The position numbers and the translations under genes are program-made. The notes beneath the pieces are model-generated. The model ran no database searches, was not told the DNA's origin, and was given only the letters and a program-made list of their open reading frames with translations. A stretch of 58,765 nucleotides of DNA from Neisseria sp. (GTDB lineage: Bacteria > Pseudomonadota > Gammaproteobacteria > Burkholderiales > Neisseriaceae), in the NCBI RefSeq assembly GCF_030523955.1, contig NZ_JAUNHL010000010.1, positions 1 through 58,765 of the forward strand, given 5' to 3'. This document shows, piece by piece, positions 1 to 58,765 of this stretch. How positions within the stretch are numbered: the first letter of the stretch is position 1; every line of letters starts with the position of its first letter.

Positions 1-78
1 GGCAGCAAGCCGCAGACAGTACAAGTAGTACGGCAAGGCGCAGCAACGCCGTAGCAAAAGCTAAGTTAATCTGCTATA
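1..78. repeat. Correia-like repeat (CREE), left-truncated by window edge
   Basis: The segment resembles the right part of other copies in this window (near 50.2 kb and 28.9 kb). It has the stretch 'acagtacaagtagtacggcaa', a 'gcagcaacgccgtagc' block, and ends in 'ttaatctgctata', an inverted form of the Correia terminal repeat TATAG(C/T)GGATTAA. The left end lies outside the window. The known family is a small non-autonomous element of Neisseria; assignment here is by visual similarity. Confidence 0.6.
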
Positions 79-94
79 TATTCATTAAAAACCA

Positions 95-138
95 ATGCCT
101 GTCTGAAAATATCGATTCCAATATTTTCAGACAGGCAT
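95..138. terminator. DUS inverted pair, probable terminator of tldD
   Basis: Two opposed DUS copies form a perfect 18-bp stem (95-112 with 121-138) around an 8-nt loop. It lies about 95 bp past the tldD stop on the minus strand. Paired DUS acting as intrinsic terminators is an established Neisseria feature. Confidence 0.8.
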
Positions 139-231
139 TGTTCTAATAAATCAAATAACTTCGATACTAAGCGGCCTACCGTAAACCCTGTTGTATAGCC
201 GCCCGGTTAGATGCCCGGTATCCGCAATCCG

Positions 232-1680
232 CTATCCTTCGCTGCCGCCGACTACCAGTCCTTCGTCGATACGCAGCGTCGGCTGGCCCACGCCCACCGG
301 TACGCTCTGCCCTTCTTTGCCGCACACGCCCACGCCGGTATCCAGCGCGGTATCGTTACCAATCATGGAAACGTGTTTCAACACTTCCGGGCCGTTGCCG
401 ATGATGGTTGCGCCTTTTACCGGATATTGCAGCTTGCCGTTTTCCACCCACCAGGCTTCCGAGGCGCTGAACACAAATTTGCCGCTGGTGATATCGACTT
501 GGCCACCGCCGAAATTAACGGCGTAAATCCCTTTATCGATGGAAGCGATGATTTCTTCCGCCGGATAACTGCCGTTTTCCATAAAAGTATTGGTCATGCG
601 CGGCATCGGCACCGCTGAATAGCTTTCGCGGCGGCCGTTGCCGGTAACGGGCACGCCCATCAGGCGGGCATTGGTTTCGTCCTGTATATAGCCGGTGAGG
701 ATGCCGTCTTCGATTAACACGGTACGGCCGGTTTCGTTGCCTTCGTCGTCGATATTGAGCGAACCGCGGCGGCCGTCAATATCGCCTTGGTCGACAACGG
801 TAACGCCTTTTGCCGCCACCCTCTCGCCGATACGGCCGGCAAATGCGCTGGTTTTTTTGCGGTTGAAATCGCCTTCCAAACCATGACCGACCGCTTCGTG
901 CAGCAACACGCCCGGCCAGCCGTTGCCCAACACCACTTTCATGGCGCCGGCCGGCGCGGGGCGCGCTTCCAGATTGGTGAGCGCCTGCTGTACGGCATGG
1001 TTCACATATTCCTGCAAACGTGCCTCATCGAAATAATCCAAACCGAAGCGGCCGCCGCCGCCGGCGCTGCCCTGCTCGCGCCGCCCGCCTTGCTTGGCAA
1101 TCACGCTAACCGACAGCCGCACCAAGGGTCGGATATCGGCGGCGTGCCTGCCATCCAAGCGGGCAAGATAAATCAGATCGTATTCGCAAGTCAGCCCCGC
1201 CATCACCTGCACGATGCGCGGATCCGCCGCTTTGGCAAGCGTTTCCACCCGGTTGAGCAAGGCCACTTTGGCCGCCGAGTCGAGGCTTCTGATGGGATCG
1301 TCCGCCGAATGGACGATGTGCGCCGGCCGACGGCTTAGCGGTGCCACTGCCGCTTCCCCACCCGCCGGGCCGATCACACGCACGGTTTGTGCAGAGCGGC
1401 GGATGCTGTCGGCCGAAAGGTTGTCGGCATAAGCAAAAGCGGTTTTCTCGCCGGCCACCGCCCGCACGCCTACGCCTTGGTCTATTTGGAAACTGCCCGA
1501 CTTCACCATTCCCTCTTCCAAGTGCCAACTCTCAAATGCCGTACGTTGGCAATAAATATCGGCGTAGTCGATATGATGGCCGCCGATCAGCGCCAAACTG
1601 CGGGATAAATCTTCTGGCGAGAGCGCGTTGGCAGCCAACAACTCGCGGCCGACGGTGGAATAAATTTCAGCTTCTTGCAT
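232..1680 (-). CDS. tldD: Metalloprotease TldD
   Basis: TldD is the zinc-bearing subunit of the TldD/TldE (PmbA) heterodimeric peptidase, which degrades unfolded peptides and in other bacteria matures microcins and clears CcdA antitoxin. The protein is 482 aa from the chosen ATG (MQEAEIYS), the usual family length. An in-frame extension of 23 residues is possible but is not family-like. The metal motif HEAVGHGLEGD sits near residue 260, and the glycine-rich C-terminal barrel (GNGPEVL, GKEGQSVPVG) is present. The partner gene pmbA lies far away at 51.5 kb. The unit appears monocistronic, ending at the DUS hairpin at 95-138. Identification is confident; substrates are unknown. Confidence 0.95.
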   Translation of the reverse strand: MQEAEIYSTVGRELLAANALSPEDLSRSLALIGGHHIDYADIYCQRTAFESWHLEEGMVKSGSFQIDQGVGVRAVAGEKTAFAYADNLSADSIRRSAQTVRVIGPAGGEAAVAPLSRRPAHIVHSADDPIRSLDSAAKVALLNRVETLAKAADPRIVQVMAGLTCEYDLIYLARLDGRHAADIRPLVRLSVSVIAKQGGRREQGSAGGGGRFGLDYFDEARLQEYVNHAVQQALTNLEARPAPAGAMKVVLGNGWPGVLLHEAVGHGLEGDFNRKKTSAFAGRIGERVAAKGVTVVDQGDIDGRRGSLNIDDEGNETGRTVLIEDGILTGYIQDETNARLMGVPVTGNGRRESYSAVPMPRMTNTFMENGSYPAEEIIASIDKGIYAVNFGGGQVDITSGKFVFSASEAWWVENGKLQYPVKGATIIGNGPEVLKHVSMIGNDTALDTGVGVCGKEGQSVPVGVGQPTLRIDEGLVVGGSEG

Positions 1681-1758
1681 AGGATAAAGGTCATCTCGGA
1701 ATCGGTTGAGGAATAAACAGGCAAATGAGGAACATCCGCCCTTTATCAAGATTAACCA

Positions 1759-1799
1759 ATGCCTGTCTGAAAACTTTTTATTGGTTTTCAGACAGGCAT
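1759..1799. terminator. DUS inverted pair, probable terminator of dapD
   Basis: DUS copies at 1759-1774 and 1784-1799 form a 16-bp stem with a 9-nt loop. It lies just past the dapD stop (minus strand) and upstream of tldD. Confidence 0.8.
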
Positions 1800-1841
1800 A
1801 CGGGCTTTTTTTAATGGTCGTTTAATTGACCAAGGAATGGT

Positions 1842-2663
1842 TTATACGCCGCGCAGCAATTCGTTTACGCTGGTTTTGGCGCGGGTTTGCGCATCTACTT
1901 TTTTCACGATGACGGCGCAATAGAGGCTGTATTTGCCGTCGGCAGAAGGCAGGCTGCCGGACACCACCACCGAGCCTGCGGGCACGCGGCCGTAGTGGAT
2001 CTCGCCGGTTTCGCGGTCGTAGATTTTGGTGGATTGGCCGATATAAACGCCCATCGAAATCACGCTGCCTTCTTCCACAATCACGCCTTCGACGATTTCG
2101 CTGCGTGCGCCGATAAAGCAGTTGTCTTCGATGATGGTAGGTGAAGCCTGCAAGGGTTCAAGCACGCCGCCGATGCCCACGCCGCCGGATAAATGCACGT
2201 TTTTGCCGATTTGGGCGCATGAGCCGACGGTGGCCCAAGTGTCGACCATCGCACCTTCGTCCACATACGCGCCGATGTTGACATAAGAGGGCATCAACAC
2301 CACGTTTTTGGCGACAAAACTGCCGCGGCGGGCCACGGCGCCGGGCACGGCGCGGAAACCGGCGGCTTTGAATTCTTCTTCGCTCCAGTCGGCGAATTTG
2401 GTCGGCACTTTATCGAAATATTTGTTCACGCCGTCGTTTTGTACTTCGTTGTCGGCGATACGGAAAGAAAGCAGCACGGCTTTTTTCGCCCATTCGTTCA
2501 CTTTCCATTGGCCCACGCCCAAACGTTCGGCCACACGCAATTCGCCGCTGTCGAGCTGGCGCAGGGTTTCTTCGACGGCCTGCTTTACTTCTGGGGTAAC
2601 GCTGGCGGGGGTGATCTCGGCGCGGTTTTCAAACGCGGTTTCGATGATGTTTTGTAAAGACAT
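1842..2663 (-). CDS. dapD: Tetrahydrodipicolinate N-succinyltransferase DapD
   Basis: DapD transfers succinyl from succinyl-CoA to tetrahydrodipicolinate in the succinylase branch of lysine and meso-diaminopimelate synthesis (cytoplasm). The protein is 273 aa from ATG at 2663 ([11 protein letters not shown]), the standard length. The upstream in-frame extension (MRYNCALT) is unlikely to be translated. The centre carries the left-handed beta-helix hexapeptide repeats (for example [20 protein letters not shown] and [20 protein letters not shown]), diagnostic of the family. dapB, the preceding step of the pathway, is nearby at 4.8 kb on the other strand, so the genes are not in one operon. Terminates at the DUS hairpin 1759-1799. 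Confidence 0.96.
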
Positions 2664-2766
2664 GGTGGATTCCAAGGTGGGTTTTAAAGTTAAAGCGCAA
2701 TTGTACCGCAAAAGTGGTTGGCCGACATTGGCTAATCGTATTCAGACAGGCCGGCAAGCGGAAGGC

Positions 2767-3492
2767 TTATCCTGCCCGGGCAATCACAACCCTGCCGATT
2801 TCCCGATTCAGCGGTAGCGGATTTAATCTGCCCAATTCGGCCTGAAAATCGGCCAATGCCATCTGTTGCGAACCAAAGCGCGCCAAATGTTGCGTATCCT
2901 GCTGGCAGTCGATTAAGGCGATACCGCAATCAGCCAGATACGGTACCGCGCTGGCAAAAGCGATTTTGGAGGCATCGGGCTGCAAGGCAAACATCGATTC
3001 GCCGTAAAACACCCGACCGATTTGCACTCCGTAAAAACCGCCAGCCAGTTGGTAGTCTTCGCCCTGGGCGGCGGGATACCAGCACTCGAAAGAATGGGCG
3101 TAACCGGCGCGGTGCAAAGCGGTATACGCCTGTTGGAATTCAGGGGCAATCCAAGTGCCATCCTGACCGGCGCGCGGTATCGCGGCGCAGGCGGCGATAA
3201 TGTGTTCGAAGCTGTGGTTGGCGGTTACCAAATAACTTTTATTGCGCAACAGCTTGGCCAGGGAGCGGCCGATATGCAGCGTTTCCGGCCGCAACACGGT
3301 ACGCGGCGCGGTACAAAACCAGTAAAACAAACCGCCTTCACTAAACCACGGAAAAATGCCGGCGCGGTAGGCAGCCAGTAAGCGCCCGCTATCCAAATCG
3401 GCGCTCACGCCGACTAGTCCTTCGTTGTATTCCAACGCGGGCGCGGGATCGGGAAAACGGTAGTCGCGCGGAGCGAAAAACGGAATGTCCAT
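2767..3492 (-). CDS. aat: Leucyl/phenylalanyl-tRNA-protein transferase Aat
   Basis: Aat adds Leu or Phe from aminoacyl-tRNA to proteins with N-terminal Lys or Arg, creating N-end-rule degrons for ClpS/ClpAP. The chosen ATG at 3492 gives 241 aa starting [16 protein letters not shown], which matches how Neisseria Aat proteins begin. An in-frame ATG at 3522 would add ten residues, but it abuts the DUS hairpin behind fur. Conserved blocks seen are [27 protein letters not shown] and [18 protein letters not shown]. It is oriented like fur but separated from it by the hairpin 3522-3562. Confidence 0.95.
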
Positions 3493-3521
3493 AAACGCAA
3501 AATCAGAACCGTAGATACGCA

Positions 3522-3562
3522 TTCAGACAGGCATAGTTGTTTATTAACTATGCCTGTCTGAA
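3522..3562. terminator. DUS inverted pair, probable fur terminator
   Basis: A 17-bp perfect stem (3522-3538 with 3546-3562) built from opposed DUS copies lies 29 bp past the fur stop on the minus strand. Confidence 0.8.
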
Positions 3563-3590
3563 AAACCAACTGTTTGCCAAAAGCATGGTT

Positions 3591-4019
3591 TTAGCGCTTT
3601 TCTTTCTTCTGGCAATCCGCGCACACGCCGTAAAGATAAAGCGCATGATCGACGATGCGGTAGCCGTTTTCTTCGGCGATTTTGTCTTGCAGCGCCTCGA
3701 TTTCCTCGCTGTGGAATTCGGTAACATGGCCGCATTTCACGCAAACGATATGATCGTGGTGGCTGCCGACATTAAGCTCGTAGACCGCCTTGCCGCTTTC
3801 GAAGTGGTGGCGCAACAGAATATCGGCCTGCTCGAATTGGGTAAGCACCCGATAGATGGTGGCCACGCCGATCTCCACCCCTTCGTCGAGCAGAATACGG
3901 TAAACGTCTTCCGCGCTTAAGTGTTCGCCCACACGGGCTTCGAACAAATCCAAGATTTTCAAGCGCGGGCCGGTCACTTTCAAACCGTTGTCTTTCAATT
4001 GGGCAATATTATTTTCCAT
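3591..4019 (-). CDS. fur: Ferric uptake regulator Fur
   Basis: Fur is the Fe2+-responsive repressor, also an indirect or direct activator in Neisseria. It is 142 aa from ATG at 4019 (MENNIAQLKDNGLKVTGPRL); the in-frame upstream extension MRYGKKK is not family-like. The winged-helix N-terminus (LKVTGPRLKILDLFE) and the metal-binding region HHDHIVCVKCGHVTEFHSEEIE around residues 87-108 are intact, with a second CxxC (CADC) near the end. It is divergent from bamE, a conserved Neisseria arrangement. The shared upstream region has an 18-bp palindrome (4056-4073). Confidence 0.96.
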   Translation of the reverse strand: MENNIAQLKDNGLKVTGPRLKILDLFEARVGEHLSAEDVYRILLDEGVEIGVATIYRVLTQFEQADILLRHHFESGKAVYELNVGSHHDHIVCVKCGHVTEFHSEEIEALQDKIAEENGYRIVDHALYLYGVCADCQKKEKR

Positions 4020-4055
4020 CTTTTTCTTTCCATACCTCAAGTTGAGGGATTATCG

Positions 4056-4073
4056 TTATAATACGTATTATAA
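4056..4073. promoter_or_regulatory. 18-bp palindrome with opposed -10 hexamers between fur and bamE
   Basis: TTATAATACGTATTATAA is a perfect palindrome. It contains TATAAT on the plus strand (4057-4062) and on the minus strand (4067-4072), so one site could serve as -10 for both bamE and fur, or as an operator covering both. Matching -35 boxes are weak on both sides. The sequence is visible; the function is inferred. Confidence 0.55.
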
Positions 4074-4173
4074 TACGCATTTTTAAGCTGCTTGCACACC
4101 TCCGGCTTACGCAAGCGAACCTTTACACATCTGTACCGCCTAACGTACTCCCTTTAAACGGAAAGGTTACCCT

Positions 4174-4620
4174 GTGAACAAGACCACCGCCCTGGTTGCC
4201 CTGGCAGCCCTCACCCTACTCGGCGCTTGCAGCGCCGAACGCGTGTCGAACTTCCCGTCCTACAAACTTAAAGTCGTACAAGGCAACGAGCCCGATCCGC
4301 GCGCCATCGCCTCGCTTCAAGGCGGCATGAGCCGCGCCCAAGTGCGCCAACTGCTGGGCACGCCCATGTTGCAAGACCCCTTCCATGCCGACCGCTGGGA
4401 TTATACTTATCAAGTCAGCCGTAACGGCGTGGTACAGGAAGTGCGTAACCTCACGCTGACCTTCCAGAACGACCAATTGGTTAAAGCGGAGGGCAACGCC
4501 ATCGAACACGCAGCCGCAGAATTGCAGAAACGTTACGGCGCACAAATGTCCGCCGCACAACAAGCGGCGCAGCAGGCACCTGCCGCCCCGGCCCAACCGT
4601 TGTGGACACCCGATCCTTAA
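4174..4620 (+). CDS. bamE: Outer membrane assembly lipoprotein BamE
   Basis: BamE (SmpA/OmlA) is the small lipoprotein of the BAM complex that inserts beta-barrel proteins in the outer membrane. The 148-aa product has a type II signal with lipobox LLGAC (Cys 19). The SmpA/OmlA fold follows: the GMSRAQVRQLLGTPMLQDPF helix pair, then DRWDYTY and LTFQNDQLV strands. The C-terminal tail is rich in Ala, Gln and Pro and looks unstructured. It is divergent from fur and followed by the DUS hairpin 4664-4703, so it is probably monocistronic. A second SmpA-like lipoprotein is at 35.0 kb. Confidence 0.95.
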   Translation: MNKTTALVALAALTLLGACSAERVSNFPSYKLKVVQGNEPDPRAIASLQGGMSRAQVRQLLGTPMLQDPFHADRWDYTYQVSRNGVVQEVRNLTLTFQNDQLVKAEGNAIEHAAAELQKRYGAQMSAAQQAAQQAPAAPAQPLWTPDP

Positions 4621-4663
4621 GCTTTTGCTTTTTAAAGCACCCGACCGCTTGACGGCGTTCGTT

Positions 4664-5601
<938 letters not shown>

Positions 5602-5610
5602 CAAACACTT

Positions 5611-5666
5611 ATGCCCGTCTGAAAAACAAACGGCCGAACCGCGCCACTTGTTTTTCAGACAGGCAT
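5611..5666. terminator. Imperfect DUS inverted pair after dapB
   Basis: ATGCCCGTCTGAA (one base off the local DUS) at 5611 pairs with a perfect copy ending at 5666, giving a 19-bp stem with one mismatch. The one-off arm shows that the hairpin persists although one DUS has drifted. Confidence 0.7.
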
Positions 5667-5730
5667 TCCCACTTTTAATTAATCTTAAAATATTATCCGC
5701 CACACCCAACCCAATCCGAGGATTCCGTTC

Positions 5731-6573
5731 ATGTGCCAACTGCTGGGTATGAACTGCAATACCCCCACCGACATCATCTTTTCCTTCGAAGGCTTCCGCA
5801 TGCGCGGCGGCCTTACCGACCACCACATCGACGGCTTCGGCATCGGCTTTTTCGAACGCAAAGGCGTTCGCATCTTTCACGACGACAAACCCAGCGCCCA
5901 ATCGCCGGTAGCCGATTTGGTCAACAGCTACCAGATCAAATCCGAAAACGTCATCGCCCACATCCGCAAAGCCACCCAAGGCCAAACCTCGCTGGCCAAC
6001 ACCCACCCGTTTATCCGCGAATTGTGGGGCGAATATTGGATGTTTGCCCACAACGGCCACCTGGAAAACTTCCACCCGCCGCGCGGCCAATATTACCGCC
6101 CGGTCGGCACCACCGATTCCGAACGCGCCTTCTGCTTTATCTTGGAACAATTGCGCCAGCGCTTCGACGAAAAACCCGACACCGCCACCTTATTCGAAAC
6201 CGTTAGCAGTCTCGTTCGGCAAATACGCGGACACGGCCTGTTCAACATTCTGATGTCCAACGGCGACTGCATGTTCGCCCACGCCAGCACTCTGCTCTAT
6301 TATATTGTCCGCCAAGCACCTTTCGGCGAAGCCCAGCTGCTGGACGACGACGTCGCCATCGACTTCTCCTCGGTCACCACACCTAAAGACCGCGTGGCCG
6401 TCATCGCCACCCTTCCGCTCACCGGCAACGAAAGCTGGCAGCAACTGGCCTGCGACGAGTTGGTGCTCTTTGAAAACGGCAGCATCATCCAACGCGACCG
6501 CCCCGCCCAACCGCGCTACCTCACCGAAGAGGAAGGACTGGCTATCGCCCGCTCGGTCGGCGTTGTTGCATAA
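5731..6573 (+). CDS. Class II glutamine amidotransferase, YafJ family
   Basis: The product is 280 aa and starts MCQLLGMNC, so Cys2 becomes the N-terminal nucleophile after Met removal, as in Ntn-type glutamine amidotransferases. Other family blocks are GGLTDHHIDGFGIGFFE, AHIRKATQG, NTHPF and the AHNGH motif near residue 108. The family (E. coli YafJ) is thought to be a glutaminase or amidase of unknown substrate; no partner synthetase domain is fused. It sits alone between dapB and a lipoprotein gene. The family call is firm, the reaction unknown. Confidence 0.88.
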   Translation: MCQLLGMNCNTPTDIIFSFEGFRMRGGLTDHHIDGFGIGFFERKGVRIFHDDKPSAQSPVADLVNSYQIKSENVIAHIRKATQGQTSLANTHPFIRELWGEYWMFAHNGHLENFHPPRGQYYRPVGTTDSERAFCFILEQLRQRFDEKPDTATLFETVSSLVRQIRGHGLFNILMSNGDCMFAHASTLLYYIVRQAPFGEAQLLDDDVAIDFSSVTTPKDRVAVIATLPLTGNESWQQLACDELVLFENGSIIQRDRPAQPRYLTEEEGLAIARSVGVVA

Positions 6574-6762
6574 ATACCCGGGGGGATCGCATTTTTCCAA
6601 AAATACAGCCAGATACAAGCATCTAACGCCATTTAACAACACCAACACAGCCGCAAACCACCCATCGGCACACGCCCCAAACGGCGGTTAACACAAAAAA
6701 ACCCTAGGCTTTGTTATACTCGTTACGATTATTATCATGAAATGATTACTGGATAAACAAGC

Positions 6763-7347
6763 ATGAACAAATTGCTACTCACCCTGACAGCCGTTACCGC
6801 CATCGGCTTGGCCGCCTGCGAACAAAAAGGCACCACCTCAGTTGCCGACAGCACCTCATCCGCCGCCTCCGCCATCACTGATGCCGCCGCTTCGGCCAAT
6901 ACCGTGCAAACCCTCTCCAGCAGCGACGGTAAAATCAGCATCAGCGTACAAGGTAGCCAATTCGCCGACGCCATGCAAAACAAAGACTTGCTGCCCGCCG
7001 GCCTGACCGCCGCAGACTTAACCCTGCTGCAAAACGACCCGGCTACTGACATTACTGTTTACGTCGCCAATCTGGGCAAACCGCAAAGCCCGGCTGCCGA
7101 CTACTTCAAAAACCTCAAAACCGCTCTGGAACAAGACAGCAGCCTCTCTGATGTACAAGCAGGCGTGGCTACTGAAAACCGCATGAGCTATCGTTTCCAA
7201 CAAAAAGACAAAGAAGATAATATCTTAAACGAAAATTGCTTAGCAGTTTACGAGGCCAGCAACATCTACAATATCTGCGCCAACAGCTATACCGCCTCGC
7301 CCAATCAGTTGAACGAAGTGTTGAAAGACGTAAAACTGGTTAAATAA
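6763..7347 (+). CDS. Putative lipoprotein of unknown function
   Basis: The product is 194 aa. The N-terminus MNKLLLTLTAVTAIGLAAC is a lipoprotein signal with Cys 19 as the likely lipidation site. A Ser/Ala/Thr-rich linker follows (about residues 25-50), then a globular domain with two further Cys (ENCLAVYE and YNICANSY) that could form a disulfide. I do not recognise the domain with certainty. It is a stand-alone gene ending in a long hairpin (7349-7420). The AT-rich region just upstream (6728-6747) has a weak inverted repeat reminiscent of a Fur site, which I do not rely on. Confidence 0.8.
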   Translation: MNKLLLTLTAVTAIGLAACEQKGTTSVADSTSSAASAITDAAASANTVQTLSSSDGKISISVQGSQFADAMQNKDLLPAGLTAADLTLLQNDPATDITVYVANLGKPQSPAADYFKNLKTALEQDSSLSDVQAGVATENRMSYRFQQKDKEDNILNENCLAVYEASNIYNICANSYTASPNQLNEVLKDVKLVK

Positions 7348-7348
7348 A

Positions 7349-7420
7349 TGCCTGTCTGAAAAAATAAAAGTGATGCTTGTTATTCAAAAAAGCATCACTT
7401 TTATTTTTTTCAGACAGGCA
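7349..7420. terminator. Extended DUS hairpin terminator
   Basis: An unusually long stem of about 29 bp: 7349-7377 pairs with 7391-7420. DUS copies form its base and an AT-rich plus 'agtgatgct'/'agcatcact' segment its top. It follows the lipoprotein gene and precedes ribD. Confidence 0.8.
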
Positions 7421-7491
7421 CTTCCTTCCAAGACAAACACACTGTGTTGGCCTACAATACCTCTTTATCCACCCTCATCTAAAGCACTTTC

Positions 7492-8604
7492 ATGTTCAGC
7501 GAACTTGATACCCAAATGATGCGTATTGCCTTGTCGCTCGCCCGCCAAGGCCTTTATTCCACCTCGCCCAACCCGCGTGTCGGCTGCGTGATTGCCCGCG
7601 GCAGCCAGATAGTCGGCCAAGGTTTCCACCTCAAAGCCGGCGAACCGCACGCCGAAGTACACGCCCTGCGCCAAGCCGGTCGTTTTGCCGAAGGCGCCAC
7701 CGCTTATGTCACCCTGGAACCGTGCAGCCATCACGGCCGCACGCCGCCTTGCGCACTCGCCCTGATAGAAGCCGGTATCCAGCGTGTAGTTTGTGCCATG
7801 CGCGACCCCAACCCGCTGGTAGCCGGCAAAGGCTTCGCACTATTGGAAAATGCCGGCATCGGCGTTGCCTACGGATTGCTGGAAAACGAAGCACGCACGC
7901 TCAACCGCGGCTTTCTCTCCCGCATCGAACGGGAAAGGCCGTTTTTCCGGCTCAAGTGCGCCGCGAGCCTAGATGGAAAAACCGCCCTATCAGACGGCAG
8001 CAGCAAATGGATTACCGGCCCCGAAGCACGTGCCGACGTACAGAAACTGCGCTCAGAAAGTTGCGCCGTACTAACCGGCATCGGCACCATACTGACCGAC
8101 GACCCATTACTCAACGTACGTGACTTCCCAACCTTGCGCCAACCGGCCCGTATTATTCTCGACAGCCGCCTACGCACCCCACTGCACAGCCGTATCATCC
8201 AAGACAAGCAAAGTCCAACCCTGATTATCACCCTGAACGCCAACGAAGCAGATCATGCGCCGTTTCTCAAATTTCCCCATGTCCGCATTATGGCAACAAA
8301 ACCTGCCCACAGCGACGGCGGAATCGACTTGCATGAACTTTCATCCCTCCTAGCCGTCCAAGGATACGGTGAAGTTTTAATCGAAGCAGGCGCAAAAATA
8401 AATTCGTCCTTTATCCGAGCAAACTTAGTTGACGAAATCATTCTTTACCAATCGCCCAAAATACTGGGCGCAGCAGCTCGCAATCTATTTACCCTACCTG
8501 AAAACCATGAAACTTTATTACAAAAAGCACCTTGGTCACCGACCCATTGCAGCATCATGGGCAACGACCTGAAAATCTGCTTGGCATTAACAAATAACCA
8601 ATAA
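7492..8604 (+). CDS. ribD: Bifunctional riboflavin deaminase/reductase RibD
   Basis: RibD deaminates diaminohydroxyphosphoribosylaminopyrimidine and reduces the ribosyl side chain, two steps of riboflavin synthesis. The 370-aa product has the N-terminal zinc deaminase domain (HAE at about residue 53 and LEPCSHHGRTPPCALAL near 75-91) and the C-terminal reductase domain (KCAASLDGKTAL, ADVQKLRSESCAVLTGIGTI, LIEAGAKINSSF). Length and domains are complete. The 3' third is visibly more AT-rich than the 5' part, where the gene approaches the glycan locus. No other rib gene is nearby. Confidence 0.95.
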   Translation: MFSELDTQMMRIALSLARQGLYSTSPNPRVGCVIARGSQIVGQGFHLKAGEPHAEVHALRQAGRFAEGATAYVTLEPCSHHGRTPPCALALIEAGIQRVVCAMRDPNPLVAGKGFALLENAGIGVAYGLLENEARTLNRGFLSRIERERPFFRLKCAASLDGKTALSDGSSKWITGPEARADVQKLRSESCAVLTGIGTILTDDPLLNVRDFPTLRQPARIILDSRLRTPLHSRIIQDKQSPTLIITLNANEADHAPFLKFPHVRIMATKPAHSDGGIDLHELSSLLAVQGYGEVLIEAGAKINSSFIRANLVDEIILYQSPKILGAAARNLFTLPENHETLLQKAPWSPTHCSIMGNDLKICLALTNNQ

Positions 8605-8764
8605 TAATCAGAACGATAACACGCTTATCACATTCCAAAGGCTTTCACACCCGATTTAAAAACAAATCACTATCAAAGTGATAGAATGAGTAATTAAAAA
8701 ACTTCTTAACCTTTTCCCAAAAAGAAATACACAATCGAATTTCAATCACCTTTAGGTTTATATC

Positions 8765-9850
8765 ATGCAAAAAAACACCGTTTTCGTCACCGGTGGCGCC
8801 GGCTTCATTGGCTCCGCAGTGATTCGTCACCTGATTAACAATACCGACGTTACTGTTATTAACATCGATAAATTAACTTATGCCGGCAATCTCCACTCGC
8901 TTGACAGCGTATCAGACAACCCCCGCTATATTTTTTCGCAAACCGACATCTGCGACCGTGCCGCTCTCGACAAACTGTTCGCCGAGCACCAACCCTGCGG
9001 CGTAATGCACTTGGCAGCAGAAAGCCATGTAGACCGTTCAATCGACGGCCCCTCCGCCTTTATCGAAACCAATATCGTAGGCACTTATACCTTGCTGGAA
9101 GCCGCTCGCCAATATTGGAACGGCCTGTCTGAAGAAGACAAAGCAGCCTTCCGCTTCCACCACATTTCCACCGACGAAGTTTACGGCGACCTGCACGGCA
9201 CCGACGACTTGTTCACCGAAACCACTCCTTACGCCCCCAGCAGCCCCTACTCCGCCAGCAAAGCGTCCAGCGACCACTTGGTACGCGCTTGGAACCGCAC
9301 CTACGGCCTGCCTGTCGTGCTGACCAACTGCTCCAACAACTACGGTCCGTTCCACTTTCCGGAAAAACTGATTCCGCTGATGATTCTCAACAGCTTGGCC
9401 GGCAAACCGCTGCCCGTATACGGCGAAGGCAACCAAATCCGCGACTGGCTGTTTGTTGAAGACCACGCCCGTGCACTGTGGGCCGTGTTCACCAAAGCCG
9501 CCAACGGCGAAACCTACAATATCGGCGGCCACAATGAGCGCAAAAACATCGAAGTGGTCAAAACCATCTGCACCATTCTCGACGAATTGCGCCCCGCCGC
9601 CCAAAACCCCAACACACCGAATCTGTCTTCTTACCAAGAACTGATTACCCACGTTACCGACCGCCCCGGCCACGATCACCGCTACGCCATCGATGCAGCC
9701 AAAATCGGCCGTGATTTAGGCTGGAAGCCCGAAGAGACTTTTGAAACCGGTATCCGCAAAACCGTAGAGTGGTACCTCGACAACCAAGACTGGTGGCAAG
9801 CCGTATTGGACGGCAACTACCAAGGCGAACGCTTGGGCTTGAATTCTTAA
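8765..9850 (+). CDS. rfbB: dTDP-glucose 4,6-dehydratase RfbB
   Basis: RfbB converts dTDP-glucose to dTDP-4-keto-6-deoxyglucose. The 361-aa product is an extended SDR with [14 protein letters not shown] near residue 10, [12 protein letters not shown] near 83, STDEVYGDL near 138 and the catalytic [10 protein letters not shown] near 163. It opens an operon-like set rfbB-rfbA-rfbC (27-bp gap to rfbA). An intragenic DUS variant, GGCCTGTCTGAA at 9122-9133, encodes Gly-Leu-Ser-Glu. The next genes rfbA and rfbC are present but the final enzyme rfbD is not in the window. Confidence 0.96.
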
Positions 9851-9877
9851 TATCCACATCTATCGAGGAGAACCCAC

Positions 9878-10750
9878 ATGAAAGGTATCGTTCTGGCCGG
9901 CGGTTCAGGCACCCGCCTCTATCCCATTACCCGCGGCGTTTCCAAACAGCTGCTGCCGATTTATGACAAACCGATGGTTTATTACCCGATTTCCGTATTG
10001 ATGCTGGCAGGCATTCGCGACATTCTGGTGATTTCCACTCCTGATGACATGCCCGGCTATCAGCGCCTGCTCGGCGACGGTTCCGACTTCGGCATCAACA
10101 TCAGCTACGCCATCCAGCCCAGCCCCGATGGCTTGGCACAGGCTTTCCTGATTGGCGAAGAATTTCTCGACGGCGACAGCGCCTGTCTGATTTTGGGCGA
10201 CAACATCTACTTTGGCGAAAGCTTCGGCCGCAAGCTGGAGCAAGCCGCTAAGCGTGAAAACGGCGCCACTGTTTTCGGTTACCAAGTGGCCGACCCGGAA
10301 CGTTTCGGCGTAGTCGAATTTGATGAAAACTTCAAAGCCCTGTCTATCGAAGAAAAACCAGCCAAACCCAAGTCCAACTATGCAGTGACCGGCCTCTACT
10401 TCTACGACAAAACCATTGTCGAAAAAGCCAAACAGGTCAAGCCGTCTGCCCGTGGCGAGCTGGAAATCACCAGCATCAACCAGATGTATTTGGAAGAAGG
10501 TACCTTGAATGTGGAACTGCTCGGTCGCGGCTTTGCCTGGCTCGATACCGGTACCCACGACAGCCTGATGGAAGCCGGCCACTTCGTGCAAACCATCGAA
10601 AGCCGTCAAGGCTTGAAAGTGGCCTGTTTGGAAGAGATCGCCTTCAACAAAGGCTGGCTGAATAAAGAACAACTGGCCGAGAAAATCAAACCGTTGGCCA
10701 AAACCGGTTACGGTCAATATCTGCAACGTCTTCTGGACAGTGCGCAATAA
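9878..10750 (+). CDS. rfbA: Glucose-1-phosphate thymidylyltransferase RfbA
   Basis: RfbA makes dTDP-glucose from glucose-1-phosphate and dTTP. The 290-aa product has the N-terminal nucleotidyltransferase signature [18 protein letters not shown], followed by [25 protein letters not shown] and [20 protein letters not shown]. An AGGAG ribosome site lies just upstream ('tcgaggagaaccc'). It is separated from rfbC by a DUS hairpin, which is unexpected inside an operon. Confidence 0.96.
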
Positions 10751-10752
10751 TA

Positions 10753-10786
10753 TTTTCAGACAGGCATCATAATGCCTGTCTGAAAA
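10753..10786. terminator. DUS inverted pair between rfbA and rfbC
   Basis: Fifteen-bp arms (10753-10767 and 10772-10786) surround a 4-nt loop and are followed by few T residues. It may attenuate rather than fully end transcription, because rfbC and the following genes continue on the same strand. Confidence 0.65.
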
Positions 10787-10804
10787 ACCGAAAGAAAGAG
10801 ATTT

Positions 10805-11341
10805 ATGCAAGTTATCGATACCAAAATTGCAGATGTCAAAATCATCCAACCGAAAGTATTCGGCGACGAACGCGGTTTCTTCTTGGAAACCTTCGAGAAA
10901 AACCGTTATCGCGAATTGCTGAATATTGATTTGGACTTCGTCCAAGACAACCATTCGCGCTCGCAAAAAGGCGTATTGCGCGGTCTGCACTTCCAAACCG
11001 TTAACCCGCAAGGTAAGTTGGTTCGCTGCGTACGCGGCGAAGTATTCGACGTAGCCGTCGACATCCGCCCCGACTCACCCACTTACGGCCAATGGGAAGG
11101 CGTAATCCTCAGCGAAGAGAACAAAACCCAATTTTGGGTACCGCCCGGTCTTGCGCACGGCTTTGTCGTCCTGAGCGATATTGCCGACTTCGAATACAAA
11201 TGCACCGATTATTACAATCCGCAAGCCGAGGGTTGCCTGATTTGGAATGACCCGGCGGTCGGCATCGAATGGCCGATTAGCGATCCCTTGTTGTCAGCCA
11301 AAGACAAACTGGGCAAAACCCTGAAAGAATTGAATTCCTAA
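10805..11341 (+). CDS. rfbC: dTDP-4-dehydrorhamnose 3,5-epimerase RfbC
   Basis: RfbC epimerises dTDP-4-keto-6-deoxyglucose at C3 and C5. The 178-aa cupin has PKVFGDERGFFLETFEK, the active-site region QDNHSRSQKGVLRGLHFQ (catalytic His) and WVPPGLAHGF. Ribosome site 'aaagaaagag' lies upstream. It completes rfbBAC. The same three genes without rfbD are known in region D of meningococcal cps loci. Whether L-rhamnose is made depends on a reductase elsewhere. Confidence 0.95.
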   Translation: MQVIDTKIADVKIIQPKVFGDERGFFLETFEKNRYRELLNIDLDFVQDNHSRSQKGVLRGLHFQTVNPQGKLVRCVRGEVFDVAVDIRPDSPTYGQWEGVILSEENKTQFWVPPGLAHGFVVLSDIADFEYKCTDYYNPQAEGCLIWNDPAVGIEWPISDPLLSAKDKLGKTLKELNS

Positions 11342-11455
11342 TTCATTAAAGCAGCATGACAACCCGCCAAGGCCGGCTTCCCATTCCCTAAATACCCGAA
11401 CCGGCCGACAGCTTCCCTTCATATTTTCATCAAGTAAATAAAGATTGGTAACACC

Positions 11456-12733
11456 ATGATGACACCTGAACAAATCAACTTGGCCGTAATCGGCTTAGGC
11501 TACGTCGGCCTGCCTTTGGCAGTCGAATTCGGCAAAAAACGCCCGGTAGTCGGCTTCGACATCCATCAAGGCCGTATCGAAGCCTTGAAAAAAGGCCACG
11601 ATGCCACTTTAGAGGTAGAAGACGAAGAGCTGGCTTCAGCCAAGCATTTGAGCTACACCTACAATCTGGACGATCTGAAAGCTTGTAACGTATTTATCGT
11701 TACCGTACCTACTCCTATCGACGAGCACAAAAAACCCGATCTGACTCCGTTGGTAAAAGCTTCCGAAACCATCGGTAAAGTACTGAAAAAAGGCGATATC
11801 GTCATTTACGAATCCACCGTTTACCCCGGCGCCACCGAAGAAGACTGCGTTCCCGTTCTGGAAAAAGTATCCGGCTTGAAATTCAACCAAGATTTCTTCG
11901 CCGGCTACAGCCCCGAGCGCATCAACCCGGGCGATAAAGAGCACCGCGTAACCACCATCCGTAAAGTTACTTCCGGTTCCACTCCCGAAGTAGCCGAAGT
12001 AGTCGACAAACTGTATAACGAAATCATTACTGTCGGCACCCACAAAGCCAGCAGCATCAAAGTAGCCGAAGCCGCCAAAGTGATTGAAAACACCCAGCGC
12101 GACCTGAACATCGCCCTGATCAACGAATTGGCGCTGATTTTCAACAAAATGGACATTGACACCGAGTCCGTATTACTGGCAGCCGGCACCAAATGGAACT
12201 TCCTACCCTTCCGTCCGGGCTTGGTCGGCGGTCACTGCATCGGCGTAGACCCCTACTACCTCACCCACAAAGCGCAAAGCATCGGCTATCACCCTGAAAT
12301 CATCTTGGCCGGCCGCCGCCTGAACGACAGCATGGGCGAATACGTAGCTTCCCAGTTGGTAAAATCATTGTTGAAAAAACGCATTCAAGTAGACGGTGCG
12401 AAAATCCTGTTGTTGGGTCTGACCTTTAAAGAAAACTGCCCCGACCTGCGCAACACCAAAGTTGTCGATATCATCAAAGAATTGAAAGAATACAATATCG
12501 AAGTCGATGTATACGATCCTTGGATTGATGCCGAAGAAGCACAACACGAATACGGTATCACCCCGATTGATTTTTTGGAAGACGGCAAATACGACGGTGT
12601 AATTTTGGCTGTGGCACACAAACAGTTCAAAGACATGGGTATCGATGCCATCCGCAAACTGGGCAAACCCGCCCACGTCGTGTATGACCTGAAATATCTG
12701 TTTGCTCCCGAGCAAACCGACTTGCGCCTGTAA
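11456..12733 (+). CDS. wbpO: UDP-N-acetyl-hexosamine 6-dehydrogenase (WbpO/TviB type)
   Basis: The 425-aa product belongs to the UDP-glucose/UDP-ManNAc dehydrogenase family and is very like P. aeruginosa WbpO and Salmonella TviB, which oxidise UDP-GalNAc or UDP-GlcNAc to the uronic acid. Features are [18 protein letters not shown] at the N-terminus, [27 protein letters not shown], and [20 protein letters not shown] with the catalytic Cys. Two adjacent ATGs are possible starts. The adjacent WbpP-like epimerase supports UDP-GalNAcA as the end product. Exact substrate preference cannot be read from the sequence. Confidence 0.9.
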
Positions 12734-12747
12734 TACGGATGGAACTC

Positions 12748-13773
12748 ATGAACGCATACGAAACCATTCAAAAGCAATTGCAAGCAGAACCGAAAAAATG
12801 GCTGATCACCGGCGTAGCCGGTTTCATCGGTTCCAACCTACTGGAAACCCTGTTGAAATTGGATCAAACCGTTGTCGGTTTGGACAACTTCGCCACCGGC
12901 CACCAATACAATCTGGACGAAGTCAAAGGCGAAGTCACACCTGAGCAATGGGCGCGCTTTAACTTCATCGAAGGTGATATCCGCAACGTAGATACCTGCC
13001 ACCAAGCCTGCCAAGGCGTAGACTATGTACTGCACCAGGCAGCGCTCGGCTCGGTTCCCCGTTCGATCAACGATCCGATTACCACCAACAGCGCCAACAT
13101 CGACGGTTTCCTCAACATGTTGGTTGCCGCCCGCGACGCACAAGTGAAAAGCTTCACTTACGCCGCCAGTTCCTCCACTTACGGCGACCATCCCGGCTTG
13201 CCTAAAGTGGAAGACCGCATCGGCAAACCGTTGTCGCCCTATGCCGTTACCAAATATGTGAACGAGCTGTACGCCGAAGTTTTTGCCCGTACCTACGGCT
13301 TCAATTGTATCGGTCTGCGCTACTTTAACGTATTCGGCAAACGCCAGGACCCGAACGGTGCTTATGCGGCGGTGATTCCGAAGTGGACTTCAGCCATGAT
13401 CAAAGATGAAGACTTGTTCATCAACGGCGACGGCGAAACCAGCCGCGACTTCTGTTTCATTGAGAATACCGTTCAAGCCAACCTGCTGGCCGCAACTGTA
13501 CAAGCGGAAGAAGCACGCAATCAGGTATACAACGTCGCCGTTGGCGGCCGTACAACTCTGAACCAGCTGTTCTCCTACATCCGCGAGAGCTTGGGCGATA
13601 ACGGTATCCGGTATGAGAAAGATGCGATTTACCGCGACTTCCGCGCCGGCGATGTACGCCATTCCCAGGCAGATGTCAGCAAAGCCAACAACTTGCTGGG
13701 CTACGACCCGCAATACACCATCGAGCAAGGCATTAAAAAAGCCATGCCGTGGTATGTCGGTTTTTTGAAGTAA
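12748..13773 (+). CDS. wbpP: UDP-GlcNAc C4-epimerase (WbpP/TviC type)
   Basis: An extended SDR that interconverts UDP-GlcNAc and UDP-GalNAc (and their uronic acids). From ATG 12748 it is 341 aa, the length I recall for WbpP; an ATG three codons upstream is also open. Signatures are [20 protein letters not shown] near residue 18, [33 protein letters not shown], and the catalytic [12 protein letters not shown]. It lies 14 bp behind the dehydrogenase, so the pair is co-transcribed. With that gene it supplies UDP-GalNAcA to the glycan. Confidence 0.92.
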
Positions 13774-13799
13774 ATATACTTTAGTAAGCAGTAAAAGTG

Positions 13800-13838
13800 T
13801 TTCAGACAGGCATCTGCTGGAGCGAGGCCTGTCTGAAA
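13800..13838. terminator. DUS inverted pair ending the nucleotide-sugar genes
   Basis: TTTCAGACAGGC at 13800-13811 pairs with GCCTGTCTGAAA at 13827-13838 (12-bp stem, 15-nt loop). It separates wbpP from the AT-rich flippase/polymerase block and forms the left DUS boundary of that block. Confidence 0.7.
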
Positions 13839-13999
13839 CCATAAATAACATACTCAATTGATATTAGCCGCCATATATTAATAATTAATAAAGCGCTTTT
13901 ATAAAAAGACCTGAAGTTTTATTGATAAAAGATTAAAAGATAAAGAATGTAATGTGAAAAGCATTACAACCTTTAGTTAGTTTAGAGAGTACGCTGAAT

Positions 14000-15277
14000 T
14001 TGAAACTCGCACATATTAGCTGGAACCTATTCGGATTGGTCTTACCTTTGCTGATTGCAATGGTTTCCCTCCCCCTCCTAATTTCCAGCATTGGTAATGA
14101 ACGCTTCGGCCTCTTAGCTCTTGCCTGGGGTATGATGAGCTACGCAGGTATTCTTGATCTTGGTATCGGACGTGCGCTGACCCAAATGGTCTCTCGCTTG
14201 AGAGGTCAGAAACAAACCCAAGAGGTTCCCGTTGTTTTGGCTACGGCCTCACGCATTACCATGACCGCAGGCCTTATCGGCAGCACCGCCATTGTTATTT
14301 TTGCCTTATTCGGAGGCGCCCAATTCGTAAAAACCGAACACATCCCTCTGGATGAAATCCGCAACTCGATTATTTTATTAGCCATCGCCTTACCGGCCCA
14401 AGCAATGAGTGCTACCTACCGCGGAATGAATGAAGCATATTTAAACTTCAAAGGCATCAGTATTTTGAGGGTAATATTGGGTACGCTCAATTTTGCAGGC
14501 CCTTTACTAATTTCTTTTTTCAGTACAAATCTAGCGTGGCTAATTGCCAGTTTAGTCGCCAGCCGCGTAGCAGCTTTATTGGTTTTCCGCCATCTGGCTT
14601 TAAGTTGTCTGAAAAACAATGAACCAGACTACACGCCAGCCGACTTGGTTTACTCCAAACAAACTGCCAAAACCTTATTCTCATTTGGCGGATGGGTAAC
14701 AGTGAGCAGCATTATCAGCCCTATGATGGTTCAAATGGACCGTTTTATGATTGCCAGCATGATTTCAGCAGCGGCAGTTACCGTGTATGTTGTTCCATAT
14801 GAATTGGTTGCCCAAAGCCTGATTTTAGTAGGTGCGATTTCATCTGTTATCTTTCCGACATTAACCCGTTTGATGCAAGAGCAACCGCAAGAGTGGTTAT
14901 CGTATTTTCAAACATGGTTGGTTCGCGTCGGCGGTATGATGCTTTTAGTGGCGCTGTTGATGATACTTTTAATGCCTTACATATTGGATATTTGGCTACA
15001 AGGTAATTTTGACCCTACCTCTGTTACCGTAGGACAAATTCTCTGTTTGGGCGTATTCTCCAACTCGGTAGGTGCTATGTATTACGCTTTACTGCATGCC
15101 CGTGGTAAGGCACATATTACAGCCAAAATTCATATGTTTGAATTACCGCTTTATCTAACCTTCCTTTATTTTGCTCTGCAACATTTTGGTGTTATCGGTG
15201 CTGCAATGGCTTGGTCCGCCAGAATGGCTTTAGATACAATTTTATTATCTCTAAATGCCAGAAGATTAAAATTTTAA
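14000..15277 (+). CDS. wzx: Lipid-linked oligosaccharide flippase (Wzx/PglF-like)
   Basis: The 425-aa integral membrane protein has many hydrophobic helices typical of the MOP/MATE polysaccharide flippases. It opens NLFGLVLPLLIAMVSLPLLI, followed by GLLALAWGMMSYAGILDLGIGRALTQ, a common Wzx block. Role: moving undecaprenyl-PP-linked repeat units across the inner membrane. The start is a TTG at 14000 with an 'agagag' ribosome site nine bases upstream; no earlier ATG fits. The position before glycosyltransferases and pgl genes also fits PglF, the flippase of Neisseria protein glycosylation; sequence alone does not separate the two. Confidence 0.85.
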   Translation: MKLAHISWNLFGLVLPLLIAMVSLPLLISSIGNERFGLLALAWGMMSYAGILDLGIGRALTQMVSRLRGQKQTQEVPVVLATASRITMTAGLIGSTAIVIFALFGGAQFVKTEHIPLDEIRNSIILLAIALPAQAMSATYRGMNEAYLNFKGISILRVILGTLNFAGPLLISFFSTNLAWLIASLVASRVAALLVFRHLALSCLKNNEPDYTPADLVYSKQTAKTLFSFGGWVTVSSIISPMMVQMDRFMIASMISAAAVTVYVVPYELVAQSLILVGAISSVIFPTLTRLMQEQPQEWLSYFQTWLVRVGGMMLLVALLMILLMPYILDIWLQGNFDPTSVTVGQILCLGVFSNSVGAMYYALLHARGKAHITAKIHMFELPLYLTFLYFALQHFGVIGAAMAWSARMALDTILLSLNARRLKF

Positions 15278-15356
15278 CTCATGCCATAGCTTGGCTCACT
15301 ACGATAAAGAAAACACATTACCTCACTAACTGGTAAGTCAATAAAGATTAAATAAT

Positions 15357-16529
15357 ATGAATAATTTAGTAATTTGTTTCTTGGTACTAATCGGCGTGAT
15401 GATGCCCACATCAACAGACGGGGTCATGCAGGCTGGTCGGATGGTTAACATGACCATGGCTCTGTTACCACTGTACGGCTATTTGTTACTCAAACAAAAG
15501 AAATACGACCCCGTTAACTTATTGATTGCAGTAGGGGTTGGTGTTCTTCTGACCTTGTTAACCATAACATCCCCATACCCTACTTATCGGTATGGTAATG
15601 GTTTGATGTTTATTGTGTTGTTTTCTTTATGTTTACTTAATAGCAATAAAAATCCGTTAGATCTTAAACCCTACTTAAGAACTTTATTCATTTTAAATAT
15701 ATTCTTTGCTGTTTTATCTTTCTTGATTATTTTCGATGTCCCTTTGGGTGTGGATTTTATTTACAACAATTATCAGGCCTTTTATCCTGAGCTGATTCCC
15801 AATATGTTATACCAGTCAAAGCCTGTAACGGTTTTTGGCACCCACTCTATTGCCGGTTTCTATAATTTTCTATTTTTCGTTACCAATTTGGCTTTATATA
15901 AATACACCAAGCAGATTTGGTATTTACTATTCGCCATTTGCTACATGGTATTTTTGTTCTGGCTGCAATCTTCAACGTCGCTTGTATTCTTCCTGATTGC
16001 GTTTATCGCATTGCAGTTTGAACTTTATAAAGCCCAGCGTTTTTTATTTTTCTTAACGCTGATCATCGAGTTATTCGCGTTGGTTCTGATCTATCAGACA
16101 ATTGGCGAAGTAATTGGTCAAACCCTTGACCATTTATTCTCCGAAGGAAATGGTTTGGGCGGACGCTATGCTGAAGGTGGTAATTTGGCCAACAACCTAA
16201 ACTATGTAATGAACAATCCTTTGGGAGGTATTGGATTTGGCTATACAACCGATTTTATGTTCGCAGATTCCGGCTATCTGGAATATGCCCTACGGGGTAG
16301 TATTCTCACCACGCTAGCAGTGCTGATTTCATTCAGCCGTTATATTTTCAGAAATGTCACTACCTCTTACCGGTATGTATTTCTGTTTGCTTACTTAGCA
16401 TTTGAAATCGGGTTCTCTAATATGCTTTATTACCGGACATTCGGCATCACTTTGTTTCTTATTGCCCTGTTTAATCAGATGCAACGCCATGAACAGTCCA
16501 AACTCAACACAGAGGCACATAAAATATGA
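15357..16529 (+). CDS. wzy: Polysaccharide polymerase (Wzy-like)
   Basis: A 390-aa protein with about ten or eleven predicted membrane helices and a longer extracytoplasmic loop around residues 125-165. Short motifs common in Wzy proteins are visible: GTHSIAGFYNFLFFV and NPLGGIGFGY. Low sequence conservation is normal for this family, so the call rests on topology and context (next to Wzx, glycosyltransferases and wza-wzb-wzc). It is strongly AT-rich with many T runs, consistent with transfer. It overlaps the next gene by four bases (ATGA at 16526). Confidence 0.75.
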   Translation: MNNLVICFLVLIGVMMPTSTDGVMQAGRMVNMTMALLPLYGYLLLKQKKYDPVNLLIAVGVGVLLTLLTITSPYPTYRYGNGLMFIVLFSLCLLNSNKNPLDLKPYLRTLFILNIFFAVLSFLIIFDVPLGVDFIYNNYQAFYPELIPNMLYQSKPVTVFGTHSIAGFYNFLFFVTNLALYKYTKQIWYLLFAICYMVFLFWLQSSTSLVFFLIAFIALQFELYKAQRFLFFLTLIIELFALVLIYQTIGEVIGQTLDHLFSEGNGLGGRYAEGGNLANNLNYVMNNPLGGIGFGYTTDFMFADSGYLEYALRGSILTTLAVLISFSRYIFRNVTTSYRYVFLFAYLAFEIGFSNMLYYRTFGITLFLIALFNQMQRHEQSKLNTEAHKI

Positions 16530-17473
16530 TCGATATTGTTTTCGTAAACTGGAACGCCGGGAAGTTATTGCAGGACGCCGTTGCCAGCATCATCAAATAC
16601 CATTCAGGCTTAGTGAGCAGTACCATTATTGTGGATAACAATTCTTCCGATAACTCCATTGCTTTGGTTGAAGAATTGGGTACCGACTTTCCGTTTGAAT
16701 TGAAAATTATCAAAAACGATACCAATAACGGTTTTGGCGCAGCCTGCAACCAAGGGGCTGCCGCAGGCAATGCCAAATATATTCTGTTTCTCAACCCCGA
16801 TGCCCAGTTATTCGAACACTCTTTAAGCGTGCCCTATAACTATATGGAACGCCCGGAAAACCAAGGAGTTGGTATTTGCGGCATACAATTGATAGAGGAA
16901 GATGGTCACGTCGCCCGCAGTTGCACGCGTTTCCCTTCGCTGAAAACGTTTACCGTCAATGCATTAGGATTAAACAAACTGCCTTTCTCCACCTTCAAAT
17001 CCATGCACATGCACATGGGCGACTGGGATCATTTGAGCACACGTGAAGTCGATCAAGTCATTGGTGCTTTTTACTTTATGCGCCGCAACTTATTCGAACA
17101 ACTGCGCGGTTTTGACGAACGATTCTTTGTATATTTTGAAGATCTAGATTTAGCCTACCGCACAAAACAAGCCGGCTATAAAAGCATGTATTTAGCTGAC
17201 ACCCAAGCTTTCCATGCCGGCGGGGGAACTTCCAGCCAAGTGAAAGCTACCCGTCTATTTTATTCTCTGCGCAGCCGGTTAATTTACAGCTTTACCCACA
17301 TGTCCAAACTTGAGGCCATCGGAATTACTTTAGTAACATTAATTGTCGAGCCAATTTCCCGTACGGTATTAAGCCTGATGAAAGGCTCAGTAGCTGATGT
17401 TAAAAACACTTGGGCCGGATACAGCATGCTGTGGAAAGCACTCCCGGCTATTCTGAAAGGACAAACCCGATGA
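16526..17473 (+). CDS. Family 2 glycosyltransferase (rhamnosyltransferase-like)
   Basis: A 315-aa GT-A fold enzyme of the COG1216 type, which includes rhamnosyltransferases such as WbbL. Visible motifs are VFVNWNAGKLL, VDNNSSDNSIAL (nucleotide site), NNGFGAACNQGAA, the metal-binding FLNPDAQ, and FDERFFVYFEDLDLAYR, which carries the probable catalytic acidic pair. A hydrophobic C-terminal stretch (about residues 260-295) may attach it to the membrane. It overlaps wzy upstream and the next glycosyltransferase downstream (ATGA), so the three are translationally coupled. Donor and linkage are unknown. Confidence 0.85.
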   Translation: MIDIVFVNWNAGKLLQDAVASIIKYHSGLVSSTIIVDNNSSDNSIALVEELGTDFPFELKIIKNDTNNGFGAACNQGAAAGNAKYILFLNPDAQLFEHSLSVPYNYMERPENQGVGICGIQLIEEDGHVARSCTRFPSLKTFTVNALGLNKLPFSTFKSMHMHMGDWDHLSTREVDQVIGAFYFMRRNLFEQLRGFDERFFVYFEDLDLAYRTKQAGYKSMYLADTQAFHAGGGTSSQVKATRLFYSLRSRLIYSFTHMSKLEAIGITLVTLIVEPISRTVLSLMKGSVADVKNTWAGYSMLWKALPAILKGQTR

Positions 17474-18537
17474 GAGTCCTGATGCTTACCAAATATGGTC
17501 AGCAAGGTGCCTCTTCACGCTTGCGTACCATACAATACCTGAGCTGGTTCGAGCAGGCCGGCATTCAATGCGACGTTTTCCCACTCATCAGCGATGAGGC
17601 CTTGAAAGCCAAGTACAACAAACAGTCTTATAACAGCAGTGAGTTAAGACAGGCCTATTGGAACCGTATCCGTTTACTGCTTTCCAACAAAAATCAATAC
17701 AGTTTGATTTGGATTGAGAAAGAAGCCTTACCATGGACTCCCGCTTGGTTTGAAAAACTATTGTTGTCCGGCATCCCTTATGTACTTGATTACGACGATG
17801 CACTATTTCACAACTACGACATGCACCGCCTGCCCATCGTACGCAAAATATTCGGCAAACGTCTTGATAAATTAATGGTAGGTGCCAGTCTTGTGGTTTG
17901 CGGCAATTATTATTTGGCCGATCGGGCCAAACATGCCGGTGCACGCTGGGTAGAAATCATCCCCACCGTAATTGATATTACCCGTTATCATGCCAGCGAA
18001 CAAAAAGCTCGCGAAGACAAACCGACTGTAGTTTGGATCGGTTCACCCTCTACCGCGAAATACGTGAAAGAAATCGCTCGCCCGCTGGCCGATCTTAACC
18101 GCCAAGTACCTTTTAAATTGCGCATTATTGGTGCCAATCTGAGTATCGACGGTGTCGACATCGAAAATCTACCTTGGACAGAAGACACCGAAGTACCATT
18201 AGTGGCCGAGAGTGACATTGGTATCATGCCACTGCCTGATACGCCGTGGACCAACGGCAAATGTGGTTATAAATTAATCCAATACATGGCATGCGGCCTG
18301 CCCGTAGTCGGATCAGATGTGGGTGCCAATAAAAATATCGTTGACGAAGGCGCCAACGGATTTCTCGTCAATAGCGATGAGCAATGGGTAGAAGCCCTGA
18401 AAACTCTGTTACAAAGCCCCGAATTACGCAAGCAATACGGCCATCAGGGACGGATCGATGCAGAAGAACGTTTCTGTGTACAAAAAACGGCGCCGCACTT
18501 GATTGAATTATTGCGCAAAGTTGCAACCGCTGCCTAA
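17470..18537 (+). CDS. Glycosyltransferase, GT-B fold (GT1/GT4 type)
   Basis: A 355-aa product from ATG 17470 (MRVLMLTKYGQQGASSRLR), which overlaps the previous stop by four bases; an upstream in-frame start is rejected. The C-terminal half has the donor-binding pattern VWIGSPSTAKYVKEI, PLPDTPWTNGKCGYKLIQYM and ACGLPVVGSDVGANKNIV, typical of GT-B retaining transferases. The N-terminal half is little conserved. The substrate is unknown; it presumably adds one sugar of the repeat unit. A DUS pair follows (18542-18623). Confidence 0.85.
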   Translation: MRVLMLTKYGQQGASSRLRTIQYLSWFEQAGIQCDVFPLISDEALKAKYNKQSYNSSELRQAYWNRIRLLLSNKNQYSLIWIEKEALPWTPAWFEKLLLSGIPYVLDYDDALFHNYDMHRLPIVRKIFGKRLDKLMVGASLVVCGNYYLADRAKHAGARWVEIIPTVIDITRYHASEQKAREDKPTVVWIGSPSTAKYVKEIARPLADLNRQVPFKLRIIGANLSIDGVDIENLPWTEDTEVPLVAESDIGIMPLPDTPWTNGKCGYKLIQYMACGLPVVGSDVGANKNIVDEGANGFLVNSDEQWVEALKTLLQSPELRKQYGHQGRIDAEERFCVQKTAPHLIELLRKVATAA

Positions 18538-18541
18538 ATAA

Positions 18542-18623
18542 TTCAGACAGGCTTCCATTTAACTTACATAACCAAGTTATATTGATTACTGACAATAGTC
18601 CATATTGGAACCATGCCTGTCTG
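18542..18623. terminator. Distant DUS inverted pair after the wzx-wzy block
   Basis: TTCAGACAGGC at 18542 and ATGCCTGTCTGAA ending near 18623 can pair, extended by TTCCA/TGGAA with a small bulge. The loop is about 45 nt. It forms the right DUS boundary of the wzx-wzy-GT block. Confidence 0.5.
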
Positions 18624-18660
18624 AAAACCAACCAACGACCATTAATCCATCGAGTACCGT

Positions 18661-19791
18661 ATGAAAAAATTCTTACTAATTGCCAGTTATGCCAACTCCC
18701 TGATCAACTTCCGCTGGGATTTGATTTGCGCCATTCAAGCCAAAGGCCTCGAAGTACATGTTGCAGCACCTGAAATTAACAATAATCCGGCTATTTTAGA
18801 AAAACTACGTAATAACGGCGTAATTGTGCATGATGTACCCATGCAGCGTACCGGTACCAATCCCGTACAGGATGTGAAAACACTGATTGCACTGCGCCAG
18901 TTAATGCAACGGATTCGTCCTGATTATGTGATGGCCTACACCATTAAGCCGGTAATTTACGGCATGCTGGCCGCTGCCTCCACTGGCGTTCCACATCGTG
19001 CCGCCCTGATTACCGGCTTGGGATACGCATTTCAAGACAGCGAAGGCAGTACCAAACAAAACCTGATTAAAAGCGTCACCCGTCAACTATATTCCCGTGC
19101 CCTCTCCGCTGCCGACTTAACTTTCTTCCAAAACGATGACGACCAAAAACTGTTTACCGACTTGGGCATTATCCGCCCCGGCCAAAATACTGTAGTGGTA
19201 AATGGTTCCGGCGTTAACACCGAAAAGTTTAGTGCCCAACCTTTACCCGAAGGTGATGAAGTTCACTTCCTGTTAATTGGCCGTCTATTGAAAGATAAAG
19301 GCGTGCGAGAGTATGTTGAAGCCGCCCGACAAGTCAAACAGCAATATCCGCAGGCTGTTTTCAATTTAGTTGGTTTTTTAGACTCCAATCCAAGTTCAGT
19401 TACCCAACAAGAACTCGACCAATGGGTAAACGACGGTACAGTAAAATTTTGGGGGAAGTTAGCTGACGTACGCCCCGCTATCAATGCGTGTCATGTTTTT
19501 GTTTTACCTTCTTATCGAGAAGGCACTCCACGTACCGTATTAGAAGCAATGGCCACTGGTCGTGCAATTATTACCACTGATGCTCCCGGTTGTCGTCAAA
19601 CCGTAGAGAATGGCTATAATGGCTGGCTTGTCCCAGTTCAGTCTGCAGACAAATTAGCAGAAGCCATGAAACGCTTCCTAAACGAACCTGCCCTTATAGA
19701 AAAAATGGGACAAGCCTCGTTAGAAATAGCTCGCAACAAATATGATGTTAACATCATCAACGATTTCATGTTGAATAAATTGAAAATTTGA
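18661..19791 (+). CDS. Family 4 glycosyltransferase (PglA/WbpY-like)
   Basis: A 376-aa GT-B enzyme. Its layout resembles C. jejuni PglA, which adds GalNAc to undecaprenyl-PP-bacillosamine: NFRWDLICAI near the start, AYTIKPVIYGMLAA, ITGLGYAFQD, VVNGSGVNTEKF, LIGRLLKDKGVREYVEAA and the donor motif FVLPSYREGTPRTVLEAMATGRAII. The adjacent initiating transferase and pglC/pglD-like genes favour a role as second transferase acting on the trideoxyhexose. That role is inference; the GT4 call is firm. One DUS lies just after the stop (19801). Confidence 0.85.
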   Translation: MKKFLLIASYANSLINFRWDLICAIQAKGLEVHVAAPEINNNPAILEKLRNNGVIVHDVPMQRTGTNPVQDVKTLIALRQLMQRIRPDYVMAYTIKPVIYGMLAAASTGVPHRAALITGLGYAFQDSEGSTKQNLIKSVTRQLYSRALSAADLTFFQNDDDQKLFTDLGIIRPGQNTVVVNGSGVNTEKFSAQPLPEGDEVHFLLIGRLLKDKGVREYVEAARQVKQQYPQAVFNLVGFLDSNPSSVTQQELDQWVNDGTVKFWGKLADVRPAINACHVFVLPSYREGTPRTVLEAMATGRAIITTDAPGCRQTVENGYNGWLVPVQSADKLAEAMKRFLNEPALIEKMGQASLEIARNKYDVNIINDFMLNKLKI

Positions 19792-19854
19792 ACATCATTA
19801 ATGCCTGTCTGAAACTTCTCAGATTAGTGTTTTATTAAAAAATTAGGACCTGTT

Positions 19855-20469
19855 ATGTCTGACTTGCTTAAACGTGCTTTTGATATCATCGCCTCCCTGA
19901 TAGGCCTGATTGTCTTATCGCCGGTTTTATTGATTGTGGCCATTTTGGTACGTAAAAACCTCGGTTCTCCCATCTTGTTTCGCCAAGTACGTCCCGGCAT
20001 AGATGGCAAACCGTTTGAAATGGTGAAGTTCCGCTCTATGCGCGATGCCATCGCAAAAGATGGCACCCCGCTACCGGACAACGAACGGTTGACACCTTTT
20101 GGCAAAGCCCTGCGTTCCACCAGCCTTGACGAACTACCCGAGCTTTGGAATGTCTTAAAAGGTGATATGAGCTTAGTCGGCCCTCGCCCATTATTAATGG
20201 ATTACTTACCTCTTTACAACAAAGAGCAGTACCGCCGCCACGAAGTCCGCCCAGGCGTAACAGGTTGGGCGCAAGTCAATGGCCGCAATGCAATTTCATG
20301 GGAAGAAAAATTCAAGCTGGATGTCTGGTATGTTGATAATCGATCATTTTGGCTGGATTTAAAAATCCTGTTTCTGACCATTAAAAAAGTATTCATTCGC
20401 GAAGGCATTACCGCACAAGGCGAACCTACCTCGAATGCATTTAAAGGAACAAAAGAAAATGAAAACTAA
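19855..20469 (+). CDS. Initiating phosphoglycosyl transferase (PglC/PglB N-domain type)
   Basis: A 204-aa small monotopic transferase that moves a sugar phosphate from UDP-sugar to undecaprenyl phosphate. It has the re-entrant helix near residues 8-32 (FDIIASLIGLIVLSPVLLIV), then SPILFRQVRPGIDGKPFEMV, KFRSMRDA, the Asp-Glu dyad in SLDELPELWNVLKGDMSLVG, and RPGVTGWAQVNGRNAISWEE. It corresponds to the N-terminal half of meningococcal PglB/PglB2. It overlaps the following ATP-grasp gene by 11 bases in another frame. Probable substrate: UDP-2-acetamido-4-amino-trideoxyhexose or its acylated form. Confidence 0.9.
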   Translation: MSDLLKRAFDIIASLIGLIVLSPVLLIVAILVRKNLGSPILFRQVRPGIDGKPFEMVKFRSMRDAIAKDGTPLPDNERLTPFGKALRSTSLDELPELWNVLKGDMSLVGPRPLLMDYLPLYNKEQYRRHEVRPGVTGWAQVNGRNAISWEEKFKLDVWYVDNRSFWLDLKILFLTIKKVFIREGITAQGEPTSNAFKGTKENEN

Positions 20470-21430
20470 CATCCTGATTTTATCAGCCGGTCGACGCGTT
20501 GAGTTAGTACAGGATTTCAAAACTGAAGCAACAAAATTCTCTGATGAAATTAAAATATACTGCACGGACATCAACCCACATATGTCTTCCGCCTGTCATA
20601 TGGCAGATGGAGCATTTAGCGTTACCCGTATTGATGATCCCAACTATATCGATGAAATTTTTGCATTGGCGCAAAAAGAAAATATTGGTCTGATTATCCC
20701 AACCATCGATACCGAATTACAAAAGTTAGCTGACAATCGTGAACGCTTTGCCGCCGCAGGAATCCACATCATTATTTCTGATTCTGATTTGATCAGCTTA
20801 TGCAGAGACAAGCGCCGTACAACCGCACTATTCCAACAATATGGCATCAACAGCCCCGAAATCTACAGACGAGATGATATTACCTTCCCGTGCTTTGCCA
20901 AACCCTATGATGGCAGCCGAGGTATCGGTGCACAGGCAGTTAATGATCCAAGTGAGCTGACCCCCGAATTACTTAATGATCCGAAAATAATGTTTTGCCA
21001 GCTTATCGACATTCAAAATACTTTTAAAGAATTTACTGTCGATATTTATTACGACAAAAACGGTGTTGCCAAATGTATCGTACCTCGGGAACGCTTGGAG
21101 GTTCGCTCAGGAGAGGTCAGCAAAGGAGCAACCCGCCGCAACTATCTTTATGATTTACTGGTTACGCAACTAGGCAAACTTGATGGCGCACGCGGATGCC
21201 TTACCACACAATTTTTTTATCATGACGAAAGCCAAACCATATACGGGGTAGAAATCAATCCCAGATTTGGCGGAGGTTTCCCCCTTACTTATGCTAGCGG
21301 CGCCAATTACATCAATTGGCTAATTCGTGAATATTTGTACAACGAAGAAATCCCCTTCTTCGATCAATGGAAAAACGATTTAATTATGCTGCGTTACGAC
21401 GCTAAGGTATTGGTCCACGAGCATGATTAA
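20459..21430 (+). CDS. ATP-grasp ligase (PglB2 C-domain type)
   Basis: A 323-aa ATP-grasp protein from ATG 20459 (MKTNILILSAGRRVELVQ), preceded by 'aaagga' about nine bases upstream. The ATP-binding FAKPYDGSRGIGA is near residue 146 and the metal-binding GVEINPRFGGGFPLTY near 270. In meningococcal PglB2 a C-terminal ATP-grasp domain replaces the acetyltransferase of PglB and yields a glyceramido-acetamido trideoxyhexose. Here that domain appears as a separate overlapping gene behind the transferase and before pglC/pglD. I infer it acylates the 4-amino sugar, probably with glycerate. Confidence 0.82.
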   Translation: MKTNILILSAGRRVELVQDFKTEATKFSDEIKIYCTDINPHMSSACHMADGAFSVTRIDDPNYIDEIFALAQKENIGLIIPTIDTELQKLADNRERFAAAGIHIIISDSDLISLCRDKRRTTALFQQYGINSPEIYRRDDITFPCFAKPYDGSRGIGAQAVNDPSELTPELLNDPKIMFCQLIDIQNTFKEFTVDIYYDKNGVAKCIVPRERLEVRSGEVSKGATRRNYLYDLLVTQLGKLDGARGCLTTQFFYHDESQTIYGVEINPRFGGGFPLTYASGANYINWLIREYLYNEEIPFFDQWKNDLIMLRYDAKVLVHEHD

Positions 21431-21610
21431 CCCTGTGGCCGTCATCGGATAATACAAAAAATTCCATTACCTTCTCTAGCTACTAAACTGGCTAACCATA
21501 GGAATAGAAGCGGTGAAAATAATATCCACCTCTTTTCCATTAAAAATTTTACAGAAGAATTCCAACCACTGTTGGGTTAAACAATTAGATAAACAACTCA
21601 AGGATTCATT

Positions 21611-22786
21611 ATGCTGAACACCTCATTGGCTCCCTGGCCGAGCTTTACTCAAGAAGAAGCGGATGCCGTACAAAATATCCTGCTCTCCAATAAAGTCAAT
21701 TACTGGACCGGTAACGAATGCCGCGAATTTGAAAAAGAATTTGCCCAATGGGCGGGCACAGAATATGCAATTGCCTTAGGCAACGGTACTTTAGCACTGG
21801 ATGTAGCCTTAAAAGCCATGAACATCGGCCCAGGTGATGACGTGATTGTAACCTCCCGCACCTTCCTTGCTTCAGCATCAGCCATTGTTACCGCTGGAGC
21901 CAATCCCATATTTGCCGATGTTGATTTAAACAGTCAAAACATTTCGGCAGAAACTATCGAAGCTGTTTTAACCCCAAACACCAAAGCCATCATTGTGGTT
22001 CATTTAGCCGGCATGCCCGCAGAGATGGACGACATCATGGCTTTAGCAGAAAAGCACAAATTGTGGGTTATTGAAGACTGCGCCCAAGCTCACGGTACGC
22101 GCTACAAAGGCAAGTCCGCCGGTTCCATCGGCCACGTCGGCGCATGGTCTTTCTGTCAAGACAAGATTATGACCACCGGCGGCGAAGGCGGCATGGTTAC
22201 CACCAACGATAAAGAATTGTGGTCGAAAATGTGGTCTTACAAGGACCACGGCAAAAGCTATGATGCTGTTTACAACCGCCAACACCCCCCTGGTTTTCGT
22301 TGGTTGCACGAAAGTTTCGGTACCAACTGGCGCATGATGGAAATGCAAGCTGCCATCGGTCGCATCCAATTGCGCCGCATGGCCGATTGGACCGCAAAAC
22401 GCCAAGCCAATGCAGCACGACTAGAAGAAATATTGAAACAGTTCGACTCCATCCGTACGATTGAAGTACCAGATTACATTGAGCATGCCCAATACAAATA
22501 TTATGCTTTCGTCAAGCCTGAAAAGCTGGCTGAAGGTTGGAGTCGTGATCGCATCGTAGACGAGCTCAACGCTCGTAAAGTACCCTGCTTCCAAGGCAGC
22601 TGCTCGGAAGTCTACTTGGAAAAAGCCTTTGACAACACTTCGTGGCGCCCGCACGAACGCTTGAAAAATGCGGTTGAGCTGGGTGATACCAGCCTAATGT
22701 TCTTGGTACATCCTACCATTACCAAAGAACAAATGGATTTCTGCTGCACTCATCTGAAAGAGGTTCTGTCACAAGCGACAGCCTGA
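21611..22786 (+). CDS. pglC: PLP-dependent sugar aminotransferase PglC-like (DegT/DnrJ/EryC1)
   Basis: A 391-aa enzyme that aminates C4 of the UDP-4-keto-6-deoxy sugar. Family blocks are YWTGNECREFEKEFA, IALGNGTLALDVALKA, VIEDCAQAHGTRYKGKSAGS, and the PLP-lysine region WSFCQDKIMTTGGEGGMVTT near residues 182-201. The downstream dehydratase makes its substrate, matching the pglC-pglD order of Neisseria. A true intrinsic terminator follows (22792-22848), so pglD may have its own promoter. Confidence 0.88.
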   Translation: MLNTSLAPWPSFTQEEADAVQNILLSNKVNYWTGNECREFEKEFAQWAGTEYAIALGNGTLALDVALKAMNIGPGDDVIVTSRTFLASASAIVTAGANPIFADVDLNSQNISAETIEAVLTPNTKAIIVVHLAGMPAEMDDIMALAEKHKLWVIEDCAQAHGTRYKGKSAGSIGHVGAWSFCQDKIMTTGGEGGMVTTNDKELWSKMWSYKDHGKSYDAVYNRQHPPGFRWLHESFGTNWRMMEMQAAIGRIQLRRMADWTAKRQANAARLEEILKQFDSIRTIEVPDYIEHAQYKYYAFVKPEKLAEGWSRDRIVDELNARKVPCFQGSCSEVYLEKAFDNTSWRPHERLKNAVELGDTSLMFLVHPTITKEQMDFCCTHLKEVLSQATA

Positions 22787-22791
22787 CAACA

Positions 22792-22848
22792 GTTGCCGCT
22801 GCAATATTTCCGTCAGACAAATATCAAGCAGCGGCAACAGTTTTTTTT
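22792..22848 (+). terminator. Intrinsic terminator after pglC-like gene
   Basis: GTTGCCGCTGC (22792-22802) pairs with GCAGCGGCAAC (22828-22838), followed by eight T residues. It is not DUS-derived, although a degenerate DUS (caggcaggca) directly follows. Confidence 0.8.
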
Positions 22849-22967
22849 CAGGCAGGCATGTTTACTGAGCGCATCCTGTTGCCTCTTTAAACTTCTAATG
22901 CCTATCTGAAAGCAGATGTAATACAAAAGAAATAATTAAAAACAACAAAAATACGATAGATCCCATC

Positions 22968-24881
22968 ATGACCCTGGACTCTCTACTCGCCCTGCCACGC
23001 AACGCAAAAAAATTCTTTTTTGTTGTGCACGATACCGTCATTATCTTTTTCTCCTTTTGGTTCAGCTTGAGCCTAAAGCCCGCTTATTCGCAAGAATGGT
23101 CAAACGCCGGCAACTGGTTAATTTTCTTTATTACTACTATATTAACCATCGCCTTATTCATACGCCTTGGACTTTATCGTGCCGTCACGCGTTTTATTGG
23201 AGCCAAGGTAATGTCTACCGCCGCCCTAGGCACCTTGGTTTCCACAATTGTTATGGGGATTGGCCTATCAATTGCCGACAAAGAAACCCATTTTCTGGTA
23301 ATGCTCATTTATTTCTTGCTGATGTTGGTTTTAATTGGCGGTTCTCGCTTTGTACTGCGTACCATTCTCAACAGCAGCGGCTATAGCAAGCAAGATATGA
23401 GCCCGGTTATTATCTATGGTGCCGGCCAATCCGGCCGCCAGCTGATGGAAGCTATCCGCCAAGTCAACGAATATCGTGCCGTTGCATTTGTAGATGATGA
23501 CGGAGCTGCACAAAAAACCATCATTAATGACTTGGCTGTATATAGCCCAAATCAATTAAATGAACTGATTGAGCGTTATCAGGTCGAAAAAATCTTACTG
23601 GCTATTCCCAGTGCCACTACTGAAGAACGCAAACGCATCATTCAATCTTTAGAGTCCTATCCTTGTGAAGTATTGACCATGCCGGGCGTAAAAGAGTTGG
23701 TGGATGGCAAGATCAGCACCACATCTCTACGCAAAATCTCCGTATTTGACTTATTGGGTCGTGACCCGGTGGCGCCAAAAGAAGAATTGATGCATGCCGA
23801 TATCAAAGACAAAGTAGTTATGGTGACTGGTGCAGGTGGCTCTATTGGTTCTGAATTATGTCGCCAAATTATCCAAAACGCACCAGCCAAGCTGATTTTA
23901 TTCGAATTGTCGGAATTTTCTTTATACAGTATAGATAAAGAGTTGCGGGAGTATCAGGAAGCCAAAGGCACCAGCATCCCGGTATTGCCATTACTAGGTT
24001 CCGTACAACACCGTAATCGCTTGTATAATGCAATGAAGAATTTCAAAGTAGAAACCATCTACCATGCTGCTGCTTATAAGCATGTACCAATGGTGGAATA
24101 CAATACAATTGAGGGTGTACGCAACAATATCTATGGCACCCTAGCGTGTGCACTCGCTGCCGTAGAAGCGGAAGTTTCGACTTTCGTATTGATATCCACA
24201 GACAAAGCGGTGCGTCCTACCAATACAATGGGGGCCACCAAACGGATGTCGGAATTAGTATTGCAAGCATTAGCGGCAGAAACCAACCACAACACCCGCT
24301 TCTGTATGGTTCGTTTCGGCAATGTGCTGGGTTCCTCCGGTTCCGTTGTCCCGGTATTTGAAAAACAGATTGCCCAAGGCGGCCCGGTTACCTTGACACA
24401 CCAAGACATTACCCGTTATTTCATGACGATTCCGGAGGCTGCACAGCTTGTTATTCAAGCCGGCGCAATGGGTAAGGGTGGTGACGTATTCGTGTTGGAT
24501 ATGGGTGAATCAGTAAAAATTATCGATCTGGCCCGTCAGATGATTCGCCTAAGCGGATTAGAGGTCAAAGACGAAAACAATCCAAACGGTCAGATCGAAA
24601 TCAAAATTACCGGTTTGCGCCCCGGCGAGAAACTCTATGAGGAATTATTGATTGGAGATGCTGTTGAGAAAACCACTCACCCTCGCATTATGACCGCTAA
24701 TGAAGTAATGCTGTCTTGGCCCGAGCTTTCTGATATTTTGAACAGAATGGATGAAGCTTGCCGCAAGGGCGATCAACTGACGGTACGCCAGTTAATGTTA
24801 GACGCTCCTACCGGCTTTGCTCCTAAAGATGAAATCTGTGATTTAGTCTGGGTAGCCGGGCAGCAAAATCAACAAGCCTAA
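22968..24881 (+). CDS. pglD: UDP-GlcNAc 4,6-dehydratase PglD-like (membrane-anchored)
   Basis: A 637-aa protein of the FlaA1/WbpM/PglF(Cj)/PglD(Nm) family that converts UDP-GlcNAc to UDP-4-keto-6-deoxy-GlcNAc. About four membrane helices occupy residues 15-130. A CoA-binding-like Rossmann domain (IYGAGQSGRQLMEAI, near 150) follows, then the catalytic SDR (VTGAGGSIGSELCRQI near 290, STDKAVRPTNTMGATKRMSE near 410, RPGEKLYEELL near 550). Length is essentially that of meningococcal PglD. It provides the substrate for the aminotransferase before it. Confidence 0.92.
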   Translation: MTLDSLLALPRNAKKFFFVVHDTVIIFFSFWFSLSLKPAYSQEWSNAGNWLIFFITTILTIALFIRLGLYRAVTRFIGAKVMSTAALGTLVSTIVMGIGLSIADKETHFLVMLIYFLLMLVLIGGSRFVLRTILNSSGYSKQDMSPVIIYGAGQSGRQLMEAIRQVNEYRAVAFVDDDGAAQKTIINDLAVYSPNQLNELIERYQVEKILLAIPSATTEERKRIIQSLESYPCEVLTMPGVKELVDGKISTTSLRKISVFDLLGRDPVAPKEELMHADIKDKVVMVTGAGGSIGSELCRQIIQNAPAKLILFELSEFSLYSIDKELREYQEAKGTSIPVLPLLGSVQHRNRLYNAMKNFKVETIYHAAAYKHVPMVEYNTIEGVRNNIYGTLACALAAVEAEVSTFVLISTDKAVRPTNTMGATKRMSELVLQALAAETNHNTRFCMVRFGNVLGSSGSVVPVFEKQIAQGGPVTLTHQDITRYFMTIPEAAQLVIQAGAMGKGGDVFVLDMGESVKIIDLARQMIRLSGLEVKDENNPNGQIEIKITGLRPGEKLYEELLIGDAVEKTTHPRIMTANEVMLSWPELSDILNRMDEACRKGDQLTVRQLMLDAPTGFAPKDEICDLVWVAGQQNQQA

Positions 24882-24998
24882 TAATCCCTTGCCATTTTGA
24901 CTGCATGGGTGCTCCACACCCATGCGCCAACCGAATCAAATATTAGGAAACAGACGGTTTTTATAACCGCAAATATCCGAATAAAGGAATCAACACTT

Positions 24999-26129
24999 AT
25001 GAGAAAACTGACTATCATCAGCCTGTCTGTCATTATAGCCGCCTCCGGTTGTACCGTAATACCGGGCTCCGGCCTGCCTACAGGCAACAAAACGATTGTC
25101 TACAATAATAATGATGAACCCGGCAATATCCAATCACAGCTAGATAGCCGTGTAAGCATACATCCAATTACGTTTTCGCTAGTTCAAAGCATGGCCGAAC
25201 CACCCAAGATCAGCCAACACAATCAGGCGCTTGAACAGCAAAAGCGCAACTATAACTACCGTTTAGGTAAAGGTGATGTCCTGAATATTGTTGTCTGGTA
25301 CCAACCAGACATGACGACCCAAGGTTCTTCTTCCGGCCGTTCACAAGCTCAACAGGTTAGCAACGGCAGTTGGGTAAGCGATCGCGGTACCATTTTCTAT
25401 CCTTTGGTAGGAGAGTTAAAAGTAGAAGGCAAAACTATTGATCAGGTACGCTCCGAATTGGATAGTCGCCTAAGAAAATATATCAAAAATCCGCAAATAG
25501 ATTTAACAGTTTCTGAATTCCGCTCACAAAAAGTAAGTGTTTCCGGATCTGTCCGCCAAGCCGGTCAATTACCGATTACTAACGTACCATTAACATTAGT
25601 TGATGCTATTGACCTTGCCGGAGGAACTACTGACACCGCAGACCCACAAAACGTCAAATGGACTCATAAAGGTGTAGAGCGAACTATCTCTTTGGAGGAT
25701 TTGCGTGCTAACGGTGATCTGTCCCAAAACTATTTATTGAGCGATGGTGATATCGTTTATGTGCCATCTAATGTAAACAACCGAGTACATGTGATGGGTG
25801 AAGTAACCCGCCAAAACAGTTTGCCGATGCCTCCTAAAGGTATGAGCCTAACCGATGCCATTAGCAGTTCAGAAGGTATGAACCAGATGGTAGCCAATGC
25901 CACCGGGGTATTTGTTATCCGTAATGTACCAAGTGATTACGATAAACCTATTCATGTTTACCAACTGAATCTGAAAGATGCCAGTGCTTATGCCTTAGGC
26001 ACACAATTTAAACTAAAAACTGACGATGTGGTTTATATAACTGCTGCACCGATCGCACGCTGGAACCGTGTTGCTACCCAAGCTATCGGAGCCATTAACA
26101 GTGCTGCCGCAGTAAATAATTCTTTCTAA
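24999..26129 (+). CDS. wza: Outer membrane polysaccharide export lipoprotein Wza
   Basis: A 376-aa lipoprotein from ATG 24999, with 'aaagga' upstream; a longer in-frame reading (MTAWVLHTH) is rejected because it hides the signal. Signal MRKLTIISLSVIIAASGC places the lipidated Cys at 18. The polysaccharide-export domain (YRLGKGDVLNIVVWYQPDM near residue 88, YPLVGELKVEGKTIDQV) and SLBB-type repeats (VSVSGSVRQAGQLPITNVPL, VHVMGEVTRQNSLPMP) follow. It is expected to form the octameric outer membrane channel. It is the first gene of wza-wzb-wzc. Confidence 0.93.
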   Translation: MRKLTIISLSVIIAASGCTVIPGSGLPTGNKTIVYNNNDEPGNIQSQLDSRVSIHPITFSLVQSMAEPPKISQHNQALEQQKRNYNYRLGKGDVLNIVVWYQPDMTTQGSSSGRSQAQQVSNGSWVSDRGTIFYPLVGELKVEGKTIDQVRSELDSRLRKYIKNPQIDLTVSEFRSQKVSVSGSVRQAGQLPITNVPLTLVDAIDLAGGTTDTADPQNVKWTHKGVERTISLEDLRANGDLSQNYLLSDGDIVYVPSNVNNRVHVMGEVTRQNSLPMPPKGMSLTDAISSSEGMNQMVANATGVFVIRNVPSDYDKPIHVYQLNLKDASAYALGTQFKLKTDDVVYITAAPIARWNRVATQAIGAINSAAAVNNSF

Positions 26130-26156
26130 ACTCTGATACCTTCACTGTTTGAACTT

Positions 26157-26603
26157 ATGCGATATGACAAAATATTAACAGTATGTTCGGGCAATATTTG
26201 TCGCTCCCCGTTAGCGGAACATCTGCTAAAACCGCAACTGCCTAACTGTTTTGTCGCTTCCGCCGGAGTTACTGCTTGGGTTGGACAAGGGGTCGACCTC
26301 AAGGTGATAGATGCAGCCAAACGGCATCATCTGAACATAAGCGGGCTCAGCAAGCATAATGCCAAACAGCTTACTCCGCAAATGTGTATTTTTGCTGATT
26401 TGATTTTAGTAATGGAAGAAAAACACATTGCCGCCGTAGCAGCTATTCAGCCGTTGGCACGCAGTAAAATAATGTTATTGGGGCAATGGACTGGGCAAAG
26501 GAATATTCCCGATCCCTATCGGAAAGATCAAGCTTTTTTCGATAACGTTTATCAACAAATTGCGGATGCCTGCAACATTTGGGCGAAAAAACTATCTCAT
26601 TAA
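26157..26603 (+). CDS. wzb: Low molecular weight protein-tyrosine phosphatase Wzb
   Basis: A 148-aa phosphatase that dephosphorylates Wzc and so resets its assembly cycle. The P-loop VCSGNICRSPLAEHLL (C-x5-R) is at residues 9-24 and the general-acid Asp lies in IPDPYRKDQAFFDNVYQQI near 120. Length is typical. It sits between wza and wzc with short gaps (27 and 34 bp). Confidence 0.94.
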   Translation: MRYDKILTVCSGNICRSPLAEHLLKPQLPNCFVASAGVTAWVGQGVDLKVIDAAKRHHLNISGLSKHNAKQLTPQMCIFADLILVMEEKHIAAVAAIQPLARSKIMLLGQWTGQRNIPDPYRKDQAFFDNVYQQIADACNIWAKKLSH

Positions 26604-26637
26604 TTAGATTTACATTTTTATTTAGAGAATAATTAAT

Positions 26638-28764
26638 ATGGCTAACAAATCCCATCCTGTCCAACAGGAATTTGACTTGCAACAACTTGCCGGCATCTTG
26701 CGTCACCGCAAGACTCAAATCGGTACAGCTATTTTAGCAGGGGCTATCTTAGGTGGTCTTTATGGATTCGTCGCTACGCCTACTTATAAAGCTAATGCAT
26801 TAATCGAAGTACGAGGCGGGCAAAACCAAATTCTAACTGATGTCAACAGCCCCGTTAACAATATGCAGCCTACCTCTGCTAATGCCGAGGTTGATTTGGC
26901 ACGTTCTCGTGCAGTTCTTGGGCAAACTGTAGACAATCTACATCTGGATATTGGCATTGAGCCAAAAAAATCTTTCTTAGGTAATTTATTCTCGGGTAAT
27001 TCCGCAGAAGCGCAAGCCATTACCGTTCAAACACTTTCAGTACCGGAAAATTGGGAAAATACACCGATGTTACTGACCGTATTGGATGAGAAAAGCTATA
27101 AACTGGCTTTGCCCGATGGCAAAGAAGTCAATGGTCGAGTAGGCGAGACTGTTAAACCTTCGGCTGACATTACCATTTTGGTTTCACAACTTGCTGCACC
27201 AGTCGGTTCTACGTATTCGATTACCAAATTTTCCAAGTTGAGCGCCATTGATAAGCTTAGTGCTAACCTATCTGTGGACAGTAAAGGCATGGGTGTTCCT
27301 TTGTTGGAGTTCAGCTACACAGGTACCGATCGCCAAGAAATTCAATCCACACTGAGCCATATTGTTAATAACTACGTCAATTTAAGCAAAAACCGTGATG
27401 TTCAAATAGCAAGTAACGGCTTAGCTTTCATCAATGAAGAATTACCGCGTTTGAAACAATCATTGCAGGATGCGGAAAACCGCTTGAATGCCTACCGTGT
27501 CCGTTCTGGATCTGTTGACGTACCAACAGAAGCACGTACCGCAGTACAAGATCTGTCGAATATCGAAACCCAGATTACCGCCTTAAAAGCAGAAGAAGCC
27601 GGTATGTCTGCGATTTATACAAAAGATCACCCTGATTACGTTGCTTTGACTGATCGCTTAAGAGTATTGGAGCAATCGCGCGATAATATCAACCGACAAA
27701 TTTCCAATTTGCCTAATACCGAGCAAGAAGTTATCCGATTAACCCGCGATGTAGAGACAAATCAAGCTACCTACGTACAATTGCTGAGCAAACAACAAGA
27801 AATGAACATCTTGAAAGCCAGCTCACAAGGAAATGTACGCGTAATTGACCAAGCTGCTGCTGCTGAAAAGCCGTTTAAACCGCAAAAACCGATTCTGGTT
27901 TTATTGGGCGCATTAGGTGCCGGTATTCTTGCAAGCGCTTGGTATATTTTCCGCGCCCTGAGCCGGCCAACCCTTAAATTCTCTGAAGAAATTAAGGATT
28001 TGGGCTATAACCTGATTTCCAGCATTCCTGTTTCTATTGCGCAAAGCAAAGAAGATGCACGCTTTAAGCGCTCACATAGCGGCAAAAACAACCGCCCAAA
28101 CTATTTGCTGGCCTACAGTCACCCTAATGATATAGCTGTAGAAACGTTGCGTGCCCTGCGCACTAACCTGCACTTTTCAACCATTGATAAGAAGAGCCCG
28201 ACCATCATGATTACCAGCACCACTCCAGGTGTAGGCAAATCCTTTGTATCTTCCAACTTGGCCGCAGTAACTGCTCAGGCGGGTCAGAAAGTATTGTTAA
28301 TTGATGCGGACATGCGTTTAGGTACATTGCATCATACTTTCGGCGTACCTGCAGAAGACGGCCTGTCTGAATTACTTCAAGGTTCTATCAACTTTGTTGA
28401 CGCGGTAAAACGCACCGAAATTGGCAATTTGGATTTGATTACCTGCGGCCACTCTCCGCAAACACCTTCCGAATTGCTGATGAGCCAAGAATTCATCCAA
28501 TTGCTGGAAAATGCACGAGAGAAGTATGACCAAATCATCATCGATACTCCACCCGTATTGGCCGTAACCGATAGTACCGTTATCGGAAAATTGTCGGATG
28601 CGACTTTGCTGATTACCCGTTACAACTACTCTTCTGCCGACGAACTGGGCGAAAGTTACTCGCGTCTGCGTGGTAACGGTATTGAAATTGAAGGCGTTAT
28701 TTTCAACTGTATTGAGAAAAATGCCCGAAACTACTACCAATATCAGGAATATACTCCGCAGTAA
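26638..28764 (+). CDS. wzc: Tyrosine autokinase and co-polymerase Wzc
   Basis: A 708-aa BY-kinase. The N-terminal Wzz domain has one membrane helix near residues 29-49; the periplasmic part contains coiled-coil stretches (about 260-370). The second helix, ILVLLGALGAGILASAWYIF, is near 420. The cytoplasmic kinase has Walker A TTPGVGKSFVSSNLA (near 528), Walker A' LLIDADMRLG and Walker B IIIDTPPVLAVTD. The C-terminal tail NARNYYQYQEYTPQ carries the tyrosine cluster phosphorylated in this family. It controls chain length and couples Wzy polymerisation to Wza export. An intragenic DUS variant (28360-28371) encodes GLSE. Confidence 0.95.
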   Translation: MANKSHPVQQEFDLQQLAGILRHRKTQIGTAILAGAILGGLYGFVATPTYKANALIEVRGGQNQILTDVNSPVNNMQPTSANAEVDLARSRAVLGQTVDNLHLDIGIEPKKSFLGNLFSGNSAEAQAITVQTLSVPENWENTPMLLTVLDEKSYKLALPDGKEVNGRVGETVKPSADITILVSQLAAPVGSTYSITKFSKLSAIDKLSANLSVDSKGMGVPLLEFSYTGTDRQEIQSTLSHIVNNYVNLSKNRDVQIASNGLAFINEELPRLKQSLQDAENRLNAYRVRSGSVDVPTEARTAVQDLSNIETQITALKAEEAGMSAIYTKDHPDYVALTDRLRVLEQSRDNINRQISNLPNTEQEVIRLTRDVETNQATYVQLLSKQQEMNILKASSQGNVRVIDQAAAAEKPFKPQKPILVLLGALGAGILASAWYIFRALSRPTLKFSEEIKDLGYNLISSIPVSIAQSKEDARFKRSHSGKNNRPNYLLAYSHPNDIAVETLRALRTNLHFSTIDKKSPTIMITSTTPGVGKSFVSSNLAAVTAQAGQKVLLIDADMRLGTLHHTFGVPAEDGLSELLQGSINFVDAVKRTEIGNLDLITCGHSPQTPSELLMSQEFIQLLENAREKYDQIIIDTPPVLAVTDSTVIGKLSDATLLITRYNYSSADELGESYSRLRGNGIEIEGVIFNCIEKNARNYYQYQEYTPQ

Positions 28765-28785
28765 GCAGTCTATACATCTCAAGAT

Positions 28786-28820
28786 ATGCCTGTCTGAAAC
28801 ATTCAGACAGGCATTTTTTA
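28786..28820. terminator. DUS inverted pair with T run, terminator of wzc
   Basis: DUS copies at 28786-28798 and 28802-28814 give a 13-bp stem with a 3-nt loop followed by TTTTTT. It marks the end of the glycan locus. Confidence 0.85.
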
Positions 28821-28869
28821 TAATGGCATAAATCTAACCCGGACAGAGCACGGCAAGCCGTAGCAGAAG

Positions 28870-29026
28870 TATAGCGGATTCATACATTTTCGATACAAGA
28901 AGGCGGCAAGCTGCAAACAGTACAAGTAGTACAGAACGATTATATTACCGCTCTAGCAGCTTACAAAATCGTTCTCTTTGAACTTTGGCGCAGCAACATC
29001 ATAGAGAAAGTTAAGTTAATCCTCTG
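28870..29026. repeat. Full-length Correia-like element (about 157 bp)
   Basis: It starts 'tatagcggatt' and ends 'ttaagttaatcctct', decayed inverted termini of Correia type. Inside are 'acagtacaagtagtac' and the inner inverted repeat AGAACGATT ... AATCGTTCT that flanks the core known from full-length CREE. The size fits the full-length class (about 155 bp). It lies between wzc and queA. Confidence 0.7.
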
Positions 29027-29039
29027 TCGTACTAAAAGC

Positions 29040-30065
29040 TTATTCCGAGCGCCCCAACACCATCGCATCACCATAGCTGAAAAAACGATATCGTTGCGCC
29101 ACCGCATGTGCGTACAGCTCCCGAATATGCTCACTTCCCGAGAAAGCGCTTACCAGCATCAAAAGCGTTGATTTGGGCAAATGAAAATTCGTAAGCAATC
29201 TGTCTACCACCCGGAAACGATAACCCGGCGTGATAAAGATATCAGTATCTCCCTCGCCCGCCTTCAAAGCCCCATCCGCCGCTGCCGACTCCAGCGCACG
29301 CATTGATGTGGTACCAATGGCCCATACCCGCTTACCAGCCGCTTTAGCCTGTTCAATAGCCATCACCGTTGCGGCAGATACCTCAAACCATTCGCTGTGC
29401 ATCTTGTGCTCGGCGATATTATCCACCCGTACCGGCTGGAAAGTGCCTGCACCAACGTGCAGCGTAACCTCTGCCATCACCACACCTTGCGCACGCAAAT
29501 CTTCCAACAGACTATCGGTAAAATGCAAACCGGCGGTAGGAGCTGCCACCGCGCCCTGATGCTTGGCATATACGGTCTGGTAACGGCTGTCGTCATCAGC
29601 CCCTGCAGCCCTTTCAATATAAGGCGGCAATGGCAAATGGCCATTTTTTTCCAACAATTCATACACCGTTTGCTCACCCTCAAAACGCAGAACGAATAAC
29701 TCTTCCCGCCGCTCCAGCATTTCTGCAGCCATATCGCCATCAAAAATCAGACGGCTGCCGGCTTTAGGCGATTTAGAAGAACGAATGTGTGCCAATGCAG
29801 TGTGTTCGTCCAATACACGCTCGATCAGCGCCTCAATCCTACCACCGCTCTCTTTATTCCCGAACAACCGTGCTTTCATCACTTTAGTGTTATTAAATAC
29901 CATTACATCGCCCGGTTGCAGCCATTGCGGCAAATCGGTAAACCGCATATCTTGTAAAGCCTCTCCAGGCAAAGCAACCAACAAACGGCTACTGCCGCGT
30001 ACGGCGGGCGGATGCTGGGCAATCAATTCTGCCGGGAGCTCGAAATCAAAATCGGAAATATGCAT
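29040..30065 (-). CDS. queA: tRNA preQ1 ribosyltransferase-isomerase QueA
   Basis: QueA transfers and isomerises the ribosyl part of SAM to preQ1 in tRNA, giving epoxyqueuosine. From ATG 30065 ([19 protein letters not shown]) it is 341 aa, the standard length; an upstream TTG would add five residues. Blocks seen are [46 protein letters not shown] and [25 protein letters not shown] (in part). It is convergent with the glycan locus, the CREE lying between. Confidence 0.95.
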
Positions 30066-30437
30066 ATCAAAATGGCGCAATCTTCAATCAAAACGGATAT
30101 TATAACGTGAAATCGATATCCGGCTGATGCCTGTCTGAAATGCTTTTTCTATTTTTCCGATTACTTTCCCACCTCTTTTTCTTTTTCAGCCTATTCCAAA
30201 CAGGTTTATAAATTATTTAGATAAATTACTCTGTTTTCAAAGAATCAGTAGCCAACGACATCTTTTTTACCTGCCACTCTTTTTATTACTTTATGAATTT
30301 ACGTGCAGATAAACGGCTTTTTTTGATATTTTACTGGACATTTAGCAGCAACTTGGCGAAAATAATCCGAATATTCGTCATGAGGTTGTCGCTTGGTTTC
30401 ACTCAACAAAACCGCTCGGCAACCTGTACAAACCACA

Positions 30438-30484
30438 GCCGGCTCCCCTTGCCGGCATGAAATGGCTGCCGTATTTACGGCAGC
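30438..30484 (+). promoter_or_regulatory. Two hairpins in the accB leader
   Basis: GCCGGC (30438-30443) pairs with GCCGGC (30451-30456), and GCTGCCGTA (30465-30473) pairs with TACGGCAGC (30476-30484). They lie 28-75 bases before the accB start. Neither is followed by a T run, so an mRNA-structure role is more likely than termination. The rest of the 446-bp queA-accB gap is AT-rich with one lone DUS near 30128 and no recognisable gene. Confidence 0.4.
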
Positions 30485-30511
30485 ATCTATCGCTTACCAA
30501 AGGAAGAAAGC

Positions 30512-30961
30512 ATGGACTTACGCAAATTGAAAAAGCTGATTGACTTGGTTGAAGAATCCGGCATTGCCGAAATCGAAGTCACAGAAGGCGAAGAAAAAGT
30601 ACGTATTACCCGCTCTACTATTGCCCAACAACCGGCTTACTATGCTGCCCCCGCCCCCGTTGCCCCGGCAGCCGCTCCGTCACCTGCCGCAGCCGCCGCA
30701 CCGGCAGCCGCTCCCGAAAAAGATCTAAGTAAAGCACAACGCTCCCCGATGGTCGGTACTTTCTACCGTGCACCCAGCCCTACTTCTCCCGCATTCGTTG
30801 AAGTCGGCCAAAATGTGAAAGAGGGCGACACCCTCTGTATCATCGAAGCCATGAAACTGATGAACGAAATCGAAGCCGAGCGTTCCGGCGTGATCAAAGC
30901 CATTCTGATCGAAAACGGCCAACCCGTAGAATACGGCGAACCGCTGTTTATCATCGAGTAA
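30512..30961 (+). CDS. accB: Biotin carboxyl carrier protein AccB
   Basis: AccB carries the biotin of acetyl-CoA carboxylase, the first step of fatty acid synthesis. The 149-aa product has the N-terminal [20 protein letters not shown], a Pro/Ala-rich linker (residues 43-70), and the biotinyl domain with EAMKLMNE, Lys at about 115. Ribosome site 'aaaggaag' precedes the ATG. accC follows after 91 bp that include an imperfect DUS hairpin. aroQ, its neighbour in many other bacteria, is absent here. Confidence 0.96.
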
Positions 30962-30967
30962 TTCCCG

Positions 30968-31000
30968 TTCAGACAGGCATTATCCGCATGCCCGTCTGAA
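30968..31000. terminator. Imperfect DUS pair between accB and accC
   Basis: TTCAGACAGGCAT (30968-30980) pairs with ATGCCCGTCTGAA (30988-31000) with one mismatch and a 7-nt loop. There is no T run after it, so read-through into accC is likely; it may set the AccB:AccC ratio. Confidence 0.5.
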
Positions 31001-31052
31001 ATCTCCAGCATACTGCCCGACCCATTCGGGTGTTTATTCCGAAAGAAAAACC

Positions 31053-32420
31053 ATGCTGAAAAAAGTATTGATTGCCAACCGTGGCGAGATTGCACTACGC
31101 GTTCTGCGTGCCTGCCGCGAAATGGGCATCCCTACCGTTGCCGTGCATTCCGAAGCCGACAAAGACAGCCTGCATGTCAAACTGGCCGACGAATCCGTCT
31201 GCATCGGTCCTGCTCCCTCTCCGCAGAGCTATTTGAACATCCCCGCCCTGATTGCCGCTGCCGAAGTAACCGGTGCCGACGGCATCCACCCCGGCTACGG
31301 CTTTCTGGCCGAAAACGACCGCTTTGCCGACCAAGTGGAAAAGTCCGGTTTCGTTTTCATTGGCCCGCGCGCCGAAACCATCCGCTTGATGGGTGACAAA
31401 GTTTCCGCTAAGCACGCCATGATTGCTGCCGGCGTACCCTGCGTACCCGGTTCCGAAGGCGCCTTGCCGGACGACGAGAAAGAAATCCTGAAAATCGCCG
31501 ATCAAGTCGGCTTCCCGGTAATTATCAAAGCCTCGGGCGGTGGTGGCGGCCGTGGTATGCGCGTAGTCGAGAAAAAAGAAGACCTCATCAAATCGGTGGA
31601 AATGACCAAGGCTGAAGCCGGCGCTGCTTTCGGCAATCCGATGGTCTATATGGAGCGCTATTTGCAAAAACCGCGCCATATCGAAATCCAAGTACTGGCG
31701 GACGAACACGGCAATGCGATTTATTTGGGCGAACGCGACTGTTCAATGCAGCGCCGCCACCAAAAAGTTATCGAAGAAGCACCGGCACCCGGTATTACCC
31801 AAGCCGAGCGCGAAAAAATCGGCAACGCTTGCGTAGAGGCCTGCAAACGCATCGGCTACCGCGGCGCGGGCACTTTCGAATTTCTGTATGAAGACGGCGA
31901 ATTCTTCTTCATCGAAATGAACACCCGTGTGCAGGTTGAGCATCCGGTTACCGAGCTGATTACCGGTATCGACATCGTACAGGAACAAATCCGCATTGCC
32001 GCCGGCCTGCCGCTGCAATACGAGCAAAAAGACGTACACATCCAAGGCCATGCCTTCGAATGCCGTATCAATGCCGAAGATCCGTACAACTTTATTCCCA
32101 GCCCCGGCCTGATCGAAAGCTGCCACTTGCCCGGCGGCTTGGGCGTACGCGTGGACAGCCATATTTACCAAGGCTACCGCATTCCGCCCAACTACGACAG
32201 CCTGATCGGCAAAATCTGCGTATTGGGCAAAACCCGCGAACAGGCCATGGCCAAAATGCGTGTGGCTTTGGACGAATTGGCGATTACCGGCATCAAAACC
32301 AATACCGCGCTGCACCGTGATTTGTTCTCCGATCCCGGCTTTATGAAAGGCGGCGTGAGCATCCACTACCTGGAACATTGGATGGAAGAGCGCAAAGCCA
32401 AGCAAAAACAAGCCGGATAA
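31053..32420 (+). CDS. accC: Biotin carboxylase AccC
   Basis: AccC carboxylates biotin on AccB using ATP and bicarbonate. The 455-aa product has the usual N-terminal [20 protein letters not shown], the ATP-grasp glycine-rich loop [14 protein letters not shown] near residue 159, the active-site [27 protein letters not shown] near 286 and NFIPSPG. Length is standard. A classic terminator follows at 32441-32473. Confidence 0.97.
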
Positions 32421-32440
32421 ACGGAATAAGAAGTGAACCG

Positions 32441-32473
32441 CCGCCTGCATATTCACACATGCAGGCGGTTTTT
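32441..32473 (+). terminator. Intrinsic terminator of accC
   Basis: CCGCCTGCAT (32441-32450) pairs with ATGCAGGCGG (32459-32468), then TTTTT. Confidence 0.88.
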
Positions 32474-32482
32474 ATCGGAACA

Positions 32483-32541
32483 ATGCCTGTCTGAAAACCT
32501 TTGCTTCGCCAAAATGTGCAAGCTCGTTTTCAGACAGGCAT
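32483..32541. repeat. DUS inverted pair with long loop
   Basis: ATGCCTGTCTGAAAAC (32483-32498) and its complement (32526-32541) surround a 27-nt loop. It directly follows the accC terminator and may act as a second terminator or mainly as an uptake signal. Confidence 0.7.
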
Positions 32542-32578
32542 TTCATCATATGCCCCTTGTTTCATAATCGTTTGGCAT

Positions 32579-32736
32579 ATTTAGCGGATTAACTTAACCT
32601 TTGCGAAGGCTCTGCTGCGCCAAAGCTCAAAGAGAACGATTGTGTCGGCCTCTAAAAAGCGGCAACAGAATCCGTTGCGTACGTGTGTACTGTCTGCGGC
32701 TTGCTGCCTCGTATCGAAGTCATTAAATCCGCTATA
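32579..32736. repeat. Full-length Correia-like element (about 158 bp)
   Basis: It begins 'tatttagcggattaactt', contains 'caaagctcaaagagaacgatt' and 'tgtactgtctgcggcttgctgcc' (the classical CREE core words), and ends 'cattaaatccgctata'. This is the copy closest to the meningococcal consensus in the window. The 230 bp between it and the next gene hold no gene I can support. Confidence 0.75.
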
Positions 32737-32968
32737 AACTTGAATAGATGAGCATTTGCCCTTTCATTGCAAACACACAAAATGCCGGAAGCAAGCCTAG
32801 CTGCTGCCCGACACAAGGCAACGGCGGTATTTTTGGCCAACAATCCGTCTGCCGCATTAAAAAATTCACCCATCGGCCGGAATTTTGCAAAGCTTGCGGC
32901 TTTAAATATTCTGCAGAAGCCTTACATCATCGGAAAGTATGGTTAATTTTAGAGATAAAGGACACCCC

Positions 32969-33955
32969 ATGATCCCCGTTTCCGTACTCAATCTGGTACC
33001 GATTCGTGCCGGCCAAACACCGGCCGAAGCCATTCAATCCATGATAGCTTTGGCCCAGGAAGTGGAGCGCATCGGCTATCAACGCTATTGGATTGCCGAA
33101 CATCATAACACTTCCAGCTTGGTCAGCTCGGCCACACAAGTGCTGATTGGCCATGTATTGGCGCATACGAAAACCATCCGGGTCGGCAGCGGCGGCGTGA
33201 TGCTGCCCAATCACAGCCCGCTTCTGGTAGCGGAACAATACGGCACGCTGGCAACGATTTATCCGAACCGTGTCGATTTAGGTCTGGGTCGTGCCCCCGG
33301 TACCGACCAGCATACCGCCTTGGCATTGCGCAGAAATATGCGAGATGTATCGTTTGATTTTCCGCAGGATGTACAAACGCTGCAACGTTACTTGGGGCCG
33401 GCGGACAAACAGGGCTATGTACGCGCATTCCCCGGGGTAGGCTTGGAAATTCCGCTTTATATTTTGGGATCCAGTACCGACAGTGCTTACTTGGCCGCAC
33501 AGCTCGGCCTGCCTTATGTGTTCGCCGCTCACTTCGCACCGCGTATGCTGGAGAGCGCGCTCGAAATTTACCGGCGCGAGTTCCAACCTTCCAAGGTCTT
33601 GGCCCAACCGTACGTTATCGTTTGTTTGAACGTTATCGCTGCGGATACAGATGAAGAGGCTCAATTGCTGGCCACCACGCAACAACAATTCTTCCTGAAC
33701 ATTGTGCGCAACACCCGCCAGCCTTTGCAAGCGCCGCAAAAAGATATGGCGCAGATATGGCAGCCTGGCGAACAGGCAGCCGTCGCCGCCATGCTGGATT
33801 GCTCGCTGATCGGCGGCAAAGCCAGTGTCGCTTCCCAACTGGAAGCGCTGCAAAACCGCCTGCACGCCGATGAATTAATGGTTGTCAGCTATATTTATGA
33901 TGAGGCCAAGCAATATCATTCGTACCGCTTGTTACACGAAATTGCATCGGCCTAG
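32969..33955 (+). CDS. Luciferase-like flavin-dependent monooxygenase
   Basis: A 328-aa LLM-class protein from ATG 32969 ([20 protein letters not shown]), preceded by 'aaagga'; a ten-residue longer in-frame reading lacks a ribosome site. The TIM-barrel pattern is clear: [13 protein letters not shown] near residue 36, [38 protein letters not shown] and [23 protein letters not shown]. Members use FMNH2 but substrates vary widely and cannot be predicted here. The gene stands alone and ends at the DUS hairpin 33980-34016. Confidence 0.9.
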
Positions 33956-33979
33956 GGTAAATTGTTAACAGGCCCTAGC

Positions 33980-34016
33980 CTTTTCAGACAGGCATCAAAA
34001 TGCCTGTCTGAAAAAG
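33980..34016. terminator. DUS inverted pair, terminator before prmA
   Basis: DUS copies at 33980-33995 and 34000-34016 give a 16-bp stem with a short loop between the monooxygenase gene and prmA. Confidence 0.8.
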
Positions 34017-34073
34017 CGGCACCCATCGTTTTCAGGTAAAATACCCCGATTCAACCCGTACCGGATAAACACC

Positions 34074-34964
34074 ATGGCTTACCGACAAATTACCCTATTC
34101 GTACACGAACGCATCGCCGAGCAACTTTCCGATGCTTTGATGGAGCACGGCGCCCTTTCCACCGCCATTGAAGACGCCTACGCAGGCACCGACGAAGAAC
34201 AGGCGATTTTCGGCGAACCCGGAATGCCGGGCGGCCAGCTGTGGCAGCATAGCAAATTAATTGCGCTCTTTAATGAAGAAGACGATGCCAAAGCCGTTCT
34301 GGCCGCCGCATCCACTGCGCTCAACATAGAAGCGCCTGCTTTCCAAACCGAATTGCTGCCCGAGCAAGACTGGGTACGCCTCACCCAATCGCAGTTCGAC
34401 CCCATCAAAATTTCCGACCGCTTATGGATTACCCCGACTTGGCACCAAGCACCGGATGCCGGCGCCGTGAATCTGCAACTCGACCCCGGTTTAGCGTTCG
34501 GTACCGGCAGCCACCCCACCACACATTTATGCCTGCAATGGCTGGATAAGCACCTGCAAGGCGGCGAAAGCATATTGGATTACGGCTGCGGCTCCGGCAT
34601 TCTCGCCATCGCCGCCATAAAACTCGGCGCCGCCTCAGCCACCGGTGTCGACATCGACCCGCAGGCCATCCGCGCCAGTAAAGACAATGCCTTACAAAAC
34701 CAAGTGGCCGCCGATTTTTATCTGCCCGACGAACTTCCCGACGGCCAATTTGACGTTGTCGTCGCCAACATCCTTGCCAACCCCCTGCGTATGCTCGGCG
34801 ACATGCTGGCCGGCCGCACCCGAAGCGGCGGCCGTATCGTGTTATCCGGCATATTGGAAGAACAGGTAGAAGAAATGAACGGCATTTACAGCCAATGGTT
34901 CGACATGAACGATGCCGATATCGATAACGGCTGGGCACGATTGAGCGGCGTCAAGCGCGCTTGA
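34074..34964 (+). CDS. prmA: Ribosomal protein L11 methyltransferase PrmA
   Basis: PrmA trimethylates ribosomal protein L11 with SAM. The 296-aa product has the substrate-recognition N-terminal domain (MAYRQITLFVHERIAEQLSD), DPGLAFGTGSHPTTHLCLQW near residue 139, the SAM motif ILDYGCGSGILAIAAIKLGA near 167 and the catalytic-site VVANILANPL near 228. Length is normal. It ends at a bidirectional terminator shared with the convergent lipoprotein gene. Confidence 0.95.
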   Translation: MAYRQITLFVHERIAEQLSDALMEHGALSTAIEDAYAGTDEEQAIFGEPGMPGGQLWQHSKLIALFNEEDDAKAVLAAASTALNIEAPAFQTELLPEQDWVRLTQSQFDPIKISDRLWITPTWHQAPDAGAVNLQLDPGLAFGTGSHPTTHLCLQWLDKHLQGGESILDYGCGSGILAIAAIKLGAASATGVDIDPQAIRASKDNALQNQVAADFYLPDELPDGQFDVVVANILANPLRMLGDMLAGRTRSGGRIVLSGILEEQVEEMNGIYSQWFDMNDADIDNGWARLSGVKRA

Positions 34965-34970
34965 ATAACA

Positions 34971-35006
34971 TAAAAAAGGAGCAGCGGATTGCTGCCCCTT
35001 TTTTTA
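34971..35006. terminator. Bidirectional terminator between prmA and the BamE-like gene
   Basis: The stem TAAAAAAGG-A-GCAGC (34971-34985) pairs with GCTGC-C-CCTTTTTTTA (34991-35006). A-tract and T-tract allow use from both strands. Confidence 0.85.
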
Positions 35007-35010
35007 TCCG

Positions 35011-35475
35011 CTAATGCCGGCACACCGCCTGCCCCACCGGCTCCCAAAAGATGCCTTCCACCCTGTTTTGCTTATCAAACACCAATTTGTACTGGCATTG
35101 CTGCATCCGCCCGGCGAATACATAGCGGTAAAGATAATTCCATTCGTTGAGATACGAATTACCGTGATGCCAAGGCTTGCCCAATAATTTGCCGGCCTCG
35201 TTCATCGTTATCCCCACTTTTACCGCATCCAAGCGGTCAAAATCCGGCTGGCTCCCCGCCTTCGGGTCCAGAACCGTACGCCACTGCAAAACATGGCGCA
35301 CCCGGTAAGGCTTTCTGACTTCAACCACTTCCAAAGCCCTGCCGTTACGCTTGCTGTGTACGGTAGCAGCACTGCCCGGCGAAACCGCCGTATCCGGCAA
35401 AACATCGGGCTGCCGGCTGCTGCACCCCCATAAAACAAACAATGGCAGCCACAAACTGTATTTCATCATATTCAT
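35011..35475 (-). CDS. BamE-like (SmpA/OmlA) lipoprotein
   Basis: A 154-aa putative outer membrane lipoprotein; start chosen at ATG 35475 because GCGGGA lies seven bases upstream (further in-frame ATGs at 35469 and 35466 are possible). Lipobox LWGC follows a short signal. The SmpA/OmlA fold is recognisable: VKVGITMNEAGKLLGKPWHH, NEWNYLYRYVFAG, YKLVFDKQNRVEGIFW. It is distinct from the canonical bamE at 4.2 kb. The function is unknown; a second outer-membrane assembly or stress lipoprotein is plausible. It is downstream of lpxL on the same strand. Confidence 0.85.
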   Translation of the reverse strand: MNMMKYSLWLPLFVLWGCSSRQPDVLPDTAVSPGSAATVHSKRNGRALEVVEVRKPYRVRHVLQWRTVLDPKAGSQPDFDRLDAVKVGITMNEAGKLLGKPWHHGNSYLNEWNYLYRYVFAGRMQQCQYKLVFDKQNRVEGIFWEPVGQAVCRH

Positions 35476-35534
35476 TACATTATCCCGCAAGTATTGGTTT
35501 ATTTGGTTTTAACTATATTATTTTCAGACAGGCA

Positions 35535-36431
35535 TTAGCCTTGGTTCACGTTATCAGTCTGCAAAGGCGGCAGCGGCGCACCGGCCGGGTGTTTATAACG
35601 GTTATAAGCAAACAGATACTGGCTGGGGAAACGCCTCACCCAATATTCCACATTATCGTTCACCAATTGCGCATCGTGCACTTTATCGCCGCTTAACTCA
35701 CCGCGCAAAGGCTCGATATGCAAGACAAAACCTTTGCCCGCCGGCAAGCGCTCGCCACAGAAAAATAATGCTTTTACACCTTTTACCTGCGCGAGCTTAC
35801 CCGCCAGCGTCATGGTATAAGCATCGCGGCCAAAAAACTTCGCCCATACTCCGTCGCCCTCATGAGGATCGGGGACATGATCAGGCAATACAATGGTGGC
35901 CTCGCCGCAACGCAGTGCTTTGATAATCTGCTTTACCCCCTGCATATTGGTAGGCGCCGTTTTACCCTTGCCGCGCACCCTGCCCGCCTGCATCACCGCA
36001 TCAAACGCATCGAGTTTCGGCGGCTTATACATCGCCGTCAGCGGGAAAGGCAGCTGCTCGCTGATGTAGCGTCCGGCCAAATCATAACTGCCGATATGCG
36101 GCGTAATGAGCAACAAGCCCTCGCCCGCCGCCAACGCACTTTCCACATGCTCCCAGCCGTGTACTTCGCGAAACAAGCCCGCCACCTCTTGCGGCTCGCG
36201 AAAAAATGCCACCGGCAACTCCAAGCCGCCTTTGGCTGTTTCACGCAACACGCTTTTCACCATCGCATCGTCATGCGGCAAACCCGCCGTACAGAGGTTA
36301 TCGGCAATCCGCTTGCGCTCGCCCTTGGCCAGATAAAATGCCAAATTTCCCGCCAAATTGCCTATGGCATGCAACAGCGGCAAGGGCACTTTGGCCAACA
36401 GGCCAAACAGGAAAAAAATAAAAGACTGCAT
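35535..36431 (-). CDS. lpxL: Lipid A late acyltransferase LpxL (HtrB/LpxL2 type)
   Basis: This adds a secondary acyl chain to lipid A at the inner membrane. From ATG 36431 (MQSFIFFLFGLLAKVPLPLL) it is 298 aa; an upstream in-frame start would add seven residues. The catalytic H-x4-D is in ITPHIGSYDLAGRY near residue 110, followed by AMYKPPKLDAFDAVMQAGR, the RGKGKTAPTNMQGVKQIIKA block and VLPDHVPDPHEGDGVWAKF. These blocks match what I recall of meningococcal LpxL2/HtrB rather than LpxL1. The N-terminal helix anchors it. It is divergent from metK. Confidence 0.92.
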   Translation of the reverse strand: MQSFIFFLFGLLAKVPLPLLHAIGNLAGNLAFYLAKGERKRIADNLCTAGLPHDDAMVKSVLRETAKGGLELPVAFFREPQEVAGLFREVHGWEHVESALAAGEGLLLITPHIGSYDLAGRYISEQLPFPLTAMYKPPKLDAFDAVMQAGRVRGKGKTAPTNMQGVKQIIKALRCGEATIVLPDHVPDPHEGDGVWAKFFGRDAYTMTLAGKLAQVKGVKALFFCGERLPAGKGFVLHIEPLRGELSGDKVHDAQLVNDNVEYWVRRFPSQYLFAYNRYKHPAGAPLPPLQTDNVNQG

Positions 36432-36559
36432 CGCTCGTCTTGTACGCACCATTAAAAAAAACTGATTGTAATGGAAAGTGCCGCACTACACTTTATTTTC
36501 TGAAAGCAAAACCGGATTTGCTACACAATCAGGTAAAAACCGTCAAAACCACGCAAATA

Positions 36560-36676
36560 GAGACCTTTGCAAAAAACTTTTTAATCCTGAATTTATTGAT
36601 ATCTCGTCATACTCGGGCTTGACCCGAGTATGACGCACGTGTTCTCAGGTATCGAAAAGAATTTTGCAAAGGTCTC
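36560..36676. mobile_element. 117-bp MITE with IS1106-type ends
   Basis: Terminal inverted repeats GAGACCTTTGCAAAA ... TTTTGCAAAGGTCTC (15 bp perfect, then about eight more with mismatches) bound the element. Direct repeats AAATA flank both sides (36555-36559, 36677-36681). The middle holds a 13-bp perfect stem (36605-36617 with 36623-36635). No coding capacity. The ends match those I recall for IS1106 (IS5 family) of Neisseria. Confidence 0.8.
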
Positions 36677-36828
36677 AAATACCCTGTTGTGTGCTTGAGT
36701 TGCACCAAAGACAACATCAAAGTTCTTTTTCAGACAGGCATGGCGCTTAACCGCCTGCTGCATGACTGATTTTCATATCAGCCGATGAATTATTCATAGA
36801 AGACAAAGAAAAGCCTTCCGCCATTCTC

Positions 36829-36837
36829 TGCTATAAT
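36829..36837 (+). promoter_or_regulatory. Extended -10 promoter of metK
   Basis: TGCTATAAT (TG at 36829-36830, TATAAT at 36832-36837) lies 69 bp before the metK start. No good -35 is needed for this promoter type. No SAM riboswitch structure is evident in the leader. Confidence 0.6.
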
Positions 36838-36906
36838 TTCAACGTTTAACCATTTTTCCCGGCCACCGCCGTTGGCCGGTTTCCTTTTGCAGAAAGCATT
36901 GCAATC

Positions 36907-38076
36907 ATGAGCGAATATTTATTTACTTCAGAATCCGTCTCCGAAGGCCATCCCGATAAAGTGGCCGACCAGATTTCCGACGCCGTTCTCGATGCCATTT
37001 TGGCGCAAGACCCCACCGCCCGCGTTGCCGCCGAAACACTGGTTGCCACCGATTTATGCGTATTGGCCGGTGAAATTACCACCAGCGCCCAAGTCGATTA
37101 CGAACAGATCGCCCGCGATACCATCGCCCGCATCGGCTATACCCGCCCGGAATGGGGCTTTTCCGACCAATCCTGCAAATTAATCCTCAATTACGGCCAA
37201 CAATCTCCCGATATAGCCCAAGGCGTCAACGAAGGCCAAGGCGTGGATTTGAACCAAGGCGCAGGCGACCAAGGCCTGATGTTCGGCTATGCCTGCGACG
37301 AAACCCCGGTATTGATGCCGTTTGCCATCTACTACAGCCACCGCCTGATGCAGCGCCAAAGCGAAGTGCGCAAAAGCGGTCTTTTGCCGTGGCTGCGCCC
37401 CGATGCCAAAGCCCAACTTACCTGCGTTTACGACAGCGAAACCGGCAAAGTCAAACGCATCGACACCGTGGTACTCTCCACCCAACACGATGAAAATATC
37501 GCGCGCGAAGAATTGATTGCCGCCGTAAAAGAACACATTATTTTCCCGGTGTTGCCCAAAGAAATGCTCACCGAGGAAACCAAATACCTGATCAACCCCA
37601 CCGGCAATTTCGTGATCGGCGGCCCGCAAGGCGACTGCGGCTTAACCGGCCGTAAAATCATCGTCGACACCTACGGCGGTGCAGCCCCGCACGGCGGCGG
37701 CGCGTTCTCCGGCAAAGACCCCACCAAAGTCGACCGCTCCGCCGCCTACGCCTGCCGCTATGTTGCCAAAAACATCGTGGCAGCCGGTTTGGCGCGCCAA
37801 TGCCAGATTCAGGTTTCCTACGCCATCGGCATCGCCGAGCCGACTTCCATCGCCATCGATACTTTCGGCACCGGCGAATTGAACGAAGCCGAATTAATAG
37901 AACTCGTGCGCGCCCATTTCGACTTACGCCCCAAAGGCATCATCCAAATGCTTGACCTGTTGCGCCCGATTTACGGCAAATCCGCCGCCTACGGCCACTT
38001 CGGCCGCGAAGAGCCGGAATTCACTTGGGAGCGTACCGACAAAGCCACCGCCCTGCGCGCCGCCGCCGGTTTGTAA
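36907..38076 (+). CDS. metK: S-adenosylmethionine synthetase MetK
   Basis: MetK makes SAM from methionine and ATP. The 389-aa product has [20 protein letters not shown] near residue 12, the signature [16 protein letters not shown] near 118, and the P-loop-like [20 protein letters not shown] near 258. Length is normal. It is divergent from lpxL and convergent with asd. Confidence 0.97.
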
Positions 38077-38101
38077 GCCTTACGATCATACTTGCTATAC
38101 C

Positions 38102-38153
38102 AAACGCCAAATCTTTCAGACAGGCATAGATCAGTCGGAAATATTTGGCGTTT
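38102..38153 (+). terminator. Terminator of metK with a DUS in its loop
   Basis: AAACGCCAAAT (38102-38112) pairs with ATTTGGCGTTT (38143-38153), followed by a T-rich stretch. The 30-nt loop contains one DUS (38115-38127), an arrangement different from the usual paired DUS. Confidence 0.65.
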
Positions 38154-38226
38154 TGTTTATGTGATGATTTATTAGAAATAGCCGCGTTGTTTACACAACA
38201 GGTAAAAAATCTTAATGCAAAACAAA

Positions 38227-38268
38227 ATGCCTGTCTGAAAACCGGTTTGAACCTTTTCAGACAGGCAT
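38227..38268. terminator. DUS inverted pair between metK and asd
   Basis: DUS copies 38227-38241 and 38254-38268 form a 15-bp stem. It serves the convergent asd gene (stop 70 bp away) and backs up the metK terminator. Confidence 0.8.
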
Positions 38269-38338
38269 TTGATATCTGTGCTGCCGACTAAACCAACCAT
38301 TCCTGCTTTACAGAAATATGTAGTCGGTCGAATCTGCT

Positions 38339-39460
38339 TCAGGCATCCAGATTACCCAATACAATACGCAACATACGGCGCAGCGGCTCGGCAGCGCCCC
38401 AGAGCAGCTGGTCGCCTACGGTAAAGGCGCTGATGTATTCGCCGCCCATACCCATCTTGCGGATACGGCCAACCGGTGTAGTCAGGGTGCCGGTAACCGC
38501 TGCGGGCGTCAGCTCCTGCATCGACGCCTCTTTCTGATTCGGCACCACTTTGGCCCACGGATTGGCTTCGGCCAGCAGACGCTCGATCTCTTCCAGCGGC
38601 AAATCTTTTTTCAGTTTTAGGGTCAGCGCTTGGCTGTGGCAGCGCATCGCGCCTACGCGTACGCACAAACCGTCCACCACTACCGGCGCACCGCTGCGGC
38701 CGAGGATTTTATTGGTTTCCACGCCGCCTTTCCATTCTTCTTTGGATTGGCCGTTACCTAAATCGGCATCAATCCAAGGAATCAGGCTGCCGGCCAACGG
38801 TACACCGAAATTTGCTTTGGGATAATCTTCGCTGCGCAGGAAATCGGATACTTTACTGTCGATATCCAGAATCGCTGAGGCCGGGTCGGCCAGCTCTTCG
38901 GCCACTTGGCCATGAATCTCGCCCATACCGCTGATTAATTCGCGCATATTTTTGGCGCCGGCACCGGAAGCGGCTTGGTAAGTCATACTGGTCACCCACT
39001 CCACCAAGTCGTTCTGGAACAGGCCGCCCAAAGCCATCAGCATCAGGGAAACGGTACAGTTGCCGCCGATGTAGTCTTTCACGCCGTTTTTCAGCGCTTC
39101 GTCAATCACATTACGGTTCACCGGATCGAGCACGATTACCGCATTATCCTGCATCCGCAAAGTAGAGGCCGCATCAATCCAATAACCCTGCCAACCGGCA
39201 TCGCGCAGCGGCTGGTGGACTGCCTTGGTGTAATCACCGCCTTGGCAGGTAACGATGATGTCCATCTTGGCCAATTCTTCCAGATCGTAGGCATCCAACA
39301 AGGTACGCGCCTGCTGGCCGAAATCGGGCGCTTCGCCGCCGGCGTTGGAAGTGGTGAAAAAATAGCTTTCGGGAATATGGGCAAAATCGTTTTCTTCCTG
39401 CATACGCTGCATCAGCACGGAACCCACCATACCGCGCCAGCCGACAAATCCTGTTTTCAT
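38339..39460 (-). CDS. asd: Aspartate-semialdehyde dehydrogenase Asd
   Basis: Asd reduces aspartyl phosphate to the semialdehyde, the branch point to lysine/DAP, threonine and methionine. The 373-aa product has [19 protein letters not shown] at the N-terminus (NADP site), the catalytic Cys in [15 protein letters not shown] near residue 135, and the substrate-binding [18 protein letters not shown]. The size matches the Gram-negative type. dapB and dapD of the same pathway are also in this window but not linked. Confidence 0.96.
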
Positions 39461-39605
39461 GTTGCGACTCCTGATTTGAAATAATGAAAAATATAAAATA
39501 TTAATGTTCGATATTTTAACCTGTAGTCCGTCTGATGTAGAGTAATTTCTATAAATATTTTTGGCTAACGTTCAGGTAGGTTTATGGGGTGTAGTCAACC
39601 GCGTT

Positions 39606-39636
39606 GCGGCGGCATTTTTGAGCAAAAACACCGCCG
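39606..39636. other. Unexplained hairpin in the asd-gyrB gap
   Basis: CGGCGG-CA-TTTTTG (39607-39620) pairs with CAAAAA-CA-CCGCCG (39623-39636) around a 2-nt loop. The 556-bp gap otherwise holds a lone DUS near 39690 and the gyrB promoter. The hairpin is not DUS-based and may be a remnant of a lost element. Confidence 0.4.
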
Positions 39637-39849
39637 TTGCGTTGTGTCGACAGCCCCTAAAGCTTTACCAAAGTGTCCGGGCATATCTTTTCAGACAGGC
39701 ATCTCTTGTCTTGCCGGTCAATCTCAAGCGCTTTTAACAATTTTAATCTGCTTGGCAGGTGCGCAATGTAAATAAAGTAGCAACCAGGTAAAGACTGATA
39801 AAGACAGCATATTTAAACTCATCAACACGCTGAAAATTCGGACAAAATC

Positions 39850-39858
39850 TGCTATAAT
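39850..39858 (+). promoter_or_regulatory. Extended -10 promoter of gyrB
   Basis: TGCTATAAT lies about 158 bp before the gyrB start, leaving a long leader. The -35 region is weak, as usual for extended -10 promoters. Confidence 0.55.
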
Positions 39859-40003
39859 AACAAGATTGTCCAGGAGCTTTACGAAGCCCGGTTCCGCTTC
39901 TCAAACGGCAAGCGGAAAACTTGATAAAACCGTTTCGAATCGGCGAAAAACCAATCTTTTCTGGGGTTAGGTTCGGGGCGGGAAACCATTGATTTTTGTT
40001 TAG

Positions 40004-42403
<2,400 letters not shown>

Positions 42404-42429
42404 TGCCGGCTACTGACGTTTTGCATCGA

Positions 42430-42462
42430 ATGCCTGTCTGAAAAATATTTTCAGACAGGCAT
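42430..42462. terminator. DUS inverted pair, terminator of gyrB
   Basis: DUS copies at 42430-42444 and ending at 42462 form a 15-bp stem with a minimal loop, then a T-rich run. Confidence 0.85.
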
Positions 42463-42601
42463 TTTGTTTTGCCATGCCGCTTCTCACCTCTTTAAACCAA
42501 CATGTAAAGCAAACGTTAATTTTTATATGATTTTGCCAATTTATGCGTTATAGTTAACTGCTATTGCAGAAATGAATAACCGTAAACCGTGGAGAATCAT
42601 C

Positions 42602-43843
42602 ATGCGCTTTATTCCGAAACTGACCGCCGTATGCTTGAGTGCGGCTTTGCTTGCGACACCGGTTTGGGCGGCACCGCCGTTAAACGTGGAAACCCAACAA
42701 CCCGCCAAAGTCACCCGCGACAACACCAACGCCTGGTTGGAAATTGATGCAGCGGCCTACGGACGCAATATCGAAGCTTTGAAGAAACACCTGCGCGGCA
42801 AGGCGCAGATTTGTGCGATTTTGAAAGCCGATGCTTACGGTAACAGCATCGATTTGCTGATGCCTACGGTAATTGAACACAATGTGCCGTGTATCGGCAT
42901 CGGCAGCAACGAAGAAGCGCGGGTGGCGCGTGCGCACGGCTATCAAGGGCGCGTGATGCGGGTGCGTGCAGCTTCTTTGGGTGAAATCCGCGACGGCATG
43001 CAATACGATATGGAAGAATTGTTCGGCAATCTGGCACAAGCGCAGGTGGCGAACAAATTGGCGCAAGAAGCCGGCAAAAAACTGCGTTTCCATCTGGGCC
43101 TCAATTCGGCAGGCATGAACCGAAACGGCTTGGATCTGAACGTACCGGGCGGCAAAGACGATGCGGTGGCGATCACCAAACTGCCGAACCTGCAAATCGT
43201 CGGCATCATGACGCACTTTCCGGTAGAAGATAAGGAAGATGTAAAAAAAGGATTGAAAGTATTCAAGAAAGACAGCAAATGGCTGATCCGCGCCGCCAAG
43301 CTCGACCGCAAAAAACTGGTGCTGCACACCGCCAATTCCTTCGTTACCCTAAACGTACCGGAAGGCTGGCTTGATCTGGTGCGCCCGGGCGGTATTCTGT
43401 ACGGCGAACCGGTATACGAGCGGCCGGAATACGAATACATTATGTCGTTCAAAACCCGCGTAGCCAGCGTCAACAGCTATCCGAAAGGCAGCACGGTGGG
43501 CTACGACCGCACCTTCACGCTCGCACGCGATTCGCGGCTGGCCAATCTGCCGTTCGGTTATTCCGACGGCTACCGGCGCGTGTTCACCAATAAAGGCCAC
43601 GTGCTAATCCGCGGCCACAAAGTGCCGGTGGTCGGCAAGGTATCGATGAATACCACCATGGTGGATGTAACCGACTTCCCCGACATCCAAGTCGACGACG
43701 AAGTGGTGATTTTCGGCAAACAAGGCGGTGCGGAAATCACTCAGAGCGAAGTGGAAGACATCAACGGCGCACTGTTTGCCGATTTGTATACGGTATGGGG
43801 CAACTCCAATCCGAAGCTGGCCAAACCGAAAAACACACCTTAA
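42602..43843 (+). CDS. Periplasmic broad-specificity amino acid racemase (Bsr-like)
   Basis: A 413-aa PLP racemase of the alanine racemase fold, from ATG 42602. It carries a clear Sec signal, MRFIPKLTAVCLSAALLATP ending VWA, so it acts in the periplasm. PLP-lysine is in AQICAILKADAYGNSI near residue 80. HLGLNSAGMNRNGLDL, IMTHFPVEDKEDV, ANSFVTLNVPEGWLDLVRPG and STVGYDRTFT (catalytic Tyr) match BsrV of Vibrio closely as I recall it. BsrV makes non-canonical D-amino acids (D-Met, D-Leu, D-Arg) that remodel peptidoglycan. It is distinct from cytosolic Alr/DadX. An intrinsic terminator follows. Confidence 0.9.
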   Translation: MRFIPKLTAVCLSAALLATPVWAAPPLNVETQQPAKVTRDNTNAWLEIDAAAYGRNIEALKKHLRGKAQICAILKADAYGNSIDLLMPTVIEHNVPCIGIGSNEEARVARAHGYQGRVMRVRAASLGEIRDGMQYDMEELFGNLAQAQVANKLAQEAGKKLRFHLGLNSAGMNRNGLDLNVPGGKDDAVAITKLPNLQIVGIMTHFPVEDKEDVKKGLKVFKKDSKWLIRAAKLDRKKLVLHTANSFVTLNVPEGWLDLVRPGGILYGEPVYERPEYEYIMSFKTRVASVNSYPKGSTVGYDRTFTLARDSRLANLPFGYSDGYRRVFTNKGHVLIRGHKVPVVGKVSMNTTMVDVTDFPDIQVDDEVVIFGKQGGAEITQSEVEDINGALFADLYTVWGNSNPKLAKPKNTP

Positions 43844-43857
43844 CCGTTTGCCGTACA

Positions 43858-43886
43858 AACAGCCGGTGCCATCCGGCTGTTTTTTA
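43858..43886 (+). terminator. Intrinsic terminator of the racemase gene
   Basis: AACAGCCGG (43858-43866) pairs with CCGGCTGTT (43873-43881), then T-rich sequence. A DUS pair (43908-43921 with 43954-43967) follows. Confidence 0.85.
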
Positions 43887-43907
43887 TTAAACAACTTTCG
43901 GCATAAA

Positions 43908-43967
43908 ATGCCTGTCTGAAAACCAGCTCGCCTGTTTTGGCGAAGCCAAGCGGTTTCAGACAGGCAT
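43908..43967. repeat. DUS inverted pair with long loop
   Basis: ATGCCTGTCTGAAA at 43908-43921 and its complement at 43954-43967 lie behind the racemase terminator. The following 190 bp up to the hydrolase gene contain only a small CTTAACT/AAGTTAAG hairpin near 44035. Confidence 0.7.
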
Positions 43968-44157
43968 TTTTCATCAGCAGCCCTTAGAGCGTGCCGCCAG
44001 AAAGAAAACTTATTTTTACCATAAGGCAGCAGACCTTAACTGAAAGTTAAGTTATTTCGCCTCCCCATAAAAAAACACCATTTTTAGCGAACCGATGACA
44101 TACTTTTACGGTCTATCTGTCAGTAATAATAAAAAACAACCAAACAGAAAGTCATTC

Positions 44158-44985
44158 ATGCGAAAAACCAAGCCTTTAATTTGGATTAGCGTCATCGGCA
44201 TGCTGCTTTTGGGCTTATCCTCTTGCGCGCACAAGGCTTTTTATTATCCCGACCGTGCCGATTACGGCTCTCCCGCCCAAAACGGTTTGCCCTTCGAACC
44301 CGTTACCTTCAAAAGCTACGACGGTACCGCCTTATCCGGCTGGTTTGTGCCTGCCCAAGGCAAAGCCAAAGGCACGGTGATTCATTTCCACGGCAATGCG
44401 CAGAATATTTCGGCGCATTGGGGTTTTGTCGACTGGCTGCCGGCGCGCGGTTTCAATGTATTTATGTTCGACTACCGCGGCTACGGTAAATCGGAAGGCA
44501 AACCCAATCCGCGGGGGCTGTTTGAAGACGGACAAGCCGCCATCGATTATGTACGCAGCCGCCCCGATGTGAACCCGGAAAAACTGGTCATATTCGGCCA
44601 GAGCTTAGGCGGTGCCAACGCCATCGGCGCGGTGGGTTCGGGCAACAAACAAGGAGTGAAGGCAGTAGCGGTCGAAGCGACTTTCCAATCCTATTCCGAT
44701 ATCGCCAATGATAAATTCGTTGGCGCCGGCGTATTGATGAGTAACCGCTACAGCGCCGAGAAATATGTAGCCGGTATATCGCCGATTCCGCTGCTGCTGA
44801 TACACGGCACCGCCGACGAGGTGATTCCGTATAAACACGGACAAGCTTTATTCGACTTGGCGGGCAAACCGAAAAAACTGGTGCGGGTGGAAGGCGGCCA
44901 TCACCTCGAAGCCACCTCACCGCGCTTCCAAAACCGCTACCGCGACGAATTAAGCAAATTCTTCACCGCAGCCTTGAAAAAATAA
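44158..44985 (+). CDS. Alpha/beta hydrolase lipoprotein
   Basis: A 275-aa protein from ATG 44158 (MRKTKPLIWISVIGMLLLGL); an in-frame start 21 codons upstream is less likely. The signal ends in LSSC, a probable lipobox. The hydrolase fold shows HFHGNAQNISAHWGF (oxyanion region), MFDYRGYGKSEG, nucleophile elbow IFGQSLGGANAIG near residue 147, LIHGTADEVIPYKHG (Asp) and VEGGHHLEAT (His). It is similar to the BEM46/YhhT-like hydrolases; the substrate is unknown. The next gene starts three bases after its stop, suggesting one transcript. Confidence 0.88.
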   Translation: MRKTKPLIWISVIGMLLLGLSSCAHKAFYYPDRADYGSPAQNGLPFEPVTFKSYDGTALSGWFVPAQGKAKGTVIHFHGNAQNISAHWGFVDWLPARGFNVFMFDYRGYGKSEGKPNPRGLFEDGQAAIDYVRSRPDVNPEKLVIFGQSLGGANAIGAVGSGNKQGVKAVAVEATFQSYSDIANDKFVGAGVLMSNRYSAEKYVAGISPIPLLLIHGTADEVIPYKHGQALFDLAGKPKKLVRVEGGHHLEATSPRFQNRYRDELSKFFTAALKK

Positions 44986-44987
44986 CG

Positions 44988-45593
44988 ATGAATGCAAGCA
45001 ACCCTCAAACGGCGGCAGTCGAAACCCATCCGCTGCCGCCGTTTGCACCGCCCGCCGCCCGGCTATTGATGCTGGGCTCTTTTCCGCCGCCGCGCGAGCG
45101 CTGGAAAATGGATTTCTACTATCCGAACTTCCAAAACGACATGTGGCGGATTTTCGGGCTGGTATTTTTTGACAACCGTGATTATTTTATCGAAGCAGGC
45201 GGCAAAAGTTATAAAAAAGCGCTGCTGCGCGAATTTCTGGCAGAAAAAGGCATCGCCATCAGCGATACCGCCCATCAAATACGCCGTTTGCAAGGCAATG
45301 CTTCGGATAAATTCCTGCAAATCGTCACCCCGCTGGACTTGGGGGCTTTGCTGGCCAAGCTGCCGCAATGCCGTACGCTGATGACTACCGGCGAATTGGC
45401 CACCGATACTTTGCTCTCGCTGTTGCCGCCCGGTACGCCGAAGCCGAAAATCGGCGCGTACAGCGCAGTCGTATACGGCAATCGTACGCTGCACTGCTAC
45501 CGGCTGCCCTCTTCTTCGCGTGCCTATCCCTTGGCCTTGGAGAAAAAAGCCGAGGCGTACCGGCGTTTTTTCGTTGAGATCGGAATGAAGTAA
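44988..45593 (+). CDS. Uracil-DNA glycosylase superfamily protein
   Basis: A 201-aa protein. The block LLMLGSFPPPRERWKMDFYY near residue 27 looks like the substrate-pocket motif of the UDG/Mug fold, followed by FQNDMWRIFG. The late block HCYRLPSSSRAYP resembles the leucine-loop motif of that superfamily. The usual catalytic Asp/Asn pattern is not evident, so it may recognise another lesion or be inactive. It is coupled to the hydrolase gene upstream and ends at the DUS hairpin 45614-45658. Confidence 0.65.
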   Translation: MNASNPQTAAVETHPLPPFAPPAARLLMLGSFPPPRERWKMDFYYPNFQNDMWRIFGLVFFDNRDYFIEAGGKSYKKALLREFLAEKGIAISDTAHQIRRLQGNASDKFLQIVTPLDLGALLAKLPQCRTLMTTGELATDTLLSLLPPGTPKPKIGAYSAVVYGNRTLHCYRLPSSSRAYPLALEKKAEAYRRFFVEIGMK

Positions 45594-45613
45594 GGTCGCC
45601 CGGTTTAAAAAGA

Positions 45614-45658
45614 ATGCCTGTCTGAAAAAACAAAGTTGCTTGTTTTTCAGACAGGCAT
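45614..45658. terminator. DUS inverted pair, terminator before zur
   Basis: Arms 45614-45632 and 45641-45658 are DUS extended by an A/T tract (about 17 bp). Confidence 0.8.
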
Positions 45659-45665
45659 TTCCATT

Positions 45666-45736
45666 TATAGTACCTTAAATTCAGCATAGGACAAGGCACA
45701 GCAACGCCGTAGCGAAAATTAAGTTAATCCGCTATA
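45666..45736. repeat. Deleted Correia-like element (about 71 bp)
   Basis: It starts 'tatagtaccttaaattcagc', contains 'acaaggcacagcaacgccgtagcg' and ends 'ttaagttaatccgctata'. It is shorter than either known size class, so it is an internally deleted copy. It ends about 25 bp before the zur -10. Confidence 0.6.
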
Positions 45737-45758
45737 TATCCCTTCGGCAGCCTGAAAA

Positions 45759-45773
45759 GGCTATAATATAACA
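45759..45773 (+). promoter_or_regulatory. Candidate Zur box overlapping the zur -10
   Basis: GGCTATAATATAACA fits TGTTAT-N3-ATAACA, the neisserial Zur consensus as I recall it, in ten of twelve fixed positions (right half perfect). It overlaps TATAAT at 45762-45767 and lies about 20 bp before the zur start. This suggests autoregulation of zur-cobW by zinc. Confidence 0.5.
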
Positions 45774-45794
45774 CTGGATCAAACAGGCAGATGC

Positions 45795-46265
45795 ATGATG
45801 GATGCAAAACAAACCATTCTGGCACAAGCGCGTGCGGCGGGGGCACAGGTAACCGCCTTGCGCGAACAGGTGCTGGACATCGTGTTGCGCCAGCACGGTG
45901 TGATTAAAGCATACGTGGTACTGGCGCAGATGCAGCAAGAAAACGCGGCTCCGGTGGCACCGCCCACCGCTTACCGTGCGCTGGATTTTTGGGCGGAGCA
46001 AGGCGTGTTGCATAAAGTGGCGGCGGTAAACGGCTATGTGCTGTGCAGCCATGCCAGCCATCAGTGCGGCCATGATTGCCACGGGCACGGCGAGCACGCG
46101 CATCATCAGGCGTTTATTTTGGTGTGCACCGAATGCGGCGCAGTAGACGAACAAAGCCTGAGCAACGAATGGGCGGCTTTGCAGGCCGGCGTAGCGGCCA
46201 GCGGCTTTGCCCTGCAAGAAGAACATGTAGTGTTAACAGGAAGGTGCCGACAATGTCGTCAGTAA
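45795..46265 (+). CDS. zur: Zinc uptake regulator Zur (Fur family)
   Basis: A 156-aa Fur-family repressor. The DNA-binding half includes VTALREQVLDIVLRQHGVIK and APPTAYRALDFWAEQGVLHK. The middle is very His/Cys-rich (CSHASHQCGHDCHGHGEHAH near residues 83-102), followed by LVCTECGAVDE and the last CRQCRQ, giving the two CxxC pairs of the structural zinc site. It differs clearly from Fur at 3.6 kb. The start could be the ATG at 45795 or the one directly adjacent before it. It overlaps the cobW-type gene by 13 bases. Confidence 0.9.
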   Translation: MMDAKQTILAQARAAGAQVTALREQVLDIVLRQHGVIKAYVVLAQMQQENAAPVAPPTAYRALDFWAEQGVLHKVAAVNGYVLCSHASHQCGHDCHGHGEHAHHQAFILVCTECGAVDEQSLSNEWAALQAGVAASGFALQEEHVVLTGRCRQCRQ

Positions 46266-47179
46266 AAAAAGCAAAAGTCCATCTGATTTCCGGTTTTCTC
46301 GGCACGGGCAAAACCACCGCCTTAAAAAGCCTGATGGAACAAAAAGACCCGGCGGAAAAATGGGTGATCGTGGTCAATGAATTCGGTGAAATCGGCATCG
46401 ACGGCGCGGTGTTGAGCGACAGCGGCATTCCGGTGGCGGAAGTAGCCGGCGGCTGTTTGTGCTGCGTGGCCGGGCCGCAAATGGGCAATACGCTGAAAAA
46501 AATGCTGGCCGACAACCAACCCGACCGCATTTTGATCGAAGCCAGCGGTTTGGCGCACGCGGCCAGTGTGATCGATGAATTGAAAGTGCCGCCGTTTAAC
46601 GAATTATTGGAAATCGGCGCGGTGTTTACCGTGGTCGATCCGCGCCAATTCGTCGATCCGATGTATTCCTTGCAAGGTTTGTATAAAGACCAAATCGGCG
46701 TGTGCGACGTTTTGGTGGCCAGCAAAGTGGATTTGTGCACGCCGGAAGTGATGGCGCAATTTCACGAACAGGCGGCCAAGCTGTTCCCGCCGAAAGCTAA
46801 AGTGGTCGAAGTGGAAAACGCGAGCCTCGATATCGCGTGGCTGGATATTCCTGTGGTGGAAAAATCGCGCTACCGCTTGAAAACGCTGCCGGACAACACC
46901 ATGGGTTTTCAATCGCAAGGCTTTACTTTCCCCGCCGAGAGCGAATTCGACGGTGAACGCCTCACCCGCTTCTTCAACGATTTGCCTGAGCTTACCGAAG
47001 GCTTGGTGCGCGCCAAAGGTGTGTTTCAAGTGTTGGGCACCTGGGTGTGGCTCAACTGGGTAGACGGCCAATGGGGCGCCAACCAGGTGGCCTGGCGGCG
47101 CGACAGTCGTTTTGAACTGATCGCCAAATCTTTTGACGCCGATAAGATAGAACAGCGTTTGCGCGAGGCGCTGGAATAA
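46253..47179 (+). CDS. COG0523 GTPase, probable zinc chaperone
   Basis: A 308-aa G3E-family GTPase from ATG 46253 (MSSVKKAKVHLISGFLGTGK), with 'aggaagg' upstream. Walker A GFLGTGKTTAL is at about 13-23, the metal-binding GGCLCC near 67, and ASKVDLC is the guanine-specificity loop (usual NKxD becomes SKVD). The C-terminal CobW_C domain (VRAKGVFQVLGTWVWLNWVD) is present, without a His-rich tail. Overlap with zur points to a zinc-allocation role (ZagA/ZigA/YeiR type). An upstream in-frame reading is antisense-like noise inside zur. Confidence 0.88.
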   Translation: MSSVKKAKVHLISGFLGTGKTTALKSLMEQKDPAEKWVIVVNEFGEIGIDGAVLSDSGIPVAEVAGGCLCCVAGPQMGNTLKKMLADNQPDRILIEASGLAHAASVIDELKVPPFNELLEIGAVFTVVDPRQFVDPMYSLQGLYKDQIGVCDVLVASKVDLCTPEVMAQFHEQAAKLFPPKAKVVEVENASLDIAWLDIPVVEKSRYRLKTLPDNTMGFQSQGFTFPAESEFDGERLTRFFNDLPELTEGLVRAKGVFQVLGTWVWLNWVDGQWGANQVAWRRDSRFELIAKSFDADKIEQRLREALE

Positions 47180-47209
47180 AGTTAAGTAAGCTATGCTGCT
47201 TTCGCATTA

Positions 47210-47235
47210 ACAAGTATTCATTGACAAGTATTCAT
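47210..47235. repeat. Tandem 12-bp direct repeat
   Basis: ACAAGTATTCAT occurs at 47210-47221 and 47224-47235 (period 14), between the COG0523 gene and yegP. Its role is unknown. Confidence 0.5.
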
Positions 47236-47395
47236 ACAGTTTTTATAGTGAAATGTGAATTATCCTTATGGGATAATTTGGCATAGGAAAACTTATTTTC
47301 GCTTTTCATCAGCTAATCTAAAGTTTTCCCATATAACTGCATCCTTAGCGGAAGCGGTTGACTCTATTTGATACTAATTGAATAAGGAGATGTTG

Positions 47396-47725
47396 ATGGC
47401 GACATTTGAGTTATCTAAAACCGAAGCAGGCCAATTTAATTTCAGCTTGCGCGGTGAAGACGACAAAGTCCTGTTGCGCAGCGAGCAGTACACCAGCAAG
47501 TCTTCGGCGCAAAACGGGATTGAATCCGTCCGCAAAAATGCGGCGGAAGAAAAACGCTATGAGCTGAAAGAAAGCAGCAACGGTAAATTTTACTTCAATC
47601 TCAAAGCAGTTAACGGCCAGATTATCGGTACCAGCCCGATGTTCGCCAGCGAAGAAATTCGTGCCCAAGCGCTGGCGCAGCTGAAAAGCAATGCGGCCAC
47701 TGCCGGCGTAATGGAAGATTTGTAA
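47396..47725 (+). CDS. yegP: YegP family protein (DUF1508)
   Basis: A 109-aa protein from ATG 47396, placed six bases after AAGGAGA; two earlier in-frame starts overlap that ribosome site. It has two copies of the DUF1508 motif: FELSKTEAGQFNFSLRGEDD with SEQYTSKSSAQNGIESVRKN, and YELKESSNGKFYFNLKAVNG with SPMFASEEIRAQALAQLKSN. The tandem-repeat YegP fold is known but its function is not. A good terminator follows. Confidence 0.92.
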   Translation: MATFELSKTEAGQFNFSLRGEDDKVLLRSEQYTSKSSAQNGIESVRKNAAEEKRYELKESSNGKFYFNLKAVNGQIIGTSPMFASEEIRAQALAQLKSNAATAGVMEDL

Positions 47726-47749
47726 CCAATATGCCCGCAAACCGGATCA

Positions 47750-47783
47750 AGACACTTCGCGCAAAGAGCGGAGTGTCTTTTTA
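47750..47783 (+). terminator. Intrinsic terminator of yegP
   Basis: AGACACTTCGC pairs with GCGGAGTGTCT around a 7-nt loop, then TTTTT. One mismatch is present. Confidence 0.8.
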
Positions 47784-47896
47784 TTGTCCGCAAAATGATG
47801 CGGAACAACCGCCGGTAAGCCTTAGCGCATACAGCTGAACGGCCTTACCGTATAATGCCTGTCTGAAAATATTTTGTTTGCCCTCTCAGGAAGCGT

Positions 47897-48331
47897 ATGG
47901 CCAAACGCCTGCACACTCACTACGATAATCTGAAGGTGGCGCGGGATGCCAGCCCGCAAGCCATCCGCGCCGCTTATCGCGCCTTGTGCAAACGCTACCA
48001 TCCCGACCACCACCCCACCCTGCCCGACGCACAGCGCATCATGAGCATCATCAACCATTCGTACGACGTGTTAAGCACACCGGAAAAACGGAAAAAGCAC
48101 GACGAATGGATTGCCAAACACCAACCCAAACAGCCATGCGACATGCCGGAAAACATCGCCAGCCCGATGCCCGGCGGTTTCCGGCGGCCGAAAGAGCCGT
48201 TGAATTATCCGAAAATCATCTTGTGGCTGGCGTGCGTCGCCTTATTGATCCTCGGTGTGTTTTACTATACCGAACATCTGCGCCGCGCCGCCGAACCGCC
48301 GCCGCCGACCATCGGTAAACCCCAGCCCTAA
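47897..48331 (+). CDS. J-domain membrane protein
   Basis: A 144-aa protein. The J-domain occupies residues 8-70, with the HPD motif intact in LCKRYHPDHHPTLPDAQ and the helix IMSIINHSYDVLSTPEKRKK. One membrane helix follows at about 113-130 (ILWLACVALLILGVFYYTE) and a short proline-rich tail. It is probably a DnaK co-chaperone fixed to the inner membrane with the J-domain in the cytoplasm. A single DUS (47856-47868) precedes it, next to the start region. Confidence 0.88.
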   Translation: MAKRLHTHYDNLKVARDASPQAIRAAYRALCKRYHPDHHPTLPDAQRIMSIINHSYDVLSTPEKRKKHDEWIAKHQPKQPCDMPENIASPMPGGFRRPKEPLNYPKIILWLACVALLILGVFYYTEHLRRAAEPPPPTIGKPQP

Positions 48332-48424
48332 ACATTCGCCTAGGCTGGGAAAGCGGCCAAGCCATACAGCGGGTTTCGTTCGACGACACCAGCCAGCAAA
48401 CATTTAAGTGGATTCACTCTATTT

Positions 48425-48462
48425 TTTCAGACAGGCATTGCCCGTATAATGCCTGTCTGAAA
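48425..48462. terminator. DUS inverted pair before fpr
   Basis: DUS at 48425-48438 and 48449-48462. The loop contains TATAAT (overlapping the second DUS), so this element might combine a terminator with a -10 for fpr. Confidence 0.6.
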
Positions 48463-48489
48463 CCATTTTAGAAAACAAGAAAGAACACC

Positions 48490-49263
48490 ATGCCCGCCGC
48501 ACCGGAAGCCAAATACACCGAAGAAACCGTTTTGTGGGTGAAACACCATACCGACAAACTAATGACTTTCGCCATCACCCGCCCAGAGGCTTACCGCTTC
48601 TCCGCCGGCCAATTTTCCCGGCTGGGATTCCGCGACGGCGAAGGCTTTATCTGGCGCGCCTATTCGGTGGTATCGGCCGAATACGCCGACGATTTGGAAT
48701 ATTTCGCCGTCTTGATACCAGGCGGGCCGATGTCGGCCAAGCTGGCCGAACTGAAAGCCGGCGACACCGTTTTACTGGACAAAAACGCCACCGGCTTTCT
48801 GCTGCCCGAGCGCTTTGTCGACGGCAAAGACCTGATTATGCTGTGTACCGGCTCCGGCATCGCTCCCTTTCTCTCCATTCTTGAGCAACCCGAGATCTGG
48901 CAACGCTTCGAACGCTTGGCATTGGTACACTCCGTATCCTATGCCGACGAATTGATTTTCAACGAACGCATCGCACAATTGAGCGAACATCCGCTGATCG
49001 GCGAATACACCGGCCGCTTGCGCTTTATCCCGGTACTCACCCGCGAAACCGGAGGCCGCCTCAACCGCCGCCTGCCCGAATTGCTGAAAAGCGGCGAACT
49101 CTCCGCCGCACTCGAAATACCGTTTACCCCGGCGGACACCCGCTTTATGATTTGCGGCAACCCCGCAATGGTGAAAGACACCTTCCAAGCCCTGCTCGAT
49201 ATGGGCTTCGCCATGCACCGCAACCGCATTCCGGGGCAGATTATGATGGAAAACGGCTTTTAA
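48490..49263 (+). CDS. fpr: Ferredoxin/flavodoxin-NADP+ reductase Fpr
   Basis: A 257-aa FAD enzyme that moves electrons between NADPH and ferredoxin or flavodoxin. FAD-binding RAYSVVSAEYADDLEYFAVL is near residue 57, the NADP-binding CTGSGIAPFLSILEQPEIW near 119, and the C-terminal FMICGNPAMVKDTFQALLDM. Length matches the bacterial subfamily. hpnC follows 52 bp downstream on the same strand. Confidence 0.94.
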   Translation: MPAAPEAKYTEETVLWVKHHTDKLMTFAITRPEAYRFSAGQFSRLGFRDGEGFIWRAYSVVSAEYADDLEYFAVLIPGGPMSAKLAELKAGDTVLLDKNATGFLLPERFVDGKDLIMLCTGSGIAPFLSILEQPEIWQRFERLALVHSVSYADELIFNERIAQLSEHPLIGEYTGRLRFIPVLTRETGGRLNRRLPELLKSGELSAALEIPFTPADTRFMICGNPAMVKDTFQALLDMGFAMHRNRIPGQIMMENGF

Positions 49264-49315
49264 ACAATCCATAAAAACCCTATCCGCAACCGCCTGCCCA
49301 CGTTAAAGGAGCGTC

Positions 49316-50131
49316 ATGTCGGTCAACCATTATGAAAACTTCCCGGTCGGCTCACTAATCCTGCCGCGCCGCCTGCGCCGGCCGATACACGCAATTTACG
49401 CTTATGCGCGCACTGCCGACGATATTTCCGATGAGGGCGATGCGAGCGATGAGCAGCGTTTACAAGGCTTGTCCCAATTGCGTGCGGAATTGGACACGAT
49501 TGCCGGCGGCGGCCAAGCCAGTACGCCGATGATGCAACGCCTGCAACAGCAAGCGCTTACTCCTTATCAGATGCCGATGCAGCCGTTTTACGACTTACTT
49601 TCCGCATTTGAGCAGGATGTGGTGAAAAAACGCTACCAAACCTTCGGCGAATTGGTCGATTACAGCCGCCGCAGCGCCAATCCGGTCGGCCGGATGATGC
49701 TGCATCTTTACGGCGAGCACGACAGCCGCAGCCTTGCCCAAAGCGACGGTATCTGCACCGCCTTGCAATTAATTAATTTCTGGCAGGATGTGGCGGTAGA
49801 CTGGCAAAAAGGCCGGGTATATCTGCCGCAGGAGGATTTGGCGAAATTCGGCGTTACCGAGGAACAAATTGCTGAGGGCAAAGCCGATTTCGCTTTCCAG
49901 CGGCTGATGGCTTACCAATGCAACAAAGCGCACAATATGCTGAAAGCCGGCTCGCCGCTGGCGAAGAAGCTGCCTGGGCGTTTAGGCTTCGAATTGCGCC
50001 TGATTATCTTGGGCGGCCAGCGGATTTTGCATAAGCTGGAAGAAAACCGCTATGATGTATTCAACAAACGCCCGAAGTTAAATGCGAAAGACTGGTGGCT
50101 GATGCTCAAACGCGCGGTTTTGAAAAAATAA
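49316..50131 (+). CDS. hpnC: Squalene/phytoene synthase family protein HpnC
   Basis: A 271-aa trans-prenyltransferase-like protein, with AAAGGAG before the ATG. The first Asp-rich motif YARTADDISDEGD is near residue 31; the second, LINFWQDVAVDWQKGRVYLP, near 150. In hopanoid pathways HpnC converts presqualene diphosphate to hydroxysqualene, working with HpnD and HpnE. Neither these nor squalene-hopene cyclase is in the window, so the actual product here is open. It is convergent with the DUF2750 gene. Confidence 0.88.
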   Translation: MSVNHYENFPVGSLILPRRLRRPIHAIYAYARTADDISDEGDASDEQRLQGLSQLRAELDTIAGGGQASTPMMQRLQQQALTPYQMPMQPFYDLLSAFEQDVVKKRYQTFGELVDYSRRSANPVGRMMLHLYGEHDSRSLAQSDGICTALQLINFWQDVAVDWQKGRVYLPQEDLAKFGVTEEQIAEGKADFAFQRLMAYQCNKAHNMLKAGSPLAKKLPGRLGFELRLIILGGQRILHKLEENRYDVFNKRPKLNAKDWWLMLKRAVLKK

Positions 50132-50169
50132 ACATACCCGGCATTTGCCGAGTATGTTTATTATCTTGA

Positions 50170-50278
50170 TATTAGCAGATTTAATTAATTTTCGATACAA
50201 GGCAGCAAGCCGAAGACAGTACAAGTAGTACGGCAAGGCGCAGCAACGACGTAGCGAAAGTTAATTAAATCTGCTATA
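50170..50278. repeat. Short-form Correia-like element (about 109 bp)
   Basis: It starts 'tattagcagatttaatt', has 'cagtacaagtagtacggcaa' and 'gcagcaacgacgtagcg', and ends 'ttaattaaatctgctata'. The size matches the known short CREE class (about 105 bp), which lacks the central core. It sits between convergent genes. Confidence 0.72.
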
Positions 50279-50280
50279 TT

Positions 50281-50317
50281 TTTCAGACAGGCATCGACAG
50301 GCCATGCCTGTCTGAAA
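50281..50317. terminator. DUS inverted pair between hpnC and the DUF2750 gene
   Basis: DUS copies 50281-50294 and 50304-50317 form a 14-bp stem, starting three bases from the end of the Correia-like element. It can serve both convergent genes. Confidence 0.78.
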
Positions 50318-50319
50318 CA

Positions 50320-50787
50320 TTAATTCAAACGGCTCTGGCCTGCCGCCCAGCGCTCCCACTCCAAACGGTAGTTAACCAATTCGGGATACTCTTCAATTTC
50401 CAAATCCACACCCTGTTGCTCGGCCGCATCCAGCAAATCACCCAACAATTCAACCGGCTCGATTTCCAAACCGTATAACTGCGGATCGAAATCCACCCCC
50501 ACCAGCACCTCTTCCTGATCCATACCGATCAACCATTCGGCCATTAATACCTGCAAAGGCACCGCTTCCACTTGATAGTCCGCCCACTCTTCGGCTTTAC
50601 AGGCTTGAGCATCTTCCGGCGTCGCCCAAATGCAGTACACCGGCACCGGTTCGCCGTCACTGCCTTCATAGTCGGTGGAAGGACACTCCGCAATTCCCTC
50701 GTCGTCGCTCAGGGTATAAACCGTTTGCGTGCTGAGCAAGGTTCGGATAAAGCGGTTATAGGCATGGTCTTCTGGATGGGGGAACAT
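50320..50787 (-). CDS. DUF2750 domain protein
   Basis: A 155-aa acidic, probably cytoplasmic protein. Blocks QTVYTLSDDEGIAECPSTDY and VYCIWATPEDAQACKAEEW resemble the DUF2750 family; EEVLVGVDFDPQLYGLEIEP follows. Function unknown. Its start lies two bases after the darP stop, so it is co-transcribed with that gene. Confidence 0.8.
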   Translation of the reverse strand: MFPHPEDHAYNRFIRTLLSTQTVYTLSDDEGIAECPSTDYEGSDGEPVPVYCIWATPEDAQACKAEEWADYQVEAVPLQVLMAEWLIGMDQEEVLVGVDFDPQLYGLEIEPVELLGDLLDAAEQQGVDLEIEEYPELVNYRLEWERWAAGQSRLN

Positions 50788-50789
50788 AA

Positions 50790-51365
50790 TCAGTCTTCGT
50801 CCGTATCGAAATCGTTGTCGACCACATAGTCAAGGTTATTTTGAGAATGATCCATCGCCGCCTTGACGGCCTGATAGAGCGCACGGAAATTCTTCGGCGG
50901 CTTGGACAATTCTTTCTCTTTGCGCGCATTGCGGATTAACGTGCGCAAGGCGGCAACATCCGCAGCGGGATATTCGCTCACAAAATCCGTTAAGGCCTGA
51001 TCATTTTCGATCAAACGCTCGCGCATTTGTTCCACCCGCTGCAAAAAAGCGTTATGCGCACTGCTCTCTCCTTTCAGACGGGCCAGAAATTCGCGGATAG
51101 GCTCGGGATCGATGTCGCGCATCAGCCGGCCGATATATTGGGTTTGTCTCTTCGTGGCGCCGTTGGAAGTGATTTTCTTATAATCGCGGATGGCCTGCTG
51201 CAAATCTTCGGGCAACCCAGCTTTTTTCAGGGTTTCGTTCGACAAGCGGGTTAATTCCATGCCCAAGTCCTGCAACTCGTTCATGCGTTTTTTCATCTGG
51301 GTTTTGCTCACCCATTCTTCATGATTCATATCGTTCATATCGGTAACACTTATATTATCGGCCAA
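50790..51365 (-). CDS. darP: Ribosome biogenesis factor DarP (YjgA)
   Basis: A 191-aa protein of the DUF615 family that binds the 50S subunit late in assembly. Signature stretches are EEWVSKTQMKKRMNELQDLG near the N-terminus, RQTQYIGRLMRDIDPEPIRE and ALRTLIRNARKEKELSKPPK. Several N-terminal Met are possible starts; the longest was kept. It is divergent from pmbA, the same neighbourhood as in E. coli (yjgA-pmbA). Confidence 0.92.
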   Translation of the reverse strand: MADNISVTDMNDMNHEEWVSKTQMKKRMNELQDLGMELTRLSNETLKKAGLPEDLQQAIRDYKKITSNGATKRQTQYIGRLMRDIDPEPIREFLARLKGESSAHNAFLQRVEQMRERLIENDQALTDFVSEYPAADVAALRTLIRNARKEKELSKPPKNFRALYQAVKAAMDHSQNNLDYVVDNDFDTDED

Positions 51366-51505
51366 AGCATTTTAACACACCGCAGCCCGCCTTCGTGGCG
51401 AAGAAAACGACGGGCACTGCGGTATTGCGCGAAAACGGGTAAAATAGCCGCCTCGATTAATCCTTTTTACCGTTTCACAGCGCGTAATAGCCGATAGGAA
51501 AACCT

Positions 51506-52834
51506 ATGTTTAACCATACTCCTGCTGAATTGAAAGAAGTTTGCGCCTTGGCATTAAGCGTAGCCAAACAAAAAGGCGCCAGCGCCGCCGAAGCCGATGT
51601 CAGCGAATCGCTCGGCCAAAACGTGCAAGTGCGTTTGCAGGAAATCGAACACATAGAACACCAACAAGATAAATCACTGGACATCACTGTTTATATCAAT
51701 CAAAGCAAGGGGCGTGCCAGCACCGCGGATTTCTCGCACCGTGCGGTCGAAGAAACCGTACAGGCTGCTCTGGATATCGCCAAATATACCGCCCAAGACG
51801 AAGCCGCCGGTTTGGCGGATGCCGCTCTGATGGCCCATACGCCGGTAGAGCTGGATAAATATCACGAATGGGATTTATCCAGCGAAGCGGCAGTGGAGCT
51901 GGCCATGCGCGGCGAGGCGGCGGCATTAGCGGCAGACAAGCGGATTCAAAACTCGGAAGGCGCAGGCGTGCATACCAACCATTACCAGTTTGTCTACGGC
52001 AATAGTCATGGTTTTCTCCAACATCAGGCAGGCACCCGCCACAGTGCCTCTTGCAGCGTCGTCGCCGCCGACGAGAGCGGCATGCAGCGCGATTATTGGT
52101 ACGACATGGCGCGCTCTGCACAAGAATTATCGTCTATGGAAGAAATCGGTCGCACTGCTGCCGAGCGTACCCTTCGCCGCCTGAATGCACGCTCGCTGCC
52201 CACCGGCCGCTATCCGGTATTATTCGATACCACCGTTTCTGCCAGCCTGATCGGCCATGTGGTCGGCGGCTTATCCGGCGCGGCTTTGTACCGCCAGAAC
52301 AGTTTTCTGCTCGATAGTTTGGGCAAACAGATCTTGCCGGATTTTCTCAGCCTGCGCGAAGAGCCGCATATCCCGCGCGCTTGGGGCAGTACTTGGTTTG
52401 ATGCCGAAGGCGTGGCCACTGCACCACGTTTTGTAATTGAAAACGGCACCGTACAAGGTTATTTCTTGTCGAGTTACAGCGCCCGCAAACTGGGAATGCA
52501 AACCACCGCTAACGCCGGCGGTGCGCACAACCTGCTGCTAAACGCCACCTGCCCCGCACAAACCGATTTGCTCAAACAAATGGGCAGCGGCTTGTTGGTA
52601 ACCGAGCTGATGGGACAAGGGGTGAACATGCTGACCGGCGATTACTCGCGTGGTGCAGCGGGCTTTTGGGTGGAAAACGGCGTAATCCAATATCCGGTGG
52701 AGGAAATCACCATCGCCTCGCGTCTGCAGGATATGTTGCTCAACATCGTCGGCGTCGCCGATGACGCACTGCGCCGCAGCAGTAATAAAGTCGGCTCGCT
52801 GTTGATAGCGGAAATGACCGTAGCAGGCAGTTAA
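51506..52834 (+). CDS. pmbA: Metalloprotease partner PmbA (TldE)
   Basis: A 442-aa TldE subunit, which pairs with TldD at the start of the window. It has the N-terminal DUF repeat (KQKGASAAEADVSESLGQNV), the central LPTGRYPVLFDTTVSASLIG block and C-terminal GVNMLTGDYSRGAAGFWVEN. It lacks the HExxxH zinc motif, as expected for TldE. It stands alone; a DUS pair follows at 52947-53006. Confidence 0.95.
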   Translation: MFNHTPAELKEVCALALSVAKQKGASAAEADVSESLGQNVQVRLQEIEHIEHQQDKSLDITVYINQSKGRASTADFSHRAVEETVQAALDIAKYTAQDEAAGLADAALMAHTPVELDKYHEWDLSSEAAVELAMRGEAAALAADKRIQNSEGAGVHTNHYQFVYGNSHGFLQHQAGTRHSASCSVVAADESGMQRDYWYDMARSAQELSSMEEIGRTAAERTLRRLNARSLPTGRYPVLFDTTVSASLIGHVVGGLSGAALYRQNSFLLDSLGKQILPDFLSLREEPHIPRAWGSTWFDAEGVATAPRFVIENGTVQGYFLSSYSARKLGMQTTANAGGAHNLLLNATCPAQTDLLKQMGSGLLVTELMGQGVNMLTGDYSRGAAGFWVENGVIQYPVEEITIASRLQDMLLNIVGVADDALRRSSNKVGSLLIAEMTVAGS

Positions 52835-52946
52835 AAGCAACCTCGCATAACGGAAAAGGGCTGCAAGCCGGCGAAAAAATATCCGTAGCACGGCATTGCT
52901 GACTCGTAACAAAACAAGTTTCCGCCCAAGATACCACCATATAAAA

Positions 52947-53006
52947 ATGCCTGTCTGAAAACTTTCAGCTTCGCCCAAACGCGCAAGCTTGTTTTCAGAC
53001 AGGCAT
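52947..53006. terminator. DUS inverted pair between pmbA and dnaN
   Basis: ATGCCTGTCTGAAAAC (52947-52962) and its complement (52991-53006) with a 28-nt loop; may serve both convergent genes. Confidence 0.68.
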
Positions 53007-53025
53007 TTAATGGTATGTTGAATAA

Positions 53026-53094
53026 TATAACCAATTCACTTAACTTTCGCTACGGCGTTGCTGCCGTATATCGAAAACGTGTTCATCCGCTATA
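53026..53094. repeat. Decayed Correia-like element (about 69 bp)
   Basis: 'tataaccaattcacttaactttcgctacggcg' (first part only cited) resembles an inverted CREE end plus 'gctacggcgttgctgcc', and the other end is 'gttcatccgctata'. It is strongly degenerate and internally deleted. Confidence 0.5.
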
Positions 53095-53109
53095 CATTCA
53101 CTTTCCATT

Positions 53110-54213
53110 TTAAATCCGCATCGGCATCACAATGTATTTGAAATTCGGATTATTCGGAATGGTAAACAGCGTCGAACGGTTGGCATCGCCAAAGGCCAGC
53201 TGCATATCTTCGACATGCACGTTACGCAATACGTCCATCAGGTAGCCGATGTTGAAGCCCACTTCCAATTCGCCGCCCTGATAAGCGATTTCCAACTCTT
53301 CGCGTGCCTCTTCCTGCTCGTTGTTGCTACACACTACGCTCAGCACACCCGGCTTCAGATTCAGGCGTGCGCCGCGGAATTTTTCATTGGCCAGAATCGA
53401 AGCACGCTCCAAGGCGCTTAGCAACTGTGTACGGCCTACCAAGAAAATCTTATCGTTATCCAACGGAATCACGCGGTTGAAATCAGGGAATTTGCCGTCC
53501 ACCACCTTGCTGACAATCACCGTTTCATTGCAGCGGAAACGTACCTGGTTCTCCAGCAATTCCACGGTAACCGGCTCGCTCGGATGATTCAGTAGTTTAA
53601 AGAGTTCCAATACGGTTTTACGCGGCAAAATCACCTCCGCCTTGGGCAAATCTGCATCGATGGTGGTACCGGAATAAGCCAAGCGGTGGCCGTCGGTAGC
53701 GACCAGGCGCAACTGGTCGCCTTCGGTCTGCATCAGCATGCCGTTCAGATAATAGCGGATATCCTGCACCGCCATGCTGTATTGCACTTGCGACAACATA
53801 TTCTTCAAAGCCTCTTGCGGCAACGAAAAGGCTTGGCCGACCTCCTCGCCCACGCTCATCAACGGAAAATCTTCTGCCGGCAATGTTTGCAGATTAAAGC
53901 GCGACTTGCCTGCTTTTAAGGTCAAGCGGTTTTGCGCCCAATCCAGCGCCACCAGCGAACCTTCCGGCAATGCGCGCAGAATGTCTTGCAATTTTTTGGC
54001 ATTGGTGGTGATGCGGAAATCACCGGCATCACTCACCGGGCCTGCCGTATTGATTTGGATTTCCAAATCGGTAGCCAAAATATTGGTTTGTCCATGCACG
54101 TTTTCGAGCAGTACATTGGAGAGAATCGGCAACGTATGGCGCCGTTCCACAATACCGGTAACCGCTTGCAAAGGCTTGAGCAAAGCATCTCGTTCGGCTT
54201 GTAAAATCAACAT
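53110..54213 (-). CDS. dnaN: DNA polymerase III beta clamp DnaN
   Basis: A 367-aa sliding clamp that tethers Pol III and many repair factors to DNA. It starts MLILQAERDALLKPLQAVTG and has RRHTLPILSNVLLE, the domain 2 DGHRLAYSGT region and the C-terminal YIVMPMRI. The length is normal. It lies 19 bp downstream of dnaA in the usual dnaA-dnaN order. No recF or gyrB follows; gyrB is separately at 40 kb. Confidence 0.96.
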   Translation of the reverse strand: MLILQAERDALLKPLQAVTGIVERRHTLPILSNVLLENVHGQTNILATDLEIQINTAGPVSDAGDFRITTNAKKLQDILRALPEGSLVALDWAQNRLTLKAGKSRFNLQTLPAEDFPLMSVGEEVGQAFSLPQEALKNMLSQVQYSMAVQDIRYYLNGMLMQTEGDQLRLVATDGHRLAYSGTTIDADLPKAEVILPRKTVLELFKLLNHPSEPVTVELLENQVRFRCNETVIVSKVVDGKFPDFNRVIPLDNDKIFLVGRTQLLSALERASILANEKFRGARLNLKPGVLSVVCSNNEQEEAREELEIAYQGGELEVGFNIGYLMDVLRNVHVEDMQLAFGDANRSTLFTIPNNPNFKYIVMPMRI

Positions 54214-54232
54214 GTTTAACCCTCTTGGCTAA

Positions 54233-55765
54233 TTAATTTTGAATCAAAATCAACAGTTTTTCATAATCTTGTGCGATCTCCGGGTCTTCAACGCGCAGCT
54301 TGGCCACGTTTTTTACCCCGTGCATCACTGTGGTGTGATCTCGCCCGCCGAAGGCATCACCGATGGCCGGCAGGCTTAAATTGGTTAATTCTTTGGTTAG
54401 GCTCATCGCCACTTGGCGCGGCCGCGCAATATTGCGCGTTCGCTTAGATCCCAGTATATCGCTGATTTTAATACGATAATATTTCGCCACCTGATCCATA
54501 ATCAGATCGGCGGTAATCACTTTATGCGCATGCGCAACGATATCCTGTAAAGCGTCAGCCGCCAAATCGATATCAATCGGCTTTTTCAGAAAGCGGCTGC
54601 GCGCCTCCACTCTTTTAAACGCACCTTCCAGCTCGCGCACATTGGAACGTATATGCTTGGCAATGAAAAACGCCGCCTGTTCATCCAAACTCACGCCGGC
54701 AATCTCGGCTTTTTTCTGCAAAATCGCTACCCGCATTTCCAGCTCGGGCGGCTCCAGTTCTAAGGTCAAGCCCCAAGAAAAACGCGATTTTAGGCGGTCA
54801 TCCATGTCTTCGATTTTGGTCGGCAACACATCGCAGGTCAGAATCAGCTGTTTTTTCTCGTTATGGAAGTGGTTATACAGATAAAAAAACTCTTCCATGG
54901 TGCGGTCTTTGCCTTTGATGAACTGAATGTCATCGATAATCAGCAAATCGTATTGCTTATACTGCTGTTTGAATACATCGTAACTATTGGTGCGCACCGC
55001 GCTCATAAAGCTGCGGATATAATCGTCAGAATGCATGTAGCGCACTTTGGCCTCGGGGTTGTTTTTCAGCAACTGATTGCCGATGGCCTGAATCAAATGG
55101 GTTTTACCCAAGCCGGTGCTGCCATATAAGAAGAAGGGATTATAGCCCTGCCCCGGGTTTTCGGCGATAGACTGTGCCGCCGCCGCCGCAATGCGGTTGC
55201 CCTTGCCCTCTACCAGCGTTTCGAAAGTATAGTCGGGCGACAAATTGGTTTGCGCGTAATGCTGCTCTTCACGCGCACGCGTCTCTTCGGCAGCCGCTTC
55301 CTTTTTTTTGCTTTTCGCCGCTGTTTTACCGCTATCGGCCTCTTTTCCTTTGGCCATTAGCGACTTCATCCGTTCTGCCAAAATATCCGTAGCACTTTGG
55401 CGTACAGCCGCCGCTTCAGCTTCCTGTTTCTTTTCAGACAGGCCTCTCTCCGGTTCGGACACAGATACTGTAACGGCTGATAGATTGGCTTCATCTACCT
55501 GTTGCTGAAGCGGATAATGCACGCCCTTGCCGGTTTTAAACAAAAAAGGCGCTTGCTGCGGCACCAATTCGGCACGCACCGCATCAATGACTGATGCAAA
55601 CTGGGTTTTCAGCATATTGCTGGCAAACTGATTTTTACCGTAAACCACCCACACACCGTTTTCCTCGCCCACTGTTAAGGGCGCAATCCAGGTATCAAAC
55701 TGTTGCGGCGTGAGCTCGGCCTGCAAACGGCGCAGGCATAAAGGCCAAAATTCAGCGAGTGTCAT
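54233..55765 (-). CDS. dnaA: Chromosomal replication initiator DnaA
   Basis: A 510-aa initiator. Domain I is TLAEFWPLCLRRLQAELTPQ. Domain II (about residues 85-175) is a long, Lys/Glu/Ala-rich linker. Domain III AAA+ has Walker A FLYGSTGLGKTHLIQAIGNQ near 213 and Walker B LLIIDDIQFIKGKDRT near 275. Domain IV carries the DNA-binding GDAFGGRDHTTVMHGVKNVA near 475. A DUS variant lies inside domain II (55433-55443), encoding Gly-Leu-Ser-Glu. Divergent from rpmH. Confidence 0.97.
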   Translation of the reverse strand: MTLAEFWPLCLRRLQAELTPQQFDTWIAPLTVGEENGVWVVYGKNQFASNMLKTQFASVIDAVRAELVPQQAPFLFKTGKGVHYPLQQQVDEANLSAVTVSVSEPERGLSEKKQEAEAAAVRQSATDILAERMKSLMAKGKEADSGKTAAKSKKKEAAAEETRAREEQHYAQTNLSPDYTFETLVEGKGNRIAAAAAQSIAENPGQGYNPFFLYGSTGLGKTHLIQAIGNQLLKNNPEAKVRYMHSDDYIRSFMSAVRTNSYDVFKQQYKQYDLLIIDDIQFIKGKDRTMEEFFYLYNHFHNEKKQLILTCDVLPTKIEDMDDRLKSRFSWGLTLELEPPELEMRVAILQKKAEIAGVSLDEQAAFFIAKHIRSNVRELEGAFKRVEARSRFLKKPIDIDLAADALQDIVAHAHKVITADLIMDQVAKYYRIKISDILGSKRTRNIARPRQVAMSLTKELTNLSLPAIGDAFGGRDHTTVMHGVKNVAKLRVEDPEIAQDYEKLLILIQN

Positions 55766-55821
55766 ATTCAGGAAAATCCGGTCGGCAAAGCCTAAATTAA
55801 AATAAAATCAATGCAGTAGAT

Positions 55822-55848
55822 ACGGTTTTTTCTTTATCAAAAAACCGT
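55822..55848. other. Hairpin in the dnaA-rpmH gap
   Basis: ACGGTTTTTT (55822-55831) pairs perfectly with AAAAAACCGT (55839-55848), 7-nt loop. It lies about 57 bp upstream of the dnaA start. Function unknown. I found no good match to the DnaA box TTATCCACA in the whole 320-bp gap. Confidence 0.5.
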
Positions 55849-56018
55849 TCAGCAAAGATTTTCCGATTATACCGAATTTCAACAGCCACTGCATCAGTGC
55901 CGCCGACAAGAAAAGCAATGCCCGAGAGTTGGAAGAAATATATCGGAGTCTACAAATAAATTATGTTGCCCGCTTGGAAAAAACCATCCACCATATTCAG
56001 TAGAAACACAGGTAAGCA

Positions 56019-56047
56019 TTGACAAAACCATGAAATTGAGTTGTAAT
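56019..56047 (+). promoter_or_regulatory. Sigma-70 promoter of rpmH
   Basis: TTGACA (56019-56024), 17-bp spacer, TGTAAT (56042-56047). The -35 is perfect and the spacing optimal. The rpmH start is 38 bp downstream. Confidence 0.8.
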
Positions 56048-56085
56048 TACCCGTTTGAAATTCTGACTATTTTTTAGGAATCATC

Positions 56086-56220
56086 ATGAAACGCACTTTC
56101 CAACCCTCGGTAACCAAACGCAAACGCACCCACGGTTTCCTGGTTCGCTCTAAAACCCGTGGCGGTCGCGCCGTATTGGCTGCCCGTCGCGCCAAAGGCC
56201 GCAAACGCTTGGCCGTATAA
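56086..56220 (+). CDS. rpmH: 50S ribosomal protein L34
   Basis: A 44-aa, very basic protein ([20 protein letters not shown] then [15 protein letters not shown] and KGRKRLAV). It is the L34 sequence signature. Ribosome site 'ttaggaa' lies seven bases upstream. It is the first gene of the conserved rpmH-rnpA-yidD-yidC cluster, opposite dnaA. Confidence 0.97.
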
Positions 56221-56231
56221 GTCGGTGTCTC

Positions 56232-56573
56232 TTGGATAACCGCTTTAGCAAGCAGTACCGCCTATTAAAAACGGAAGATTTTTCTTCCGTTTTTGCTTTA
56301 AGAAAACAGCGGCAAAGTACTTTTCTTCAGGTGCTATACTCCCGTAGCAACCCGCTTGGCCATCCGCGCCTGGGCTTGGTGGTAGGCAAAAAAACGGCAA
56401 AACGCGCCAACAAGCGCAATTATATGAAGCGCGTGATTCGCGAATGGTTTCGTTGCCACAAAGCAGACATGCCTGCGCAAGACTTTATCGTACGGGTCAA
56501 ACGCCGCTTCGAACGTGCCGATGCACCGGAAATACGCCGCCAACTGGCGCAACTGTTACTAAAAAAACCGTAA
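56232..56573 (+). CDS. rnpA: Ribonuclease P protein component RnpA
   Basis: A 113-aa basic protein that assists the RNase P RNA in 5' tRNA processing. The start is TTG at 56232 ([20 protein letters not shown]), 11 bp behind rpmH; neisserial rnpA genes begin in the same way. The RNR motif region is [18 protein letters not shown] near residue 60. A TTG start with weak ribosome site fits low expression compared with L34. Confidence 0.95.
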
Positions 56574-56578
56574 ACATC

Positions 56579-56791
56579 ATGTTCGCCAAGCTGATATTGG
56601 GTTTGATTCAGTTTTACCGCTATGCTATCAGCCCGCTGATTCCCCCGCGCTGCCGCTATACCCCTACCTGCTCGCAATATGCTTTGGAAGCGGTGAGCAA
56701 ATACGGCGCAATCAAAGGCGGCTGGCTGGCCTTCAAACGCATCATCCGCTGCCATCCCTGGGGCGGGCACGGCCATGATCCCGTACCTTAA
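56579..56791 (+). CDS. yidD: Membrane protein insertion efficiency factor YidD
   Basis: A 70-aa protein from ATG 56579, five bases after the rnpA stop; longer readings run back into rnpA and are rejected. [20 protein letters not shown] is amphipathic/hydrophobic, followed by the family signature [20 protein letters not shown] and [17 protein letters not shown]. All conserved Cys are present. A single DUS follows. Confidence 0.95.
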
Positions 56792-56895
56792 AACCAGCCA
56801 TCAATGCCTGTCTGAAAAACTGTCAAGCAAGCCGTTTATATATCTGTTATCCTTACGCGTTTGCCAAATACTACATTTTTTAGGAATACACAAAA

Positions 56896-58536
56896 ATGGA
56901 CTCTAAAGGCCTGATTACATTTTGCATCGTAACGCTGCTGATTTTTATCGGTTGGGAACAGATTTTCCCCTCTCCGAAACCGCAGCCCGCTGCACAACAG
57001 AGCCAGCAACAGCAAAAAGCCGTCGCTGCTGATTCGGCGCTCACCGCTACGGTTCCGGTGAAAGTAACCACCGATACCGTTCAAGCCGTAATTGACGAAA
57101 AAACCGGTGATTTGCGCCACCTGACCTTGTTGAAATATAACGCGGCTACCGATGAAAACAAAAACTTCGTCTTGCTCGATGATCAAAAAGCGCATACTTA
57201 TATTGCCCAAGCCGATTTATTGGATGATCGCGGCCAGAGCCTGACTAAAAACCTCAGCTATACGGCAGCCCAAAAAGAATACACCTTAAACGGCGACAAA
57301 TTGGAAGTCCGCCTGAGCGCACCCGCCGCCAATGGTCTGCAAATCGACAAAATCTATACTTTCACCAAAAACAGCTATCTGATTAACGTGCGTTTCGACG
57401 TTACCAATCAAAGCGGCCAACCGGTAAAACTGGATGCCGCTTACCGCATGGTACGCGACCACAACAAGCCTGAAGGCGAAGGCTTTTTTATGTATAGCTA
57501 CACCGGTCCGGTAGTCTATACCCCTGCCGGCGAGTTCCAAAAAGTGGATTTCTCCGAGCTGGATAAAGATGCCGAAACCGGCCGCGACCAAACCGAATAC
57601 GAACGCAAAACCAATACCGGTTGGGTGGGTATGACCCAACACTACTTTATGTCGACCTGGATTTTGCAGCCCAAAAATGGCCAAAGCGTCTGCGGCAATA
57701 CCAGCTGCCAAATTGAAGTAAAACGCCGCGAAGACAATCTCTACAGCGCCGGCACCCGCGTCGCCCTGCCTGAAATCCAAAACGGTACCAAGCAAAGTAC
57801 CCAAATCAACCTCTATGCCGGTCCGCAAAGCACCGACAGCATCCGCAACATTGCCGACAATCTGGAGCTGATTAAAGATTACGGCCGTATCTATTACCCC
57901 GCTACCGCCCTCTTCTGGCTGATGGAAAAACTGCACGGGTTTGTCGGCAACTGGGGTTGGGCGATTGTATTGCTCACCATCATTGTAAAAGCCGTTCTCT
58001 ACCCGCTGACCAATGCTTCTTATAAATCCATGGCCAAAATGCGTGCCGTCGCGCCCAAATTGGAAGCACTGAAGAAACAGCACGGCGACGACCGTATGGC
58101 ATTGCAAACCGCCATGATGCAGATGTACCGTGATGAAAAAATCAACCCCTTGGGCGGCTGTTTGCCCATGTTGCTGCAAATCCCGGTGTTCATCGGTCTC
58201 TATTGGGCAATCTTCAGCTCGGTAGAGCTGCGCCAGGCCCCGTGGATTTTGTGGGTACACGATTTGAGCCGACCCGATCCTTGGTTTATCCTACCCATCC
58301 TGATGGCCGCCACCATGTGGTTCCAAACTACCCTGAACCCACCGCCTACCGATCCGATTCAAGCCAAAATGATGAAAATCATGCCGCTGGTATTCTCCGC
58401 CATGTTCTTCTTCTTCCCGGCCGGTTTGGTGCTGTATTATGTGGTCAACAACCTGCTGAGCATCGCGCAACAGTGGTATATCAACAAAACCATTGAAAAC
58501 CAACGCCTGCAAGGCGAAGTGCTGGATAAGAAATAA
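56896..58536 (+). CDS. yidC: Membrane protein insertase YidC
   Basis: A 546-aa inner membrane insertase. The first helix is GLITFCIVTLLIFIGWEQIF (residues 5-24). A large periplasmic domain (about 45-320) follows. The conserved core has WAIVLLTIIVKAVLYPLTNA near 353 (with the hydrophilic-groove Arg replaced by Lys in IIVKAVLYP), GGCLPMLLQIPVFIGLYWAI near 417, and MPLVFSAMFFFFPAGLVLYY. It ends with the DUS terminator 58555-58587. Confidence 0.96.
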   Translation: MDSKGLITFCIVTLLIFIGWEQIFPSPKPQPAAQQSQQQQKAVAADSALTATVPVKVTTDTVQAVIDEKTGDLRHLTLLKYNAATDENKNFVLLDDQKAHTYIAQADLLDDRGQSLTKNLSYTAAQKEYTLNGDKLEVRLSAPAANGLQIDKIYTFTKNSYLINVRFDVTNQSGQPVKLDAAYRMVRDHNKPEGEGFFMYSYTGPVVYTPAGEFQKVDFSELDKDAETGRDQTEYERKTNTGWVGMTQHYFMSTWILQPKNGQSVCGNTSCQIEVKRREDNLYSAGTRVALPEIQNGTKQSTQINLYAGPQSTDSIRNIADNLELIKDYGRIYYPATALFWLMEKLHGFVGNWGWAIVLLTIIVKAVLYPLTNASYKSMAKMRAVAPKLEALKKQHGDDRMALQTAMMQMYRDEKINPLGGCLPMLLQIPVFIGLYWAIFSSVELRQAPWILWVHDLSRPDPWFILPILMAATMWFQTTLNPPPTDPIQAKMMKIMPLVFSAMFFFFPAGLVLYYVVNNLLSIAQQWYINKTIENQRLQGEVLDKK

Positions 58537-58554
58537 ACGCTCTCGTTTCAACAA

Positions 58555-58587
58555 ATGCCTGTCTGAAAAAATATTTCAGACAGGCAT
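58555..58587. terminator. DUS inverted pair, terminator of yidC
   Basis: DUS copies 58555-58568 and 58574-58587 with a minimal loop, followed by a T run. A further single DUS is at 58618-58630. Confidence 0.85.
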
Positions 58588-58644
58588 TTTTATATCCCCA
58601 TCCCTACCGTTTTTTCTTTCAGACAGGCATTATCCAAAATATAG

Positions 58645-58765
58645 TCAATTAAAATAAGAGCTCCGTAGCAGTGCAGTCATAAAATCTCCCACGGCAGGTA
58701 AAACTTTCCACAAATGCTTTTTAATATTCGCCCATACCTTTTCAATCGGATTAAGCTCGGGTGAA
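58645..58765 (-). pseudogene. C-terminal part of an IS630-type transposase, cut by window end
   Basis: On the minus strand, from 58764, the open frame reads SPELNPIEKVWANIKKHLWK and ends after 39 codons with SSYFN and a TGA at 58645-58647. SPELNPIE is the conserved DDE-transposase block of IS630 and relatives, whose last Glu is catalytic. The rest lies outside the window, so whether the element is complete cannot be told. Beyond the stop, 'atagtcaattaaaata' may be the terminal repeat. Confidence 0.8.

Follow-up and report, generated by a model that had tools for sequence, protein, structure and literature searches.

The locus at 8765-28764 (+) of the window, by which the whole stretch of 58,765 nt analysed is meant, raises the question of what Wzy-dependent export genes do beside pgl-type sugar genes in a Neisseria, and whether polymer and protein glycans there begin from one lipid-linked sugar. 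A preliminary description of this DNA had proposed an export system of that type joined to pgl-type genes, and the gene content supports it. All the genes it named were recovered at the coordinates it gave, on the + strand; the rmlB-rmlA-rmlC set, the tviB-tviC pair and the ATP-grasp gene are additional to its reasoning. Families were called using Pfam and NCBIfam models at curated cut-offs. The genus label Neisseria agrees with 47 copies of TGCCTGTCTGAA, the wadDUS dialect known from N. wadsworthii (PMC3630211), and with named relatives. The locus is likely to be a Wzy-dependent surface-polysaccharide operon, for a capsule or an exopolysaccharide.

The locus consists of 17 same-strand genes with uninterrupted frames, flanked by ribD and queA (Table 1). 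The second glycosyltransferase probably starts downstream of the TTG at 17410. For wza, 24999 is the chosen start, and the open frame begins at a TTG at 24897. The inverted pair of DNA uptake sequences after wzc is a possible terminator. The assembly also has an rmlD, on its contig 47 (TIGR01214, above cut-off).

Table 1. Features of the polysaccharide locus and its flanks, in window coordinates.
Feature	Position	Strand	Evidence
ribD, left flank	7492..8604	+	TIGR00326 above cut-off
rmlB, dTDP-glucose 4,6-dehydratase	8765..9850	+	TIGR01181 515 bits, cut-off 365
rmlA, glucose-1-phosphate thymidylyltransferase	9878..10750	+	TIGR01207 517 bits, above cut-off
rmlC, dTDP-4-dehydrorhamnose 3,5-epimerase	10805..11341	+	TIGR01221 above cut-off
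tviB-type UDP-GlcNAc 6-dehydrogenase (to UDP-GlcNAcA)	11456..12733	+	NF011729 683 bits, cut-off 592
tviC-type UDP-GlcNAcA 4-epimerase (to UDP-GalNAcA)	12739..13773	+	NF011728 best match, 536 bits, below cut-off 760
wzx flippase (pglF position)	14000..15277	+	PF01943 (Polysacc_synt) 67.5 bits, above cut-off
Probable wzy polymerase	15357..16529	+	Sub-threshold PF04932; position; homologues in L095, L096
Glycosyltransferase, Pfam family 2	16526..17473	+	PF00535
Glycosyltransferase, group 1	17410..18537	+	PF13692/PF00534
Glycosyltransferase, group 1	18661..19791	+	PF00534
Initiating phosphoglycosyltransferase, short type, like PglB N-domain	19855..20469	+	PF02397 229 bits; PDB match
ATP-grasp ligase, like PglB2 C-domain, proposed glyceramide ligase	20459..21430	+	PF21360 92 bits, above cut-off
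pglC (Neisseria name), sugar aminotransferase	21611..22786	+	PF01041 (DegT) 326 bits
pglD (Neisseria name), UDP-GlcNAc 4,6-dehydratase type	22968..24881	+	PF02719 (Polysacc_synt_2) 426 bits
wza, outer-membrane export protein	24999..26129	+	NF011658 413 bits, above cut-off; PDB Wza
wzb, low-molecular-weight tyrosine phosphatase	26157..26603	+	PF01451 (LMWPc); CX5RS, DPY motifs
wzc, tyrosine autokinase and co-polymerase	26638..28764	+	TIGR01007 above cut-off; PDB Wzc
Inverted DNA uptake sequence pair right after wzc	28787..28813		+ copy 28787, - copy 28802
queA, right flank	29040..30080	-	TIGR00113 above cut-off

The best PDB matches of Wza and Wzc were the solved Wza (2.5e-98) and the solved Wzc (4.1e-144), and the Pfam domains Poly_export and SLBB in Wza and Wzz, GNVR and AAA_31 in Wzc were above cut-off. 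The CX5RS and DPY motifs of Wzb and the Walker A, A' and B motifs of Wzc, which we take to be catalytic, are kept, and four Tyr lie among the final 25 residues of Wzc. A lipobox pattern search of Wza found nothing, and the Cys after MRK...AASG is merely lipobox-like. The Wza channel, the Wzc/Wzb kinase-phosphatase pair, the Wzx flippase and the initiating transferase of a group 1 type system were all found. The likeness to the E. coli group 1 capsule and colanic acid lies in the closeness of Wza and Wzc to the solved proteins and in the presence of Wzb, whereas the initiating sugar and the transferase type differ; a search for Wzi was blank in all 46 genus genomes and equally in all 14 control genomes.

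The putative wzy is the most weakly identified member of the locus. Its single Pfam match is below threshold (PF04932, 20.8 bits, cut-off 31.7), the search gave no PDB match, and the AlphaFold model, made from a three-row alignment (window, L095, L096), had a mean pLDDT of 41.9 and was too poor for use. Homologues 49 and 52% identical occupy the same place in loci L095 and L096. Profile comparisons with 11 PglL proteins and with the other type of Neisseria Wzy (13 of its 22 called members), in which the alignments were shallow, yielded nothing significant. The alternative that the wzy product is a PglL-type ligase, which the preliminary description had named as fatal to its proposal, is not supported by family, PglL_A in this genome being found only on contig 44.

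For the first sugar, the initiating transferase was most similar in the PDB to N,N'-diacetylbacillosaminyl-1-phosphate transferase (2.7e-68), and DE, presumably its catalytic motif, is kept. The likely start of the ATP-grasp gene at 20459 overlaps the transferase stop codon in another frame (open frame from 20435), and its product scored 380 bits with NF009405, slightly below the cut-off of 390. PglB2 consists of a transferase and an ATP-grasp domain and makes GATDH (PMC6959607), and the gene pair, judged by its domains, is a split pglB2. Separate genes were found in 24 of the 25 genomes with the ATP-grasp gene, and a fusion in one (G011). Because an ATP-grasp gene rather than an acetyltransferase gene comes after the transferase, the predicted first sugar is GATDH of the PglB2 type and not diNAcBac, which corrects the earlier reading. 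The exact sugar is uncertain, since the cluster of the four nearest relatives, otherwise the same, lacks the ATP-grasp gene and since a HAD gene, at the locus in 23/25 ATP-grasp genomes, is not at the window locus; a copy 50% identical is on contig 45 of the window assembly. PglC is 79-91% identical across 13 Neisseria loci. The third glycosyltransferase, which tends to accompany tviC in loci outside Neisseria, may add GalNAcA onto the first sugar.

The two halves of the locus have been published separately. Hadjineophytou et al. 2019 give the pgl core locus as pglF-G-H-B/B2-C-D (PMC6959607), and flippase, transferase, PglC and PglD are kept in equal order in the window, where, in contrast, PglB2 is split over two overlapping genes and wzy-wza-wzb-wzc is attached. 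Orthologues of PglG and PglH were not found upstream of the window transferase: gt5, gt9 and gt14, which stand there in other Neisseria and from their position would be PglH/PglG, had no match in the window locus at 1e-8, nor had the glycosyltransferases of other Neisseria loci. The word 'wza' does not occur in the main text of that paper, and its S2 legend records, at the pgl genes, an ORF described as 'O-antigen ligase like'. Stein et al. 2011 drew this locus, found in N. sicca 4320 as well as in further commensals of the genus, as a putative LPS cluster absent from pathogens (PMC3078933), and 'pgl' does not occur in their text. As presented there, the 4320 cluster runs through UDP-glucose dehydrogenase, translocase, Wzy, glycosyltransferases and initiating transferase, then a carbamoyl-phosphate-synthase-like gene, HAD, formyltransferase, a 'pleiotropic regulatory protein' and an epimerase (the last two taken as PglC and PglD), to Wza, Wzb and Wzc in the same order. 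The window differs from it in the wzx-wzy-glycosyltransferase set and in rmlBAC/tviBC, and the HAD and formyltransferase genes are not at the window locus.

The joined scheme for polymer and protein is already known from Acinetobacter baumannii, where a K locus and PglL use one K unit for capsule and protein glycosylation (PMC6333632). That K locus is alike in its Wzx, Wzy, Wza-Wzb-Wzc, initiating transferase and trideoxyhexose genes; sharing was shown there by experiment, whereas for Neisseria it is read from genes. The review cites Lees-Miller 2013 on this. In open-licence PMC, the two papers naming Neisseria, pglC and wza together both concern Acinetobacter. Loci of Acinetobacter other than A. 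baumannii match the window in TviB (63-78% identity), TviC (64-78%), the last GT4 (up to 59%), the transferase (62-69%) and PglC (68-74%), but in them those wza and wzb genes that the stretch includes lie on the opposite strand.

Across the genus, a group-1 Wza adjoins pglD in 30/46 genomes, with a distance of -4 to 144 bp between Wza and pglD match in all 30, and a pglD match is present in 45/46. The search for wza-wzb-wzc beside pglC/pglD that the preliminary description had proposed was thus positive for Wza beside pglD; the arrangement is common in the genus and not specific to this species. A homologue of either wzy type is at the locus in 29/30 wza-positive genomes; the G024 locus ends on a short contig, and the G050 wzy spans two frames. 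A meningococcal-type ABC capsule exporter (ctrABCD) is also in the window assembly, on contig 7, as a different locus with a different export mechanism, and CtrB was above cut-off in 23/30 wza-positive genomes.

PglL_A matches were found in all 46 genus genomes, a single PF02397 initiating transferase in 28/30 wza-positive genomes and a single PF00953 gene in 45/46, so that in those 28 genomes a single lipid-linked sugar is probably the starting point of both the polymer and the protein pathway. The pglL and ctrABCD genes for which a genome search had been suggested are both elsewhere in the window assembly, pglL as two tandem genes on contig 44. That assembly has three PF02397 transferases and a second gyrB, and with the two PglL genes these mean that precursor sharing is not demonstrated for it; the earlier proposal of sharing is therefore likely for the 28 genomes and was dropped for the window's genome. 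Its species may instead keep the pathways separate, with protein glycans made by the contig 47 or contig 50 transferase and a dedicated PglL. The surplus transferases and tandem PglL genes favour such a division, as does contig 47, where a transferase is accompanied by rmlD, two glycosyltransferases and a flippase-like protein; against it, the second gyrB suggests that the assembly may be mixed, so some of these genes could be another organism's, and 28/30 wza-positive genomes have one PF02397 transferase. We regard separate pathways as doubtful.

It is improbable that the locus makes an LPS O-antigen, with Wzc regulating chain length and the polymer joined to lipid A-core by a ligase of the WaaL type. 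N. sicca 4320 LPS has a disaccharide repeat, for which a locus of this kind is one of two regions proposed (PMC3078933). Both regions, as described, are tied to it by homology only, and the second is unique to 4320. O-antigen export is not known to need Wza or Wzb, both of which the locus includes, and the only PF04932 proteins above cut-off in the window genome are the two PglL. Since no further PF04932 protein was found and the Wzi search was blank, controls included, capsule, free exopolysaccharide and ligated O-antigen are not distinguished here.

In ten judgeable wza-negative pgl loci, the transferase and PglC are kept in 10/10 and wzx in 9/10, and neither of the known wzy types has a homologue in any of them (0/10); the two known types do not match each other, so a third type in these loci would go unseen. 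The gonococcus locus examined has the protein-glycosylation part only. That the window locus likewise serves protein glycosylation alone, with wzy-wza-wzb-wzc as remnants or mostly silent, accords with the established pgl core (PMC6959607), with gonococcus and others that have the set without these genes, and with frame breaks, as assembled, in G050 wzy and wzx and G022 wzc, but is very unlikely, because the four genes are uninterrupted here with motifs kept, are present or absent as a block in the loci judged, and have dN/dS of 0.02-0.20 in close pairs of relatives, which disfavours dead genes.

For the surface-polysaccharide operon, PglD and PglC would make UDP-4-amino-4,6-dideoxy-GlcNAc, to which the ATP-grasp ligase would add glyceramide at N4, and the transferase would put GATDH phosphate on undecaprenyl phosphate. 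The three glycosyltransferases would add about three sugars, one probably GalNAcA from TviB and TviC, after which Wzx would flip the repeat unit, Wzy would polymerise it, and Wzc, Wzb and Wza would govern chain length and export. The flipped unit could also be a substrate of a PglL/PglO ligase, by which a single unit would be put on proteins; in gonococcus and some relatives the locus without wzy-wza-wzb-wzc would serve protein glycosylation alone. The protein glycans published for N. mucosa ATCC19696 and for N. oralis CCUG26878 are tetrasaccharides that begin with GATDH (PMC6959607), and such a tetrasaccharide is plausibly a single repeat unit.

On evenly balanced grounds, the pgl core of gonococcus and relatives may be a Wzy-dependent operon that lost wzy-wza-wzb-wzc, in many of them with the transferase fused to the N4-modifying enzyme, and in commensals with the full operon PglO and Wzy would compete for one periplasmic undecaprenyl-linked oligosaccharide. 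Fusion of the transferase to an acetyltransferase was found in 8/15 wza-negative genomes with the transferase and in 0/30 wza-positive genomes (G040, whose match is partial and lies in a frame of 374 residues, was counted as not fused). On the gyrB tree, a one-gene tree from which G050 was left out for its broken gyrB match, with G038-G041 left out of state counts for low completeness, this association came down to two independent pairs where branches were supported, with a median p of 0.5, was not significant and was rejected. The five outgroup genomes, which are not one side of a branch, were picked for having Wza, and this biases the root state. The deepest genus branch (G025, G038, G040, G041) is without wza, and the wza-negative rows near the gonococcal assembly do not form a single supported clade; the tree accordingly fixes no direction of change.

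Joining the LPS-cluster and pgl-core descriptions gives a simple account of the possible origin of the pathogens' protein glycosylation locus. On this view, polymer and protein in many commensal Neisseria would draw on one lipid-linked unit, as in A. baumannii. Mutants of commensals in pglB, pglC or pglD may then lose surface polymer together with protein glycans. Colonisation phenotypes have been reported for pglB and pglC of N. musculi (PMC9140248), and polymer loss would confound such phenotypes if the export genes are present there.

Between ribD and queA, the window carries 17 uninterrupted open frames on one strand, in the order rmlB, rmlA, rmlC, tviB, tviC, wzx, wzy, a family-2 glycosyltransferase, two group-1 glycosyltransferases, an initiating transferase (204 residues), an ATP-grasp gene, a DegT aminotransferase (PglC), a dehydratase (PglD, 637 residues), wza, wzb, and wzc. 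Gene names were backed by family scans and matches to solved structures, with tviC scoring under the cut-off of its model. The wzy gene was tentatively assigned from a sub-threshold match to PF04932 (20.8 bits vs. a cut-off of 31.7), its position, and homologues at that position in relatives (49 and 52% identity). The G+C content of 1-kb windows was 0.37-0.49 from about 14 to 29 kb, 0.53-0.57 before 8 kb, and 0.47-0.58 after 29 kb. DNA uptake sequences, or copies one letter shorter, lie in gaps within or at the end of the operon (10755-10773, 13801, 18542-18614, 19802, and 28787-28802), and inverted pairs among them may be terminators.

Coordinates of flanking genes and of other genes discussed for the window's assembly
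Feature	Location	Strand	Remark
ribD	window 7492-8604		left flank
queA	window 29040-30080	minus	right flank
last glycosyltransferase of the locus	window 18661-19791		
PglL-type oligosaccharyltransferase genes	contig 44, L211:7635-9569 and 9637-11484		tandem
gyrB, two copies	contig 65, L284:1109-3499; window 40010-42403		88% protein identity

Group-1 Wza, called at E of at most 1e-100, was found in 30/46 genomes of the genus (wza+) and in 5/37 other genomes of the family. The preliminary description had proposed looking in other Neisseriaceae for wza beside pgl genes, and the distance from Wza to a pglD match is -4 to 144 bp in 30/30 wza+ genomes; the observation was right, and the arrangement is common in the genus. 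In the five genomes outside the genus, pglD was adjacent in one (G054), elsewhere in two, and without a match at threshold in two. By species, wza follows pglD in N. wadsworthii, N. dentiae, N. weixii, N. sicca, N. iguanae, and three other records, and was absent from the fetched stretch of N. gonorrhoeae, N. polysaccharea, N. bergeri, and N. viridiae; beside its pglC, N. elongata subsp. elongata lacks both pglD and wza. Fetched stretches reached up to 20 kb, and 26 kb in the case of the window; within them, ribD was present in 11/30 and queA in 8/30 wza+ genomes, the remaining ones being left out of the count. A Wzy homologue was found at the locus in 29/30 wza+ genomes (24 of a common type, 5 of the window type); the common-type wzy of G050 spans two frames, and in the sole genome without wzy at the locus, G024, the locus is on a 9.7-kb contig. 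Ten of the 16 genus genomes without group-1 Wza (wza-) were judged (G009, G013, G017, G018, with pglD on a separate contig, G023, G025, G026, G028, G031, and G047), the others (G012, G021, and G038-G041) being dispersed, fragmentary, or without the locus. Neither of the two Wzy types was found at the locus in these ten, which have the transferase and PglC in 10/10 and wzx in 9/10; they may still have a wzy of a third type or at another place. The part special to the group is the rmlBAC-tviBC-wzx-wzy-glycosyltransferase set, here with a split pglB2 within it.

Stein et al. 2011 (PMC3078933) described the locus in N. sicca 4320 as a putative LPS cluster missing in pathogens and drew Wzy, a carbamoyl-phosphate-synthase-like gene, HAD, formyltransferase, and Wza-Wzb-Wzc; "pgl" is absent from its text. 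Hadjineophytou et al. 2019 (PMC6959607) described the core as the pgl core locus; a supplementary legend there mentions HAD, formyltransferase, and an ORF like an O-antigen ligase, and the main text has no "wza". By gene order, we read the two as probably one locus. No literature linking the two descriptions was found in a search of open-licence PMC papers.

Among six compared pairs of close relatives, each gene being counted when both members had it called, dN/dS was 0.02-0.10 for both wza and wzc, 0.07-0.13 for wzb, and 0.06-0.20 for wzy. A few relatives have frame breaks, G050 in wzx and wzy and G022 in wzc. The low ratios show selection in the relatives, not expression in the window's organism. 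A gyrB tree of 50 genomes requires at least 6 changes of the wza state and 3 of the fused transferase-acetyltransferase. The gonococcal assembly belongs to wza- rows placed at an unresolved fork beside two groups that are mainly wza+; because these rows are nested among mostly wza+ branches, loss of wza in them is plausible, although the deepest branch of the genus also lacks it and the outgroups were picked for having Wza. Fused PglB was found in 8/15 wza- genomes with the transferase vs. 0/30 wza+ genomes, with only two independent contrasts on the tree, and its association with absence of wza is a lead, not a result. A separate fusion in G025, a 620-residue frame (L221:9412-11274) spanning an acetyltransferase (10599-11222) and the PglC aminotransferase (9418-10590), differs from PglB.

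The closest PDB match of the initiating transferase is N,N'-diacetylbacillosaminyl-1-phosphate transferase, and its stop codon is overlapped by the likely start codon of the ATP-grasp gene. In some N. meningitidis strains, PglB2 is a single protein with both domains, and its product is GATDH instead of diNAcBac (PMC6959607 and PMC11130364). Because the transferase and ATP-grasp pair resembles PglB2, the first sugar at the window's locus is predicted to be GATDH, not diNAcBac. The ATP-grasp gene was found in 25/83 family genomes, all in the genus (25/46); in 24/25 it forms its own frame, whose possible start precedes the transferase stop, and in G011 alone it is fused to the transferase (527 residues). 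Two observations qualify the prediction of GATDH: the four nearest relatives share the cluster but lack the ATP-grasp gene, and the HAD gene, at the locus in 23/25 ATP-grasp genomes, is not at the window's locus, although contig 45 of the same assembly carries a copy with 50% identity.

Outside Neisseria, 67 loci with a DegT of 66-77% identity were compared, namely those left of the best 80 of 166 matches once 13 from Neisseria had been removed. Among these best 80 of 166, the transferase matched in 64/67 loci and the dehydratase in 63/67, the ATP-grasp gene lay between transferase and DegT in 4/67, and many Acinetobacter loci have counterparts of the window's TviB, TviC, and last glycosyltransferase. 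One Actinobacillus locus (L138, sp. GY-402) has transferase, ATP-grasp, PglC, PglD, Wza, and Wzc in the order of the window. Within the same best 80 of 166, identity to the last glycosyltransferase was 44-59% in 20 loci that also have TviC at ≥60%, and 37-39% in five with TviB at ≥60% and without TviC at ≥60%; L136 has TviC at ≥60% and no match to this glycosyltransferase. From the higher identity in loci with TviC, we infer that it may add GalNAcA to the first sugar; L110, L128, and L156, with 50-56% identity and no TviC at ≥60% in the stretch, are a reservation.

Both pglL and ctrABCD, which the preliminary description had proposed to look for, were found in the window's assembly, on contig 44 and, as a ctrABCD-type ABC exporter, on contig 7. 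CtrB was over the cut-off in 29/46 genus genomes (23 of them wza+), counts that agree with the ABC capsules reported in non-pathogenic species by Clemence et al. 2018, whose main text does not contain "wza" (PMC6202450). The assembly has two PglL matches, vs. one in each of the other 45 genus genomes, and three PF02397 genes, in the window, on contig 47 (407-residue type, whose neighbours include rmlD, a flippase-like protein, and two glycosyltransferases), and on contig 50 (beside a DegT aminotransferase gene at the contig end, L210:5431-7319, the remainder of the locus being off the contig). Because of the second gyrB on contig 65, the assembly is possibly mixed; the copy could also be a true second gyrB. 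Its neighbours in the stretch read differ from those in the window, and no parE was found at E 1e-100, both matches being gyrB. The wadDUS dialect is on both gyrB contigs and predominates in every one of these contig stretches; a few copies of AG or muc type occur in those of contigs 7 and 47.

PglL_A proteins were found in 46/46 genus genomes, a single PF02397 initiating transferase in 28/30 wza+ genomes, and a single gene of PF00953, the other initiating family, which includes the essential MraY, in 45/46. Since PF02397 is single in those 28, the polymer unit and the protein glycan should there be initiated by one transferase, barring an unknown initiator. Published glycoproteomics would fit a shared initiating transferase, with GATDH-Hex-diNAcHexA-HexNAc and GATDH-Hex-HexNAcA-HexN as protein glycans of the N. 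oralis and N. mucosa type strains (PMC6959607). In A. baumannii, it is established that a single K unit is used for both capsule and PglL (PMC6333632). The shared precursor proposed in the preliminary description is plausible: unproven in the window's organism, with its three PF02397 genes, it is likely in most relatives that carry the locus.
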